Source: Rhynchopus sp. YZ270_cl-10
Lineage: Eukaryota; Euglenozoa; Diplonemea; Diplonemida; Diplonemidae
NCBI GenBank assembly: GCA_964035575.1
Contig: OZ037856.1
Coordinates: 62,001 to 126,000, forward strand
Direction: 5' to 3'
Length of the DNA: 64,000 nt
The notes beneath the pieces were generated by a model. It had not been told where the DNA came from and did no database searches. It saw only the letters and a program-made list of their open reading frames with translations. Position 1 is the first letter of the stretch. Each line of letters opens with the position of its first letter. This document shows, in pieces, positions 1-64,000 of this stretch. Made by a program: the position numbers and the translations under genes.

Positions 1-659
1 TTTGGGGGTTGTGGGGTGCGTTCTGTGCAGGGCTTCGTCGTGACGTCGCCTCCAACCGGCTTTCTTCGCTTTCGTTGATGCGGGGTGGCGTGGAGGATCG
101 AGAGCGGGACCATCTGTTTGTTGCAGAAGCGCGAGCGGAACTTTTTGTTCATGGCGTCTACTGCCTCTGCCTGCCACCACGCAGACAGTGCATGCCGTGG
201 ACGACGTCGTGAGATTGCCGCCTTACGGTGCATACGCGGCCCTTCGTCCTCATCCCAGATCTTCTTCAGCGGACGGAGGCACGATGCTTGGGTGGTCTCG
301 TTTGTTGTGAGGTCCTTCGTTTTGTCGAAGAGGTGGATCTGCTGGTGCTCCGCTGCATGCCGTTCGCGTCGCAGCACCTTGGCCTGATGCTGCTCGGGGG
401 GCGACGACCGGAAGAGGTGGAAGTGCTGCACCATGGCGTCGTGCTCTGCAGTGTTCCGCTTTGGCTTTCGTACCTGAGACGGCTGCCAGTCGACAGGCCA
501 CGTCTCCACCATGCTGCCTGCGGTTGTCCCCTCAGCCACCTCTACGAAGGTGCGCTCGCCAGTGGGCAGGATGTGCACCTTCACGACGTCAGGTGCCGTC
601 TGGTAGAATTTGTTCTCCCTCGCCACCACATCCGCCCATGCGGCGCTCGTAGTCGCCAT
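1..659 (-). CDS. unknown basic protein, 3' end off the left edge
   Basis: The minus strand is open without a stop from an ATG at 659 to the window edge, giving 219 codons of an unfinished protein. It starts MATTSAAWADVVARENKFYQ. The first 60 residues are mixed and acidic to neutral. After about residue 60 it becomes rich in His, Arg and Lys, and it ends Arg/Lys-rich. I see no signal peptide, membrane segment or known motif. Just upstream of the ATG the sense strand reads CCCCCTTTCAAG then 14 bases then ATG, a good trans-splice acceptor. It is the last gene of the visible array, following APC4 by about 290 bases. I do not recognise the family. The length of open frame, GC-rich codon use and orientation match its neighbours, so I treat it as real. 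Confidence 0.7.
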   Translation of the reverse strand, partial: MATTSAAWADVVARENKFYQTAPDVVKVHILPTGERTFVEVAEGTTAGSMVETWPVDWQPSQVRKPKRNTAEHDAMVQHFHLFRSSPPEQHQAKVLRRERHAAEHQQIHLFDKTKDLTTNETTQASCLRPLKKIWDEDEGPRMHRKAAISRRRPRHALSAWWQAEAVDAMNKKFRSRFCNKQMVPLSILHATPHQRKRRKPVGGDVTTKPCTERTPQPP

Positions 660-951
660 TGTTGCTGTACCTTGAAAGGGGGAGGTGGGAGAAGAGGTGG
701 GAGAAGGGAACGAAACACAAAAAGAAAGAAAACCATCGCTTCACCGTTCATCCGAAGCAAACAAAATGGTTAAACCAAGAAATGAGATGCAAAAGTACAA
801 AAGTACAAAAGTGGCCAGACGTTTGCGAGATTACAAAAAAAAACAATGGGGGGATAGGGAATATTGGAACATAAAGTGATGAGGGAGGAAAGCCTTTTTT
901 TCGAATCTAGAATATTTTCTAAAAGGGTGAGGGGTGAGGGGTGTGCGATGA

Positions 952-2916
952 TCACTGCGTTGCTTCTTCTTCGTCTTCTTCGTCGTCGTCGTCGTCGTCC
1001 AACAGGAACTCTGCGACGAAGGTATTGCTCTCTGCACCCACTGTCACACAGGCAAGCCCTTTTGGGCTGCAACTGATTTTAGCACGGCCTGTGTCCGACC
1101 TCTCTGGAAGCTCTAAGATGAGCGACGACTCCGTCAGGGCCTCGGGGAAGGCACCGTCCTGCACGACTGCGAAGCTCTTCAGCGCCACAGCACCACCCTC
1201 CTCCACAAGCACCAAGAATCGCACATCTGCTTCATCCGCACTCACATAGAACGTCGCACAGAGACAACCACTGACGGGCAGGTCAGTCTTTCTTGTTGCC
1301 CAACGTTCTGCCTTGTGCGGGCCCTTATCCTTCACCATGAGCATGTTGACGGTGCTGTCCTTGGATGCTGCAGCGTATATGGTAAGACCCTTCTTGGGGA
1401 GCACTGTGGTGGCTAGGGTGTACGCTGCGTTGCGAAGGTTGTCTGAGGCGGTCAGGGGTGCGGTGGCGTCGTGTGGTAGCGCGGAGATAGGCACTGCTGG
1501 GCCCAGGGCGTTGAGGGAGCTGGCCACGCGCACGGCGTCGGCGGTGCTGCGTGCAGTGGTCTGCAGGGCCTGAAGGCTCGACGCAAAGTGCGTCAGCGCC
1601 GCACTGCACAGACGTACCTTCTGTGCAAGAGGCGCGCCATCCGACACCATCCCCAACACAAAAGCTTTGTCGTACGTAGGCTCCTCACCATTCTCCGTAT
1701 GGTGTCCCGTCCCGTCCCGCCGCCGTGCGGTGTAAAGGCTCATCTCACTCAACCACCCAAACAGCTGCGCAGTGTTGATCTGCGACGCGCTTGCCGTCTC
1801 AATGACCTGCATGCACCCAACGCGCAGGCTCTGCTGTGGGGGGAGAGGCTGCGGTGTGTTGAGGGACGCCAGGTCGTGGCGGATGTACTCCAGCATGCCT
1901 TCGATGGTCTCGCAGGAGCCCAGGACCTGCAGGCTGAGGAGGTTTGTCAGGTCGGTCAGTGCGGAGTGGAGTGGTGACGCTGTCTTGTGAAGAAGCTTGA
2001 GGTCGCCCTCAGAGGAGAAGAAGTGTTTGTGTGCTGTCGACACGGGGCCCTTGATGAAGAGCGACAGCGGGTCGGGCAGGGCAGTAAGCATCTGTGCGAA
2101 GTTGCGCTCCGCAGCAACGATGCGTGCAAGCATCTCGGCAACGGTGGTCTGCAGCACCTGGGTCACCTCCTCGAGCATGGCCATGTACAGCGCGACCTTG
2201 GACAGCTGCACAAAGCTCTCCTGCATGTGGATGTTCATGCCTACGATGTGCGGTGTCTCTGCCGAGCACGCCACGGCAGTCACAGAGCGCAGGCCGCCAA
2301 CGGGTGCCACTGCGAAGACACGCCACGGCAGTGCAATGCGCATCATTTCCGTAGCAGCGAATGGCACCACACGCAGGGAGTACGCGCCGTCGTGTCCACG
2401 CACCGTTGCCACGACGAAATGCATCACACCCTTGCCGTATGCAGCGGAAGCATTCTCCAAGGCACCGTGGCGCAGGCGGATCGCAGCGTAGTCCGCATCT
2501 GTGTGCGCAAGGTGGAAGGGTGTCAGCGGCGGCTGGAACGCGCTTTCCAAAGCACCAAATGAACGCCCCGTGCACTGCGCATGGGCTGACGCGTCGGTGA
2601 CGGGCACCTGCGCAAAGGCGCCCTTCACCCACGTCACCGCCACAACCTCTTCGTCCCACATCTCGCCAATCACCGTCCCATCCTCCACATGCACAAGACG
2701 CAGGCCCTGCTTCGTGCCGCAGCACAGCGTCCTCCCGTTCGGCCCCCAACACATATCCGTCACTTGCGCACCAAGGCTCGCCGACGCGACCTTGCTCAGC
2801 TGCATTCTGTAGATCGTGACGTGCTCACCCGACGCAATGGCGGACACATCCAACGCACCGCACACAGACACTATATCCGCATTGCCTTCCTGGATGCGGC
2901 TCTTCTCCAGCTTCAT
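952..2916 (-). CDS. APC4: anaphase-promoting complex subunit 4 (APC4)
   Basis: Single exon of 654 aa. An in-frame ATG exists further upstream (3126), but the stretch between is Pro/Ser/His-rich and looks untranslated, so I start at MKLEKSRIQEG. The N-terminal third is a WD40-like propeller with a typical APC4 opening, VTDMCWGPNGRTLCCGT, then DGTVIGEMWDEEVVAVTW. The middle is the helical APC4 domain (ALYMAMLEEVTQVL, ALPDPLSLFIKG, a loop, then helices leading to QLFGWLSEMS). A second beta-rich part follows. It ends in an acidic tail with DDDDDDEEDEEE, as animal APC4 also does. APC4 is a scaffold subunit of the cyclosome E3 ligase, where it joins the platform to the TPR arm. The match rests on recognition of order and motifs, not alignment. 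Length is slightly below the human protein. Confidence 0.8.
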   Translation of the reverse strand: MKLEKSRIQEGNADIVSVCGALDVSAIASGEHVTIYRMQLSKVASASLGAQVTDMCWGPNGRTLCCGTKQGLRLVHVEDGTVIGEMWDEEVVAVTWVKGAFAQVPVTDASAHAQCTGRSFGALESAFQPPLTPFHLAHTDADYAAIRLRHGALENASAAYGKGVMHFVVATVRGHDGAYSLRVVPFAATEMMRIALPWRVFAVAPVGGLRSVTAVACSAETPHIVGMNIHMQESFVQLSKVALYMAMLEEVTQVLQTTVAEMLARIVAAERNFAQMLTALPDPLSLFIKGPVSTAHKHFFSSEGDLKLLHKTASPLHSALTDLTNLLSLQVLGSCETIEGMLEYIRHDLASLNTPQPLPPQQSLRVGCMQVIETASASQINTAQLFGWLSEMSLYTARRRDGTGHHTENGEEPTYDKAFVLGMVSDGAPLAQKVRLCSAALTHFASSLQALQTTARSTADAVRVASSLNALGPAVPISALPHDATAPLTASDNLRNAAYTLATTVLPKKGLTIYAAASKDSTVNMLMVKDKGPHKAERWATRKTDLPVSGCLCATFYVSADEADVRFLVLVEEGGAVALKSFAVVQDGAFPEALTESSLILELPERSDTGRAKISCSPKGLACVTVGAESNTFVAEFLLDDDDDDEEDEEEATQ

Positions 2917-3502
2917 CGTAGCAAGGGGGTGGGGATGCAGCAAATGGAAAGTAGCGCCTTTGGGTGGTGAGGGTGAGGGTGGGGGTGGGTCGTGATGGGT
3001 TGCGTAAAGGAGAGAAGAGTCACGCAACAATGCGTGGTGTTGTTCTTGTTTTTGCTTGATATGTCGTACCGTAGTGTGAATGAAGCACACCCAAAGCATG
3101 TTCTGCTGTTGTGTGATCCTGCACAATGGAGGTACAATTAAACGAACACAAGTCGGGTAAATGGACTATCAAAAATGATAAAAGATAAGAGGTCAAAGGA
3201 AAGAACACTTCTGGGGATGTATGTGCTTCTCGTGCACACACATCTGGAAACAGAAGTGCGACATGGCATCGTCGAAAGGTCGACACAATAATACGCTGTT
3301 GCAGGTATGTTTAGGCAATCAAATAAAAGGGCCCAGAGACGGGGAGCAGATGTGTCTCAGGGTGGCGGGTGTTCCGTGAAGCTCTACTCTACTTCCGTAG
3401 GCAGAGAGAGCGGAACAGGGATGCCGTGGTGAGGAGGGAATTGTGTTTTGTGTGCTGCGTACGGAGGCAGGGTGTACGTGCACATTTTTGTGTCGAACAC
3501 AC
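2917..3502. other. spacer between APC4 and the secreted Cys-rich gene
   Basis: 586 bases without a credible gene. It holds a hairpin repeat (3213-3243) and, on the sense strand, several C/T-rich tracts ending in AG between 3130 and 2925 that could accept a spliced leader for APC4. Confidence 0.6.
3213..3243 (-). repeat. hairpin repeat, H2 family
   Basis: Sense strand: CTTCTGTTTCCAG, then ATGTGTGTGC-ACGAGAA-GCACATACATC, then a T/C-rich stretch. The stem TGTGC/GCACA encloses the ACGAGAR loop shared with the other modules. Confidence 0.75.
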
Positions 3503-4303
3503 TTAGTTGGGAAGGCCGCGGAACGGACCGTCGGACGAGGGACGCACCACGAACCCCTCCCACGGGCACTCGGTGCACGGTGGTGGTGGGCCGTACCTAC
3601 CCTGGCAGTTGTTGTTCTGGCACGACGCCCCGTCCCACTTGCAGCGTCCACCCGCAACAGGGCATGCGCCAACAGTGAGGTGCTGCGTGCAGTCCACACC
3701 GTCCTTGTCAATACCAAAGGCAACAAACTCGGCATTTGCACGGAGAGTGAACGAGGTGGACGTTCCTGGTGCCAGCTGCATCCTGAAGCTCCCCATCGGG
3801 TGGGCGAAATTTGTACCCGCAGCACCGGTTGTGAAGCGTGGGGCACACTGCGTCCTCTCCCACCCAGGGGTATTTGTGAGCATTGCAGCGAGGCCGCCCT
3901 GGTATGTGCGCACACAGCTCTGCGGGCATGCGTAGAAGAACACCCATGCGTCGCACACATCAATCAGGGAAGGTTCGTTGGGGCAGGAGTACGTTACCTC
4001 CGTCCCTGCAGCAAGGTCCCAGTTCGACAGCGTTGTTGGGAGCAGACGCAGGTGTGCTGGTGGGTCCTGCAGACGTGCACCGGGCAGGACTCTAGGTGCG
4101 CTGATGTCTGGCCAGGCAGGGTTGCCTGCTGAGGACAGGAACTCGAGGTGGATCGGGAGGGACGCAGAGACCCCTTCCTCCCCTGGCAACATTCCAGCCG
4201 TCAGCACCACCGTTGCATCATCCACAGGTGTCGTTGCTGGATCCCCATGGCAGAGGGCCACAAGGGACGACGCCAACACGAGGCCCTTTTGCAAAAGCGG
4301 CAT
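3503..4303 (-). CDS. secreted Cys-rich protein with a domain shared with the gene at 50258
   Basis: Single exon, 266 aa. The start MPLLQKGLVLASSLVALCHG is a clear signal peptide, and the ATG lies directly after a pyrimidine tract ending TTACATAAG, so this start is favoured over upstream ATGs. After a 90-residue linker comes a Cys-rich module: TYSCPNEPSLIDVC, YACPQSC, then GWERTQCAPRF, then CTQHLTVGACPVAGGRCKWDG and CQNNNC. The same order (CPFNC.., YHCPPC, GWEAGSCAPTF, ACGGFADLAACTAMPECAWE, CVSSWC) appears in the larger secreted protein at 50258-52477, so the two are probably distant paralogues. It ends in a Pro/Gly-rich tail with one CTEC. Likely secreted or cell-surface; function unknown. 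Confidence 0.75.
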   Translation of the reverse strand: MPLLQKGLVLASSLVALCHGDPATTPVDDATVVLTAGMLPGEEGVSASLPIHLEFLSSAGNPAWPDISAPRVLPGARLQDPPAHLRLLPTTLSNWDLAAGTEVTYSCPNEPSLIDVCDAWVFFYACPQSCVRTYQGGLAAMLTNTPGWERTQCAPRFTTGAAGTNFAHPMGSFRMQLAPGTSTSFTLRANAEFVAFGIDKDGVDCTQHLTVGACPVAGGRCKWDGASCQNNNCQGRYGPPPPCTECPWEGFVVRPSSDGPFRGLPN

Positions 4304-4849
4304 CTTATGTAAGAAAGTGTAAAGTGTAAATGAAAGATAGACAAGGTATCTGAAAGGTGTGGGAATTGTTGCGGCGGGAGCGGAGAGCAGGCAAATGAAG
4401 TAGAACCCTTTTTTTTCTCTTCCCATGCTGTGCCTGGCAAAGCACACGCCACATGAGACGCCCTGGAAAAGAACCTGCCCACCACCCACCTGCCCAACGA
4501 AACAGAAACAGAAAACAGAAACAGATGGCAAACATTTTTGATGTTTCGCCTTTTTTTTTATATACCGCCCATACAGGTTTACGTGTCTGCAACCAATGCA
4601 CTGCAGTGACAAATACATCAACGTTCACACAATAGGATACAGCATGTAAGCACGAAGGCACGCAGCCTCGTCTGCACGGTGGCAAACACATAAAAACCCA
4701 ATATTACAACTGACGTGCCACTATTTCCACCAGGAAAACAGCGACAGGCTGGCGCCCTAACAAAGGCGGCTGTTTAAGTGCAAAACGACCTTGTGGACGA
4801 TGACATCATGTGTCCCAGAGGCCAAACCAACATCGGCAAAGATTTGAAC
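4304..4849. other. spacer, no feature seen
   Basis: 546 bases between the secreted gene and the repeat element that starts at 4850. No gene, RNA gene or hairpin repeat was recognised. Confidence 0.5.
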
Positions 4850-5791
4850 ATCAGTCCTATTCGTGGTCATTTACCCCCCCCCCTTTGGGTCGGTGAACCG
4901 GAAATTTTGGAAATAAGGGGGTAAAATAAGGGGGGGGGGGGTAAATGAGGGGGTAAGGGGGGGGGGGGGTAAATTACCATGTTATGGGTTAGGTCATGTT
5001 TTTGGGTGGGAAGGGGGGACTTTTTCATACACGGTGGGGTAAAATTTTGCACAACACAGTGTGACGACACATGCTCTCATGACAAATGTGTCATCTGAAA
5101 AAAATTCCTCACTTCCTTGCGACATCGCAAGCAGTCATGCATCATGGATCCACATCATCCACATCATCTTTCTGCCCGTGCCTGAACCATGACTGGTCAG
5201 GGATCACGGTGTTGCCTCAGATTCCGTGAGGTGTCCCAAACGTATCGCCCACGCAGCACAAACGTACCCACCTGCACCCATCTACCTGCACACGTGATGT
5301 AAAACAGGGTGAAAGATTATTTGCACTTTACCCCTTTCCTCATTTCGAGCTTGTCTCCAGCTTCAAATCAGACGAGTCCTACAGTCTCCGGATGTACGAC
5401 CCGCTGAACACATCAGCCCCTCCCAGCAAACCATAAAACAAAACAGGTATGCGCTGCACTAAGTGAAACTATTACCCCATAATTACACGCCAGGTGGTGT
5501 TTTGCCACTCGTTCCCTGAACCCCCTCGCTTCGCTCGTGGGTTTAGGTCACTCGTGACAAAACACCACCTGGCGTGTTGCGGCGATAATTACCCAAAAAT
5601 TACCTGGTGGCTGGTACTTTACCCCCCCAGGGGGGTAAAGTACCAGCCACAACAGGGTATTATAAGGGGGGGGGGGGGTAAATTACCATGTTATTTTGGC
5701 CTGAACCGTTTTTTTCTGAAAAAGGGGGTAAAATAAGGGGGGGGGGGTAAATTTAGGGGGGGGGGGGTAAATGACCACGAATAGGACTGAT
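4850..5791 (+). mobile_element. non-autonomous DNA element B, copy 1
   Basis: 942 bp bounded by an inverted repeat that begins ATCAGTCCTATTCGTGGTCA and runs on into TTTACC and a C-run. The right end (5762-5791) is its reverse complement. Inside are long G-runs punctuated by TAAAT, a hairpin of about 25-bp arms at 5487-5575 (arms around GCCAGGTGGTGTTTTG), and a second hairpin at 5612-5652 around TGGTACTTTACC. No transposase frame is present. A nearly identical copy lies in the opposite orientation at 29352-31885. AT flanks both ends of both copies, but since the terminal repeat itself starts AT, the true target duplication (2 bp or none) cannot be decided. Confidence 0.8.
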
Positions 5792-6034
5792 AATAAAAAA
5801 AATTCGGAAAAAAAGGGGTGTGACTCAGAGCAATAAGAACTGCTGACATTCTGGCCCTCGCCCAACAACCGAAAAGCTCCAACCCAACCCTACAACACGC
5901 CACGCTCTGTTCTTTTGGTCTGCTTTTGTGTAAATAAACGCAGAATCGTGGGGTGTTTCTTTCTTTTTCCCTTTCTTTCTTTGATTTGCTGGAGTGTAGC
6001 TGCCATCACAGTCTTCACTGTTCTTTCTTTCGTA

Positions 6035-6904
6035 TTATTTCTTCGCTGTCGACGCAAGCGCTGTATTGAGTGTGTCCTCGAGTTTATGCAGTCTTGACAG
6101 CACTTCATCGCCTGGGGCAAGCTCCTTCTTTATTGTGTAGGACAGCGATTTGACAACAGCCATGTATTCAGACTCTTTGAGCAGCTTGCGTGCGTCGCAG
6201 AAGGTCTCGTAGAGCTGTGCGGCATCCTCCTGCGCACTGCGCTGCACCTCTAGCGTGGCTGCCATGTGCTCGAGGGCGAGCGAGCTTTCGCCCTCTGTGA
6301 CGCACCGATTTGCTGCCTCAGCATCGAGAATGCTTTGTGTGCTGCGCTGTTCGAGTGCATCCTGCGACTCTGCGTCTTCGAGGGGCGGCGGCTCGGGCGG
6401 CTGTGGGAGGACAATCAGAATCTCCTGCATGCAGACGGCCGCATCACGCAGCCAGCAGAACCGGAGGAGACGCGCGGGGCTGAAGACCTCTGTTTTACAG
6501 TGGTCGACCAACGCTTTGGCGTCGTTATCGCACAGCGTGAGCGTGCAGGCTCTATGCGTGACTGCGCAGAGCCCCCGACGCAGCAGGCCCACCGCTGCGT
6601 CATATGCTTCGTCGTACGGCATGTCTGCAGTGATCTGGCGTGTCACAGCGTGCAGCAGCTGCAGCACCTTCACCGCCACAGAAGGACTCAATGAACGTGA
6701 CGACACAAACCGCAAATGGCGTTGATACACCTTCATCACCGCCGCATCCGCCTGCTTCTTAGTCGGCGCACCAGTCAACTGCAACGCACGCGATAAAGCA
6801 CCACGCAACGTCACCCCATCCCCCTCACACAACAGAAGACGCACAAATTCTGCGTCCGCAAAACTGCACAAATCGCTCCGTCTTTCAAGCCCGCAGTGTG
6901 CCAT
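6035..6904 (-). CDS. unknown helical protein
   Basis: Single exon, 289 aa, starting MAHCGLERRSDLCSFADAE. Almost the whole sequence looks alpha-helical. There is an Ala/Leu-rich first half (residues 1-160), a short Pro-rich link (PQPPEPPPLEDAE) near 170, and a charged coiled-coil-like C-terminal half with regular hydrophobic spacing. No signal peptide, membrane helix or catalytic motif is seen. A ten-base T-run lies 5 bases before the ATG on the sense strand, preceded by C/T-rich sequence, compatible with an SL acceptor. The first half faintly recalls helical flagellar proteins, but I cannot name a family. Confidence 0.65.
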   Translation of the reverse strand: MAHCGLERRSDLCSFADAEFVRLLLCEGDGVTLRGALSRALQLTGAPTKKQADAAVMKVYQRHLRFVSSRSLSPSVAVKVLQLLHAVTRQITADMPYDEAYDAAVGLLRRGLCAVTHRACTLTLCDNDAKALVDHCKTEVFSPARLLRFCWLRDAAVCMQEILIVLPQPPEPPPLEDAESQDALEQRSTQSILDAEAANRCVTEGESSLALEHMAATLEVQRSAQEDAAQLYETFCDARKLLKESEYMAVVKSLSYTIKKELAPGDEVLSRLHKLEDTLNTALASTAKK

Positions 6905-7256
6905 TACAAAAAAAAAATGGGTGCACCACTCCTCGTGGTCACCAATATAGTGGAATAGAGGGGAGAGGAGAGGAGAAGAGGGGATGGGGGAAGTGGCACC
7001 CCCAGGGCTGTAGGAGATGCGTAAGGGGTGTGAGGGTGAAGGTCAGGGTGTAAGGGAAAAGGGTGGAGAGGGGGGAGGGGGCGCAATGCGTTAATGAGGT
7101 GTTACCACAGGGTAGACCAGTTTACCCTCCCAAAAAAAAATGAATTTTTTTTTTTTAAATTGCTCTTCGAATGCGAAAACCCTCCCCCTCTCCCTCCCCC
7201 CCCGGTGTGGCAGGTCGAGAGCACGGAAAGGTACTTTATTGGGTTGTTGTTTTTTT
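6905..7256. other. spacer, C/T-rich on the sense strand
   Basis: 352 bases with long pyrimidine tracts on the sense strand (6955-7080), likely serving polyadenylation and trans-splicing between the WD gene and the helical gene. No gene or hairpin repeat is seen. Confidence 0.5.
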
Positions 7257-8758
7257 TTATGCTGAACGGTAGATATCGACGTTGGTGTTCTTGCCGCTGA
7301 CGGCCCATGAGTTGCGTGCCACGGCAATTGTACCCACAGTTTCGCTGGCGCACTGCTGCACGGCAAGCAGCTTCCCACTGAGGGCGTACGTCAGCACATA
7401 GCTGTCGTCCACGCCTATCGCAATGTCGGACTTCACAAACTTCACACTCTTCACTTTCCACTCATGGTGTGGGAGCGGAATCACCTTGCGCACATTACCC
7501 GTGGTCAAACACACAATACTCACGTACGGCACCTCACCACCAATAGCCAGCCACAGCCCGTCCGAATCAATGTCAATGCAGTTCACGGCTGAAAGGTGTA
7601 GTGTTACAGAAGGGGGGAAGAAGGCAAGATGGAGGTGAGGTGCACATACCACAAGCAATGATTCCTGCACTCGGCTTCACCTGCCCGGTGACGGTTCGTT
7701 TTTTACCCCGCTCCCCGACCTGCTCTAATAAACAGGGTGTGATCTGTGTGCATGACATATCGTCGCCCTGTGGGTTTGATTTGAGGTAGTAACAAAAAGC
7801 GCTGAGTGGCACAAAGGTGCACACCACACCTGTTAAAATGAATATACGTACCTTGATGGTAGTGAAAAGCACTGTTCCGTCGTGCGAGGCGGTGATCATC
7901 CGCGTGTCGTCAAACACCAGCCCTGTCACGTTCGTGCGGTGCAGGGCGTACGGCCCCTCGCAGAGAGCCAGGCTTGGTGCGCCCTCTGCACCCTCGACTC
8001 TGTACTTCCAGACCTGCCCCGCGGAGTCGCCCACAGCCACTTCGTCGCCATGTACCCTGAGGGACACAGCAATGCTGTCCTTGTCAGGGAGCGACGAAGA
8101 GAACAGCGGCTGCACGTCAAGGGTGTGCTTGGGCGACATCCCGTCCTTCGACTTTGCGTCCTTGTCCTCCTGTGGTGCGTCTGCCAGTGCCGCAGCCATC
8201 TCCTTCTCGATGTCCGCAAAGCTGTACAACGAAAGCGTCGCACACGCTACGATAACATGCTCTTTAGTGCACAGGATTTCGTTGATGATGCCCGCACATT
8301 GGATCATGCATGTGTCGGGCTTCTCGTTCTTCGTGTCCAAGATGTGCAGAACACCGTCACTGTCGCCCGTGAACAGCAGAGGCGACTCAGGGTGGAAGCA
8401 CGACGCACGCACAACAGGCAGCGGGTTCACAACCTCCATCTCAGTGATGTTGACCTTCTCCTCCTCACGCAGAGGAGCCATGTCGGTGTTGGGGACAGGC
8501 ACAGACGCTGCGTCTGCCTGCACGGTGGGGGTGGGTTTGATCTGCGGTGGCGGGGAGCTTGCCCCCGCAGGCGCAGCGTCCTTGCTCTCGGTGGAGAAGC
8601 GCGCAGTGTTCTTCTGTGGGACATGGTGTGGCTGGTGGTGCTGCTGGTTGTGGTGGTGGTTGTGGTGTTGTCTCTGGTGGTGGTGGTGATGGCGGTACTG
8701 GTGCATGTCATTGCCGTGATGGCCTTCCTCTCGTCGCATGTTTGAGAGGTGCGACAGG

Positions 8759-8796
<38 letters not shown>

Positions 8797-8973
8797 GTGT
8801 GGGTGCTGCTGCTGCTGCATCTGGTTGTGATGGTGTTGGTGGTGGTGGTGGTGGTTGTTGTGCTGCTGGTACTGCATGCCCATGTTGTTGTTCATCATGT
8901 GCCCCATGTTGTTCTGCATCATTCTGTTGTTGCCTGCATAGGCACGTCCCTTGCCTCCCGAATTGTTATGCAT
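7257..8973 (-). CDS. WD-repeat protein with Gln/His-rich N-terminus, possibly THOC6-like
   Basis: Three exons: 8973-7852, 7767-7650, 7588-7257 (523 aa). Intron 1 (84 nt) runs GTACG..CACAG and intron 2 (61 nt) GTATG..TTCAG; removing both keeps the frame and joins WD-like strands. Residues 1-130 are low complexity (Asn, Met, His, a run of about 12 Gln). From about 185 come repeated WD-type blades, including VRASCFHPESPLLFTGDSDG, HGDEVAVGDSAGQVWKYRV and NVTGLVFDDTRMITASHDGT. The C-terminal blades (LWLAIGGE, GVDDSYVLTYALSGKL) and the end WAVSGKNTNVDIYRSA resemble the end of THOC6, a subunit of the mRNA-export THO complex. That identity is tentative. The Gln tract is encoded by CTG/TTG repeats on the plus strand (8760-8815). 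Confidence 0.75.
8640..8870. repeat. simple repeats encoding Gln and His runs
   Basis: Tandem CTG/TTG and TGGTGG triplets inside exon 1 of the WD gene. They encode poly-Gln and poly-His and are likely length-variable. Confidence 0.8.
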
Positions 8974-9692
8974 TGTGAAGAGCTGGTCCTCTTAAATCCC
9001 TACAGTGGTGTGGTAGGTGGGTAGGTGGTTGGGGTGGTAAGCAATAAGCCTGTGTCCCGCGATGTACACAGGGCAGTAGAAAGACACATCACAGCACAGT
9101 ATGTGACTGCAGCCAAAGTTGTTGGTACATTGCAAGGTATGGACCACGAGGGTACCAAAGAATCGATCCACATTCTGGGGGACGTGAAATTCGTGGTTCT
9201 AAAAGGTAGACACGGCCATGATTTCTTTTTGACATGAGAGACAAAGCATATGTTTATTCTGTTGAGCCAAGCAAACAAAAACACACAAGCAAACCTAAAA
9301 CGAAGCACGAAACAAATACGTTCACTGTGGCATCTCCGTACAGACCAAGACACAAAGGGTTATGTTCATTTTGTCTCAGAAGCGCCCCCTCAGCAGGCCT
9401 TCGTGCTAGGTTTAAAGAGCCTGCGTGGAGTGGTGAGCTACCACCCATCTGTCCACCCCTCTATCCAAACAAGAATGCAATGTATGCAAAGGTCTCAACC
9501 GATGCAGCACAAGTGGGATACCCTCCTAGGTCTATTTTTCCTCGTGTGATGCGAGAAAAGTCAAGGAAAGTATTATAAAAAAAAAACTAAAAAAAGTTGA
9601 AATGTGTCAACGCGCCTCTACAGCAGTGAGAGAATACAAGGCTACCCTCAGGCACCCCCCGCCGGCTGGAAAAAAAAAAGGTAGAGAGAAAA

Positions 9693-9732
9693 GTTGTGAG
9701 AGGCGAACCTAGGCCTCTTTGTGCTTAGTCTT
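9693..9732 (-). repeat. hairpin repeat, H1 family
   Basis: Sense strand: CCTTTTCAG, then AAGACTAAGC, a variant loop, GGCCTAGG, ending ..CTCACAAC and followed by TTTTCTCTC. Confidence 0.65.
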
Positions 9733-10391
9733 CTGAAAAGGAATGTGCCCGACGTATATGATTCACCCAGTGTGCTGGACAGGCTCGCAGACATTGGCTG
9801 AGAAGAACAGTTTTTTTTTTTTTTTTTTTTTTTTGAGTTTTCTTTCATTATTATTAAGGAGAACGGTAGGGAGCACCTTGCTTCAGCGGCTGTGTGCTGC
9901 TGGGTATGGAACTCCCGTATCGTTCAGTGGATGTGTTGTCTGAGAGAAGCAGTGCAGGGTATTAGCTTTGGTGCTTAGAATTTAGTACAAAGACCTGATG
10001 ACAATTTTTTTTTTCCCCGCTAACAAATCAGATGATTCGAACGCAAGCTAACACCCTGAAGCAGTTCACAAACAATTAATTTCATATGCGTTTACAATCG
10101 AAGACGAAAGAAAGCACAAACAAACGAAAAAAGAGAGAAATATTGGTAAGATAAGCAGTGCTCAGTCACCTGCAAAAAAAAACGAAAATAAACCCTTAAA
10201 GTTGCCATGTCTATTCGCATGGTGGCGTTATAATTTATTAGGTTAGGGCCCGGTTTTTAGCACAATAAAAAAAAAGAACGAAGAGAGCGACCTGCTGTAC
10301 TGCAAAGGATTGAATGCAAGGATTGCAGACAGGGAACGCACATCCCCAGACCACCCCGCACCCAAGCCAAACACGGCCAAAAAAAAGAAAA

Positions 10392-10441
10392 AGTGAAGTT
10401 TGAAAGTGCAAGCGCCTCACCGGACTCAGCGGACACAGGCA
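10392..10441 (-). repeat. hairpin repeat, H3 family (diverged)
   Basis: Sense strand carries TGCCTGTGTCCGC and, after the loop, GGCGCTTGCAC followed by TTCAAACTTCAC and a pyrimidine tract. It matches the copies at 16601 and 29098 but lacks the AG just before it. Confidence 0.6.
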
Positions 10442-10686
10442 CGGGAAACACGCACGCACCCTACTTGAGAACTATCAAACACACTTCCCCTCTCCCAATC
10501 ACATGGTGCTTTGCACTGCATTCATCTCCACGCACTGACCATGCCCTTCCACATCTGCCCTATGTACACCTCAAAGTAGTCAGTATCGTAGGTGGGCAGC
10601 GAGACAGAGAAAAAACATTGCGCAAGGTGAAGCACCTGTGGTGAAAGGGGTTTTTATTATTATTTTGCGATCATGCACATTACTTA

Positions 10687-12354
10687 TTACGGTTTGCAAA
10701 AAAAAAACGGGGGGCATACATTCACTAGTGCAATCTGGATAAACGGCTTCGACTTCAGCACCTGGTTCTTGCAGAGCGGGCAGGTGTCCTCTTTCATCAG
10801 CCACTGCTCGATGCAGACGGCACAAAAGCAGTGCTGACACGAGAGCTGTCTAATAGGGACCTCCTCTGAGAACCCCGACAGGCAAATGCAGCACTGGTCC
10901 ACCCCATCCGGCAGGCTCTTGATTGACACAGGGCGGCTGTTTGCGCGTATGCAGTCGAGAATGCCCTTCTGCTTTCTCTCGTACCTGTCCAGACACTCCA
11001 GAATCTTCGTGGGCTGGGGTGACACCAGCTGCGGACTGCTTGGGTCCGCCAGCGTCCGCATGAGCTGTGCACGCACGAGCACCAACTGTTCACGCGTCTT
11101 GCCTTCGAACAAGAGACGCGACAACTTGTCCATTGTGTCGACCTCCACAGGCATGGTCACACGGTCGATTTGCTGTGATGGAAAGAAAAGTTTATAAGAT
11201 GAACCTCATAGTCACCTGAAACAAATGACAAGGAAATGAGAGACATAAAGTGACAACCTTGCGATGACAGATTACACTTATGTGGGAAAAGTTAGGAAAG
11301 TGCAGCTTGCGTCACAAAGTTGAAACGTTGGTGTGCCTACGTTTGACAAAACATACCTCTGTGATATGAGGGTAGTGCCGCCAGAGGATCTTCGGCAGCC
11401 AGAAGAGCCTGAACATCATCCACAGGTTCTGGCTCATGAAGAGCACTGCGTGCGCAACGTCGTAGCGTATCCCGCTGCCTTCGTTTGCATGGTCGCGGAA
11501 GATTTCTGCGTCCCTGACCTTATCCCCGAGCATGGCACCTGCAGCAAGACTCACACACGGCAGCACCAGCTTGTCCACAACACGCAGTCCCAGGCCGAGC
11601 CAGCATCGTGGATGCCGTGGAGAGAAACCTTCGTGTGGGCCACACACTGAGTCGCCTGTGATGAAGGAGAGGATGCCTTCACGTGCACACGTCAGCATCG
11701 ACGTCATGAGGTGCTGCTCTACTATCTGTGTCGTGTGGTCATGAGAACAGAAAACCCAAAAGGGATCGGGGTGGGTGGGTGTGTGGTGTGGCGTACCTCC
11801 TGTATACTCATGCTGCGCCGTTCCACCCGCACATCTTCAAACGCAACATCCTCACCAGCCGAGCACGACGCCTGCAGAATCGACTCTGGGATGGCGACAG
11901 AGCCCCACACTGAGAAGAGTGTCTTCCATCTGTTGGGGGTGGGGGTGTGAAGGCGCAAAGTGTGGAGCTTGGGGCAATAGAGGGAAGGCGGAAAGTGGAC
12001 ATACGTTTCCAGCTCGCACTGTCTGCCCCTGGCAGCAGCGAGACGCACCTTCTTCGCACCAAACAGCAGCGCGCACAGCGCCGCACCCGACACCGCTGCC
12101 AGCGGCTCGACCACAGCAAAGCGCAGCATGTTCTTGTAGAACGTTGTGGTGTAGAACTTGACAAAGTACGACCGATACGCAACTGTGGACCATAGCTGCG
12201 AGCGCAGGGCACCCGGGTGGTACTCATCTGCCGCATTTACAAAACACCTGACCAGCACAAACAGCACAACATTCGAACAGACGTACCTGTACAGGATAGG
12301 GAAGGCAGAGAACGTCTCGGGCAGCACGACGGGCGATGCACTGCCAACTGGCAT
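10687..12354 (-). CDS. multi-exon membrane RING-finger protein (putative E3 ligase)
   Basis: Exons 12354-12287, 12247-12005, 11929-11797, 11725-11357, 11172-10687 (432 aa). Introns are 39, 75, 71 and 184 nt, all GT-AG, phases consistent throughout. The 39-nt one is in frame and could also be retained. The first half has hydrophobic stretches (residues ~70-95, MLRFAVVEPLAAVSGAALCALLFGA; ~150-235, including VLFMSQNLWMMFRLFW) that probably span or lie in a membrane. Near the C-terminus is a C3HC4 RING: CCICLSGF, then LSCQHCFCAVC and DTCPLC. The RING looks most like RNFT-type ligases, but the class is not certain. A ubiquitin ligase of an internal membrane is the best guess. The last intron contains a truncated H1 hairpin directly before its acceptor. 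Confidence 0.75.
11190..11215 (-). repeat. truncated H1 hairpin repeat inside a cis intron
   Basis: Sense strand of RING-gene intron 4 reads TTTGTTTCAG then GTGACTATGAGGTTCATC, TTATAAAC, TTTTCTTTCCATCACAG and the next exon. The repeat therefore sits between a first pyrimidine-AG and the acceptor used. Confidence 0.75.
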
Positions 12355-12731
12355 CGTGTGGGGCGTTGGCCCTCTGTCATGGTGGTGTAAGGGGGTGGGA
12401 AGGTGGGAGGGAGGAGGGTAGTGTGTGTGGTGAAAGGGTTGGGGTGGGGTGGTCGTTTATGTGGTATTTTTTTGATTTTTTGACAGCAACTCAGAGAGCA
12501 TTGTTGTGCTGTAGTCCTTTTTTTTATGATATCCCTTTTTTTGTTTAAAACAAAGCTGCTCTCTGCAGTTGCCCGCGGTGAACGACTTCTGTCCGTTTAT
12601 GTCTTTTTTTAGCTGTTTTGCTTTTATCTTTTTTGATGTTCTTCGTTGACTCCGAACTTCCTCCCGCGCCACCTTACCCAAGCAGTAAAAACGTGAGTTT
12701 AATCACGCAAAATACTAACCCCCAGGTCAGT
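12355..12731. other. spacer, no feature seen
   Basis: 377 bases between uS3 and the RING gene; T-rich and C-rich stretches only. Confidence 0.5.
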
Positions 12732-13594
12732 TCACAGGTCCTTCGGGGGAAGGATGGTGACAACATCCGGCTGCGGCTTGCTGGGTCCCTTCTTGCCGGT
12801 GGGGTCGTATCCGAGCATGATCTTCACGGTGAGACCAAGCACTCCCTGACGCATGTACACGGTACGGGTGCACTGCGACACGAACTGGTGGGGCACGTCT
12901 CCAGAGAACTTCATGTATCCGTCCTTGAACTTCATGGCCTTGGCACGCTGTCCACGCACCTTACCCGCGATGGTCAGTTCCACACCCTTGGCCTCGGACT
13001 CCATCACGAACTTCATCACTCCGTAGCATGCACGACGCACGGGAAGTCCTCCGACAAGCTTGTAACGGAGGGACTCAGCCTGGGCGATGGCGGACAGACC
13101 ACGGTTGGCGACACGCTCGGCGTACAGCTCCACTCCACCCTCGGGGAACCCGAAACGCTTCTGCACCACGGAGGTGAGCTCACGGATGCGGCGGCCACCC
13201 TCTCCGAGCACGTCCTTGGAGCGTGTGGCCTGGATGATGATCTCAGTGCGCTGGGGGGTCACGCGCACCTGTGGGGGATGAGGGGGAGGAGAGGGTGCGG
13301 GGTGTGGGGCAACATGACACAAAAGACGAATACCACACACATCAAAAATTTAACTTGAAACACAAAGCCCTCTCGCTACAGTCACCTAAAACAAACAAGT
13401 GAAGCTCTGACTACAGCCTCTCTTAGTCAAAGGTTGGGTGTGGTTTGGTGTTAGGGATGGGGATGGGAACGTACCTCAACGCCGGAGAAACCGTCCTCGG
13501 CGAGTTCCCTGCGGAGAAGCTCGGACAGCTCGCAGTAGAAGACTCCGTCAGCGACGAACTTCCTCTTCTTGGACAGGTTAGGGCGAAGGGCCAT
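12732..13594 (-). CDS. RPS3: small-subunit ribosomal protein uS3
   Basis: Two exons, 13594-13475 and 13268-12732, separated by a 206-nt GT-AG intron (GTACG..CCACAG); 218 aa. The joined protein starts [20 protein letters not shown] and continues [16 protein letters not shown], the KH-domain core [20 protein letters not shown], then the C-terminal S3 domain with [32 protein letters not shown] and [11 protein letters not shown]. These are hallmark uS3 segments. It lies at the mRNA entry channel of the 40S subunit. Length is near that of other protist uS3. Upstream is TTCACAGCTTTTACTAG then AAAACAATG, giving two possible SL acceptors. The intron contains two diverged hairpin repeats. Confidence 0.95.
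13351..13440 (-). repeat. two diverged hairpin repeats in the uS3 intron
   Basis: Sense strand has TTTGACTAAGAGAGGCTGTAGTC followed by AGCTTCACTTG (H3/H1-like), then TTTTAG, GTGACTGTAGCGAGAGGGC and TTTGTGTTTCAAGTTAA (like the end of H5). Here they lie 80-200 nt from the acceptor. Confidence 0.55.
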
Positions 13595-14137
13595 TGTTTT
13601 CTAGTAAAAGCTGTGAACTGAGTGAGTCTGTATTGGTGTGGATACGTGGTGGAAGAGGGGGGGGCTGGTGGTCAGGAGAGGAAAAGGGCAAAGGGGTGGG
13701 TCTTTTTGTTGTCTAATCGTTTGTGTCTAGTCTATGTACAGAGGTGCAAAGTTTATAAAATGCTATTTATCGGCCTTCCTTTTCCAGGGGGGGTTCGGAT
13801 CGACAGCCCCTCTCAGAGGCTAGGGTGTCGAGTTAAAAGAAGAAATAAAATGAAATCCCCCCCGGAAAACCCCGTTGTTTGAATTTTTGAGGACCGTGGT
13901 GGGGTCACTTTTTCCTACAGTATTTCGGTTGTCATTTTCCCCCATTTCAAGCCTCATGTTCCAAGGGTGTAAGCACCTAGAGTGCTTGGCGGTTCGCCCG
14001 CGCACGAAAACTCCTCTCCAGTACCTTCACCAGGAGCCTGTGAGGCAACTCGAATCGTACAACTGTGAAAGGCTCCAAAAGTGAAACCACAAATACGTAT
14101 CAATCTCTATGAATGCTAAAAGAAGCCTCCTATTCTG
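13595..14137. other. spacer between myosin and uS3
   Basis: 543 bases. A short hairpin (AAGCACCTAGAGTGCTT) lies at 13970-13988; otherwise nothing recognisable. The end near 13640-13595 carries the uS3 acceptors. Confidence 0.5.
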
Positions 14138-16569
14138 TCACGACGCGAGATTTCGCCTCTCCTGCAGCGCCACTATAGACGGGACGAACTGCGCAGAGCA
14201 CGTCCCTCCTTCCCCTCCTCCTCCTCCTCCTGCCCCATCTGTCGCACAGCCCAACGTTCCTAATGGCTTGCGGTTTGTGTGTATGCGGGCTGCAAACTTG
14301 ACTTTGGTTTGCGCGAAGGCGTTTTCTTTGTTCTTCTGCGCAAGGGACGCGGCCTGGCGCTTTTGGAAGTTCTCGCGGGTGCGTGAGAGCATGGCGGCCG
14401 TCCTGCTGGAAGTGGAGGATGAACGCTTGGGACGCGGCTCCTTGCGTACAGATGTCACGGGGGTGGACGAATACAAAAATGTGGACGGTGCGGGGGTGGG
14501 AGTGGACACCACAGACACGACCTGCCTGGACTGTCTTGGCTGTGTGTTGTACTGCACCCGCTCCTCCGTATTCTCCTCAAAACTAACCTCACGCACATGC
14601 ACAAACCCTTCGATTGTGTCTGCGCTAATGTCGATGTCTGTGACGTTGCAGAGCTCCTCCACCTCCTCCTCCTCCACCTCTGGAACCCGCTCCCCAACGG
14701 CCTTCTCCACTGCACTGCACACGGCTGCGGCTGCGACGGCTATGCCACCCATGGTCATGAGGAAGGAACGTTCGATGCTTGCGAGGGTGCGCTTCGACAT
14801 CCACACCTTTGCCTGCCCGACGTGCCATTCGCCGGTGACGGGGCTGCGCCGCATTGCGCCTAGCATGTTGTCGCCGTAGCGTTCTGCGAAGACATCGACA
14901 GCGACCCTTGCGGGCAGCAACGTTGCTAGCCTGCGGATGATGCGGGGCAGCTCCAACGCCGTCACATCACGCTGCACGTGGTCCGCCCGGATGCACCTCA
15001 CGTAGAAGCACGTTGCCTCGGAGAAGGCCTGCATCATTGAGTACAGATTCGTTGTCGGCAGACTCAACGTCGCAAGCAAAGGATGCGTCGACACCCACGT
15101 CGACAGACAAGATGGGATGTGCGTCAAAGGGTTTGGCCCCGTCATGGTTTCCTCAGGTGTCTGTTGAGGTGGTTGGATCTTTGGACAGCGCACGCCGTCT
15201 GCTAGGGCCTCGAAGACTTCCTTTTCAAAGACAGTGCTGATGAACTGCGAGCGCAGCATGCGTGCCACAGCCTCATGCAAATGGCATGTAGATGAGGGCG
15301 GGTCGATGAAGGTCAGCGTCACGTCGCTCTCTGTGCACTTTGCGCTGTCTGTCACCCAGTCTGCCACTTTGTCGAGCAGTGTGCAGTATAACACCTGCTG
15401 CAGAGCGTTGCTGGTGTCAAGGGGAATGCGGCCTTCTATCACAGTGTACTCATCAACACCGAAGCGTTCGCAGAGGTCGTCCATTGGAACAGACGTGCCC
15501 TCGCAGAGGAGACGCAGTGCGTCAATGCTTTGCCACAGCAGCTTGCGGTCCGCACCAGGCACACCAAGGTGCTGCAGCAGAAGGGTCACCTCCTCACGTT
15601 CCGCCCTGTTGCAACAGATCGGCCGCAAAGTAGACAGCTCCGCGCAAAACGCGGCCACCCGAATCCGTGCACCGCACACACCCTGCACACCATTGCGTCG
15701 CGTAAGGTGCAGTGTCGTCTCTGTGATGCACGTAGAAGTGTTGTCTTTGGTCCGCGTGAAAAAAGCCATAACCTTCTGCGCACAACGCAGCCGTTTGTGC
15801 AGAGCCTGTGCAAGGTTGCTCGTAGGAGGGCAGATGTCAAGCACGGTGCAGAGGGTGCTTGCGGTGAAGGCGGATTTGCCGCTCGCCTGACCGCCATCTG
15901 CGGTGAGGATTGCATTGCGCGTAGACGTCGCCTTGAGCATGCGCTGTGCGAACGTGCCTGCTAGCCCTGCGAGTGTGTCTGCAGGAAGCTGTGCGGGGAC
16001 GGCTGCAAGGATGTTCCCCATCCAACCCCGCCCGTCTCGGGTAAGCACTGCAGTAACCTCATTGTCACCGCAGTACTCCCCCAGGCGGAGGAGGTCCATG
16101 TGTAGGTGGGCCTGGTGGATGTGGACATTGGTGTTGTAAAAGGGATCGTTTGAGGACTCAATGATGTGCACGAAACTGTGAAACTGATAATGCGCAAACA
16201 TCGGGACGCAGGAAATATTCCGGTTATCGAACCCCAAAACTTGCAAATAAGCAAGCAAACTGCGCGGGGGTGAAAACCCTCCACTAAAGGAGTACACTGA
16301 TCATCAAAATTCTAACAAAAAGAATGGAACGGTGGTGCTATTCGATTGTATGCAATGAACCTATGGTTTTAGCATCAGGAAAGACGTTAAAACACACGAA
16401 ATCGGACAATAGGACTAGGAAGCAGTACAGGTGATAAAGAGGAGAGGGTTGAATGTGGTTTTGCATCATTTTGTGTGTGTGTTTGAGTGTGGTTTTTCCA
16501 CACAGGGTCTTTAAAGAGAGTAGTGAGGAAGCATCGTAAAGATGATGGCATCTTGACGGGGGCATGCAT
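14138..16569 (-). CDS. divergent myosin motor protein
   Basis: Main exon 14138-16296 is certain as coding; I add a likely first exon 16569-16398 joined through a 101-nt GT-AG intron, giving 776 aa. The first exon ends LSSLSPVLLPSPIVRF and joins LYSFSGG, like the LxxLR-x-RF..IYTYSG start of myosin heads. Motor motifs are present but decayed: P-loop GGQASGKSAF instead of GESGAGKT; switch-I region TRTKDNTSTCITE; ATCFYVRCIRAD for the HFVRCIxPN segment; and VGQAKVWM for the converter boundary. After the head come an acidic stretch (VPEVEEEEVEELC), then a Ser/Thr- and Lys/Arg-rich tail without clear IQ motifs or coiled coil. ATP binding is plausible; fast motility is doubtful. The exon-1 ATG follows directly on an H3 hairpin, pyrimidine tract and AAAG. 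Confidence 0.7.
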
Positions 16570-16600
16570 CTTTGAAAAGTTTCGCAAAAATAAAAAAAGG

Positions 16601-16639
16601 TGAAGTTGATAGTGCAAAACGCCTCTTGGGACGCAGGCA
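16601..16639 (-). repeat. hairpin repeat, H3 family, just upstream of the myosin ATG
   Basis: Sense: CCCTCGGAGTATACAG, then TGCCTGCGTCC..GAGGCG..TTTGCAC, TATCAACTTCAC, then a T-rich tract ending CAAAG directly before ATG (16569). Confidence 0.8.
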
Positions 16640-16879
16640 CTGTATACTCCGAGGGAGGGAAAATGTTGTTGTTAGCTGCTCCTTTTTTGTTTCGGAAAGC
16701 TGACATTAGAGAAAATTTGGGAGTCTGAAATACAGCTAGATGTGGTTAGCGACAGACCTCAAGAGTGGAATCCTATCACACAGCAAAAATAAAAAATAAA
16801 CTTTTTTCCAGCCCGTTTCTTTTGTTGTTAGGAAATCTGTCACCGAAAGAAACACTTTTGTGACAAGAAACCCCATTTT
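16640..16879. other. spacer upstream of the myosin
   Basis: About 240 bases between the H3 module and the LINE 3' target-site duplication; no gene seen. Confidence 0.5.
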
Positions 16880-16905
16880 TTGGGAGAAGGGAAAAAAAAA
16901 GAAAA
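16880..16905. repeat. LINE target-site duplication, 3' copy
   Basis: 26 bp, identical to 23472-23497. On the sense strand it is TTTTC followed by a T-run and CCCTTCTCCCAA, a polypyrimidine tract. Confidence 0.92.
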
Positions 16906-16943
16906 GTTTATAAGATGATCCTAAGCCTCTCGTGCTTAGTCAC
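16906..16943 (-). repeat. H1 hairpin forming the LINE 3' terminus
   Basis: Sense: AAG, GTGACTAAGC-ACGAGAG-GCTTAGG, ATCATCTTATAAAC, then the target-site duplication. A perfect CTAAGC/GCTTAG stem encloses ACGAGAG. This is the consensus form of H1. Confidence 0.9.
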
Positions 16944-16956
16944 CTTATCATATTCG

Positions 16957-19900
16957 TTATCGCATAGCTTCAGCTGCGCTGGCTTCTACAAGTTTGTTGT
17001 CAGGGATGATGTCATTTCCCCAGCCGGAGTTCGTAATTTTGGCACGTACGATGACGTGTTCGAGCATGTGCATAGTGTAGCGCGGGTACGTAAAAACTGG
17101 GCGACGGTCGTAGCCTATAAGTCCGGGTGCGCCAATGGACCGGAGGCCCCGTGAGGAGGAGATGGCAGATGCGGGAAATGGGTTTTGGATCCCAAGAGCT
17201 TTGCACAGGCGGTGAAGCTTGTTGAGCAATGTGCGCAAGGCAGAGGCCCGTTCTCTAATGTTAGAGGTTGGCCGGAGAACGTAGATCCTGTGGAAAATTT
17301 CCAAGTCAATGGCAAGTTCCACGCATGTCACAGGCAGGTTGGCGGTGCTCCATTTCAGGGAGGAGGCCCATTGGAGCATTCGCTTCAGTTCGTGGCGCTT
17401 CTGCTTGCATCTCGGATCATCGTCCTTCCCAAAGAAAGGGGCGAGCTGCCGGTAGATGGCCTCCTGGTATGGGGGCGCATCGAACACTTCAAAGTCCATA
17501 CGCCATGGGTGGCGTGCAGGCGCTGTGGTAGTCCGCGAGGACAGGTGATCATCTACTGCTGTGGTGACGTCCAGCAGGTATCTCTGCGTGTCAACGACGA
17601 CTTGCTTGGGCGTGTTCGTGGGAGCTATGCCATGCATAGCCAGGCAACTCGGGGTGTTCGGGCCGATCCTGTCGAGGAGAGGGCGGTGCGCTTCCTTCAC
17701 GTTAGCAGATACAGTGTGCGGGCAAGTCCACAGCAGGTGCTTCGCCAGCCCGGAGGTTGGTGTGAGACATAAGGGGCACTGATTCACTTCGAGGTGTATG
17801 CCACCTCTCTTTGTTGACTCGTATAGGCACAGCACCGTAGGATGCGCGTAGAGTATCCCATCGCAGATGATACGGCGGAGGCGGTAAGCTAGCAGGGGGT
17901 GGGACCACTGCAATTGGTCGTGCAGGTACGTGGTGTCGGCGAGGTTGACGCCGTGTTGAGCGCCGTCGTAAGTCGGTCTGTCCAAGGCAAGATCTGTGAA
18001 CTTCTGTCGTCGGACGATTTCGCGAATGGCGTGGTGTCGTTCACCTGGCGCGAGAAGACCTAGGGCGTGTGTCTTCTCTTCTTCCACGGGGGCGCTTGAC
18101 AGCTCCGTGACGGTTGTTAGGTCGTCACACCATCTCACGCCTGTCAGTATGCTAGTGGAGGTCATGTTGCCGACCGGCCCGTGGGGGCGGAAGTCCCAAC
18201 CTCCTCCTGCGTTGTACCTCTTGTGTATCGACAGGCATCGTTCTCTCAGTGTTGCATCAAATGCTATGTGGTCAAGCACAACGTTCATGGACCGGTTGCA
18301 TACGATGGCGGCCGGGTCAGTGCGATGGCTCTTCAACAGTACCGTGCGTATTGCGAGGCCTGCGCGCGTACCATAGTCACTGCCCCAGAGGCAGGTGTTG
18401 ACGGCGGTGGAGAGTTCCTTCAAGCTAGACTGCGAGGGCAGGGCGTACGGGACCTCATACAGCGCACCCGGGAGGATGCATTCTGACACAATTCTATACT
18501 TGTGGTAGAACGCCAGCGGCATACATCGTAGGCGTTGTAGGGCTGCGATGGCCTTGCGGACTCGATCAGGGGAGGAGCGTCGAGAGTGCTTCGAGCAGTA
18601 GAGGTAGACCCCTAGGATCTTGACCTTCACCAGTGTTTTGTATCTGTGTCCTGTGTTCGAGGCAAGAGTGCTGGTAAAGTTCTCACGTGATCCAAATGCT
18701 ACGGTTTTGGTGTCGTTAAGTTTCATGCCGGTGATGGCACAGAACCTCTCCACAATGCGCAGGCATGGCTCTAAGCTGTTCATCGACTTCCGTGACAGTA
18801 GGGTGATGTCGTCAGCGTACGCTCGTGAGCAGGAGTTCTTGCAGCTGTCCAGGTCCTTCAGCAGCACCGCGACCAGCGCATTAATCATTACGACGCTGAT
18901 GGGGCACCCTTGGAGGATGCCGTTCGTCACTCTAAACGAGGTACCTACGCCAAGTGGAAGCTGGAACCTACGTTGCAGTTGCTCGTACATGGTGCGGAGC
19001 GGCTGCAGAATGCGGGGGTGTAGCCCAAGTCGTGCTGCGAGCTCGAGGGTAAGCTTCTGGGGGACACGGTCAAAGCATTTAGCAAAGTCAAGTGCCAGAC
19101 CGTACAGCGGTTCTCCTCCAGACAGTGCGTCTTCCAGCTGTGTGCAGATGTCAAACAGAACGTTGTGGGCCCCGTGGCGAGGGCGGAAGCCGTGCTGGTC
19201 CTTATGTATCCAGGTTTCTTGCCACTTCTGGATGTTCCGAACGCGTGCAGAAGCCCATAGCCTATACACACTGCTCGTCACGGTGATCGGGCGGTGGTCC
19301 AGTGGGCCCTTTCCCTCTCCCTTGGGAGTGAGCGTCACAAGCGCAGTGAGCAACGCTTCAGGCCACGTGCCGGATTCTTCGATCTCGTTGAACGTTTTGG
19401 CAAATGCGTTCAGCAGGACCATCGGAAGGCGTTTCAGCTCACCCATACGCCACCCATCGACACCACATGCGCCAGACTTCTTCTTACTCTGCAGAACGCG
19501 GTCCAGGTCTTCCCCAGTGAGAGGGAGCAGATCCATGTTGTGCTTCGTCACATGCTTCCCAAACACAGCGTCGAAATCAGCATATTCCGGCTCGGCACAC
19601 TCGCGGTAGAGCTGGAACACAGATTTCCACTCTTCCTGGAGGATGGCATCCATCTCTTGCGCGTTGGCCGTCAGGGTTCCGTCTCTTCTAGCCACAGCCA
19701 GCAGCTCGTCGGGTAGGGAGCCCCTGCAGAAGGCCGTGAGCTTTTTTCGGTCCACGTCAAAGTTGTGTACCGCCTTCAGCTTCTGTTGCTTTTCCCTGTA
19801 GGTCCTGGTGTCCCTACCCAGGTCACTCGCCAGAGACGCAGAGGTAGTGTGGAGGTCCTCTGCTAGCGTCAGCTGCTCTGCTATGCCCAGGGGAAGGTCG

Positions 19901-21321
19901 TCCACAGATAGGTCACGCACACGCAGCTCCTTGCATTTTCGGAGTGTCGATTCCCACAGGCGGCGAGTCTTGTGCTCCAGCACGGTGAACCCCCCATTCA
20001 CCAATCTTTTAAGTTGAATCTCGAGCTCGAGAGACATGTTAGCCAGGCGGGCCAACTCCACCTGTCGAGGGGGGGCAGCACCAGTCGAGTACTTCGTGGT
20101 CGGAGCTGCGATCGATTTCTGCACCGGCTGCCTCACCTCACCACGGCCACGGTGGCCACGATTCGTGGGGATGCCGTCGTCATTCGCACACAAAAGAAGA
20201 TACTCCTCACTGGCCTGCGACACCGCATTCCACATGTCATGTACGTCCAGACGTGTTTCAGCTTCGTGGAAGCCCTTCGCAGCCAGGAGAGCGGCGCATT
20301 GTGCTGATCTCTGCACACTCAGGTCAGGCTTCACCATCGACAGATCCTTCGGTACAACAAATCGGTAGACTAGTTGTGCGAATGCTGCAAGGGAGAGTTC
20401 CACAGTGACAGCGCTGTGCTGCGGTACTCCCACGTGGTGCGTCGTACACCTAGACAAGGCGGCGGCCGCCACCTCATTCAGCAATACGTGGTCAATCCGC
20501 GTACCATCTGAGTCGCGTCGCATAAAGGTTGGAGGAGGAGGGACACATCCAAGCCTTTGGGCCTGCACCACAGCAGCATCAGTCCACCCAGACTTCACCG
20601 CTTCCCGCAAGATGTACGACGTAGAGGCAGAGGTGTTCAGGTCACCGCACACAACCACCGGCACGTCCTTCCCTAGAGCATTAGGCATGGTGTTGAGGAC
20701 GCAGTGCAGAAGTTTCTCGCGATCCTTCTTCCTCCCTCCTTCAGAGCCTGAATGGGCGTACACGTTGAAGATGTATAGGAAGACACCACCCGCCCCCAGG
20801 GCCAAGCGCGTGAGCTGAATCCTGTCTTGGAACAAGTTGATGTCGGTCAACGTGTTGTCATGGAATGCGCTCGTGGGTCTGCGCACTAGTGTGGCTACAC
20901 CGCCCCTCTCCGCAATGGTGGGGTGACGTATACCTGCAAGCCTGTATCCAGGCTGCGGTCTGCCCCAAAGTGGCTTCCAGACAGGCGGGAGGTCGGCTTC
21001 CATCCTGCGGGCACCTTCTTCCGTCAGCTTCACTTCCTGCAGGCAGAGCACTGTGCTGTTCAACGCAAGCGTGCAGGCAGCGTGGTTGGCGTAGGAGGTG
21101 ACGTTGCAGGTGGTGACTGTGATGCAACCTTCGCTCGTAGGGGGAACGGCAGACACGGGTGGTCCTGTGCTGGCGGCAGCAGTGCGCTGTTTCTTCGCTG
21201 CTGGTGGGCCGGCTGTGCGGATGTTGTGCTGCGTGCTGGTCTTGCTTGAGGCTTTCTTGGGTCCAGGATGCGGGTGGATGTCTCCGTCGGAGAGGAGACA
21301 TTGTTGCATGGTGGTAGTCAC
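16957..21321 (-). CDS. LINE ORF2: endonuclease and reverse transcriptase
   Basis: 1454 aa. N-terminal APE-type endonuclease (about residues 65-310): CLQEVKL with the metal-binding Glu, VVCGDLNTSAS near 224, and DGTRIDHVLL near 274 with the Asp-His pair. Reverse transcriptase from about 620 to 920: LVTLTPKGEGKGPLDHRPIT near 664, QHGFRPRHGAHNVLFDI, YGLALDFAKCFDRVP with the first catalytic Asp, and RAYADDITLLS with the YADD box near 835. A C-terminal Cys/His cluster, CPLCLTPTSGLAKHLLWTC.., lies near 1180. No RNase H domain is evident. It would nick target DNA (here a pyrimidine tract) and copy the element RNA by target-primed reverse transcription. The complete frame indicates a potentially functional enzyme. 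Confidence 0.93.
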   Translation of the reverse strand: MTTTMQQCLLSDGDIHPHPGPKKASSKTSTQHNIRTAGPPAAKKQRTAAASTGPPVSAVPPTSEGCITVTTCNVTSYANHAACTLALNSTVLCLQEVKLTEEGARRMEADLPPVWKPLWGRPQPGYRLAGIRHPTIAERGGVATLVRRPTSAFHDNTLTDINLFQDRIQLTRLALGAGGVFLYIFNVYAHSGSEGGRKKDREKLLHCVLNTMPNALGKDVPVVVCGDLNTSASTSYILREAVKSGWTDAAVVQAQRLGCVPPPPTFMRRDSDGTRIDHVLLNEVAAAALSRCTTHHVGVPQHSAVTVELSLAAFAQLVYRFVVPKDLSMVKPDLSVQRSAQCAALLAAKGFHEAETRLDVHDMWNAVSQASEEYLLLCANDDGIPTNRGHRGRGEVRQPVQKSIAAPTTKYSTGAAPPRQVELARLANMSLELEIQLKRLVNGGFTVLEHKTRRLWESTLRKCKELRVRDLSVDDLPLGIAEQLTLAEDLHTTSASLASDLGRDTRTYREKQQKLKAVHNFDVDRKKLTAFCRGSLPDELLAVARRDGTLTANAQEMDAILQEEWKSVFQLYRECAEPEYADFDAVFGKHVTKHNMDLLPLTGEDLDRVLQSKKKSGACGVDGWRMGELKRLPMVLLNAFAKTFNEIEESGTWPEALLTALVTLTPKGEGKGPLDHRPITVTSSVYRLWASARVRNIQKWQETWIHKDQHGFRPRHGAHNVLFDICTQLEDALSGGEPLYGLALDFAKCFDRVPQKLTLELAARLGLHPRILQPLRTMYEQLQRRFQLPLGVGTSFRVTNGILQGCPISVVMINALVAVLLKDLDSCKNSCSRAYADDITLLSRKSMNSLEPCLRIVERFCAITGMKLNDTKTVAFGSRENFTSTLASNTGHRYKTLVKVKILGVYLYCSKHSRRSSPDRVRKAIAALQRLRCMPLAFYHKYRIVSECILPGALYEVPYALPSQSSLKELSTAVNTCLWGSDYGTRAGLAIRTVLLKSHRTDPAAIVCNRSMNVVLDHIAFDATLRERCLSIHKRYNAGGGWDFRPHGPVGNMTSTSILTGVRWCDDLTTVTELSSAPVEEEKTHALGLLAPGERHHAIREIVRRQKFTDLALDRPTYDGAQHGVNLADTTYLHDQLQWSHPLLAYRLRRIICDGILYAHPTVLCLYESTKRGGIHLEVNQCPLCLTPTSGLAKHLLWTCPHTVSANVKEAHRPLLDRIGPNTPSCLAMHGIAPTNTPKQVVVDTQRYLLDVTTAVDDHLSSRTTTAPARHPWRMDFEVFDAPPYQEAIYRQLAPFFGKDDDPRCKQKRHELKRMLQWASSLKWSTANLPVTCVELAIDLEIFHRIYVLRPTSNIRERASALRTLLNKLHRLCKALGIQNPFPASAISSSRGLRSIGAPGLIGYDRRPVFTYPRYTMHMLEHVIVRAKITNSGWGNDIIPDNKLVEASAAEAMR

Positions 21322-21345
21322 ATGCTTAACGAGCTTGGGGTCAAG

Positions 21346-23244
21346 TCACTGGCTGTTGCCGAAGCACGTGGCACAGATGAGCGCGTCGCAACCCGGGCAC
21401 TTGTTGGCGCCGTGGTTGTGCTTAATTTTAGTCGCACAACATGCGCAGGCGGCGTCCTTTGTCTGCACCACCACTGTGTGTGATTGGTTCCACGCATGCA
21501 CATGCACCTCCTCCTTATCACCCTCCTCAGATTCGGCATCAGGCAATTCCACATCCTCAGCCATCTCCTCTCTGGCCGGGGACCTGGAGAACATGTCTAT
21601 CGCCCTCTTGAAGAGGGAGCGGTCGTCGGCTGTTGCAGGTGTCGGTGCAGGCGCAGGCTGACCAGTCGCAGTACGCTTCACACCCCTGCTCGCATTGCTG
21701 GGGTCAGGGCTCAGCGCCGGGAAGTCCTCCATCGAGAGGGTCACCTTCTGCCGCTTCACTGCACCAACGTAGGTCTTGCCCTTGCTCTTCTTGTGGCGCA
21801 AGGCGTCCGTGGTGCACTCAGTGATATGGAGAGAGGACCTGTTACTCCTGCATAAGATCGGCCACTGGGGGGCAGACGCGCTCTCGACAATGAGGACCAG
21901 GGACCCCTTCGTGCGGTACGACTTGCGGGAGACACACTGCCACGACGACTGCAGCGAGCGCATCACATCATCCGCCTCTTCTGTGGGAGAGGCACCACGC
22001 ACTTCGTACAGCAACCCCGAGGTGTCGCGGGGCTCGCACGCCAAGTTGCCTGCTGCCGTCCGGTACCTCTCCAGGTCGTCACCGCTGCCCATGCGCAAAC
22101 CATACCGCTTGGCGGCCGAAACTACACCGTCGCTCTTCACCACCTCGTGCACCCGCAGGGCCTCCTTCAACGTCGCCTCGGTCTTGAGCCAGAGGATGGG
22201 CTCCTGGTATCCCCCTTTCACAAAGGAGATGGTCCGCCAGAACACCCCGTACCTCCCACTACTGCGCAGTAGCTCCATCTTCTTCGCCACCGGCACGCGT
22301 ACCGACGCCTCGGTCCTGTCACTGTAGGTTGTGACGTGGAAGACCCTGTTGTGTTGGGTCTTCACATCCAGCTGCAGTGTCGCTCTCTTCACCAGCTCAG
22401 CCATAGCCGGGGCGGCCGTCTTCAGGTCGTTCAGCAGCTTCTGCGTAACGGCGCTCAGGGCCGACTTCCGTACCACAGCCTGGATGACTGTGGTGGAGTC
22501 CTGTACCTCCACGGTGGCGAACTTCACCTTCGGCTTCACCTCGTCGGTGTACCACGTGTACACATCGCGGCACACCGTCACGCCGCCTTTGCTGAAGAGC
22601 ATCGGCAGCTTCTGCTCCTGCTCCGGGTTCGATGACAGTGGGCGGAATGATACCAGCCCAAATCCGCTGTTTTTGGCGAGCACTGATAGTCCCCTCAGAC
22701 GCTCAACCCATTCGTGCCGCCCGGCGTCGGAGGTGTCCTTCGGGATGAGGAGCACGCCACTCGCAGGTGGAGTAGGGTCTTCGAAGTCCTGCGCCGTCCT
22801 CACCGGGATGTCCCAGTCCTCTTGGCGTAGGAGGAGCGACTGCGTAGGAGCGTCCGCCGGTCTTTGCGCGTTGGTGGCATGGGGCGTGCCCTTCTTCGGC
22901 CCCTTCACGGTCTGCCAGCCGTTCTTCTTCTTCTTCTCCTTCTGTTGCATTTTCGCTTTGGGCGGTAAGGTAGGTGCGGCGGCCTCGTCCATGCCCTTGT
23001 CGTTGTCGTCGTCGTTGTTGTTGTTGCTGGTGCTGTTGCTGGTGATGTTCGTTGTAGGGGGCGGGGTTGGCGCCGGCTCCAACCTTGGCCGTTTGGCGGG
23101 GGCGGGGCCTGCGTCCTCGTCGTCAAAGGCGAGATCGAGGAGTAAACCCAAGATCTCGAGGAGCCTCTGGCGCACGAGAGGGGATTTTGCCTTAGCCTTA
23201 AGGGCTTTGGCCTTCTTCAGCAGCTCCTCGAAGCTTGAAGACAT
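21346..23244 (-). CDS. LINE ORF1: nucleic-acid-binding protein with C-terminal Cys/His cluster
   Basis: 632 aa, starting MSSSFEELLKKAKALKAKAK. It opens with a Lys-rich helix, then a low-complexity Pro/Asn/Lys-rich region (residues 45-120). The middle has mixed alpha-beta segments that could be RRM-like folds, but I cannot assign them with confidence. The last 35 residues hold a Cys/His cluster: ACACCATKIKHNHGANKC, then CPGCDALICATC, likely zinc-binding. In two-ORF LINEs ORF1 coats the element RNA. It precedes ORF2 by 24 nt and the frame is intact. In a trans-splicing host both ORFs may be read from one mRNA by reinitiation, or ORF2 may receive its own leader. Confidence 0.85.
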   Translation of the reverse strand: MSSSFEELLKKAKALKAKAKSPLVRQRLLEILGLLLDLAFDDEDAGPAPAKRPRLEPAPTPPPTTNITSNSTSNNNNDDDNDKGMDEAAAPTLPPKAKMQQKEKKKKNGWQTVKGPKKGTPHATNAQRPADAPTQSLLLRQEDWDIPVRTAQDFEDPTPPASGVLLIPKDTSDAGRHEWVERLRGLSVLAKNSGFGLVSFRPLSSNPEQEQKLPMLFSKGGVTVCRDVYTWYTDEVKPKVKFATVEVQDSTTVIQAVVRKSALSAVTQKLLNDLKTAAPAMAELVKRATLQLDVKTQHNRVFHVTTYSDRTEASVRVPVAKKMELLRSSGRYGVFWRTISFVKGGYQEPILWLKTEATLKEALRVHEVVKSDGVVSAAKRYGLRMGSGDDLERYRTAAGNLACEPRDTSGLLYEVRGASPTEEADDVMRSLQSSWQCVSRKSYRTKGSLVLIVESASAPQWPILCRSNRSSLHITECTTDALRHKKSKGKTYVGAVKRQKVTLSMEDFPALSPDPSNASRGVKRTATGQPAPAPTPATADDRSLFKRAIDMFSRSPAREEMAEDVELPDAESEEGDKEEVHVHAWNQSHTVVVQTKDAACACCATKIKHNHGANKCPGCDALICATCFGNSQ

Positions 23245-23432
23245 TTTGTGATGCCGATATGTGTCGGGGGGGAAGAACTCCTAGTGACCCTTCACAAGCC
23301 GCACCACGTAGGGGGGGGTTGACAAACACCAAGGCGGCAGGGGGCGGGGGGAGGGGAAACCAAGGTGCCAGGGGTGGGGCGGGGGAGGGGGGGCAGGGGG
23401 AGTGATTGTCAGAGGGGGTTACGTAGCGAGAC

Positions 23433-23469
23433 CAATGAAGTACAGAAACTGTAGCTTTAGAAATCGTTG
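23433..23469 (-). other. spliced-leader sequence at the 5' end of the LINE
   Basis: Sense strand reads CAACGATTTC, TAAAGCT, then ACAGTTTCTGTACTTCATTG. This is close to the diplonemid SL exon as I remember it and shares the 3' end of kinetoplastid SLs. It starts within two bases of the target-site duplication, so the element's RNA carried an SL when copied. The next bases are GT, so retention of SL-RNA intron sequence cannot be excluded, but the rest does not look like an SL RNA. Confidence 0.85.
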
Positions 23470-23471
23470 AA

Positions 23472-23497
23472 TTGGGAGAAGGGAAAAAAAAAGAAAA
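23472..23497. repeat. LINE target-site duplication, 5' copy
   Basis: 26 bp identical to 16880-16905; marks the empty-site sequence lying directly after an H2 hairpin. Confidence 0.92.
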
Positions 23498-23530
23498 ACT
23501 TCATGAAAGCGCCTCTCTCATGCGCACACA
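23498..23530 (-). repeat. hairpin repeat, H2 family, interrupted from its tract by the LINE
   Basis: Sense: TTTTTGTTTCGCTG, TGTGTGCGC-ATGAGAGAG-GCGCTTTCATGAAG, then the TTTTTC tract into which the LINE inserted. The stem is GCGC/GCGC. Confidence 0.7.
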
Positions 23531-23534
23531 CAGC

Positions 23535-23839
23535 GAAACAAAAAGAAAGTGAAGTTTGATACTGTGCAAACCTGCTGTGTGATCATCATATGGCACATAG
23601 CCGGATTGCATATTATGCAGGTACGTAAAAATAAAGAAAGAAAAGCTAGTATTAAGATGACCCTAAGCCTCTCGTACTTAGGCACCTTGGAGAAAAAAAC
23701 TTCTAAGATGCTTGCCTCCCTCACACATGACACATCCTCAGAGACACTTTCATAATGTACATTTTTTGAGACACCAAAAAAAAAAAAGGATAGATTGACA
23801 GAAACTCCTCGAGCGAAGGTTTTTTTATTCCTTTTTTCT
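23535..23839. other. spacer with an H3 fragment and an H1 module
   Basis: Contains an H3 tail at 23551-23574 (sense TTTGCACAGTATCAAACTTCAC) and an H1 at 23646-23685; otherwise A/T-rich. No gene. Confidence 0.6.
23646..23685 (-). repeat. hairpin repeat, H1 family
   Basis: Sense: TTTTTTCTCCAAG, GTGCCTAAGT-ACGAGAG-GCTTAGGG, TCATCTTAATACTAG, then CTTTTCTTTC. The stem CTAAGT/GCTTAG keeps a G-T pair. Confidence 0.8.
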
Positions 23840-24565
23840 CTACTCAGTTTTCTTCTTCTTCCCAAGCACCACACGCTTGAGGTAGATGGCCAGCAGCGCG
23901 AAGCTGCTGAGGAAGAGAAGGAAGAGCCACTCACGGGGGCCTATGGGGGAGGTCGTGCCTGTTTCGATGAGCTCGCGGAGCATGACGCCTGCGTGCACTG
24001 CGATGAGCGTTTGGGGCATGATGCCCATGAATGTGCCCAACATGAGAGGCACCGCAGGCACGTCTACATGCGGTGAAACGAGGTTGATAAACCAGTTCGG
24101 CAGCATCGGTGAAATGCGCAGAAACACAATAAAGAACACAAGCTCCACAGAGTCGTTCTCCTTCACCTGCGTGCGGAACCACTCCTTCCGCTCCTCCATC
24201 CGTGTCCACCCAATCACGCGGCGTACAAACCCCTCCAAAAACCGTTGCGACACCATAAACGCTAGCATCGCACCCACCGTCCCCGACACAACACCAACAA
24301 ACAGCCCCTCTGCGTACCCGAACACACACCCCATCACAACGTTCAAGAAGATCGACCCAGGGATGTTGAATGTCTGCAGTGTTGCAAAGAGGATGACTGT
24401 GAACACCATGCTCTGCAGGTAGTTTGCATGCGCGTAGTAGCTGATCGTCCCTGCAATCTCCCCTGCCTGCGTCAGCGACCTAGGCAGGAACAGCAGGGGG
24501 AGAAGCTCCTCCAGCGTCTTCGCGGACTCCGCCGCATAGGCCAGGGACAGTGGAAGGGAGAGCAT
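23840..24565 (-). CDS. TMEM41: TMEM41-family (VTT/DedA-like) membrane protein
   Basis: Single exon, 241 aa. Hydrophobic helices flank the family core: NYLQSMVFTVILFATLQTFN, IPGSIFLNVVMGCVFGYAEG, then VFFIVFLRISPMLPNWFINL and VPLMLGTFMGIMPQTLIAVHAG. The segment FLRISPMLPNWFIN is the signature of TMEM41A/B and VMP1 relatives. A Lys-rich tail (KKKK) could retain it in the ER. Animal TMEM41B is an ER phospholipid scramblase needed for autophagosome and lipoprotein formation. Length matches the family. The ATG follows CCCTACCCAG, then 19 bases, a fair SL acceptor. Confidence 0.9.
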   Translation of the reverse strand: MLSLPLSLAYAAESAKTLEELLPLLFLPRSLTQAGEIAGTISYYAHANYLQSMVFTVILFATLQTFNIPGSIFLNVVMGCVFGYAEGLFVGVVSGTVGAMLAFMVSQRFLEGFVRRVIGWTRMEERKEWFRTQVKENDSVELVFFIVFLRISPMLPNWFINLVSPHVDVPAVPLMLGTFMGIMPQTLIAVHAGVMLRELIETGTTSPIGPREWLFLLFLSSFALLAIYLKRVVLGKKKKTE

Positions 24566-24804
24566 TGTCTATTGGTTAGGCTTCTGGGTAGGGAGTGAGG
24601 TGGGTTGAAAGGTGAGGGTGGGAATAAGAAACTGTGGGACAATGTTGTTTTGTTGCCGTGCAAAAAGGTCATAGTGTGGTACTGAGGGGGTGCGTTTATG
24701 GGGGAAAGATTGTACATTTTTTGGCAATGTTCGAGACCAGAAAGGAATTGTCCGTCCACATGCATGGCAATGTCGTGTGGCAGGACGTAGACGAAGGGCG
24801 TGCA

Positions 24805-26644
24805 TCACTGCAAGCCTGGTACGCCGTTCTGTCGTAAGTACTCTTCGTAGGCTGCGACGACGTCGTCGTGCTGTGGTGGGTAGGGTGGAAAGAGACAGGC
24901 TTAAAAGATGATCCGAGCCTCGTGTTTAGTAAACCGTTGTAACGTTGATAGCATGCGGGTTTCTCTTGTACTCTTGTACAACCTCGCCTCTACACGCTGC
25001 CTAGAGTACAGTTGTTTGACTATCGAATACAGTGTAGTATGTTGCGGCTTGGTGCATGCTATAGCAGTGAAGCAACTACAGTAGCGGGGGGGGTGGCTAA
25101 GAAGGAGAACAAGAGATTGTGTCGGGTCGGGGCATACCTGCTGTGTTATGAGTGAGAGCTGCTGCTGGAGCTCTTCTATTGTGCCGTTCTTGGATTCAAG
25201 CATGTCTTCAAGCTTGCGCTCGACGCCCTGTTGTGGGATGGTTGTTTAATGACATAGATATGAGTCATGCAGAGATGAAGTCACCGCACCTTCACTGAGA
25301 AGAGAAGGGACAACTCAGTGTTGTGGTCATATGTTGCAACTGTTTTGTAGTTTCGACAATCACCTGTCTGAGGACGGGTTCTGTACACAAAGTCGCCCGA
25401 AGGCTAATAAAATAAGGAAAAGATGCAGATCATCCTCAACCCAAAGAAATCTCAACAGGGTAGTGTACTGTGCATACCATCTGAACGCCCTGCTCGGGTA
25501 CTGCGGCTTTGAGGACCTCGCCCAGCTGTGCTTCCTTCTTCTCGAGTTGTGCTGAGAGCACCTCGAGGTTCTTGTGGAGTACGACACCCTTGAAGACGGC
25601 CTTCTGTTGGATCTCGTTCATCATCTGCTGGTACTTCTTGAAGATGACACTCTTCTCCTCGTCAAGCTTGTCGTAGCGCTGCGCCAGCACCTCATGCTCC
25701 CAGGAGAGTGTCTTGACCTTCTGCTCGAGCTGCAGGAGAGACTGCTTCGCTGTGCGCAGCGAGGTCTTGTCGTTCTCGTAGTCCTGCAGCTCGTGCTTGA
25801 GGAGGTTCACCTCTTTGAGGGCCTTGGCGAGGGGCTCGGTGAGGCGTTTGTTCTCTTGTGCAATCTCGAACATGACCTTCTCCTGGTAGGCTTCGCTCTT
25901 CTTCATCTGGTTGACAGTCTCCTTCAAGGATTTGATGTTCTCGAGGTTGTTGCTCGTGATGTCGTTGTAGTAGTCACGGATGTCTTGGAACGCACGGTCG
26001 TGCTCCGCCATCAGCTCCTTCACGTGGTCCGTCTTCCTGCGTTCGATGTCGTCGATCTCGGTCTTCCTGCGCAGCTCCATCTCCTCGCGCACGCCTTTGA
26101 TCTTCTTTTCGTACTTTGCTTGGATCTCTTTCATCTGACGTTCATAACTTTGGTTCAGAATGGTTAGCTCTTTGAAAGTGTTCAGCTTCATGCGATGAAC
26201 CTGGTCCTTGTGTTCAAGCTCTTGAGCCTTCTTCTCTTTGAGCTGATGGCGACGGTCGTGCTTATGGTCGCCTTCCTTTGCAAGGTGTTCTTCGAGCTTG
26301 TTTTTCAGGGCACGTTCGGCCTCTGTCTTGAGCTGCGCGACGTGCACTTTGTGTTCGTAGAGAAGGTGGCGGACCTTTTGCTTGTAGACCTTCATTTCGA
26401 CCTGGTGCCGTTCCTTCATCTCCTCCTTCTCACGCTCCTTGTTGCGCAGTGCTGCGTGCGTCGAGTCAAGCTCCTTCTTGGTGATCTCCCAGAAGCCGTT
26501 GATCTTTGCACCCTCCAGCTGGAAGAAGTTGCGCATCTGTCTCGCCTTCAGCAACGCATCCCATGCTAGACGCATCTCAAGCAACGGCCCGCCACCCTGC
26601 ACAGCCTCGTCGCCGCCTTTCTTCGCATTCTTCTTTTTCCCCAT
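24805..26644 (-). CDS. DRC4: dynein regulatory complex subunit 4 (GAS8/DRC4, trypanin)
   Basis: Three exons, 26644-25478, 25227-25138 and 24870-24805, 440 aa. Introns of 250 and 267 nt are GT-AG (GTATG donors) and all phase 0. The protein is nearly all coiled coil. The family signature is intact: EHDRAFQDIRDYYNDITSNN, LENIKSLKETVNQMK, ENKRLTEPLAKALKEV, LSWEHEVLAQRYDKL and AQLEKKEAQLGEVL. Exon 2 supplies RKLEDMLESKNGTIEELQ and exon 3 HDDVVAAYEEYLRQNGVPGL, both matching the C-terminus of animal GAS8. DRC4 is a core of the nexin-dynein regulatory complex, which controls flagellar beating. The presence of DRC4 shows the organism has, or can build, motile flagella. Intron 2 carries an H1 hairpin beside its acceptor; intron 1 carries an H6 repeat. 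Confidence 0.95.
24899..24935 (-). repeat. H1 hairpin repeat in DRC4 intron 2, next to the acceptor
   Basis: Sense: GTTTACTAAACACGAGGCTCGG, ATCATCTTTTAAG, then CCTGTCTCTTTCC..CACCACAG and exon 3. About 30 nt separate the repeat from the acceptor. Confidence 0.8.
25353..25450 (-). repeat. H6 repeat, copy in DRC4 intron 1
   Basis: About 100 bp shared with 55896-56018 and 56621-56722. Plus-strand landmarks in order: CGACAATCACCTG, TCTGTACACAA, TCGCCCGAAGGCTAAT, ATCATCCTCAAC. Confidence 0.65.
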
Positions 26645-27086
26645 TTAAAAAAAAACAAATACGCTTCACAGCGGAGCTGCTATGTAGGGTATATGGTGTC
26701 TGTGTAGTTACTGTGTAGTTAGGTAAAGTGGTGCTTTGAGCTTTGAGCTTTGAGCTTTGAGTGAAGAGAGAAGGTTTGTATAACGAAGCCCAAGAGAAGG
26801 AAGGAGGACAGGGTCACATGAAAACAACCTCTTTGTTTTTTTTTACACTGTGAATCGGTGCCCACAGCACCCCACAACTTCACGCTACATGAAAACACAT
26901 AAATAATGTAACAAATACATCACGCGGCCATCCGCGTAATATATTCACAAAATTTCACAGTGCAATAAAAAGGGGTACGGGGAAACACTGCCCCGTAAAT
27001 GAGCAGAGTATTTTTTTTTTCCACACCCTCAGAGGCGATGTTGGTGTCTTCAAACAACCGGACTATGATCTCTCTCATTTTCCACC
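26645..27086. other. spacer with a short tandem repeat
   Basis: 442 bases between JMJD4 and DRC4. It contains about four tandem copies of CTTTGAG at 26733-26761. No gene. Confidence 0.6.
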
Positions 27087-28244
27087 CTACTGAGAACCAG
27101 CCGCAGCTAAGCTCTCCCTGACTTCTGGTAAACCATCTATTCCCCAGTGCAGAGGTGCTAATATGTCCAGGCATTTGGCCACGGCGGAGAGGGTGGCTTG
27201 GTTCCGTTGCTCTGCGGTGTTCTGCGTTGTGCCTGCTATTGCAGACATGAGGAGACGCAGCCAGGCAGAGACATTCCAGTTTGCAGCGTTGTGCAGAAGC
27301 CACTCGCAGTGCCCTGCGTAGCCCCCTTTCTCCTTCTCCTGCTCCTCAAGCAGCTCCTTCACATCAAGCAGCTGCCTATCCAGGTACCCCGCCTCCCCCG
27401 CAAGCAACTCCGTCATACGCACTATATTATACGCATTGCACCAGTTGTGGTTCACAGATAGGCACGGTGTAAGGTTCCACACCTGATGCCCCCAGCCGCT
27501 CGGTACGAACACCAAATCCCCAGGCTTTTGGTAGAACCGTACTACCCGGATCGCCTTGCCTTCATAGGTCAACGTCATCACTTCATATGGGACGCTTTCA
27601 TTGTCTTTCGCCTCCCGAAAGGGCTTCATCCAATGCAGTGGAGGCTCCTTCCCGAGGAGGTGCATATCCTCTGCAGGGACAAACCACCACTCCTTCATGC
27701 CAGACAGATTCAGAGACCAGCTGTACGACCCGAACACATCGGTGTGGAATGGGGTGTACGTCTTGGCTGCACCCAAATAAACAAACCGGTAGTCACCACC
27801 ATCACCAAACCCACCCCCACCGCCATGAACATAATCATTCAAGAAATCCGCCCCAAGGAACTTCGGGGTGCAATAAAACTGTGTCCCAGAGTCCTCCTGG
27901 AGATGCCAGTCTTTGAGGTATAGGGGTTCCGGGGAGGAAGCGGTGAGGTGTGTGTTGAGGAAGGTGCGGAGGGTCATGTTCTGTTCTTGTGTTTCCTCTT
28001 CTGCTGCTTCAGCGCATCGTGTGACAGGAACGGTTTTGTCAAGAAGCGGCCCCGCAAAGGCAGACAGTGCGTCCACATTAATGTCACCCAACATCGGGTC
28101 CGCACCGACCCATTGCAGAGGGACGTCCCATCCGGTCTGTGTCACGCCCTCTACTAGGCCTAAGGTGTTGCTCGCAAGACAGCTGTCGCGAAACACTTCT
28201 TCGGTCACCTCCTCAGCAGTCCAGACCTGCATTAGTGAGGACAT
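27087..28244 (-). CDS. JMJD4: JMJD4-type JmjC dioxygenase
   Basis: Single exon, 385 aa. The JmjC fold carries the iron ligands in HTDVFGSYSWSLNLSG (His-x-Asp) and FVPSGWGHQVWNL (distal His), followed by LSVNHNWCNAYNI, a segment typical of JMJD4. The Lys that would bind 2-oxoglutarate is probably in the WWF..LSGMKEW strand. In animals JMJD4 hydroxylates a lysine of translation release factor eRF1. The N-terminus and a helical C-terminus (LLEEQEKEKGGYAGHCEWLL) complete a normal-length protein. The start lies 20 bases after CATTTTCTCTCCAG, an excellent trans-splice acceptor preceded by CCCCCTTTTTCCCCC. Confidence 0.85.
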   Translation of the reverse strand: MSSLMQVWTAEEVTEEVFRDSCLASNTLGLVEGVTQTGWDVPLQWVGADPMLGDINVDALSAFAGPLLDKTVPVTRCAEAAEEETQEQNMTLRTFLNTHLTASSPEPLYLKDWHLQEDSGTQFYCTPKFLGADFLNDYVHGGGGGFGDGGDYRFVYLGAAKTYTPFHTDVFGSYSWSLNLSGMKEWWFVPAEDMHLLGKEPPLHWMKPFREAKDNESVPYEVMTLTYEGKAIRVVRFYQKPGDLVFVPSGWGHQVWNLTPCLSVNHNWCNAYNIVRMTELLAGEAGYLDRQLLDVKELLEEQEKEKGGYAGHCEWLLHNAANWNVSAWLRLLMSAIAGTTQNTAEQRNQATLSAVAKCLDILAPLHWGIDGLPEVRESLAAAGSQ

Positions 28245-28327
28245 TTTTTGCTCTTTTCTTCCTGGAGAGAAAATGTAGGGGGAAAAAGGGGGAGGTAGTG
28301 AGAATTATCCTAGAATTCTCATAAAGT

Positions 28328-28398
28328 TGTGCGTAAAGTGTGTAACAAAGATTCTGTGACTACCTGGCAGTGAAGAGGAAAACCTCTTTGAGACCAAA
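28328..28398. repeat. H7 repeat, copy 1
   Basis: Plus strand: GTGCGTAAAGTGTGT .. GACTACCTGGCAGTG, AAGAGGAAAACCTCTTT, GAGACC. The hairpin AAGAGG/CCTCTT is perfect. A second copy is at 53297-53399. Confidence 0.7.
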
Positions 28399-28978
28399 AA
28401 AAGAAGACTTTTATTTTGTTTCTGATCGCGAAGGGGGGGAGGAGAGGAGGAGGATAAAGGGGGGGTTTTTTTTTGGGGGGGAAGCGAGAAAACATCTTGG
28501 GGGTGGGGTGGGGTGGGGGAGGAGGGACATAGACCCCTCCTGGATATGTACTGTGCATCTCTGCTAATGAACAAAAATGTGGATCTGGAACAACACATCT
28601 TCGACGCTAACCACCAAAAAAAGCGGGAAAAAACGAAACGAACGCAAAAATAATTTCTTTTTTATATACGATGGTCTTATAGCCACGCATGGTTTAGTCA
28701 TCTTCTTCCCAACTTTAAAAAAATAATGGGGCAACAAATGCAGCAGAACGAGCTGTCCTGTGTGTTCAAAACACATGACAAACCACTTCTGCGAACACGT
28801 TTTAATCGACGACAAAATATAACCCTGACAATACTTTGCATTAAAAAATATATCTCTGCTTAGGAACGGTGAACTGACCCTCCTTCTTCGATTGAATTTC
28901 CGTAACGTCTAGGCTCTTTGGGGGGAGGAAGCGAGAGAAAAAGGGAGAGAGCTAAAAAGAGCAGACAAAAAAAAAATG

Positions 28979-29019
28979 TCTGTAAGATGAACCCTCAGCC
29001 TCGCGTTGCTTAGCCACAT
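28979..29019 (-). repeat. hairpin repeat, H1 family
   Basis: Sense: AAAG, ATGTGGCTAAGC-AACGCGAG-GCTGAGG, TTCATCTTACAGAC, T-run. Confidence 0.75.
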
Positions 29020-29097
29020 CTTTATGTAAGTATTTCAACATATGCAATCACATTGATGGCATAGGAGCTTAGACACAGCTATATAAAGAAAAAAAGG

Positions 29098-29134
29098 TGA
29101 AGTTGATAGTGCAAACGCCTCTGGGACGCAGGCA
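29098..29134 (-). repeat. hairpin repeat, H3 family (consensus form)
   Basis: Sense: TTTCTATTTTTTTTTTCAG, then TGCCTGCGTCCCAGAGGCG, TTTGCACTATCAACTTCACC, then a T-run. AG immediately precedes the module. Confidence 0.85.
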
Positions 29135-30273
29135 CTGAAAAAAAAAATAGAAATCATTTTCGCGCACATCCTTAACCCTTAGCCAACCAAGGCATTTTTA
29201 GGTGTGTTTTTTTTTTGTTTTTGGGGGTCCAGGCTCTCCAAGAGGCAAAATGTGAAGGGCAACGACTTTTTGACCGATTCTGGTCGCAATTGAAAGATTT
29301 TGAGCAGAACTTTTGATTATTTATTTTTTGGATTTTTTTTGAAAAAAAAATATCAGTCCTATTCGTGGTCATTTACCCCCCCCCCCCCCTAAATTTACCC
29401 CCCCCCCCCCTTATTTTACCCCCTTTTTCAGAAAAAAACGGTTCAGGCCAAAATAACATGGTAATTTACCCCCCCCCCTTATAATACCCTGTTGTGGCTG
29501 GTACTTTACCCCCCTGGGGGGGTAAAGTACCAGCCACCAGGTAATTTTTGGGTAATTATCGCCGCAACACGCCAGGTGGTGTTTTGTCACGAGTGACCTA
29601 AACCCACGAGCGAAGCGAGGGGGTTCAGGGAACGAGTGGCAAAACACCACCTGGCGTGTAATTATGGGGTAATAGTTTCACTTAGTGCAGCGCATACCTG
29701 TTTTGTTTTATGGTTTGCTGGGAGGGGCTGATGTGTTCAGCGGGTCGTACATCCGGAGACTGTAGGACTCGTCTGATTTGAAGCTGGAGACAAGCTCGAA
29801 ATGAGGAAAGGGGTAAAGTGCAAATAATCTTTCACCCTGTTTTACATCACGTGTGCAGGTAGATGGGTGCAGGTGGGTACGTTTGTGCTGCGTGGGCGAT
29901 ACGTTTGGGACACCTCACGGAATCTGAGGCAACACCGTGATCCCTGACCAGTCATGGTTCAGGCACGGGCAGAAAGATGATGTGGATGATGTGGATCCAT
30001 GATGCATGACTGCTTGCGATGTCGCAAGGAAGTGAGGAATTTTTTTCAGATGACACATTTGTCATGAGAGCATGTGTCGTCACACTGTGTTGTGCAAAAT
30101 TTTACCCCACCGTGTATGAAAAAGTCCCCCCTTCCCACCCAAAAACATGACCTAACCCATAACATGGTAATTTACCCCCCCCCCCTTACCCCCTCATTTA
30201 CCCCCCCCCCCTTATTTTACCCCCTTATTTCCAAAATTTCCGGTTCACCGACCCAAAGGGGGGGGGGGGGGGG

Positions 30274-31849
30274 TAGGGGCCGCAGTCCCCTAAGGAAATT
30301 ATGTAACAATAATTCATTTTGCCACTTTTTGGCGTATAGTGGCCACAACCTGCAGAGAACCACCCCAGAATAGGTCAGAAACACCCTGTGAGGCAAAATT
30401 GGGTGAAAATTCGACTCTAGAATGTGAAAAAATGGGAAAAAATAGCAAAAAACTGGCTTTTTGGGGGTTTTGGCCATTTTGGCCAAAACCCCGATTTTTC
30501 ATGAAAAAACATGAAAAAAACACCAAATTCGATGTTTCAGAGAGTCATTTGAGACCTATTTTGCCCCAAAAACGTGCTTGGAGTCCATTCTCGCCTGTTT
30601 TTCACATTTTTACGCCTTTTCTTTGGTGAATTTGGCCAAAATTTGGTCAAAATGACCCCCTGTCCACCCCCTGTCGACCCCCTGTCCAAGGCCAGGATTT
30701 TTCCCCTGGCCATCACATAAAGTAGGGTATGGTGCAAATTTTGGTATGTACCCCCCCAAAAAATGGTCTGCGGACCCAACGGAACCGTTTTTTTACCCTT
30801 TGGAGGACTCAGAAGCACTAGAAATGGGGAAAATGAGTGAAAAATTGCCCTCCCCCCCAGAGAGGGGGGTAGGGGCGGTTTTTGGGCTAAAAAATGCCAA
30901 ATTAGGGCCGCCAGAGGCCTCTTGGGGTCACTCTCCTGTGGAAATCGTACTCCTAGGGGTCCTGTGGGCCTGATTTCGACGAGCTGCACCCTTTTGGGCC
31001 CCTCGAACCGATCTTGGTTTGAAATATTGAGTCGAATATGACCCCTGGACAGGGGGTAGACAGGGGTCATTTTGACCTCAAAACACCAAAAAGCGGCCAA
31101 AAAAAGTACCTAAAGTGTCCAAAACAGGTCGGAATGGACTCACGGGACATCCCTGGGGTAGTTTTGTGTCCAAGCAGCTGTCATGATGTCGAAATTTTAC
31201 AATTTTTTTTGAAAATTTGGTCAAAAATGGTCATTTGTCCCAAAATGGCCCAAATGGCCGATTTGTGCTTTATTTTCCATTTTTTTTGTGTTTCTGGTAA
31301 TCAGTCACCCAAAAAAAAGGACACATTTTTGCCATACCATACATATTTGTTCGGTTCCTCCCATTTTTTGTGCAATTTTTCGTGTTTTTTGCATTTTTTT
31401 TGCATTTTTTTTGACCAAAACTTAGTGAAACTTAGTAAAACTTAGTGAAACTTAGCAAAACTTAGTGAAACTTAGTGAAAATTTGCTGAAAATAACCCCA
31501 ACAAAACCATTTCTTGAGCGGAATACCCCCCTGTATGGGTAATTGTGGTTGAAAATAGGTGCCTAGAACATGTTCTGAGTGGTTTTGGGGGTGAAATTGC
31601 CCCAAATACCCCCACAAAGCAAAAAATGTGCCAAAATTGGCCATTTTGCCCCAAATGGCCAAAAGGGCTGAAAATCCTATTTTTTCACACTTTTTTCACT
31701 TTCTGAGGTGCCAAACCATGAAATTCTGGGTCACACTGCCCCGGAAACCTATTTTGGGTGTCAGACACACCCTGAGGTGCCCACTAGATGCCCAAAAAAT
31801 GACGAAATAATTATTGTTACATAATTTCCTTAGGGGACTGCGGCCCCTA
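30274..31849. mobile_element. element C, third level of nesting
   Basis: About 1.57 kb with perfect inverted repeats of about 40 bp beginning TAGGGGCCGCAGTCCCCTAA and continuing GGAAATTATGTAACAATAATT. TA at each end may be the duplication; the G-run target makes this uncertain. No transposase frame. Internally there is an inverted pair around GGTCAAAATGACCCC (30640-30690 and 31040-31085) and an array of AAACTTAGTG-like units (31420-31485). It is inserted into the G-run of element B. Confidence 0.88.
31420..31487. repeat. tandem repeat of a 10-11 bp unit
   Basis: About seven imperfect copies of AAACTTAGTG/AAACTTAGTA inside element C. Confidence 0.75.
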
Positions 31850-32854
31850 GGGGGGGGGGGGTAAATGACCACGAATAGGACTGATTTTGTAAAAATCCAA
31901 AATGCTTGGAAAAAAAACACCCAAAATTTCGAGAAAAATAGCTCCCGCAGTCCTCTGACGAAATATGTGTGCAAAACCGGAACTCGAAAACGGCGTTATT
32001 TGAAAGATCGAGAGCAAATGACATCAATAAAAAAAAAATCGGTCAGAAATATGGAGTAGAAGTTGTCGGAACAGCCTGAGAGAGGAACAAAAAATAGTGA
32101 AAAACAGTGAAAAACGGTCAAACCAGTCAAAAGCAGTCAAAACCAGTGAAAAACAGTGAAAAGGAGGTGAAAGTCCTGTTGGTGTGAGGGTGGCTGTGCT
32201 ACGAATGGGAGGTCGTGCGACCCCGCAATTGCTTTATTTTTGCTCATATGTGACAAATAACATATTTTTGACATTTTTTGGGGTCTTGGTTGGGCCTTGG
32301 GCACCAACCCCAAAACCAGAAGATAGCATCAACTTTCAGTGTTTGGGGGGAGACAATCCCTGACGCTGCCTACCAAATATGTGGTTGTTTTTTTCTCCCG
32401 AAAACATGTTTTTTGGAACGTTTCGTGACAAATCTTTTCAACATAAAAAAAATCGATCAAAAAGTCCAAAAAAAAATTTGTTTACTGGTGTTCTTCATAA
32501 AACCCCCAAAAAAAACAACCCCTGTACGGGTTGCTGGTTGGCTAAGGGTTAAAATTTATGGAAACACGAAAAAGTAGTGTGACTTTCTAATTTTTTCAAA
32601 AAAAGTCGAACCGACTCGACCGGACTACAATCTACATGGTTATTCTTAAAAAACCACCTAAATAAGCCCAAAATGAAGGACGGTCAAATGGAAGTAGTAT
32701 TCCTTTTCTCTCTCTCTCTCTTCAAAAACAACGACTACAGGAGGGAATGAGGAGGGGGTGGGGGGGTATAATGTATACACAAAACACTCAAAATATCCGC
32801 AAAGGTGGAGGGGGAAGAGCAGGGAAGGGGAACAAAAGAAAAGAAAGAGAGAAA

Positions 32855-32982
32855 ACTTGTCAGATGCATGTGCCTCTCGTGCAACACACATCAAAAAAAA
32901 AAAGTTGACTTGAAATACAAAGCCCTCTCGTGAACAGTGTACCTTTTGGGTACCATAACCGGCTGTACCGGGTGGACCAAAA
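32855..32982 (-). repeat. H5 followed by H2 hairpin repeats
   Basis: Sense: GGTCCACCCGGTACAGCCGG, GGTACC CAAAA GGTAC, CTGTTC ACGAGAG GGC, TTTGTATTTCAAGTCAAC, a T-run, then GATGTGTGTTGC-ACGAGAG-GCACATGCATC, TGACAAG, TTTTCTCTC. Two modules share one pyrimidine tract. Confidence 0.75.
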
Positions 32983-33368
32983 AAAATGAAGAAATGAACA
33001 AAGGGCATAAAAACGGCTCATAAAAAGGAGGGGGGGTCTGAATGGGTTTTTATGAAGTTTTTGTTATTTTCTTTTTTGCTTTTTTTTTGTGCTCTTATTT
33101 TTGGGGGGGGGGGGTTGTAAAAGGAGGGGGGAAATGATTGTTGAAAATCAAAAAAAGGGGGAGTCCTTTTCTACCAAATGCATAGCGCATATTTTCGGGA
33201 AGAAAAAAAAACGATTGAGAGATTGGAGAGTAAAATGGGAGATAAAATGGTTTTTTTTTGCTTGTGTACATTGTGTATTTCTTTTTTTTTTCTTCTATTT
33301 TTGCATCATAAAAGGGAAACTAAATAATGAGGGTGATAAGGGGAAGTTGGGGGAGGGAGAAAAAAAAA

Positions 33369-33411
33369 CTTGAGAGATAAAAGAAGCTCTTCTCGCTGTG
33401 TGCATCCATCA
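33369..33411 (-). repeat. diverged H2 hairpin repeat
   Basis: Sense: GATGGATGCACACAGCGAGAAGAGC .. CTCTCAAG then a T-run. Confidence 0.5.
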
Positions 33412-33522
33412 AAGAGTAGATGAACGGCGGGAAGAAGGGAAATAAAAGGCATGTAACTAATTTTCATATACTTTCCAAAGGGAAAGTACACAAGGCATGT
33501 AGGGAAAAAAAAAATGAAATGA

Positions 33523-33564
33523 ACGAAGATAAGATGTGCCCTCTCGTGCACATTCACACACAAA
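33523..33564 (-). repeat. hairpin repeat, H2 family
   Basis: Sense: TTTTATATTTTTTTAG, TTTGTGTGTGAA, TGTGC-ACGAGAG-GGCACATC, TTATCTTCG. Confidence 0.75.
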
Positions 33565-33938
33565 CTAAAAAAATATAAAACGCACGGGCAAGCACACTCA
33601 GAAAATGAAAAGTCTACGAAGGGTAAATAAAAAAAACACATTTTATTTCCTTGGTTTTTTTGTTTAATTTTTATGCTGCATGTTGTAACAAATGTTGGGG
33701 GGTGGGAATTCCTGGGGAGGAAGGCAAGACAAGAGGGGGGCATATGGGGGACACTACTTTGCGCGAAAAAAATCGCCATGCTTTCTAAGGGCAAAAAAAA
33801 TGCAAATGATAGACACACACAATACACACAAAAGAGAGCCTTCATTATACTGATATTCTTTCTTTTTTGCACAAAAAAAAATCAACTGCGACGTTTCGCA
33901 AAGGAGCCAAGGCTCATGAATACCAAATGAAGGTTGAA

Positions 33939-33978
33939 ACGAAGATGAACATGCCTCACGCTGCATACATCCACATCT
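33939..33978 (-). repeat. hairpin repeat, H2 family
   Basis: Sense: TTATTATTATTATGAG, ATGTGGATGTATGC-AGCGTGAG-GCATGTTCATC, TTCG. The stem ATGC/GCAT differs from other copies but still pairs. Confidence 0.7.
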
Positions 33979-34128
33979 CATAATAATAATAAAAGTGCCA
34001 CGTGTCGTTCCCTCACCCCCTCTTCTTGTAGTTGTTTTGATGCGTTTCCAACGCATCAACGCTTCCACACCGGGTGAATGAACGACGTGACACTTTCCGC
34101 TCACAAAGTGTGCGTAAAAAAAAAAAGG

Positions 34129-34164
34129 GTGAAGCTGACTAGTGCAGCCTCTATGACGTAGGCA
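34129..34164 (-). repeat. hairpin repeat, H3 family
   Basis: Sense: TTTTTCTTTTGTGAAGTGTCAG, TGCCTACGTCATAGAGGC, TGCACTAGTCAGCTTCACCC, T-run. Confidence 0.7.
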
Positions 34165-35273
34165 CTGACACTTCACAAAAGAAAAACTCACTAAAATGCA
34201 ACTCTCCCATCCTTTAAGTTACATCATAACAGAGTGACTGTATGGCGACCACACACCCTTGAAATTGGTGCGGTACATCGGCCCTCAAACAGTGTCAATC
34301 AAGACAAGAATTTTTTGAACTTTTTAAAAAAATGTGGGGGAAGGCCACTCGATACGTTTTTCACTACTACACACCTCAAAAAAAGACATGGTTTCTGTGT
34401 CATAGTACATTCCCAAAAACAAAAGGCTCACAAAAAAGCGCAATTTGAGCGACAAATAAAATGTACGGAAAAACGTTGGTCCTAACCCCCTAAAGAAATT
34501 GTGTAAAAAAAAAAAAATGTTGAAAAAATGCCCGATTTGGGGGGAAAGGCAAAAAAAAGTACTTTTACTTTGCAACCACAATCGCTACAAAATTATCATT
34601 ATAATTTGCTGTGTCCAAAAAAACGACACCAGTTTTTTGTACTGATTGATACGGGGACGGGGTATAGTGTTATTGGCTCATAGCAACCCTTTTTTGCCAA
34701 CATAATAATGACCGTACAACGGTCTGTGGTTGGAAAAGCGGGGGTTGTGCGCATCGCTAAATGCTCGCTGCTCTTTGTTTTCTTTTTGTGGGTCTCTCAC
34801 TTCAGTAAAATGCAACCTGAGAAAACCCCCTCACCAAAATCCTTCATCGGGTTATGTATTTGTTCGGTGAACCGATCGAAACAAAAGAACGATCACACAA
34901 ACCTACGAAGGAAAAACGGCACGGTCGGTCCTCTCTCTCAACTCTTTTTTTCATTTTTTTTTTTTCATTTTCTTGAGACAAAACCCACACAATAAAAAGA
35001 CAACGTCTTTGGGAAAACGATCCCAGGCATTTGATGAATCATTCAAATAAGTATCACAATATTCCCCTGAAATGGGGGAGCTATTGAGACGCCACGCTGG
35101 ATGTAGGCACATAACGCCTAATACCGCCATCAACAAGGGGTGGGGTGGGGTGGGTGGGGGGGGAGAAGAACACCTCACCTTACCTCATCTTACCCAAAAA
35201 GAGAGGGGAAAAAAAAAAACAAAACGAAACAAAGCTTGGGTAATAAAATGGCCTTTTTTTTTGTTTGATAAAT

Positions 35274-35397
35274 TTGAATAGTGTAGTTGCCATCTGTGCA
35301 AACTCCACTATTCTGTTTGAGTTATTTTTTTTTTGATAAATTGTTGGAGTAGTGTAGTTGCCTCAGTTGTGTTGCCACAGTTGTGCAATCTCCGCTG
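35274..35397 (-). repeat. two diverged H4 hairpin repeats
   Basis: Plus strand carries AATAGTGTAGTTGCC .. CTCCACTATT and GGAGTAGTGTAGTTGCC .. CTCCGCTG. TAGTGTAG and TCCACTA arms pair, as in the copies at 38008 and 56734. Confidence 0.6.
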
Positions 35398-36173
35398 TTT
35401 TTTTTTTTTTATCGTAGAGTCACCACTCTTTGGGTGATCTTCACAGATACTCGGGTTGGATGACCTTTTTTTCCTCCCTTTTTTTCATCATTTATCGTTG
35501 TGCTATGTGGGGGTGAAAAAAAATATATCAAAAAAGCGGGGGGGTGGAAACAGAGAAGAAGATGGAGCCGTTCGTGTCCTCATTAACCCAGACACCTCTC
35601 GAAAATGGGATGGCTTGAGCCGCGAGAAGGATTGTCAGGGGAAGAGGGAAAAAAGAACAAAAAAGCTGCATTTCTTTCAAATTTCACTTTTGATCTCCCG
35701 CCATTGAAAAAAAAGAACCTGAAGTGCGTATCCCCGCTTTTCACCGCAGCCAGCGAGATGCAGGGACCTCACCTCATGCACAACACAACGGTCGAATATT
35801 TTCTCTAAAAAAAGGGGGGGGGGGAGAACTAAAGGAAAGGGACGTGACAGTCAATAATAATAAAATTTTGATCCTCTTCTGGACCTCTCTAACGAATCAG
35901 TTGTAGTTTTAGATACGAAAATTTGACGCTTTTTTTTTTGTTTTGCTTATTCTCTATGATAACGATATTCGAAAATGAGATTAAAAAAAAAAAAATGGAT
36001 AAGTGTCTGTACTCAAAATAAGTTTTAAAAAAAAAAACACACGAGAAAAAAAAAATACGGTATTGAATTGTAAAAATCACCCGCGTTTATTTGTAGTGTT
36101 GTTTTCTCCTTCTGTATATTGAAGGGGAAACCACGATGTATTCTCTCACAAATGGTGTTCCCGAAAGGGCCCA

Positions 36174-36268
36174 TATTGACATGTCCTTGACACAAGGTTT
36201 ACAGGGGAAAATGACACACCCCCCCTATATTGACATGTCCTTGACATGTCGTTGACATGTCCCCGACA
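36174..36268. repeat. repeated TTGACATGTC units
   Basis: Five near copies of TTGACATGTCC, two in tandem every 11 bp at 36224-36262. The unit contains the palindrome GACATGTC. Confidence 0.65.
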
Positions 36269-37054
36269 GCAGATCGGTAACACCAACAAAGAAAAAAAAA
36301 TATATAAAAAACGCTCTGAATGGCATTTTAACCAACAGAGATTTCAAAAGAGAAAGAGTTAGTAAATGTATCATATGACTAAGTTGTATAATACGTACAG
36401 TAATCAAATAAAAAAACGTTGGAAGAAATAAAATAAAACAAAAGGGCTTTAAATACGCCCTTCATCGGAGCAGACAATATAGGAGAGAGAGAGGGTGAAA
36501 TACAGTCCAATATTTGGCATCCAAAAAAAGATGCCAAAATTAAAAAAAAACTTGAATTTTGCCAAATGTATGTTGACGTCAAGCTTTTAGATGAACCTGT
36601 AGAGAAAGAGAGAGATTATAAGAGGGAAAAAAGAAAAACACCTCATGATTTACTTTGGTTCCCGCATTATTTCATCCAAATGGCAAAATAAAAGAGAACT
36701 AAAGAAAAAAAGCTGGCATTTTTCTTTTTCAGAGAGGGACACATAAGAGGAAGAAGACGCAATAAATAAATCACATAAAAATTAAAACCGGGGTTTAAAA
36801 AAAAAATAGGAAAAACAAAAACAAAAAAATGAAAAAAATACATAGAATACCTGTTCCTGGAAAAAAGACATAATTTGTCGAGATCCAGAATATGTTAGCT
36901 ATTTTTATCATATAGGTATTTGTTTCATTTTTTTTTTAATGATGGGTAGTCTGGGGTAGGGGGTGGGAGGGAAGGGGAGGGTTGAATATTTAAGGTCAAG
37001 TCTAATAATTCCAAGAGGGGTTTGGATGGGAAGAAATCAAATAAAAAAGAAAAA

Positions 37055-37102
37055 ACTTGAAGAGTAATGAAATATGCCCTCTTCGCACACATACAATACA
37101 CC
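37055..37102 (-). repeat. hairpin repeat, H2 family
   Basis: Sense: CTTTTCAAAG, then TATGTGTGCGAAGAGGGCATA, TTCATTACTCTTCAAG, TTTTTTC. Confidence 0.65.
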
Positions 37103-37200
37103 TTTGAAAAGAAACCACTCTAAACATGAAAACGGGAGTCGCTGCTGCGAGCGCGACACATTTCTTTACGTTTTCCTGAAAGATTTTTTTTTTTTTAATT

Positions 37201-37235
37201 TTGTAAGATGAACCTAAGCCTCTAGCTTACTCCAC
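37201..37235 (-). repeat. hairpin repeat, H1 family
   Basis: Sense: ACGTTTTGCAAG, GTGGAGTAAGC-TAGAG-GCTTAGG, TTCATCTTACAAAAT. Confidence 0.75.
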
Positions 37236-37390
37236 CTTGCAAAACGTGATAGAAGAATAACAATTGTGGTACCACAGAAAGTACCATTTTGCACACAAGA
37301 GAAAAAAAAACTGCATCATAGTTCCCTTAGCCACATAGTTATCTGTAGAGAGAAGAGAAACTAGGAAGTTATTTTTTTTTTTTTGAAAAA

Positions 37391-37430
37391 ACTTGGTTGT
37401 ATTAGTGTAGACACCCGAGGACGCGATACA
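37391..37430 (-). repeat. hairpin repeat, H4 family
   Basis: Sense: TAAGTTGCACAG, TGTATCGCGTCCTCGGGTGTC, TACACTAATACAACCAAG, TTTTTTC. Confidence 0.7.
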
Positions 37431-37667
37431 CTGTGCAACTTATTTATTTTATTTTATTTTGCAAACACACCACGCTCAGATGCAAGAACAAAGGCTCACC
37501 ACTCCCCTTTTCAACCTGTTCTCGGCTGGTACACACTCAAGAGATTTTCAGTTGGGGAAAAAGAAACCCAAAGGGTTTTTTTTAAAGCCACGAAAGTTAT
37601 TTCTTTCTTTTTCTGTTTGCTAGCTAGATGCTTGTTATTTTTTGTATATTTTTTGTATATTTGAAAA

Positions 37668-37692
37668 ACTTGGTTGTATTAGTGTACACCTT
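37668..37692 (-). repeat. truncated H4 hairpin repeat
   Basis: Sense end GTGTACACTAATACAACCAAG then TTTTTC; the 5' part is missing. Confidence 0.6.
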
Positions 37693-37850
37693 GTCTATTT
37701 TTTTTTTTTCTTCGTTCTCGGTCTGAAGATCTCTCTTCTTTCCAAAGCGTTGGGGGGTTTGATCCCTCCCTTCGCTTTTTTGATGAAAGACACATTCATT
37801 TTTGTTTTTGTTTTGTTTTTTTTTGAACTTTATATTTTTTTGAGAAAAGT

Positions 37851-37890
37851 TTTTGTCAGCTGACCTAAGCCTCGCGTGCTTAAGTCACCC
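37851..37890 (-). repeat. hairpin repeat, H1 family
   Basis: Sense: TTTTTCTTCTCCAAAAG, GGTGACTTAAGC-ACGCGAG-GCTTAGG, TCAGCTGACAAAAAC, TTTTCTC. Confidence 0.8.
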
Positions 37891-38007
37891 TTTTGGAGAA
37901 GAAAAACACAACGTAACATAGAGGGAGCATTCCACACTCGAATTTTTCACAACATTTCTCCCCCTCCACATTCTGTGCGTTTTTTGTTTTGTTTTTGTTT
38001 TTTGAAA

Positions 38008-38047
38008 ACTTGGTTGTATTAGTGTAGCCACCCTAGAGTGTGCTCCA
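38008..38047 (-). repeat. hairpin repeat, H4 family (consensus form)
   Basis: Sense: ACAACTAG, TGGAGCACACTCTAGGGTGGC, TACACTAATACAACCAAG, TTTTC. Confidence 0.75.
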
Positions 38048-38068
38048 CTAGTTGTTTTTTTTTTTAAT

Positions 38069-38111
38069 CTCAGTGTGCAAACATCTCACTGTTCATCGGC
38101 GGACGCAGGTA
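38069..38111 (-). repeat. hairpin repeat, H3 family
   Basis: Sense: TTTCTTCTTTTTTTTCAG, TACCTGCGTCCGCCG, ATGAACAGTGAGATG, TTTGCACACTGAG. It lies between an H1 (upstream) and an H4 (downstream). Confidence 0.75.
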
Positions 38112-38147
38112 CTGAAAAAAAAGAAGAAAAAAAAAAACACTAAAAAG

Positions 38148-38186
38148 TTTGGTAAGATGGACCTAAGCCTCACATATCTTGGTCTC
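38148..38186 (-). repeat. hairpin repeat, H1 family
   Basis: Sense: TTTTTTTCTTCCCAAG, GAGACCAAGATATGTGAGGCTT, AGGTCCATCTTACCAAAC, TTTTTAG. Confidence 0.7.
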
Positions 38187-39036
38187 CTTGGGAAGAAAAA
38201 AACAAAAACGGCAATGCACAATTCCTAATATTATAAATTAGATACCGTTATACACATAAATCGCGGCAAATATGCCGGAAACAACAAAAGAAAACACAAA
38301 AGTATATTACGCAAATTTTGTTAGCGCTTTTGTTTTCAACCTGCAAAAATCCGATTCAGGATTGATGCAGATTTATATAATAGAGCCAAATTGAGTTGTC
38401 AAACAGTCAACGCAACAGCAACAGTATGAAAACGAAAGAAGAAATGGAAAAACTGAAAAACTAAAAAACCTAAACTTCTTTGGGGGAGTATTAAGTTCTG
38501 ACCATATTTTGAACCCCATTGGGGGGGTCGGGTAAATGGTCATCAAGTAAGTATATCCCAAAAAAAAAAATCGTTTTCTTATAATGAAAACAGAGGACTT
38601 TTGGTTGTTAAATCGTAACAACAACAAAAATAACAAAAATCAATTTTATTTACTTTCCATTCAAAGAAGAGAAAGAACAACAACAAAAAATGGTGCATTA
38701 TAAGAAAAAACCATACCCCACCCCCAACAGACACAAACGAAAGAACACAAAACCCCCTTTTTTTTTTGGGAAGGAAAAACTCCTGGTCACATCAGGAGCC
38801 TTTCGGGCGGACCACCTTCCAATGAAAGGGAAACATATGGGGGGCGGGGTATCATGGGCTGTTCTTTGTATGCAAAAAAAGCTTTTTTTTTTTTCTGATG
38901 TTTTTGTTGAGAGTATACCACAATATCAGTAAAATAATGGAGTTTTTAAAAAAAGAAAAAAAAAAGATGTTTGTATTGTCTCGCTGTGCAGAGAGAACGC
39001 AATACGATAGTCAAAGGTTAGAAAAAAGATACAAAA

Positions 39037-39104
39037 AAAGGCCTCTCATGACAGTGTATCTTGGTACATGACCCGGTGCACTGTGGGTAGACCCTAACCA
39101 TGCA
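39037..39104 (-). repeat. hairpin repeat, H5 family
   Basis: Sense: GGGTCTACCCACAGTGCACC, GGGTCATGTACC AA GATACACTG, TCATGAGAGGCC, T-run. Confidence 0.65.
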
Positions 39105-39193
39105 AAAAAAAAAGGAGTTACGAACATCTCTGGAAGGGAGAAAAAAAACGAAAAAAAATTTATGAAGATGAACAAAAAAAAGAAAATAATGAA

Positions 39194-39226
39194 AAGGAGT
39201 GCAACCTCTCGGATACACATTCAAAT
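39194..39226 (-). repeat. diverged H2 hairpin repeat
   Basis: Sense: GGTTATTTG, AATGTGTATCCGAGAGGTTGC, ACTCC. Confidence 0.5.
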
Positions 39227-39465
39227 AACCGAACAAAAGAGGGGAAAGGGAGGGACCCAACAGGACGAGAAGAAAAATGCAAAAAAAACAAAAACAAAAA
39301 CCCCCCAAGGGCCAGAAAAGGCCATTTAAAAAAAACATCGCGTCTTTTTAATTATGTTTTATTTGCGAAGAGAGGAAGAAACAGTGGAGTAGGGGAGGAG
39401 GAAACGAGAGGGGGGAAAGACATTACAAAGGGGAGCATTGTATTAGATTCATTGGAGGAAAAAAA

Positions 39466-39589
39466 AAGTTGGCTTGAAATACAAAAGCCCCCTCTCGTGA
39501 ACAGTGTACCTTTGGTACATGACCCGGCTGTAGGTGGACACCCCCCCCAACCATGCAGTCCTACATCCATTTTGTGGTTTACATCTGAA
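39466..39589 (-). repeat. H5 repeat, long form
   Basis: About 110 bp similar to 46431-46530. Sense: TCAGATGTAAAC .. GGACTGCATGGTTG .. GTGTCCACC, ACAGCCGGGTCATGTACC AAA GGTAC, CTGTTC-ACGAGAG-GGGGC, TTTTGTATTTCAAGCCAAC, T-run. Confidence 0.75.
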
Positions 39590-40032
39590 AAAAAAAGCAA
39601 TGCTTTTGTCTCACCCCACCCCCTTTAAATTTTTCCTCCACACACACATACACACCCTCTCTTGGTTAGCTAGCTTTTCTTCGAGTGGGCAAAAGAGAGA
39701 AAACGGAAAATGCACCAACGGTTTTCTTCACCTTAACAATAACGTAACGGGGTGGGGAGGGATTAACAGGATGGGTTTTGTTGATTTTCTTTTTTGTGTC
39801 AAAAGGAGCTTCATTTATTTTTGTGAGGGCAAGAAAATTGGAATACAAGAAAAATAAAACCGAACAGAACGCAATGTGGATATATCCGATAAGGTCTGAG
39901 CACTGAACGGTAAATCACCATTAACTCCAATAGCATACCTCTCGAGAGGGGGTCGAAGCTCGCTTTACAACAACAAAAAAGGCTCTCCTTAATTTCCGCA
40001 GCATTTCTACTCAAAGGAAAACAAAAGAAACA

Positions 40033-40073
40033 GTTTTATAAGATGAACCTAAGCCTCTCTTTTGCTTAGTCAC
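40033..40073 (-). repeat. hairpin repeat, H1 family
   Basis: Sense: AAAAAAAG, GTGACTAAGC-AAAAGAGAG-GCTTAGG, TTCATCTTATAAAAC, TGTTTCTTTTGTTTTCCTTTGAGTAG. Confidence 0.85.
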
Positions 40074-40707
40074 CTTTTTTTGATCACAAATCGGTATCAA
40101 TAAATAAGGGGGGAATAGTGCAAAAAACAGAGGGGGATCTGAGTTGATTTGCACTACTTCTCACTCAATTGTTTTCTTAGAAGAACAGAGACTGATGGAA
40201 GAAAGAAAGATTGGTAAAAAAAAATGACACAGCACCATATACACCTTGTGCAAAGTTGGTCAACCTTTTTTGAAAGAAAAAAATGTCACGAAACAGAAAG
40301 GTGTCAGATACAGCAAGTTGTACAGAATCGTAAAGAAGAAGAAAAAAAATTACGGGAAAAGTTGTCTCCCCCCGTAGATAACCCCTACCCTCCCCGGACC
40401 CCCAGATTGTCGGATAACTTCATAAATTGACGGAAGAAAAAAAAAAAGGAGAGGTGGAAAAAAAAAATAGTTGAACGGCTCGATGGGCGTTAAGAAATAA
40501 AAAGGTACTGTTTGATGTGCGTCAACGGGACGCAATATGAAAAAGGAGAAATACACAAAGCTGAAAAGACTCATCGCTTGTCGTTTTTTTTTTAATTGTA
40601 GGCCATTCCGAAAAGCAGCGCAGACAAAATAAAGTGATAGTAAAAAGGGGGGAACCACCTCGGAACATCGAAAGATGAAAGGCACGCACGCGTCCTCCGA
40701 GATTTTT

Positions 40708-40743
<36 letters not shown>

Positions 40744-40745
<2 letters not shown>

Positions 40746-40777
40746 GCAAGATGAATGTGTCCCTCGTGCACACACAT
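40744..40777 (-). repeat. hairpin repeat, H2 family
   Basis: Sense: CTTTTTTTATTTATTAG, ATGTGTGTGC-ACGAGGG-ACACATTCATC, TTGCAAG, T-run of about 30. Confidence 0.75.
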
Positions 40778-41114
40778 CTAATAAATAAAAAAAGGGCGAT
40801 TTTGGAGATGCGACGAACCATCATTTTTTTTTCCGCCAAATAAAAAAATGGCGGTCGATAAGTTCAGTTCATGGCATCTGATCACAAAGATTCGCCTAGC
40901 TCTCTCGCTCTCTCTTGTATTTTTAATAGGTTTCAAGAGGTTGGTGTAAGGCGCCAAAAAAGGCTTCCTTTTCCCATACATAACGGACAAAAAAACATGA
41001 CATCTGTTTTATTTTGAAAACTTAAAAAATGCTGGGGTTGATGCAAAAAAACACACAATGTACACAAGCAAAGGGGTTTTGAAAGTTGGTGGGGGGGGAA
41101 AGGAAAAGAGAGAA

Positions 41115-44100
41115 CTAGTTGAGCTCCTGGCGGTACCGTGTAGGGCTGTCAGCATCGTCGCTGCCGGGTGCGTCAAGGTCTTCGTCGCTGATCTCGTTGG
41201 TGGAGGCTCTGTTGACTTCGTTGCTGCTTTTGTTCTTGGACTCCTTGAGAAGGGGCATTGTTTCTTCCATGTGTTCTTGTCTGGCAGAGATAAGCTTTGC
41301 AGCAGATCTGTGTGCAACAAGGTACGCAACCTGTGCGCAAATCGCACCAGAGAACAGAATCCAGCACCCGCTCGTCAGCTCGGACTTCACGTCGAAGCAC
41401 TTCGGCTCCAAGTCGTCCAAATACCCAAGCGGCTGAAGCACATCCTTCATGACCTCGTTAATCCCATCGCAAGAGTGTCCAATCAAAAACACAACAAGCT
41501 GTCCAATCTCCAGAAGCGTCGCAATAAGCACAACAATGAACACCTCAAGCGCACTCCACGCAGCGATGACCTCGTTCGCGAAGTACACAATCTTCTGCTC
41601 CTTCAGCGTCAGCGGTGCGAGCCACAGGAAGAGCAGGGTGACGATCTGCACAATCGGGACCACCACTGCAAAGAGCATGAACATGACGACAAGGTAGCCG
41701 TACTCAATGTGTTCGCGTGTGGTCGTTGCCTGCCCCATGACGTTGTTCGCAAGCTTGATGATGCTGTACCCCGTGGCAGCGCTGTTCTTGGAGTCAAGGT
41801 CGCACCCCCACCCGGCAAGACCCTCGAAGGTGAACCTGAAGGTGTCAATCGAGACTCCCGCAATGAGAAGCACAAGGGCGGTCAGGAGCAGGCAGATCGA
41901 GATGGCAGCACGCTTCATGGGCTCGCCCTCTGCCTCGCCGGGCACGGAAGGGTGCGAGGCAAGCGTGATGCGCTTGTGCACGTCGTCGTGGTCGGAGGCG
42001 TCAGAGAACTCATCGAACCATCCCTTGATGACTCCGTCGGTCTCGTCGTACAGCACAGCCTGACGGTGCAGCATCACCATCGCGTGGTTCACAGTCAGCG
42101 ACAGAATAGCAGCAGTCATGAACCCGAACAGACCCCAGTATGGCGTCACAATCACCTGCAACTCAAGCAGTCCCTCCGGAACGAAGACCCACGTGTCCGG
42201 CAGTGTCAGCTTCAGCTCAAACGCGCACATCATCATCATCACCATGAACGAGTCAATCAGCGACCACTTCCCGAAGAAGTCAAGCACACACAGAACACGT
42301 TCGCGGTTGCTGTGGCCCAGCGCGGACGGGGGCACCAGCCAGCACCACACCAGACTCACCATCTTGCAGTACGGCCACACACCGGAGAGGAATCCGACAA
42401 GCAGGGAGAGTGCGTACACCTTGGCGTTCCACATGTCAGAGACGGTGTTGCCGAGCGAGTACGAGAAGATGTCGTTGGCCTTGATGAGCGAGCCCCCGAG
42501 GGTGACGTGGGCGTGCACGACAGCACCCATGCCGACTGGGGGGATGTTGGACGAGAGGAACATGGAAACGGTTCCCATGAGGAAGAACAGCACACCGTAG
42601 CGCGTCTTGGCGCTCATGGAAGGATGCCAGATGAGGGGCATGTGGGAGGACTTGGTCATCGGCTTCTCGCCACGTGCCTCCAAGTCCTTTTTCCAGGCGC
42701 GGTGCGCCCTCACTGAGTACGCCGTGAGACAGATCGCGAGCACGATTGCACATCCGAAGATGAAGCCCATGGCGCGTGCAACGGACATGAAGTGGCTGTC
42801 CTCGCTGTCATCCGAAGGGATCGGTGCCTCCGTCTGGTTGTAGTCGCACAGCTTCTCGGCGCTGTTGAGGCCGTTCTGCAGCTTGTCCGTGACCATGGGG
42901 CTGTTGAGGACGTGATCCGCCTGGCCCAGCATCCAGTTCATGCCCGCCTCCATCTGCTCGGCACCTGCCGTCGACGTCATGGTGGCACGCAGCGCTTCCA
43001 TCCCCTTGGAGTCGCACGCAATGCAGTCAATGATGAAGGCGAAGTTCGTGAACTGCAGGTCTGTGTTCGGGAAGCCAATGGACACAAGGTTGCTCTCGGC
43101 ACACCCAGGCTCTGCGTTCTGCCTGAGGGGCTGGTTGAGGAACCTGTCTGGGTTGAAGACCAGGGACAGCACGTCGCGTGCGTTGATGATGTCGAACCCG
43201 AGGTAGATCCTGAGCGAGTCGCTGAAGGGCACCTGGTTCTCGCCCCACAGTGCAATGGAGAGGTCGACAGAGACGTTGAAGCCCTTCAGGTCGAGGCTGT
43301 TGGACAGATTGTACTGCGACGCTGCCTTGAGCAGCAGCATGTTCGTGATGCTGGGCGCACCAATCACCTGCGCGTTCTTGATCTCAACCTTGAAGTATCC
43401 GAGGTACTTGGGGATGTGCAGCAGGATCGTGTCCGTCAGCAGCGGCATTGCCTTCTGCAGGCCGTAGTTGAGGAAGGCGTCAATGCCCCACGGCCCGTCC
43501 GATCCGATCACGTCGTTAATAACAAAGTCGATCGTCTCCAGCAAGCGTGAGTCCGAGAAGTTCTGCAGCTCACCCGGTGCAGCAGTGAGGTGGCTCTCCG
43601 GGTACCTCTCCACTGCGCACGGGTTGGGCTCGGTGCTGTGGTTCACGCTCAGGAGCTCCGTCAGCTCCTGCGAGCCCTGGTCCACAAGCCACGTGAGCCC
43701 CTTGGGGATGAAGAGCTGTGCAGCGTTCGCAAGCGTGTTGACCTCCTTCGACAGGACGTCGTTGATGAAGAACACGTCGAGGTCGTAGTTGATGAGCGTT
43801 GTGTTCATCGAGGAGATCTCCAACCCGTGCAGCGGGCACGCAACGAGACAGTGTGCGGTGTCGTGCGTTGCCGCCCACGCCTTGATCGCGTCTGCGGTCC
43901 ACTCCTGGGGGAGCGGGAGCATGCTGCTCAGGCTCACATCGCCGTACTGCGTGCCGTTGGCCACGACCATGATGGTGGTGTGGATGTCCATAGAAAACTT
44001 CATCACCTTCGCCGTCGTGTTGGTCACATATTTGTACGACCCATCTGGGTTCTGCATCGAGAGGCCCAGGTCCAGCTCGAGCACTGAGTCCCTCAGCTCG

Positions 44101-44987
44101 ATGTCAATCTCAAACGTGAAGTCGCCGAGGGGCTTGATGTCGAACACAGGCATGTTGAGCTCGGTGGCCTTCACCGCTTGGATGGTGATGTTGATGGAGT
44201 CATTGAGCAGGGAGAACATGGAGCCGACCTTGATGGAGTGCAGACGGTGCTCGAGGAGCTCACCGAGCATTGTGTTCGGGGGCTGCGAGTTGGGGACGAT
44301 TGTGCCGTAGACTTGGTCGATCATGGAGACGATGCCTGCGACGGTTGAGTTGGGGTTGGAGAACTTGATGATGTCGGGGGTGTTGATGTACTCCTCGAAG
44401 GGCTTCTCGACCTTGGCGGTGATCTGCTCGGGTGTCTCCTGCCTGGCATTGAAGTCCGAGACGTTGTGGCTGAGCTGGACAAGCTCCTTGGTGATGACCT
44501 CCTGGATGGTGTCCCCAATGGTGCCTCCGAGGAGGTGCACGAGGTCACCACAGATGTTCACGAACTTGAAGAGAAGGTGGCACTCTGCGGTCACATCAAA
44601 TTTATCAAAGTGTGCCAGCACAGCGTCACCCTCCTCCAGCGGCACGTTAGGGTTCGACAGCTTCAGAGAACCGACCACTTTGACGTCGTCAATGGTAGCG
44701 TCCATCTTGATACCGTCAACCTTTGTGTCAAGCTTGAGAGCAACGTTGATGTCAAAGTCAAGTGTTCCTTCCTTCGCGTGAGGTGCAACAGTGGTGCTGA
44801 AGTCCAGATCATTGATCGACATATCGCTGAGAACAGTGTCCTTCACCTTGACGGGAATGTCAAGAATCTTGTAGTCCTGCTCAGGAATGCTAATGGTAAA
44901 CCCCTCCAGCAGGTGGTTCAGCACGTCATAGTCCCCTGCAGACACCTGGCTCACACACAACACCGCGAACACGGCAAGACTCTTCAT
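41115..44987 (-). CDS. large membrane protein: TULIP/BPI-like ectodomain fused to two PqiA-like repeats
   Basis: Single exon, 1290 aa. Signal peptide MKSLAVFAVLCVSQVSAG. Residues ~20-700 are beta-rich and look like lipid-binding TULIP (BPI/LBP-type) domains, with DIPVKVKDTVLSDMSINDLDFS, LKLDTKVDGIKMDATIDDVKV and CHLLFKFVNICGDLVHLLGG, plus many Asn-linked sites. From ~730 there are about nine membrane helices in two repeats. Each repeat has the PqiA-like segment: KWSLIDSFMVMMMMCAFELKL near 915 and AWSALEVFIVVLIATLLEIGQ near 1180. PqiA works with MCE proteins in bacterial lipid transport. The tail is acidic and Ser-rich. A role in moving lipid at a membrane is the inference. The TULIP call is by pattern only; the PqiA call is stronger. 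Confidence 0.75.
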   Translation of the reverse strand: MKSLAVFAVLCVSQVSAGDYDVLNHLLEGFTISIPEQDYKILDIPVKVKDTVLSDMSINDLDFSTTVAPHAKEGTLDFDINVALKLDTKVDGIKMDATIDDVKVVGSLKLSNPNVPLEEGDAVLAHFDKFDVTAECHLLFKFVNICGDLVHLLGGTIGDTIQEVITKELVQLSHNVSDFNARQETPEQITAKVEKPFEEYINTPDIIKFSNPNSTVAGIVSMIDQVYGTIVPNSQPPNTMLGELLEHRLHSIKVGSMFSLLNDSINITIQAVKATELNMPVFDIKPLGDFTFEIDIELRDSVLELDLGLSMQNPDGSYKYVTNTTAKVMKFSMDIHTTIMVVANGTQYGDVSLSSMLPLPQEWTADAIKAWAATHDTAHCLVACPLHGLEISSMNTTLINYDLDVFFINDVLSKEVNTLANAAQLFIPKGLTWLVDQGSQELTELLSVNHSTEPNPCAVERYPESHLTAAPGELQNFSDSRLLETIDFVINDVIGSDGPWGIDAFLNYGLQKAMPLLTDTILLHIPKYLGYFKVEIKNAQVIGAPSITNMLLLKAASQYNLSNSLDLKGFNVSVDLSIALWGENQVPFSDSLRIYLGFDIINARDVLSLVFNPDRFLNQPLRQNAEPGCAESNLVSIGFPNTDLQFTNFAFIIDCIACDSKGMEALRATMTSTAGAEQMEAGMNWMLGQADHVLNSPMVTDKLQNGLNSAEKLCDYNQTEAPIPSDDSEDSHFMSVARAMGFIFGCAIVLAICLTAYSVRAHRAWKKDLEARGEKPMTKSSHMPLIWHPSMSAKTRYGVLFFLMGTVSMFLSSNIPPVGMGAVVHAHVTLGGSLIKANDIFSYSLGNTVSDMWNAKVYALSLLVGFLSGVWPYCKMVSLVWCWLVPPSALGHSNRERVLCVLDFFGKWSLIDSFMVMMMMCAFELKLTLPDTWVFVPEGLLELQVIVTPYWGLFGFMTAAILSLTVNHAMVMLHRQAVLYDETDGVIKGWFDEFSDASDHDDVHKRITLASHPSVPGEAEGEPMKRAAISICLLLTALVLLIAGVSIDTFRFTFEGLAGWGCDLDSKNSAATGYSIIKLANNVMGQATTTREHIEYGYLVVMFMLFAVVVPIVQIVTLLFLWLAPLTLKEQKIVYFANEVIAAWSALEVFIVVLIATLLEIGQLVVFLIGHSCDGINEVMKDVLQPLGYLDDLEPKCFDVKSELTSGCWILFSGAICAQVAYLVAHRSAAKLISARQEHMEETMPLLKESKNKSSNEVNRASTNEISDEDLDAPGSDDADSPTRYRQELN

Positions 44988-45326
44988 GATTAGTGTAAAC
45001 GTTCTATGCAGAACAATAGAATGGAAATGTGGGGGAGGGGAAAGGGGTTTTTGTGTTTAGTTCCTTTGAGTGAGTGTGAGGGTGAGGGTGAGGGTGAGGC
45101 AGAGAGGGAGGGGGAGGTGATGTGGCAAGGTCTGGTATGGTTCGTTTATTTTTTTGACTTCTGATCCCCACCCACCCTCATCCCACCCCCGTAAGTTCAT
45201 GCATTTTTGCGGAAGCCACTTTTTGTGCCTTTTTTCGTCTCTGTTCTTTTTCGTTCGAGAAAACGTTTTATCGAAAAAAATCTTGCGTGGAGCCTGTATT
45301 ATCTCCTAGCTTTCTTGCGCTCATTT
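44988..45326. other. spacer with a GTGAGG tandem repeat
   Basis: 339 bases. A GTGAGG repeat of about five units lies at 45070-45099. The BPI-PqiA acceptor (..TTGTTCTGCATAG) lies just upstream of its ATG. No gene. Confidence 0.6.
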
Positions 45327-46394
45327 TTACGCCTTTTTTTGCTTTTTGGAAGGGCCGCCTTTTTGCATAAGACGGCGCTTCTTAACGTTGACACCTTTGA
45401 GCTCTTTCTTTGCAAGCTTTTTTTGTCTTTCCTCTTCTTCCTGTTGCTCGATTTCTGCAACCTGCATGAGGGTCTCCTCCTTGAACCTGCTGTTGAAGCC
45501 ACGCATGGTGACACCCGCCTTCTCGAACATCGCTGTCAGGAGCGAGTAGTTCACAGCAAAGTCCTCTTTGGGCAGCCACATACACGTCCCCAACGATGGG
45601 AACCGCAGCTCCCTCGTGTAGTGCTCTCCAATCAGCTCAAACACCGCGCTGGTGATCGCTGGGCGAGCCTTCCCTGCTACCTTGTAGAACACACTCATCT
45701 CGTTTCCCTTCGTTTTGAGACAGATCTCGATGGAGAGACTGGGGTTCAACGGTGCGCAGGCAGGGATCTTGAACGAAACCTTTTTGGGGTCGATTGGTGT
45801 GCTTGGTGCTGCAGTGTTCGCGAGCATGTCTTCGAGGCTGACGTACCGGGGGAGTGCCTTGGCGAATGTGAGGGTCAGGTTTGGGGAGGGTTTTGCCTTG
45901 GCTGCAGAGATGGCGTATCCTGCTTCGGTGATGTTGTGGACTGCGGTGGTGTTGACCTGGGTGAGCTGCCAACCGTCATATTCCGCAAGCTTAGCTTCCG
46001 CTGCAGGGGTGCCTTCAGTCACACCGCACACCGTCAGATCATTGTCCGCAGCAAAGTTGATCCCCAGACGCCCCTTCTTCGCCTCCACCTTCCCATAGTG
46101 CAGTGATACGCTCGCAGACGCAGGCCCCTCCTCCTCACTCTCCTCCATATCTTCCTCCATCTCCTCTTCTTCCATCTCCTCGTCGGATTCTTCTTCAGGC
46201 AGCTCCGTCACAGTGATGTTCGCAAGACGCAGACGAACGCACTCATCCCCTCCCACTTCACAGACCCACCGCCCAGTTCCTTCCCCGGCAGACCCAACCA
46301 CAAGAGCAGTCGAGCCGTTCAGGTCGGCCCTCTGCTTCAACCCCGAGATTGACACGGTGCATCCCGTCAGGTCCGTTGGGGTGGGGAGGGACAT
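45327..46394 (-). CDS. PDZ-like domain protein with a basic C-terminus
   Basis: Single exon, 355 aa, starting MSLPTPTDLTGCTVSISGL. The ATG is 18 nt after CACACCTTCCAG, itself just downstream of an H5 hairpin. Residues 5-65 form a small beta domain, GLKQRADLNGSTALVVG..GRWVCEV, a pattern found at the ends of many protist proteins. An acidic stretch (EEESDEEMEEEEMEEDMEE) follows. A PDZ-like domain spans ~120-195: RLGINFAADNDLTVCGVTEG.. and WQLTQVNTTAVHN. A mixed C-terminal domain is next, then coiled coil and a Lys/Arg-rich end (KKRRLMQKGGPSKKQKKA) that may be a nuclear or nucleolar signal. Function unknown. Confidence 0.75.
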   Translation of the reverse strand: MSLPTPTDLTGCTVSISGLKQRADLNGSTALVVGSAGEGTGRWVCEVGGDECVRLRLANITVTELPEEESDEEMEEEEMEEDMEESEEEGPASASVSLHYGKVEAKKGRLGINFAADNDLTVCGVTEGTPAAEAKLAEYDGWQLTQVNTTAVHNITEAGYAISAAKAKPSPNLTLTFAKALPRYVSLEDMLANTAAPSTPIDPKKVSFKIPACAPLNPSLSIEICLKTKGNEMSVFYKVAGKARPAITSAVFELIGEHYTRELRFPSLGTCMWLPKEDFAVNYSLLTAMFEKAGVTMRGFNSRFKEETLMQVAEIEQQEEEERQKKLAKKELKGVNVKKRRLMQKGGPSKKQKKA

Positions 46395-46412
46395 TGCCTT
46401 GGGATATTTTTT

Positions 46413-46440
46413 CTGGAAGGTGTGAGTAAAGTTGACAAAT
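46413..46440 (-). promoter_or_regulatory. predicted trans-splice acceptor of the PDZ-like gene
   Basis: Sense ATTTGTCAACTTTACTCACACCTTCCAG: candidate branch site, pyrimidine tract and AG, joining directly to the end of the H5 hairpin. It leaves an 18-nt untranslated leader before the ATG. Confidence 0.7.
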
Positions 46441-46530
46441 ACAGAAAGCTCTCTCGTGAACAGTACACTACGGCTGTGGGGTGGACACCGCAACCATGCA
46501 GTCCTACCTCCATTTCGTTTACATCTGATA
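46431..46530 (-). repeat. H5 repeat, long form, upstream of the PDZ-like gene
   Basis: Sense: CATCAGATGTAAACGAAATG, GGACTGCATGGTTGCGGTGTCC, ACAGCCGTAGTGTAC, TGTTC-ACGAGAG-AGC, TTTCTGTATTTGTCAAC. Similar over its whole length to 39466-39589. Confidence 0.8.
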
Positions 46531-46787
46531 TGTACCATACGATTAAAGTCGCACAGCAGAGTAGAGTGAAGGTAATGGAAACGCACCTAATGGTAAGAAG
46601 TGGACTTTTGTTTTGTTCTTTTTTCCCCGTTGTTTCCGATATCGAAACAACTCTGTAGGTTCTGTGCTCAATGTAACCTTTTGAAAGGCTAGGACAGACC
46701 CCTATACACATCCTACGGAATGTTGGTTGAGAAATGGTGAAGGTTAGATTTTCGTCTGAAGACAAAATAAAAAAAAATGGTATGATA

Positions 46788-47681
46788 TCATGGGTTTGAA
46801 ACTGCCTCGGGATACACCAAAGGGAAGGCTTCGTCCGAGAGTGCATTGCTGCCTGGGGTTTTGAACTGCAGCCAGAGCTTTGAGATCGGGCCTTCGGATT
46901 CGTCTTGGAAGACTGCGTCGCCGTGTATGAAGTGCATTCCCATGCCTCTGCGCATCGTTGAGGTTGTGGTGTTCGCAGCCGACCCATGCCAGGTACGCCC
47001 GTTGTGTATCGACCCGCCACCAGGCTCCGCGTTGACTGTCTCGATGTCCACCTCCGAAGACCCCGTCTGCTCCTCCGCGCACGCCAGCATCAACGCACGG
47101 TAATGACTGTCAAAGAACTTCCCCGCACACCCTCGTCTCTTCTCACTCCCCCACTTATGCGACCCCACACAATACTCCAAAGGCCCTACACCCACATCCT
47201 CGAGAGAGTCAAACGTTATCCACACCGTGCACACCTCCTTTGGAGTGAAGTCGAAGTACGTTGTGTCGCAGTGGTAGGCTAATGCACGCGCCTGGGGTGG
47301 TTTCATCCAGACCTGGTCTTCGGCGAGGCGTACGCGGTTCCATCCAGTGGCCTTAGCGACAAGGCGGCCGATCTCTGGGGAGGTGGCAAGAGAGCGGAAG
47401 AGAGCGTCCGCGTGGTGTACGTTGATCATGTGGAGTGTCTGCGGTAGTTTGTATTTGGCAGGGTCGCGTTTCGCATTGCGTGCCGCTTTAGAAGGAAGCT
47501 TAGTAGGTGCACAGCCCTCGTCGTATTCACCATCCAAGATGGCATCAAGCCGTGCCCGGAAGCGTTCCACAGGTGCTCTCAAAATGCTCTTCTCCAAGAC
47601 ATAAAACCCCTTCTCTTCGTACGCCTCATGCACGCTTGAGAACACCTCTTCACTGATTTCTACTACATTGTGTTCACACAT
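46788..47681 (-). CDS. phytanoyl-CoA dioxygenase (PhyH)-family 2-oxoglutarate oxygenase
   Basis: Single exon, 297 aa from MCEHNVVEISEEVFSSVHEA. I choose this ATG, not the one at 47771, because ACTTACTTCTTTCACTTCAG ends two bases before it, a textbook acceptor, and the upstream stretch is intergenic-like. The fold is the double-stranded beta helix of PhyH enzymes. The iron triad is visible: AYHCDTTYFDF (His-x-Asp) near residue 160, and SIHNGRTWHGSAANTT (distal His), followed by RRGMGMHFIHGDA with the Arg that holds 2-oxoglutarate. Substrate unknown; the family includes lipid alpha-hydroxylases and small-molecule hydroxylases. No peroxisome signal at the C-terminus (ends AVSNP). Confidence 0.85.
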   Translation of the reverse strand: MCEHNVVEISEEVFSSVHEAYEEKGFYVLEKSILRAPVERFRARLDAILDGEYDEGCAPTKLPSKAARNAKRDPAKYKLPQTLHMINVHHADALFRSLATSPEIGRLVAKATGWNRVRLAEDQVWMKPPQARALAYHCDTTYFDFTPKEVCTVWITFDSLEDVGVGPLEYCVGSHKWGSEKRRGCAGKFFDSHYRALMLACAEEQTGSSEVDIETVNAEPGGGSIHNGRTWHGSAANTTTSTMRRGMGMHFIHGDAVFQDESEGPISKLWLQFKTPGSNALSDEAFPLVYPEAVSNP

Positions 47682-47810
47682 TTCTGAAGTGAAAGAAGTA
47701 AGTAAGATAAGGGCAGCAAGGGATGTGAGACCCGTTAAAAAATTCAGCCTTTTTTTTATAGTACAGTACATGTAAGGGTAATGGAGGGGTGAGGGTAGAT
47801 GTATAATAAG

Positions 47811-47855
47811 AGAAGTTGTGCAAACGCATCACCGTGCATCGGCGGTACGCAGGCT
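47811..47855 (-). repeat. hairpin repeat, H3 family
   Basis: Sense: CCTTTTTTTCCCCCCCCAG, AGCCTGCGTACCGCCG, ATGCACGGTGATGCG, TTTGCACAACTTCTC. Shares its upstream tract with the H1 module at 47879. Confidence 0.75.
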
Positions 47856-47878
47856 CTGGGGGGGGAAAAAAAGGAAAA

Positions 47879-47916
47879 GTTTATAAGATGAACCTAAGCC
47901 TCTCATTGCTGAGTCA
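47879..47916 (-). repeat. hairpin repeat, H1 family
   Basis: Sense: ATGACTCAGC-AATGAGAG-GCTTAGG, TTCATCTTATAAAC, TTTTCCTTTTTTTCCCCCCCCAG. Confidence 0.8.
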
Positions 47917-48018
47917 TATTCAATAAAGACTGGAGAGCGATTCAGATGGGTCTCGTCTTGGAGTGGGTGGGCTCTTCTGCGAGACAATCGGATACAGAGT
48001 ACAAGGTAAAAAGAAAGA

Positions 48019-48050
48019 ACGTAGATGTACACCTCTCGTACACACGACAC
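48019..48050 (-). repeat. hairpin repeat, H2 family
   Basis: Sense: GACGTTCTTTGCAG, GTGTCGTGTGTAC-GAGAGGT-GTACATC, TACGTTC. The stem TGTAC/GTACA replaces TGTGC/GCACA of other copies: both strands changed. Confidence 0.8.
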
Positions 48051-48195
48051 CTGCAAAGAACGTCTTAAAAGTGCTCATAACGCCTTGAAAGACCCCCGCT
48101 GGGAAGCATTACGTCACTACAAGACATTGGGGTTGGGGATCCTTTTATACGGAAACCGCCGAAACCGCCAGACTACCTTCTGCTTTTTGCTCTGT

Positions 48196-48687
48196 TCACA
48201 TCTGCTTCAATAAATGCTCGACTTTGAGGAGCTGAAAGCCGACGTTTGCGTAGGGAGGTGAGAGGGGCGAGACAGCACCCGCACCACCCGCACCACGACG
48301 AGGCGACGGTGTGTGCATGAGAAGTGACGACGGTGAGTGTGGTGAGTGCGCTTCTGGGCTGCCCATGCCCCGGCTGTGTGGCGAGCCAATCGCAGGCACA
48401 GGGTATTTGAACCTGGGGAGTGTGGGAAGCAGATGTGCAACAGACTGATGCAGCGCGCCGTAGCTGTCAAAAGAGTCCGGCAGTGCGAAGGTACCATGCC
48501 GCAGGAAGTTCAGGATGTACCCAAAATGCGTCCCATCCGAGTCCACAAAGATGCGCCCGTCCTGGTCGCGCTGGCACACCACCAGCCCCTCCACAATGTC
48601 CTTCAGCACCCCAGGGAAGGAGGACAGCGTTGCCACGGTTGTACTATGGTGTGTGCCGCCGACATTGAGCTGCACTACGGTGTCCAT
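48196..48687 (-). CDS. BTB/POZ T1-type (KCTD-like) protein
   Basis: Single exon, 163 aa. Residues 4-95 form a T1-type BTB domain: VVQLNVGGTHHSTTVATLSS, then DQDGRIFVDSDGTHFGYILN and FLRHGTFALPDSF. These are the standard landmarks of KCTD proteins (NVGG, D+dG..F.IL.+LR.G.l.lP). The remaining 65 residues are Ser/Pro/Gly-rich with several SP sites and a short hydrophobic end (VGFQLLKVEHLLKQM). KCTD proteins often act as cullin-3 adaptors. No ion-channel segments follow. The ATG lies 5 bases after CCCCCATCCACAACAG, a strong SL acceptor. Confidence 0.85.
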   Translation of the reverse strand: MDTVVQLNVGGTHHSTTVATLSSFPGVLKDIVEGLVVCQRDQDGRIFVDSDGTHFGYILNFLRHGTFALPDSFDSYGALHQSVAHLLPTLPRFKYPVPAIGSPHSRGMGSPEAHSPHSPSSLLMHTPSPRRGAGGAGAVSPLSPPYANVGFQLLKVEHLLKQM

Positions 48688-50257
48688 TTGTGTCTGTTGT
48701 GGATGGGGGTTTGGTGAGGGGGAAAGGGTAGGAAAGTTTAAGATTGATTAATCTAAGATGCCCCGTAAAGGAAGTTGAGAGTGTTTTATGTGCAGTGTGC
48801 ACACGTCGGCTTGATCAAGGCGTGACGGCAATGAGAAAGGGATCATGTGGCGTGGACTGGCCCACAGGTCGGCAGGTGCTTGTGTGTGGCACAAGAGAAC
48901 AGAACAATGCAAAACAAAAAAGGAACAACAAAACCAAAACCAAGTGATTTTCATTTCCGTGTTTCAGTTGAATGTTGAAGACAGTCTTGTGCAATTAGCG
49001 AGAGAGAAAAGAACACACCATCCTGGACAGTGGCCGTAGTGGTAGCAGAGAGCAAAACTAAAAACAAACTGCCAACCATTCCGAAATAATGCAAAGCCAG
49101 CTGTCCTCTATTATTGCAGATAGTGTGCTGTGCGCGTGTTTTGCGACAAGTCGTGTCTAAGTAAAAAGGGGGGAAAGTAAGAGTAAAAGAGCAAGTGTGA
49201 TGGGAAGCAGGGCACCTTAGAGCGAAGCGTTCGTTCAGCACAAACATTATTGGCCACACTGCACCTGCTTCCAACGAGAATAAAAGAATAGTTTGTAAGA
49301 TGAACCTAAGCCTCGCGTGCTCAGTCACCTTGAATAACAGGGGAAAAGACAAAAGGCAGGGAGGGAACCATGCAAGAAATCTACCCTCAAGAACAGAACA
49401 CCAGAAAATAATAAAACCCCCGACCTTTCAGAGACGCAAGGCTGGGTTATTTGTTGCGTCTTGTGGCGTTAGCTGCGGTATGACCACAGAAACTAAAAAA
49501 AAAAGTGGGGTTTTACTTTTGGAACTATTTTCCAGTGTCTTGTTTGGAAAGTGGGTCATCTTGCATTTTGGGTCAGCATCGTCGTTATTTGCTAAATTAA
49601 TTAGTGTTGTAGTTGTGGTGAATTGCTTATTTTGTTGTTTCTGTCTGCGTTTAGGTTTGTTTTTTGTTTTGTTTTGAATCCATCAAATTCGCAGCAAAGC
49701 TGCAAATGTTTGAAAAGACCCTCATCTGGTTTATAGTTGAAACATCACCTAAGAATCCATAAAGACTGCAAAAGAAAAAAAAGCCAAAACAACAAGCTAA
49801 AGAAAGGCAAAGGCAGCATGAAAGTAAAAGGAAAAGCCAATGCCAAAGTCAAAGTCAAGCTTTCAGAAGAAAAAAAAAACTCGGGAAAAGCCAGCTTGCA
49901 AACTAATGCACGGCTGCCTCCAGCATGTGCAAATAAGACACAAAACAGGTTTGCATCTAAACACAGACTCGTTAAAAGAGTGGAGGACTTTCCCCGGTGA
50001 GATGGAATCATATTTGTTTTGTTTGTTTTGAAAATACAATAATGGCATACGAACGAAAAGGCAAATAATGGTCATAATAAGGTGGTGGCTTTGAAGAATG
50101 GGTGTGCACGGAACAAACGTCCCATGCAACCCCCTCTGCAAAGCACTGTTGTGTTCTGAGGTTGGTGTTTCTTTGTTTCGTCAACTCCTCTCCCGTTTTT
50201 TCTTCTTCCAGTTATCGTTGTTGTATGTCGGTGTGGCACGGCGGCACATCTGCTTCA
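48688..50257. other. spacer with one H1 hairpin repeat
   Basis: 1.57 kb. Apart from an H1 module (49291-49328) there is A-rich sequence around 49740-49900. The Lys-rich open frames there reflect simple A-rich sequence. Confidence 0.6.
49291..49328 (-). repeat. hairpin repeat, H1 family
   Basis: Sense: CCCCTGTTATTCAAG, GTGACTGAGC-ACGCGAG-GCTTAGG, TTCATCTTACAAAC, TATTCTTTTATTCTCGTTGGAAGCAG. The G-T pair in CTGAGC/GCTTAG keeps the stem. Confidence 0.85.
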
Positions 50258-52477
50258 TCAGAACGGGCCGAAGCCTCCGGTGCCAGCCTCACCCCCCTCA
50301 CCTCCCTCACCTCCAGCGCCTCCGGTGCCAGTCTCGCCGCCTTCGCCTCCGGGGGTCACAGCACCAGCACCAGCACAGGTGGTTGCGCACGAGGCTGCTG
50401 AGGCAGGGGGCGCAAAGTCTGCAGGGCACCACGAGGAGACACACATTCCGGCAGCTCCCTCTCCGGAGACACCTGCCTCCCAAGCACACTCTGGCATCGC
50501 AGTGCAGGCCGCCAGGTCCGCAAACCCACCACACGCAGTCGCACCCTGCCGCACGAAGACTGCCACGTTCGCAAGCGGTGCAGTCAGGGCAGGGAGCTCC
50601 TCAACAGCCCCCGCAGACACAAGCTTCCGGAAGGCAACCGTCGGGTGCTCCACACCGCCTGCTCCCTCAGCACCCGTGCCCACACCCTGCTGGAACGTCG
50701 GGGCACAGCTCCCCGCCTCCCACCCAGCACCAGGCAGCAGCGACACCAGCCCGCCGTTTGTTGGTGTCGAGCACGGTGGGCAGTGGTACGTCGTCACAAA
50801 CACCTCGCACGGCTTCTCCTCGCAGTTGAACGGGCAGGCCACGCGCAGCACGTTGTCCGCCCCAATCACACCCGCAATGTCCACAGGGAAGAACGCCTCC
50901 ATGTTCGCCTGCACAAAGGCAGGCGGGAAGTTCGCAAGCGTTGTCGAAGGCTCCCCGTGCGGGTGCATACCCTGCACCACCGGCTCGCCTGCCCCAAAGC
51001 TGTCCACAGCGCCTTCGGGGCTCACAACCTCAACTTCAACGGGCTCTCCGCCGTCCACACAGGGCTCCGTCGTCTCCCCCCCTGTCGGCGTGGGTGGGGT
51101 CGGCGGTGTCCCAGCAGGTGAGTCTGTGTTGCCCCCGGTTGGTGTTGGCGGTGTTGGCGGTGTGCCCGACGGGGAGTCCGTGTTGCCCCCTGTCGGAGTC
51201 GGGGGTGTCGGTGGTGGTGTGCCTGATGGAGAGTCCGTGTTGCCTCCGGTTGGCGTCGGTGGTGTTGGTGGTGTGCCGGAAGGCGAGTCTGTGTTGCCCC
51301 CTGTTGGTGTCGGGGGTGTTGGTGGCGACGGTGGTGTCGGTGGTGTCCCAGCAGGGGAGTCCGTGTTGCCCCCCGTTGGCGTCGGGGGTGTCGGTGGTGT
51401 TGGCGGTGTGCCGGAAGGCGAGTCTGTGTTGCCCCCTGGCGGCGACGGAGGCGGGCTGCCGCCAGGTGTCTGTGTCTTCTTGCAGCCCTCCTTCTCCTTG
51501 CTCTTGCTCTTGTTCTTGCTCTTGTCACCGCCCTTGTTGTGTGAGTAGCTCTTGTCCTTGTCCCCCTTCCCCTTCCCCCTCCTGTGGGTCTTCTCACCTC
51601 CCTCCTTCTCCATTGTGACTGAGGTCGACGTCGACGTCGCACCGCTTCTGTTGCAGACGTCGATGTGCAGGGCGACGTGGACGTAGGCGGTGGTGTGGTG
51701 CACGTCGTAGTCAGCGGTCTCCACCTGTTTGTCGGGGAAGGAGCCGGGCGCCGCGACGTACTTGTTGTTTCTGAAGGGGAGGGTGCCCTCGCCTGTCCAG
51801 AGCTGCGAGTTGGTCATCACCCACGGTGCAGTCAGTTCCGACACCGTCACCTTCACACGGTCGTTCACGTACGACACGTCTGCGTAGCCCACCAGCGTGC
51901 CCTTGTTTGTATCGCACTGCCCAGCACCTGCCCAGATCTCCATGCGTTCCGTTGCACCCTGGTCCACCTTGTTCGTCCATCCCCACCTGTTGCTGCAGCC
52001 AGCCAGCGTGTTCAAGCAGCGGTCGGAGGTACCCTTGATCCACGCTGTCTCACATGTGCCCGATCTGGACGTGGAAATGGACGTAGACGTGGACTTGGAG
52101 GTCGATGTCGATGTCGAGCCCGACACCTCCTTCTCCTTCTCACCCTTCCTGTGCTTCTCCATACGGCCCCCCTTCTCCTTCTCCTTCTGGTTCTCCTTCC
52201 TCTTGTCAGTCTCCTTCCCCTTCTCCGTGCGACCGCCGCCGCTGTTGCGCCCGCCCCGCTCGGTCCCGCCATTGCGGCTGCCGCTCCTGCTCCCGCCCCT
52301 GTTGCGAGCCCCGCCACGGGTCATCCCTCCGCGCCTTTCCCCACGCGGACGCGTCCTCGTCGTCACGCCAGCCTCGCCACCACCACCACCACCACCCATC
52401 TCAGTGTTCCCACCTGCATCCGCACACATCGCCGTCGACAGAAGAAGCAAGGCAGCTCCGCATTTGCGCATCATCAT
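50258..52477 (-). CDS. secreted modular surface protein with Pro-Thr-Gly repeat array
   Basis: Single exon, 739 aa. Signal peptide MRKCGAALLLLSTAMCADAG (with three possible Met starts). Then an Arg/Gly-rich region and a Lys/Glu-rich region. A Cys-bounded beta domain follows, near residues 145-280 (CETAWIKG .. RWGWTN .. IWAGAGQCDTNKGTLVGYA .. VAPGSFP), of a kind I know from bacterial surface proteins. After a Lys-rich spacer there is a repeat array of about seven units built from PTPTGGNTDSPSGTPP. The C-terminal Cys-rich module (CPFNC, YHCPPC, GWEAGSCAPTF, CTAMPECAWE, CVSSWC) is shared with the gene at 3503. It ends in a Gly/Glu run. Probably an extracellular or flagellar-surface protein; mucin-like glycosylation of the Thr/Ser array is likely. 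Confidence 0.8.
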   Translation of the reverse strand: MMMRKCGAALLLLSTAMCADAGGNTEMGGGGGGGEAGVTTRTRPRGERRGGMTRGGARNRGGSRSGSRNGGTERGGRNSGGGRTEKGKETDKRKENQKEKEKGGRMEKHRKGEKEKEVSGSTSTSTSKSTSTSISTSRSGTCETAWIKGTSDRCLNTLAGCSNRWGWTNKVDQGATERMEIWAGAGQCDTNKGTLVGYADVSYVNDRVKVTVSELTAPWVMTNSQLWTGEGTLPFRNNKYVAAPGSFPDKQVETADYDVHHTTAYVHVALHIDVCNRSGATSTSTSVTMEKEGGEKTHRRGKGKGDKDKSYSHNKGGDKSKNKSKSKEKEGCKKTQTPGGSPPPSPPGGNTDSPSGTPPTPPTPPTPTGGNTDSPAGTPPTPPSPPTPPTPTGGNTDSPSGTPPTPPTPTGGNTDSPSGTPPPTPPTPTGGNTDSPSGTPPTPPTPTGGNTDSPAGTPPTPPTPTGGETTEPCVDGGEPVEVEVVSPEGAVDSFGAGEPVVQGMHPHGEPSTTLANFPPAFVQANMEAFFPVDIAGVIGADNVLRVACPFNCEEKPCEVFVTTYHCPPCSTPTNGGLVSLLPGAGWEAGSCAPTFQQGVGTGAEGAGGVEHPTVAFRKLVSAGAVEELPALTAPLANVAVFVRQGATACGGFADLAACTAMPECAWEAGVSGEGAAGMCVSSWCPADFAPPASAASCATTCAGAGAVTPGGEGGETGTGGAGGEGGEGGEAGTGGFGPF
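51080..51450. repeat. coding minisatellite (Pro-Thr-Gly array)
   Basis: About seven imperfect 48-60 bp units, each encoding GGNTDSPSGTPP plus PTP spacers. Units differ mostly in number of PTP triplets, as expected from slippage. Confidence 0.85.
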
Positions 52478-52855
52478 TGTGACTGGTGGTGTGGGGTGTG
52501 TGTCGTGTGTATTGTGTTGGAATAATTCTGTTATGGTGGGGTGCTGTGCAGGTGGTGCAGAAGCATAAAGGGTAAAGGGCTTGCCATGACACCCTCAATG
52601 GATGTAGACGGGGAAGGAGGAGAGAGGAAAAGAGAGGAACAATGCCTTTTTTGCTTATATTTGTTTATAAAAAAACTCGTTGTTTTTTTGTCGTTTTTTT
52701 TGGATTTTTTTTTGTCCTTTTTTTGCCCCACCTCACACAGACCCCATAGATACACCTACTTTTGCGACAGTTGTTTCTCACGAAGGAAACAACCGGGCAG
52801 ACCTCCCCCCATGTTCTTTACAAGATGCGAAGACAAAGTTAAAACTGCAAATTGA

Positions 52856-52886
52856 CGGGTGTGCCCTCTTACACACGCGTCGTATA
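52856..52886 (-). repeat. diverged H2 hairpin repeat
   Basis: Sense: TTTATACGACGCG, TGTGTAAGAGGGCACACC, CGTCAATTTGCAG. Confidence 0.55.
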
Positions 52887-53245
52887 AACATAAAATAGAC
52901 TCAAGAACACGGATGCGAAGCACGGTTTTGCGAAGAATAAAGTACTACTTGAAAAGATGAATTCACCCATCTAACGAGGCGACGTTTAGGGGAGAGTGCA
53001 CAACATTCACACATGGGGGAGGGGAGGGGAGGTGAACTGCACCTTTTTTTCGTTTAGATGTGCACTGCACTGCATTGCACCCTCCTTACCTTCTTCGCGA
53101 AACACTTTTGTTGCTGATCCGGATCATAAAATGAAGTACGTAACTCCTACAGGAATGTATCTGTTGTTGGAAAGCTCCAAGAAATGTGTTGGAAAAAAAA
53201 AAAAACAACGTGTACCGTGTTTGCCAACCAGAATTGAAAAAAAAT

Positions 53246-53292
53246 GACAGTGGAGCTTGCATGTTGGCAACTACACTATTCCAACAATTTGT
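53246..53292 (+). repeat. H4 hairpin repeat in reverse orientation
   Basis: Plus strand reads GACAG, TGGAGCTTGCATGTTGGC, AACTACACTATTCCAACAATTTG. It is the only module I found opposite to the genes. Confidence 0.65.
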
Positions 53293-53296
53293 TTGT

Positions 53297-53399
53297 GCGT
53301 AAAGTGTGTGAATATCCTGTGGTGATATTTTAATTGCTGCAATACGCTCCCTACTGACTACCTGGCAGTGAAGAGGAAAATCTCTTTGAGGCCAAAAAA
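53297..53399. repeat. H7 repeat, copy 2
   Basis: GTGCGTAAAGTGTGT, a 35-base insert relative to copy 1, then GACTACCTGGCAGTG, AAGAGGAAAATCTCTTT, GAGGCC. Confidence 0.7.
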
Positions 53400-53715
53400 A
53401 GGAATAAAAAAGGTGTCCTCCTGCTTCTTGATAGCACCTTCTCAGACCACAAAGAAGGGGTCCTCTTTTGAAGAGAAGAAGAAAAAAAGAGAAAAAAATA
53501 CCCCCCCCATTCCATATGTGTCTGCTCTCGCTCTCCTTACTACTTCCGTTCTACAATGAAAAAAAAAGAAAAACACTGAACAAAACTGAAAAGGGGAACC
53601 CCAAAAAAGGGGGAAAAACTCTACAGTGGAGGGAGTGCGCTACAATGGGGGAGGGTCCTTTTGAGCAAAACATTTTGTTGTTGTCAAAAAAGGGGGCAGA
53701 TTTTTTTCCCCATAT

Positions 53716-55565
53716 TTAGCCCGGGATGTCGTCGTCAAAATCGAGTTCGGTCTTGATGGTGTGCTCGACGTCGATGAGTTTTGCGCTGATGGCGCCCCAG
53801 GAGGTGGGGTTCATGATGTCGACCCAGTCGTGCAGGTCGCGCACCTTCTCTTCGTACTCGTCCTTCCTGTGGTAGCCTGTGTTGAAGGCGTTCAGCTTCT
53901 GGCAGAGGAATGTCAGCGGGGATGTGATCTGTGGAGAGGTGTGTTAGAGTGGCAAGGTTGTGTGAAACAGTGGGTGGGGCATAAAGGTGTAGGGTGTAGG
54001 GTGTAGGGGGGCGGGTGGGGTGTGCATGGCATACCGTCTTCAGAAGGAATTTGTAGTGGTCGCTGATGACCTCCATACGCACGTCAAAGTCGCTGATGTG
54101 TTCTGTGATGAGCTGGTGCGGTGCGAAGTCGTTCTGCAGCACCTTGCACATATCGAGGACCGGCCGCACTGTCGCCTGTGCAGGTGCCTCCTCGGGTGCG
54201 CGCATGAGCTCCTCCACAGTGTCGAGGAAGTTCTTCACGTTGTCCGCAGCCCACACAGCGAAGCGCTGTGCCTCGTCCTTCAGCCCGCAGCGTGCGTGCT
54301 CCTCGAGAAGGGCGTTCCGTAATTTTTCGTATGAGAAGACCTATGGTGGTGGTGGTGTGGTGTGGTAGTGTGGTAGTGTGGTAGTGTGGTAGTGTGGTAG
54401 TGTGGTAGTGTGGTAGTGTGGTAGTGTGGTAGTGTGGTAGTGTGGTAGTGTGGTAGTGTGGTAGTGTGGTTGTGTGGTGGGCATACCTGAAGGTCGATCC
54501 ACGTCTTGTTCACGTCGACAAGCGTCTTCTCGACAAGCGACTGCTGCGGGCCGGGGATGAGGTCCTCGCCCATTCCTGTCAGCACGGCAAGGTTCTCTTC
54601 CTGTGGTTGGATCATGTATGTGGTTTATGAAGCATCAGACATACCATGCGCGGGATGCGCCCCTGCAGCGACGAGCAGAACTCCTGCACGTTCTCCGTGG
54701 TAGGCAGCTGTGAGAGCGTTTCGCGCTGTGTGCGGCACCACTCGGTGAGGGTGTGCTGCTCCTTCATGAACTCATCCACCCCCGTGTCGTAGTTCAGACG
54801 ACGCTCCTCCTCTGTCGTCAGCTTGCGGCGCCACTCACCAAGGCTTTCATCCGCCTCTGCAAGCGCACTCTTCATCGTCTCAATGGAGGTGTCACCTTGG
54901 AAGAACGACCCCTTGCCGAGCCCCCTCTTGATCGCCTCACATGTCTCTTGGTCATGCGTGCAGCGGACGAGCAGCTCCGTCATATCGTTACACTCCTGCA
55001 CGTGGTACTCAAGACTGTTCGGGTCACCCACACGGCCAACGGACCATGCCTTCGGGTCAACCTCACAGAGCGCAAGACAGCGTGTCATGACGCGCTGTGC
55101 ACGGACACGGTTTTCACTACGCAGGGTAAGGAACATGAGGTACATGGCGCCGTTTTCAACGGGGAGGCTGGGCTTCATATTCTTCGACTCTGCGCGGACG
55201 AGAAGGTCGTTGTAGGCCTTCAGGTCGGACTGCACGCGGTGGAGCTGCAGACGCTTGCGCTCGGTGTTGGCGCGGGCCTTTTGGTTGTTGTCGCGCATGC
55301 CCTGTATCTGGTCGAGGAGGCATTCGTTGTGCTCCTCCTGCTTGCGCACGCCACGTTCGTGCTCGTCGAGCTGGCTCTGTATTTCGAGCGCCTTCTCCTT
55401 GATGTTCGTGACCTCGTTGACCACCTCCTGCGTGGCGGTGGTCATGGTCTCCTTCATACGACGGCTGACCTCCCTTGCGTCGTCCAAGTCACGCATATCC
55501 TCCTCACCAGTCAACATCACCTCCTTCAACGTCTCCACATCCTTCAGTCCATCAAATTCTCTCAT
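53716..55565 (-). CDS. four-exon coiled-coil protein, family unknown
   Basis: Exons 55565-54645, 54600-54487, 54340-54035 and 53928-53716, all phase 0, 517 aa. Introns are 44, 146 and 106 nt, GTATG..AG. The first third is coiled coil (KDVETLKEVMLTGEEDMRDL, ALEIQSQLDEHERGVRKQEE). A helical middle follows, with three spaced Cys, then more helices (WAADNVKNFLDTVEELM, ITSPLTFLCQKLNAFN) and an acidic end LDFDDDIPG. No motor, membrane or signal motif. The start follows CTTCATTATTTCCAAACAG by 19 bases. It may be a cytoskeletal or flagellar scaffold, but I do not recognise it. Confidence 0.8.
54350..54480. repeat. GTAGTGTG microsatellite filling intron 2 of the coiled-coil gene
   Basis: About 14 near-perfect tandem copies of an 8-bp unit (plus strand GTGGTAGT). 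It makes up almost the whole 146-nt intron between its donor and acceptor. Confidence 0.9.
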
Positions 55566-55895
55566 TTTATGATAATGTTTTGTGCTGTTTGGAAATAATG
55601 AAGGAAGAAGAGGAGAAAGAGAGAGAGAGAGAGGAGAAAAACTAAAAAATGTACCTTTTTTTTTGAATTTTTTCGTGTGTCGGTGAAGGGGGGGAGGGGG
55701 GTATTTTGTACGCAGTTCTTTTTGGATGAAACCACAAAAGGATTGGTTGGTTTGTTGGTGACTTTTTCGCCAAGGTGAAACTGGGGGGGAAATGTTTCGG
55801 CATGGTCAGACATCCACACAGTGGCCTGTAAATTGCACAGAACTGCCTCTCTCTCGAGGGACATCCCATAGGTATTTGGTTTGGACATTTTTCGT

Positions 55896-56018
55896 TGTCG
55901 ACAATCACCTCAGGTACCCACCTTCTTGGTAACTTTCTGAGTTTCTCTCTACACAAATGTCGGCCGAAGCCTTTTGCATTACGGAAGGAAAAGACATAGT
56001 TTGTCCTCAACCTTAAAA
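55896..56018 (-). repeat. H6 repeat, diverged copy
   Basis: Plus strand: CGACAATCACCT .. TCTACACAAATGTCGGCCGAAGCC .. TTTGTCCTCAACC; order as in the other two copies. Confidence 0.55.
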
Positions 56019-56169
56019 AGGAGACACTTCTATTTTTTGCGTTGCACAACCTCAATTTCAACGGTGAAAAACGAACTCTTTTGCTTTTACTCTGTACCAC
56101 AAAATCGGCAACTGAACTGCACTGTGTGCGCGCTGGAAGCCCGCAGAAGGCAAAGAATGTAAACAAAAG

Positions 56170-56203
56170 GTTAAGATCGAATGTGCCTCGCGTGTACACA
56201 CAT
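56170..56203 (-). repeat. hairpin repeat, H2 family
   Basis: Sense: TGGTGAAAAAG, ATGTGTGTAC-ACGCGAG-GCACATTCGATC, TTAACC. Confidence 0.75.
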
Positions 56204-56403
56204 CTTTTTCACCACTATCGTTGAATTTAAAGAAAGATTGGTCAAATATAGTGCCTCTGTAGCCACCCACAAAAAAAAATAGGGGAAAAAGAGGGAGTTT
56301 TGTTCATCACGTCCTAGGGTGTGAAAACGTCTTCTTGGAAAAGAAGATCTGGCAAAAAAAAGTTATCTTTACTTTTGGAAGAACATAAAAATGAAAAAGA
56401 AAA

Positions 56404-56436
56404 TGGTTATGATCCTAAGCCTCTCGCTTGGTTCAC
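56404..56436 (-). repeat. hairpin repeat, H1 family
   Basis: Sense: CCAATATTGTCTAG, GTGAACCAAGCGAGAGGCTTAGG, ATCATAACC, ATTTTCTTTTTC. Confidence 0.7.
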
Positions 56437-56620
56437 CTAGACAATATTGGGGGGAAAATGGAGGGGGGGTGTGTGGTGTTAACTCAGAGCAACTCTCTGT
56501 CTCTCTCTCATATCATTATGCATTATTGTTTTGTTTTCCTTCCCCGAAGAACCCCGATGGAAATCGTTGTCCAGAGAAAGGGGGTAATTGGTTCCTCCTA
56601 TTTTTTCTTTTTTTGTTGTG

Positions 56621-56722
56621 TCGACAATCACCTGCTAGTGCAGGATCTGTACTCAATATCGTCGGAAGGCTAATGTACTTAAAAGATATAGACGGAGATC
56701 GTCCTCAACTCTGGAAAGTACC
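56621..56722 (-). repeat. H6 repeat, copy adjacent to H4
   Basis: Plus strand: CGACAATCACCTG, ATCTGTACTCAAT, TCGTCGGAAGGCTAAT, AGATCGTCCTCAACTC. Confidence 0.65.
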
Positions 56723-56733
56723 TTTTTTCGAAA

Positions 56734-56773
56734 ACTTGGTTGTATTAGTGTAGACACCCTAGAGTTTGCTCCA
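56734..56773 (-). repeat. hairpin repeat, H4 family
   Basis: Sense: GTGTTCAGTATAG, TGGAGCAAACTCTAGGGTGTC, TACACTAATACAACCAAG, TTTTCG. Confidence 0.75.
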
Positions 56774-57010
56774 CTATACTGAACACTTTTTTTTGGTCAA
56801 AAACCTTGCTTTTATAAAAGGATCCCACAGAGAAGATATTTGGTTTCTCTCAAAGACAAAAGGATTTTTTTTTCGCTGAGGCTGCTGCTCTGAACATCCA
56901 GCCAAGATGGATTACCACCACCTTTGAAAATAAAAAAAGCTGCAGAAAATGGTGCGGACGCACGTAGGGGGGAGAGGGAGGGAGAAAAAAAAGAAGAAAA
57001 AGGAAGAAAA

Positions 57011-57048
57011 GTTTGTAAGATGACCCTAAGCCTCTCGTGCATAGTCGC
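57011..57048 (-). repeat. hairpin repeat, H1 family
   Basis: Sense: GTGAG, GCGACTATGC-ACGAGAG-GCTTAGGG, TCATCTTACAAAC, TTTTCTTCC. Confidence 0.75.
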
Positions 57049-57083
57049 CTCACCAAAAAAAAAAAAAAAAAAGGTTGTCAGAT

Positions 57084-58210
57084 CAGGCTTTGCGCTAACT
57101 TCTGTCCTTTGTCCCGGGATTTTTGGATATTTTTGTGGTGCGTTTTTTTTTTGCAAACCGGGGTTTCCTTAAGAAAACCAGAGAATCTCATATTTCATAG
57201 TAAGGGTACTTTAGAGTGTTTTCACACACACATGTGACCCCACCGTGGAGAGCAATCGACTCGCGCGATCAAAAGAAAGCAGAGAAGAGGGAAAAGAAAA
57301 AAAGAAAAAAGTTGGGTACCGTGCGCCTGCGGCGCTACCTGTTCCTACCCTCCTTTATGTTTAAACACGATGTACTTATGTACGTGTTCATTTTATTTTG
57401 AGTGCGACTCCACATCCCCCCTGAGGATGATCTCCTTCCTCGCGGATAAAGATTGATTAGGACGCCATGGGGCACACCTCCGAGGCCATAACCGTCCTGG
57501 GTTTTCTCACTCTTCTCTGTGGTCACTGAAACCCCACCGCCATCACTACGTTACCGATAGCTTCTTCAGTACGTTGGGTTTTCAGACCTGAAAATAACCC
57601 TTGTTTACGAATATGGGCTCATGTTTTGTCAAATTTTAAGTCGCTGCATTTTTGTCCATTTTTCCGTACATCCCAATCCGGGATTGGTTCGGAAATGCAA
57701 CAAAACGACCTCTTGGCGGGAAAAAGCCACAGGAAATTTACGCACTTTTTGCAAACAGGGGTTTCCTTACTAAAACCAGAGGAATCTCATCGTTCAGAGT
57801 AAGAGTACTTTAGAGTGTTTGCGCACACATGTGACCCCACCGTGGAGAGCAATCGGCTCGTGCAATCAAAAGAAAGCAGAGAAAAGGGAAAAATAAAAAG
57901 ACAAAAGTTGGGTACCGTGCGCCTGCGGCGCTACCTGTTCCCAGTCAAAACACCACAATTTCATCTGAATTTGGGTTTTCAGACCTGAAAATGCCCCTCG
58001 TTAAGAGTATGGGTTCATATTTTGTGAAAATTTAAGTCACTAAAATTTTGTCCATTTTTCCGAATATGCCCCACCACAGCCCGGGATTGGCTCGGAAATG
58101 CCACAAAACACTGTTTTTTCACCCCCTGACGCACAACTATTTGAGGTGCGTTTTTTTGGTCCCGAAACACGATTTTTCAGATTTTTTTCCAAAAGTTAGC
58201 GCGAAGCCTG
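57084..58210. mobile_element. element D: hAT-like non-autonomous element inserted in an H1 repeat
   Basis: 1127 bp. Inverted repeats CAGGCTTTGCGCTAACTT with one mismatch, flanked by the 8-bp duplication TGTCAGAT (57076-57083 and 58211-58218). An 8-bp duplication and a CAGG start are typical of hAT elements. No transposase. Inside, a block of about 185 bp (57162-57346) recurs at 57755-57945, and a block of about 140 bp (57568-57710) recurs at 57975-58110, so the interior arose by duplication. Confidence 0.85.
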
Positions 58211-58242
58211 TGTCAGATGAACCTAAGCCTCGCGTTAGCTAT
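58211..58242 (-). repeat. H1 hairpin repeat split by element D
   Basis: The larger part lies to the right (sense TCTAG, ATAGCTAACGCGAGGCTTAGG, TTCATC); its end was carried to the left side of element D as the 8-bp duplication and T/C-run. Confidence 0.7.
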
Positions 58243-58548
58243 CTAGAGCAAAACAGAAAGCGTGGAAGATGAACGGTTGCCATACAGAGCACAGAGCAGG
58301 TTCAAAACTAGGGAAAAAGGAGGGCAGGTGTGTTATGGGTGAGGAGCGGGAATGAAATCGAAACTGAAGAGAAAAAAATCAACATGGCCATGTGAGAGGG
58401 GGAGGTTAATGAAAAAGTGTGTTGAAAAACCAAAAAATGGTTCTGTATTGCTTTGGCTTTTGTTTTTTTTTTGCCATGTGAGAGGGGGATCACTCAAATC
58501 CCTCAAAGGGGGGGGTGATCTGGGAGAAGATAAAGTTGATCAAAAAAA

Positions 58549-58587
58549 GGTTATAAAATGAACCTAAGCCTCTCATTGCTTAGTTAC
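58549..58587 (-). repeat. hairpin repeat, H1 family
   Basis: Sense: TTTTTTTTTCAAAG, TAACTAAGC-AATGAGAG-GCTTAGG, TTCATTTTATAACC, T-run. Confidence 0.8.
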
Positions 58588-58617
58588 TTTGAAAAAAAAA
58601 GAGAAAAATGGTAGAGA

Positions 58618-58650
58618 CGCCTATTCAGCCTCTCAGTGACTTAGCCACTA
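58618..58650 (-). repeat. diverged H1/H3 hairpin repeat
   Basis: Sense: CTAG, TGGCTAAGTCACTGAGAGGCTGAATAGGCG. Confidence 0.5.
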
Positions 58651-58852
58651 GAGGATTGATTAGGAGAAATCTACCACGAGAAGAACACACTAAACGGACG
58701 GATCAGGTAAGAAGAGGGCTTTGTTTGTACCTCATTTTCCCCGTGTTAAATTTAAATTGAAAGCAGAAAAAGGAAATTTAGAGGGGGAAAAAAAGGGGGA
58801 TAAACTGTCAAAGGAGAGGGAAGAAATGAGGGGATGAGGGAGGCCTGGGTAG

Positions 58853-59717
58853 CACGTATGGCAAATGATAATATATTATGCGCTATTATGAGATCTCATA
58901 ATACATGTGATATTATGCGCTATTATGTGCTATTATGCGCTATTATGCGCCAATTATGCGGCGTTATGCGCTCATTATGTGCCGTACCCCCCACCCCCCC
59001 ACCCAAAAAAAGTCGCTCAGAAGTGGTCAAAAGTGCCCAAAACCGGGCGGAATTCGATTTTGGGGTACAAATGGGCCTATGGTGTGGTTTTTATTGACTT
59101 CAAGGGGGTTTCTTTGATTTATTACCTACTTCACGTTTTTTGACGGCTTAAGATACCTTGGGTGGGAAAACCTTTGGTACCAGGTGCTTGACACTTTTTG
59201 AAACATGGTTCTAAGTTCCACCAAGTCCCTCTAAACACCCCGAAACCGCCTGGGTACCCCTCGGGATAGGTTCTGGGGTGAAAATATGTGGCTTTGGGGG
59301 CTTTTCTGGCCCCTGGCTCACACTGAGGCGTGATGAATGTGTGAGTTGCTCTATCTACGAGGGGTGGGCAGGTACAAGTTGTATGTACATTTTTGAAAAA
59401 AGCAGATACGGGGCTTCTTGAGGCTCAAAACTGCTCAAAACCGGGCGCAGATGGATTTTTGGACATCTGAGGGTGGTATTTTCTGGTTTGGGGCATTGGG
59501 GTAGGGCACATAATGAGCACATAATGAGCACATAATGAGCACATAATAGCGCATAATCATTATGCGCTATTATGTGCTATTATGTGCTATTATGCGCTAT
59601 TATGCGCTATTATGCGCTATTATGCATTATGCGATTATTATGAGCGCGCATAATAGCGCATAATGATCTCATAATTTATTATGAGATCTCATAATAAATT
59701 ATCATTTGCCATACGTG
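58853..59717. mobile_element. element F: palindrome-rich MITE
   Basis: 865 bp. 20-bp perfect inverted repeats CACGTATGGCAAATGATAAT, flanked by the 6-bp direct repeat GGGTAG (58847-58852 and 59718-59723). Both subterminal regions are dense arrays of short palindromic units, ATTATGCGC/GCGCATAAT and AGATCTCATAAT. The arrays could form long hairpins. The centre has two diverged copies of a segment around CAAAACCGGGCG. No coding capacity. Confidence 0.85.
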
Positions 59718-59936
59718 GGGTAGATAAAAAAAACACACAAAAGGCTACCTTCCGCCGCGTTAGCGGTGCGAAGTAACCTTTTTTTTCCTTTCTTTCTCAT
59801 CGAAATAGGCGGAGATTTGTCTTTTTTTTAGCTACATCTCTCACAATACCAGTTTTTTTTTTCACATTTTTTTTACTTAGAAAACCCGAATTGTAACAGA
59901 CACAGCGTTAATACTATCTTCAAAGCGAACCCCCCC

Positions 59937-62900
59937 TCAGAAGTGCTTCCTTGGGAGCGGGACAGAGGTGTTCACCTGCTCTGGAACTTCATTGGAGATG
60001 GGGGCGGTGTTTGCAAGACCCATGGACATGGTGTGGGAGGAGATGTTGAAGGTGTCAGCGCTTTCGGCGTTATCATCGCCGAGTGTGCCGCTGGTGGGTA
60101 GGCGCGAGAAGGGGTTGAGGGTGCTGGGGCCACGCTGCTGGACGTCAGCACCGTGCACGGGTTCGTCCACTTCCATCTTGAGAAGCCGCTCCTCGACCTC
60201 GCGCTGCCGGCTAGAGGGATTGAACTGCGCCCGTGGACTCAGCTGCCGATGAATGCCGTGTCCTGGTGTGTCGTTGTCCACATGCAGCGGGTGCACACCT
60301 TCCTCATGTTCCAAAGGGCTTCCCCTAGTCGCCCCGCCACTGCCACCTCGGTACCGCCGTGAGTCGTACCGCGCCACACTCCCGCTGGCACGCACCCGAG
60401 CTGCGGCGGAGGCTTGCTGGCTCTGTTGTGTGGTCGAGATGAGTAGGGTGGGAGTGTGTGGGAGAGGGTGGTGTGGTGGGGCATACCGCTGAGACGGAGT
60501 CGTTCCCGGATTCGAACTTCTTGGCTGCGGCACTGCGCATTTCCTCGCGTTTCTGTAGTAGTGTGGTGTTGTAAATAATGTGGTGCATTGCATATGGGTG
60601 AGTTGCGTGGTGGTGGTGCATACAAGGTTCTTGACAGAGGCACGCCGCTTCATGTCACGTTCCTTTTCCTTCTCCTCGGTGTCGGTGTTGTCAAGCACGC
60701 GGCTGTGCGCGGCACGTGAGTTGCGGATGATGTTCTGGATCTCGTCTCTGTTCTCGTCGACGTCGACCTGAGGGTTCTGCTGTTCGCGAAGGCGGCGCAA
60801 GGCGACCTCCTTCATGTCGCCCAGCTGTGCACGCAGGCTCTCTGCCTCGAGCACCTCTCTGTCGTACTTCTCCTTCACCTTCTGCACGTTGCTCTGCGAC
60901 TTGCGCAGCTTCTTGCGCACCTGTTCAGTGTCTTCGTCCTTCTTAGCCAGCGCCTTTTCGTGTGCCAGACTAGCAGCTTCCATGCGTTCGGACTGGAAGC
61001 GTGCCCACTTCGCTTGCTCCTCTTGGATGCGCTCGTTTGTGGAGGATGCGGCCACGTCGAGCTTCTTCTTCATGTTTTGGACGTCTGTCTGGAGCTGCTG
61101 TTCGTGGGCACGGTTCTTCTCGAGCATCTGTGCCTGGTTGTCTGTCATGGCGCGCATGGCCCGCAGTGCCTCCTCCTTCTCTAGCAGACGCTGCTGCAGC
61201 TTGCTCGACGAGCCCACCGCAGCGTCGCGTTCCTTCTGCCACTTGACAGCAGCGCGCTCCTCCTCTTGGCACTGCGCAGCAGCACGCTTCAGTTCCTCCT
61301 TCATCTTCGCGACAACGTCTGTGTGGCCGGCCTGCTCGTTCAGGAGCTCGTCGAACTCACGGCGCAGCTTCTCTTCGTTGGTGCGCAGGTGCGCGATCTC
61401 GTTTTCGAGTTCTTGTTTGTCCTCCTGTGGTTTGGTGGGCGTTTTTATAGTCAAAGCGAAATGAACATACCTGCACTTCCTCAAGCTGGCGTTCTCTCTC
61501 GTGCACGGCAGCGCCGCCGTTGCCGTTGTTTGCGAAGTCTGTGTGGTTGCGTGCCTTGCTGCGCTCTTGGAAGACACGCTGTGTCAGGTCGTTCACCTCA
61601 CGCCTCAGGCCCTGCAGCTCGCCGCCACTTGTGGCCAGCTCCTCTTTCAGGTCCTTCACGAGCTGTGTGTCGTTCTCGGCAGGTGTCGTCAGCTTCGCCT
61701 CCAGCTCAGCCACACGCTCCTGTGACGCAAGCAGACGTGCACGGTGCGACTCGCTCTCGCCATGTGCCAGCACCGTCTCGCCCTCGGTCTTCGTGAGGCG
61801 CGTCTCGAGGTCGGACACCCTGTCCGCTGTGGCACCCTTGCGCAGTGTGTCGCTCCCCATCTCGGTCAGCTTGGCCTGCAGGTTGAGGAGCTGCTGCTGC
61901 TTTGCAGTGACCTCCGAGGTGGACGTCAGTGCGTTCTGCTGCTGCGCACAGGCGTCGACACGTGCAGAGCGCAGCTCTGTCCTGAGGCTCTTGATGACGT
62001 CGCTCAGTGCAGACGCGTCAGGGTCGCCTTCATGCGCCTTGGTGACGGTGTCGAGGAGGCGCTCGCAGTGCTCCTCAAGAGAGCGGTAGCGCTGTGCCTG
62101 GCGCTCAAGGTCCTTCGAACACTTCTGCCGCACAACCTCAAGCGCATCGTCGCGTGTGTTCGCAGAAGACTCATACACGGCAACCTTTGCCTCCAGGGCA
62201 GTCCAGTACGCAGCGGTGTCCACCTCCTCTGGGTTCGCGCCCGGTGCGTCGTGCGCCATTTCACGCATCTTGTCGCGCACCGCCTCCAGCTCCTGAACAC
62301 GTGCCCGCAGCTTTTCGTTGTCCCGCACCTCCTTCTCGAGGTCTGCAGCGGAGATCTCTTGCAAGCGTGCGGCTTCGGCACGCTCTTCTGTGTCGTGTGA
62401 ACACTTTGCGTCGAGGACCTGGATTTCACGCTTGAACATTGCGATGACCGCAGTGTCGTCGTCGCTGTTGTTGTGATGCATTTAATACCAATTTTGGACG
62501 CTAGAACATTCCCTAACAACAATACAAACATTGCCATTGCCCATTGGGGACATCCAAACCACACAACCCACATAATACTTGCTGTCTTCTACATACCATG
62601 GCTCTGCCAGCCTCTGCCGCATTTTGCTGGCCTCCATCTCTGCTGCCTCTTGCTTGGCTTGCGCACGGTCGATACCTTCCTGCGCGACGGAGAGGCTAGT
62701 GGACTCTGCTTTGCCACGTGCGTTGAGCTCTGCTTCAAGAGACTTTATGCGTTCAAGGAGGGAAGCGGTTTCGATCTTGGCTGCGACGTCGTCTGGCATG
62801 GCGTCCGTGTCGTTGTTGTTCTGTTCCATAGGTGCCTTGCGTGTGTCATGTGTTTGCGCTGCGTTCTTTGCCGCAGCCAGACTCTTCTGCAACGTCTCCA

Positions 62901-64000
62901 CCTCACACCGCGACTCCTCCGCAAGCGACCGACGTGATTCCTTCTCACGCTCCAGCTTCAGCTTCAGCTTCGCGACCCTCTGCGTCTCTTGCTTCAACCC
63001 CTCCTTCGCCTTGTCCACAAACGTCTGCAGACGCAGCACCTCCTCCTTCATCTCCTCACGCACAACGAGCAGGTCTTCTTCGTACTTCTCCTTTTCCTTT
63101 GCCAAGGCCTTTTTATCTTCGGTGACGTCGCCTAAGCTGTCTAACGCGTCTTTGAAGTCCACGACACTGATGTCCTTGACGTCGCCTTTGAGAAACGGTG
63201 TTTCGACCTCCTCGCTCTCGGCAAGGAAGTTGACAAGCACCTCGCGCAGGTCAATGCTGTCTGCGGAGATGTCATTCGCGTTCTGGACGCTCATCTGGAG
63301 GCGCCCCTCGAGGAGGACGTTGGTCTCCTCCTTCTGGCGCAGCTCCTCTCCCAGCTCCTCACGCAGCTCGACCTGCGACTTCTCGAAGAGCAGTCTCCGT
63401 TCTTCGTTGGCAGCTTCTGCGCTTGCCAAAGTGTCCTTCAGCGCATCTATGTCGCCCTCAAGCACCGCAATGCGCTCCTGCGCCAGTTCATTCTCTTCTT
63501 CAAGGTTGGGCGCATCATTGCTCTCAAAGGCCTTCAACTTCTCTTGCAGCTCCTGCACTCTGGTGAGAAGGTCTTGGATCTTTTGGTCTTTCGCGTCCAG
63601 CTGTAAAAAGTGTTGTTTGTTTTTGAAATAATGTGAGACACAATGCATACCTGAATGACGGGTTTGTTCTTGATTTGCTTAGCACGGTCCGCAAATCGAA
63701 GGGTGCTAACAGTTTCACTGACGTTCGCATCGGCAGGGTTGATATTCGCAAACATGCAGGTTTTGGAGTTTCCTCCGAGACTGTCCTTCAGGAGCATGGT
63801 GAGCGGGGAGCTGCGGAAGGGGATATGACCTTTTCCTTTGACGATTGTGTCGATGACGGTGCCGAGGGCTGAGAGGGATAGATTGATGTTGCAGCCCTCC
63901 TTCAGCGTGTCACCTGAGGCACGTGTCTTGGATTGGCGTTCCGAGCCAGCTAGGTCCACAAGGTTCAGCTTGCTTGTCACAGTTCTGCACTCCCCATCGT
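59937..64000 (-). CDS. kinesin, N-terminal part of the motor off the right edge
   Basis: Exons 64000-63651 (partial), 63600-62597, 62464-61471, 61424-60624, 60552-60487 and 60422-59937; introns of 50, 132, 46, 71 and 64 nt, all GTATG..AG with consistent phases; about 1232 aa visible. Exon 1 is the C-terminal half of a kinesin motor: [11 protein letters not shown] (switch II), [51 protein letters not shown]. The neck leads straight into about 950 residues of coiled coil, then a Ser/Pro/Gly-rich tail. N-terminal motor placement with a long coiled coil points to a plus-end-directed, dimeric kinesin. The class is unclear: motifs resemble kinesin-2 and kinesin-12, and no family-specific tail is seen. 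Confidence 0.92.

Follow-up and report, generated by a model that had tools for sequence, protein, structure and literature searches.

Tiny hairpin repeats of a diplonemid genome as probable 3′-terminal copies of LINEs

The tiny hairpin repeats in a 64,000-nt stretch of DNA from Rhynchopus sp. YZ270_cl-10 (GCA_964035575.1, contig OZ037856.1, 62,001-126,000; here called the window) are, with high probability, the 3′-terminal stem-loop of diplonemid LINEs, and mostly 5′-truncated retrocopies made up of the hairpin and a U-rich tail. They look like leftover copying signals, not hairpins for host use.

Hairpin copies in the window

Two covariance models were used, R2 for the commonest hairpin, H1, and R1 for the H2 hairpins, with three stretches of the window in the seed of each. 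These gave 17 good matches in the window, 13 for R2 (E <= 0.014) and four for R1 (E <= 0.0003), confirming that tiny hairpin repeats with an ACGAGAG loop, as proposed earlier from the letters of the window (the sequence-only reading), are a real family. There are 16 ACGAGAG motifs in the window, 12 of them on the minus strand; the expectation from dinucleotide shuffles is 5.54, and 0 of 100 shuffles reach 16. All 17 matches are on the minus strand, which is the gene strand: a Pfam match was found in seven of ten submitted minus-strand ORFs (one under the curated cut-off) and in none of ten submitted plus-strand ORFs. The top plus-strand matches (R1, E 0.028 and 0.042; R2, E 3.2) are the same palindromes in reverse reading.

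The highest-scoring H1 match (16898..16946, 72 bits with R2; locus L047) is a hairpin and U-rich tail that form the exact 3′ terminus of a LINE. Hairpin-only H1 copies are present at 40030..40076 (65.9 bits), 49287..49331 (65.3 bits), 47875..47920 (59.5 bits; directly upstream of a PhyH frame identified by Pfam), 58545..58590 (55.5 bits), 57007..57051 (48.5 bits), 37195..37238 (38.9 bits), and 23645..23688 (36.8 bits). Most of the upper hairpin is absent from the sequence of the copy at 11186..11218 (34.3 bits), and the copies at 28974..29022 (32.3 bits), 37847..37887 (28.4 bits), 9689..9733 (26.8 bits), and 38144..38189 (22.5 bits, E 0.014) are decayed. Hairpin-only H2 copies are present at 32855..32894 (57.6 bits with R1), 40742..40780 (55.5 bits), and 3207..3246 (46.8 bits); in a fourth (56172..56206, 27.3 bits) the upstream letters resemble the longer H2 tail. 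A borderline H2-like hairpin is at 33535..33552, likewise on the minus strand (15.8 bits, E 0.17).

The sequence-only reading had counted about 45 modules in at least five families. The models reduce this to the 17 good matches plus some weak ones, and support two families that can be traced to a source, H1 and H2. The proposed lengths of 25-110 bp fit, hairpin-only copies being ~45 nt and truncated tails longer. Among the sites it had named, the H1 site 16906 and the H2 site 3213 are well supported, the borderline hairpin described above corresponds to 33523, 33939 and 23498 score no better than chance (E 2.4 and 5), and 48019 has a plus-strand match only (E 1.5); these last three are tied to no LINE. 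Position 53246, presented as the one antisense exception, matches neither R1 nor R2 up to E 5. Membership of all seven named sites in one family was rejected by the R1 and R2 searches.

The LINE at the source of H1

The LINE in the window is encoded on the minus strand. Its ORF2 (16957..21321, 1454 aa) encodes both an APE-type endonuclease (PF03372) and a reverse transcriptase (PF00078), as identified by Pfam; the stop codon is at 16957-16959 and the hairpin begins 10 nt further downstream. An ORF1-like open frame of 632 aa (21346..23244) has no match in the Pfam search. At the 5′ end of the element, the sequence contains a spliced-leader-like exon (23433..23469), which we take to be the spliced leader. 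A 26-nt direct repeat is present on both flanks of the LINE, beyond the hairpin, as a target-site duplication with its 5′ copy at 23472..23497 and its 3′ copy at 16880..16905, the first letters of which overlap the U-rich tail.

The source of H1 is a young LINE. The last 300 bp are 98-100% identical in all 40 copies scored, out of 1047 first-look candidates, and the 33 scored ORF2 matches include ten full-length copies at 100% and eight at 95-96% identity. In 30 of 30 LINE copies fetched, including L047 from the window, the hairpin is the fixed 3′ end, with divergence thereafter. Reverse transcriptase relatives named Diplonema papillatum start at 45% identity. Leader-like sequence is present on most of the LINE 5′ ends examined (n=18), with only its last part in 12 of the 18, and three of the 18 have no leader sequence within the stretch fetched; therefore the LINE copies are probably made from trans-spliced RNA.

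Genome-wide copies and their 5′ ends

Exact-pattern counts identified up to 1127 copies genome-wide and none in reversed controls; a trial pattern with a guessed stem had no matches. These 1127 exact-core copies, which have a pyrimidine at -12 that is absent from the LINE, compare with 187 LINE-tail copies, defined as those extending 10 nt beyond the hairpin base, a ratio of hairpin-only to LINE-tail copies of ~6:1. Extrapolation from seven hits in 60 kb suggests insertions of the order of 10^4. In the first 100 exact-core copies listed, conservation begins at AAGG with T-rich letters ahead of it, and most of 20 H2 copies likewise start near the stem base. Intermediate truncations, with tails longer than the hairpin alone, were also found. 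Judged by their sequence, the modules appear to be 5′-truncated LINE tails, most of which reach just to the hairpin base.

As a counterpoint, free-running reverse transcription should scatter the 5′ ends; a sharp peak is seen instead.

A true tiny SINE, an independent RNA of ~50 nt transcribed from a promoter of its own and moved by the LINE via the common hairpin tail, would account for 5′ ends that lie so sharply next to the stem base in both families, and for the excess over the LINE tails. The letter after GCTTAGG is also in keeping with this; in the strict hairpin-only copies (n=32) it is A in 16, as in the young LINE, G in eight, and T in five, so some differ from the young LINE. The tail is indeed common to the partner LINE, as in SINEs. 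However, the module is the LINE tail without additional sequence, which leaves little room for a putative internal promoter, and no SINE body derived from tRNA, 7SL, or 5S RNA was found, as the window has no Rfam match at or above a family's gathering score. A SINE of this kind is therefore rather unlikely.

Insertion sites and orientation

Pyrimidine tracts flank the copies on both sides, as had been proposed; as to the AG said to end the preceding tract, in the 100 copies listed it mostly belongs to the AAGG or AGG with which the element itself begins. For hairpin-only copies (n=28), the mean match between upstream and downstream letters is 7.21 nt compared with 6.54 +/- 0.22 nt when permuted, one in 500 permutations being as high, and the duplications are mostly T-runs that are not provable individually. 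A YAG acceptor is present downstream of 32 of 76 hairpin-only copies; for other tracts, the counts are 74 of 195 (sense) and 46 of 104 (antisense). Splice-acceptor targeting is not supported, since such acceptors follow the copies no more often than they follow other pyrimidine tracts.

Each copy could instead be a small, introner-like intron, in which AAG|GTGACT would serve as the 5′ splice site and the tract downstream, with its AG, as the 3′ site. Counting for this, AAGGTGACT presumably resembles a U2-type 5′ splice site. It is also favoured by the structured noncanonical introns of some diplonemids (passages in PMC12621601) and by the hairpin introners reported in Amoebophrya (passages in PMC7789003). 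Nonetheless, this is very improbable, given that the copies are inside pyrimidine tracts, that H1 is a LINE terminus, that YAG acceptors are not enriched, and that some copies (L001, L018, and L022) have AAGATGACT, which lacks the GT.

The orientation of the copies is the direction of transcription in every test made. With orienting elements masked, matches between loci are 45 in the same and none in the opposite orientation (171:0 at a looser cut-off), all 160 neighbours listed within 50 kb are sense, and so are 22 of 22 further copies in loci L001-L030 without L010. The sense-only orientation first noticed in the window is thus borne out. A count of 299:0 without masking, at the cut-off that gave 45:0, was dropped, as in it the orientation of most loci had been set by the element at their centre. 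With elements masked, sense and antisense tracts number 202:106 (length of at least 12) and 105:44 (at least 15), T-runs of at least eight 105:76, TTTTCTTT 32:14, and CTTTTCTTT 3:1; unmasked, CTTTTCTTT is 10:1, mostly from the elements' own tails. Target supply was rejected as the full cause of orientation: because the sense excess of masked tracts is only ~1.4-3:1, the strict orientation is not explained by target choice.

Loop, stems, and decay of the hairpins

The ACGAGAG loop is common to both families, with upper stems of CTAAGC/GCTTAG in H1 and GTGTGC/GCACAT in H2. Three of six upper-stem pairs differ in both partners, one of the changes producing G-T, in what is a comparison of two lineages only. 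It supports RNA structure as the feature that appears to stay between the families. H2 is the 3′ end of another LINE, related but decayed; long H2 copies have GCGATAACGA..GTGRTAA in common with the stop region of the H1 LINE, and a longer H2 copy (L094) runs into a reverse transcriptase C-terminus (46.7% identity over 45 aa). An intact H2 LINE was not encountered, and an initial search of H2 loci L067-L086 found no divergent reverse transcriptase match. H2 as a host gene is disfavoured, since the L094 copy continues into the reverse transcriptase C-terminus despite that null result.

Within H1, 44 hits provide 542 pair cells, of which 58 are broken, 26 have one-sided changes that keep the pair, and four have two-sided changes, none of the latter within the six upper pairs. 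H1 copies decay without compensation, as expected of dead copies, and selection is therefore on the LINE RNA and not on the modules. The compensating stems of the sequence-only reading are accordingly seen between H1 and H2 and not among H1 copies, and its suggestion that the modules themselves are selected for structure finds no support in the pair counts. Of the two outcomes that it had named as refuting, one was seen, in that there is no compensatory excess within H1, and the other was not, the orientation being far from random.

That reading took the modules to be host regulatory RNA hairpins under selection in spacers, to which the strict sense orientation and the conserved loop would be suited. 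Decay without compensation and the identity of H1 with a LINE end speak against it, and it is most unlikely, while individual copies may have been co-opted by the host. A MITE-like DNA transposon bounded by terminal inverted repeats can be dismissed, for despite the palindromic ends AAGRTGA/TCATCTT the U-rich tail is one-sided, 5′ truncation is variable, the terminus is identical to that of the LINE, and the 45:0 orientation is not the free orientation of an element with inverted repeats as both its ends.

The four two-sided pair changes in H1, few but existing, count against pure decay.

Proposed mechanism and its implications

We infer that the hairpin is a recognition site. The LINE protein would recognise the 3′ end of the LINE RNA by its ACGAGAG loop, carried on a paired stem. 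The U-rich tail would then anneal to the nicked purine strand, where reverse transcription would begin, and copying would usually end at the hairpin base, either because the enzyme stops or because the template has been trimmed to the protein-protected hairpin. Stems would covary between LINE lineages since the RNA must fold for recognition, and the inserted copies would be dead and decaying.

A tentative extension, possible although doubtful, is that LINE RNA is trimmed to the protein-protected hairpin, that the resulting ~50-nt stubs are the main templates, and that insertion is coupled to transcription. If so, stub templates and transcription-coupled insertion would together account for the sharp 5′ end of both families and for an orientation stricter than target supply explains; the copies would be extremely small retroposons, with a 5′ end set by structure, that use only one strand of a transcribed unit.

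What had seemed a new class of regulatory hairpin thus becomes a trace of the way in which a LINE recognises its own RNA. It is also a large set of insertions, their 5′ ends defined by structure and none of those tested antisense, in which template choice and transcription-coupled insertion could be examined. Annotation of diplonemid spacers or small RNAs will encounter these hairpins.

Comparison with known systems

SINEs with the 3′ tail of a partner LINE are short, non-coding, and apparently LINE-mobilised. The diplonemid modules are similar in being short, non-coding, and apparently LINE-mobilised, but are without a head or RNA-gene body. The SIDER and the L1Tc/ingi-related retroposons of trypanosomatids are likewise short, occur in polycistronic Euglenozoa genomes, and have a conserved 79-nt or Pr77 hallmark, whereas the diplonemid copies are the 3′ hairpin alone and far shorter. 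No hairpin-only retroposon of this kind was found in the literature searched, the coverage of which is partial. For the spliced leaders of dinoflagellate retrogenes the term 'relict' is used. In these retrogenes the leader has been copied into the genome with the retroposed RNA (PMC6050394), whereas here it marks LINE 5′ ends, with only its last part in 12 of 18.

The earlier statement that no repeat of this kind has been described is too strong, as passages in PMC4176376 describe 3′ stem-loops in stringent-type LINEs (ZfL2-1, ZfL2-2, and UnaL2), which are, as here, near the LINE 3′ end. For the zebrafish LINEs ZfL2-1 and ZfL2-2, experiments reported there indicate that specificity lies mostly in the loop and that the stem must pair. 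Loop and pairing outweigh the stem letters in both systems, by experiment in the stringent-type LINEs (PMC4176376) and by comparison of H1 and H2 here, and two lineages with a common loop and re-paired stems fit the zebrafish loop-first model in a distant eukaryote. Unlike the stringent-type LINEs as described in those passages (PMC4176376), the diplonemid tail is U-rich at its end, and the hairpin-only copies are in ~6:1 excess, sharply bounded at the 5′ end and strictly in sense orientation.

Identification of the hairpin family

The sequence-only reading proposed a family of small hairpin repeats with the loop ACGAGAG, and the family is real. This loop occurs 16 times in the window against 5.54 expected, a three-fold enrichment. 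Covariance models were built for the commonest hairpin, H1 (model R2, 17 copies), and for H2, a second family with the same loop and an altered stem (model R1, 15 copies), each with three window stretches in its seed. They gave 13 and four good window matches, respectively, all on the minus strand. Pfam matches (E <= 0.001) were found for seven of ten submitted minus-strand ORFs, including a WD40 match below the curated cut-off, and for none of ten submitted plus-strand ORFs, therefore minus is the sense strand here. The best species-named match of the window gene GAS8 is from Diplonema papillatum (82 % identity), with 94 % identity to an unnamed transcriptome protein; together with the RT relatives given below, this makes a diplonemid source most likely.

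Across the 152.4 Mb searched (126 contigs), exact patterns identified at least 943 copies of the H1 3′ arm and tail (LINE tails counted in), at least 359 strict hairpin-only copies, at least 1127 upper hairpins with a pyrimidine at -12, and at least 64 H2 copies; the reversed control of each pattern gave 0 genome-wide. In six 10-kb stretches picked at round coordinates (L061-L066), R2 made seven matches at E < 0.001, one being a LINE tail (L063:1092), on a single strand per stretch: minus in L062, plus in L063, L064, and L066, with none at this threshold in L061 and L065. Pfam-matching ORFs in L063 and L066 share the strand of the R2 matches; no ORF submitted from L062 or L064 matched Pfam. 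Extrapolation from these seven matches per 60 kb suggests roughly 18,000 copies in the genome, with wide error.

H1 is the terminus of a LINE

The hairpin at 16906 forms the 3′ end of a minus-strand LINE whose ORF2 carries endonuclease and reverse transcriptase (RT); many of its nearest RTs are labelled D. papillatum (best 45 %). The ORF2 stop is 10 nt upstream of the hairpin. A 26-nt direct repeat (16880-16905 and 23472-23497) brackets the LINE outside the hairpin, which is therefore part of the LINE and not of its target. The final 300 bp of the LINE drew 1047 first-look candidates; 40 of these were scored, and all 40 are 98-100 % identical. All 30 LINE ends fetched (L031-L060, of which L047 is the window's own copy) read CGAATATGAT-AAGGTGACTAAGCACGAGAGGCTTAGGATCATCTTATAAACTTTTCT before the flanks diverge, with CTGAGC replacing CTAAGC in three. 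Separately, L063 8823-9858 (+) has a divergent match to ORF2 (25-29 % identity, residues 53-406), by sequence a putative different LINE lineage.

Truncation peaks at the stem base

Immediately 5′ of the core, AGGTG[AG] is present in 74 and AAGGTGA in 51 of the 100 exact-core copies listed. Unlike in the LINE, T accounts for 62-67 % of the letters at positions -8 to -11. GAT lies near the LINE's place in eight of the 100, which means that diverged LINE tails may make up a few per cent of the 1127 or more copies; tails extended by ten letters number at least 187 by exact pattern. Twenty of the 100 were fetched, picked by eye for lacking an upstream exact 29-mer among the matches listed; their breakpoints were scattered 0-70 nt upstream, frequently directly after a T-run, and L148 is a longer, diverged copy. 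Given this scatter and the excess at the stem base, truncation is continuous, with a large peak there. Selection by the 3′ arm alone gave 30 loci (L001-L030); all except L012 have a central R2 match spanning the model, and 13 of these 29 are in the R2 seed. H2 copies (L073 and L074 being close duplicates of a single locus) mostly begin at the equivalent structural point, (A)AGATG, despite different upstream LINE sequence, which points to a 5′ end set by the hairpin and not by a sequence motif.

H2 and stem compensation

In H2 the loop is identical and the stem re-paired. From the loop outward, the upper six pairs are C-G, G-C, A-T, A-T, T-A, C-G in H1 and C-G, G-C, T-A, G-C, T-A, G-T in H2, three being the same and three altered on both sides. 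The folded lower stems are almost identical, with a 2-nt bulge in H1 and a T-T mismatch in H2. Four of 20 fetched H2 loci (L068, L070, L076, L080) extend upstream into GCGATAACGAT, which matches the stop region GCGATAACGAA of the H1 LINE; part of it is present in L082. In L094, one of eight longer H2 loci, the upstream sequence matches the C-terminus of an RT at 46.7 % over 45 aa, with a single stop; the E-value of 2e-7 is from a search of 28 short loci with composition correction off. No intact H2 LINE was found among the H2 loci fetched. L050 contains, near 110, one hairpin (GATGAAC-CTACGC-ACGAG-GCGTCC-GTTCATC) that is possibly a third family.

Inserted copies decay, as seen in 44 R2 matches off the centres of the chosen loci (window 13, L061-L066 seven, L001-L030 24), three of them LINE tails; L009:1314 and L010:151 coincide, while L010:334 and L009:2660 each fall on the centre of the locus that overlaps theirs. 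Over 13 pairs (542 cells), in an alignment fitted to structure and thus leaning toward pairing, 58 are broken, 26 have one-sided changes that still pair, and four have two-sided changes, all within the three outermost pairs and none in the upper six. The compensation proposed from sequence thus holds between H1 and H2 (three of six upper pairs) and fails among H1 copies.

Sense orientation

The proposed sense orientation is supported by all 17 window model matches. The exact-pattern places listed (including 73 strict hairpin-only and 30 of 64 H2) cover contigs C1 to about C53. Among them, a hairpin-only copy and its nearest neighbour of that kind share a strand in 160/160 cases within 50 kb, 189/193 within 100 kb, and 214/221 within 200 kb, a fall that switching between strand blocks would produce. 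At distances up to 200 kb, the strand of a LINE-tail copy is that of its closest hairpin-only copy in 42/42 cases; H2 and H1 strands match in 9/9. Further R2 matches share the central copy's strand in L001-L030 minus L010 (22/22), and further matches share the LINE strand in L031-L060 minus L047 (3/3). With orienting elements masked, between-locus matches are 45 same to 0 opposite; the unmasked 299:0 is largely by construction. The supposed antisense exception at 53246-53272 contains a different short repeat (GTTGGAATAGTGTAGTTGCCAAC) outside the ACGAGAG family, partly present in the downstream flank of L110.

Other dispersed repeats between loci with assigned sense are 236 same to 22 opposite, some likely coding matches; apart from these, retroposed sequences throughout this genome may share the sense bias. 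Target tracts favour sense by only about 1.4-3:1. As LINE tails are oriented as strictly as hairpin-only copies, biased insertion may be preferred to slow purging.

Among other repeats, CCGATGAACGGTGAGGCGTTT occurs in L003 and L007 (near-copies), L045, and L066, in both orientations by assigned sense. A repeat of about 130 bp (about 80 % identity; window about 39456-39597, minus; L008, L013, L026, L044), in a single orientation in the pairs listed, is possibly another retroposon.

Leader-like sequence at LINE 5′ ends

A leader-like exon, presumably the spliced leader, is present at 15 of 18 LINE 5′ ends (the window and L127-L143), whole in three (window 23433-23469, L132, L143) and as its last part in 12; its end occurs twice in L140. 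None was found within the 651 nt fetched at L133, L141, and L142. Partial leaders are often preceded by a T-rich flank; the break near TTTCTG might arise from annealing at T tracts or from modification of a leader base. D. papillatum is reported to have a leader of 39 nt and to co-transcribe genes in groups (PMC10161547).

Mechanism and comparison with known elements

The modules are real, abundant, and in kind LINE 3′ tails. The LINE terminus, insertion at pyrimidine tracts, truncation peak, orientation, and leader-like 5′ ends (15/18) are established. That the copies are small introns (introners) was weighed seriously, since structured noncanonical introns exist in some diplonemids (PMC12621601); no observation at hairpin copies supports this, and it is very improbable. 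For LINE tails, the tail would anneal to the target, templates would be delimited by the hairpin or copying would halt there, and insertion would be coupled in some way to transcription. Unusual are the sharp structural 5′ end, the strict sense orientation, and hairpin-only copies as the commonest product counted. The tails probably work by loop-first recognition, in which the ORF2 protein would recognise a loop carried on a paired stem, by analogy with ZfL2-1 and ZfL2-2 (PMC4176376).
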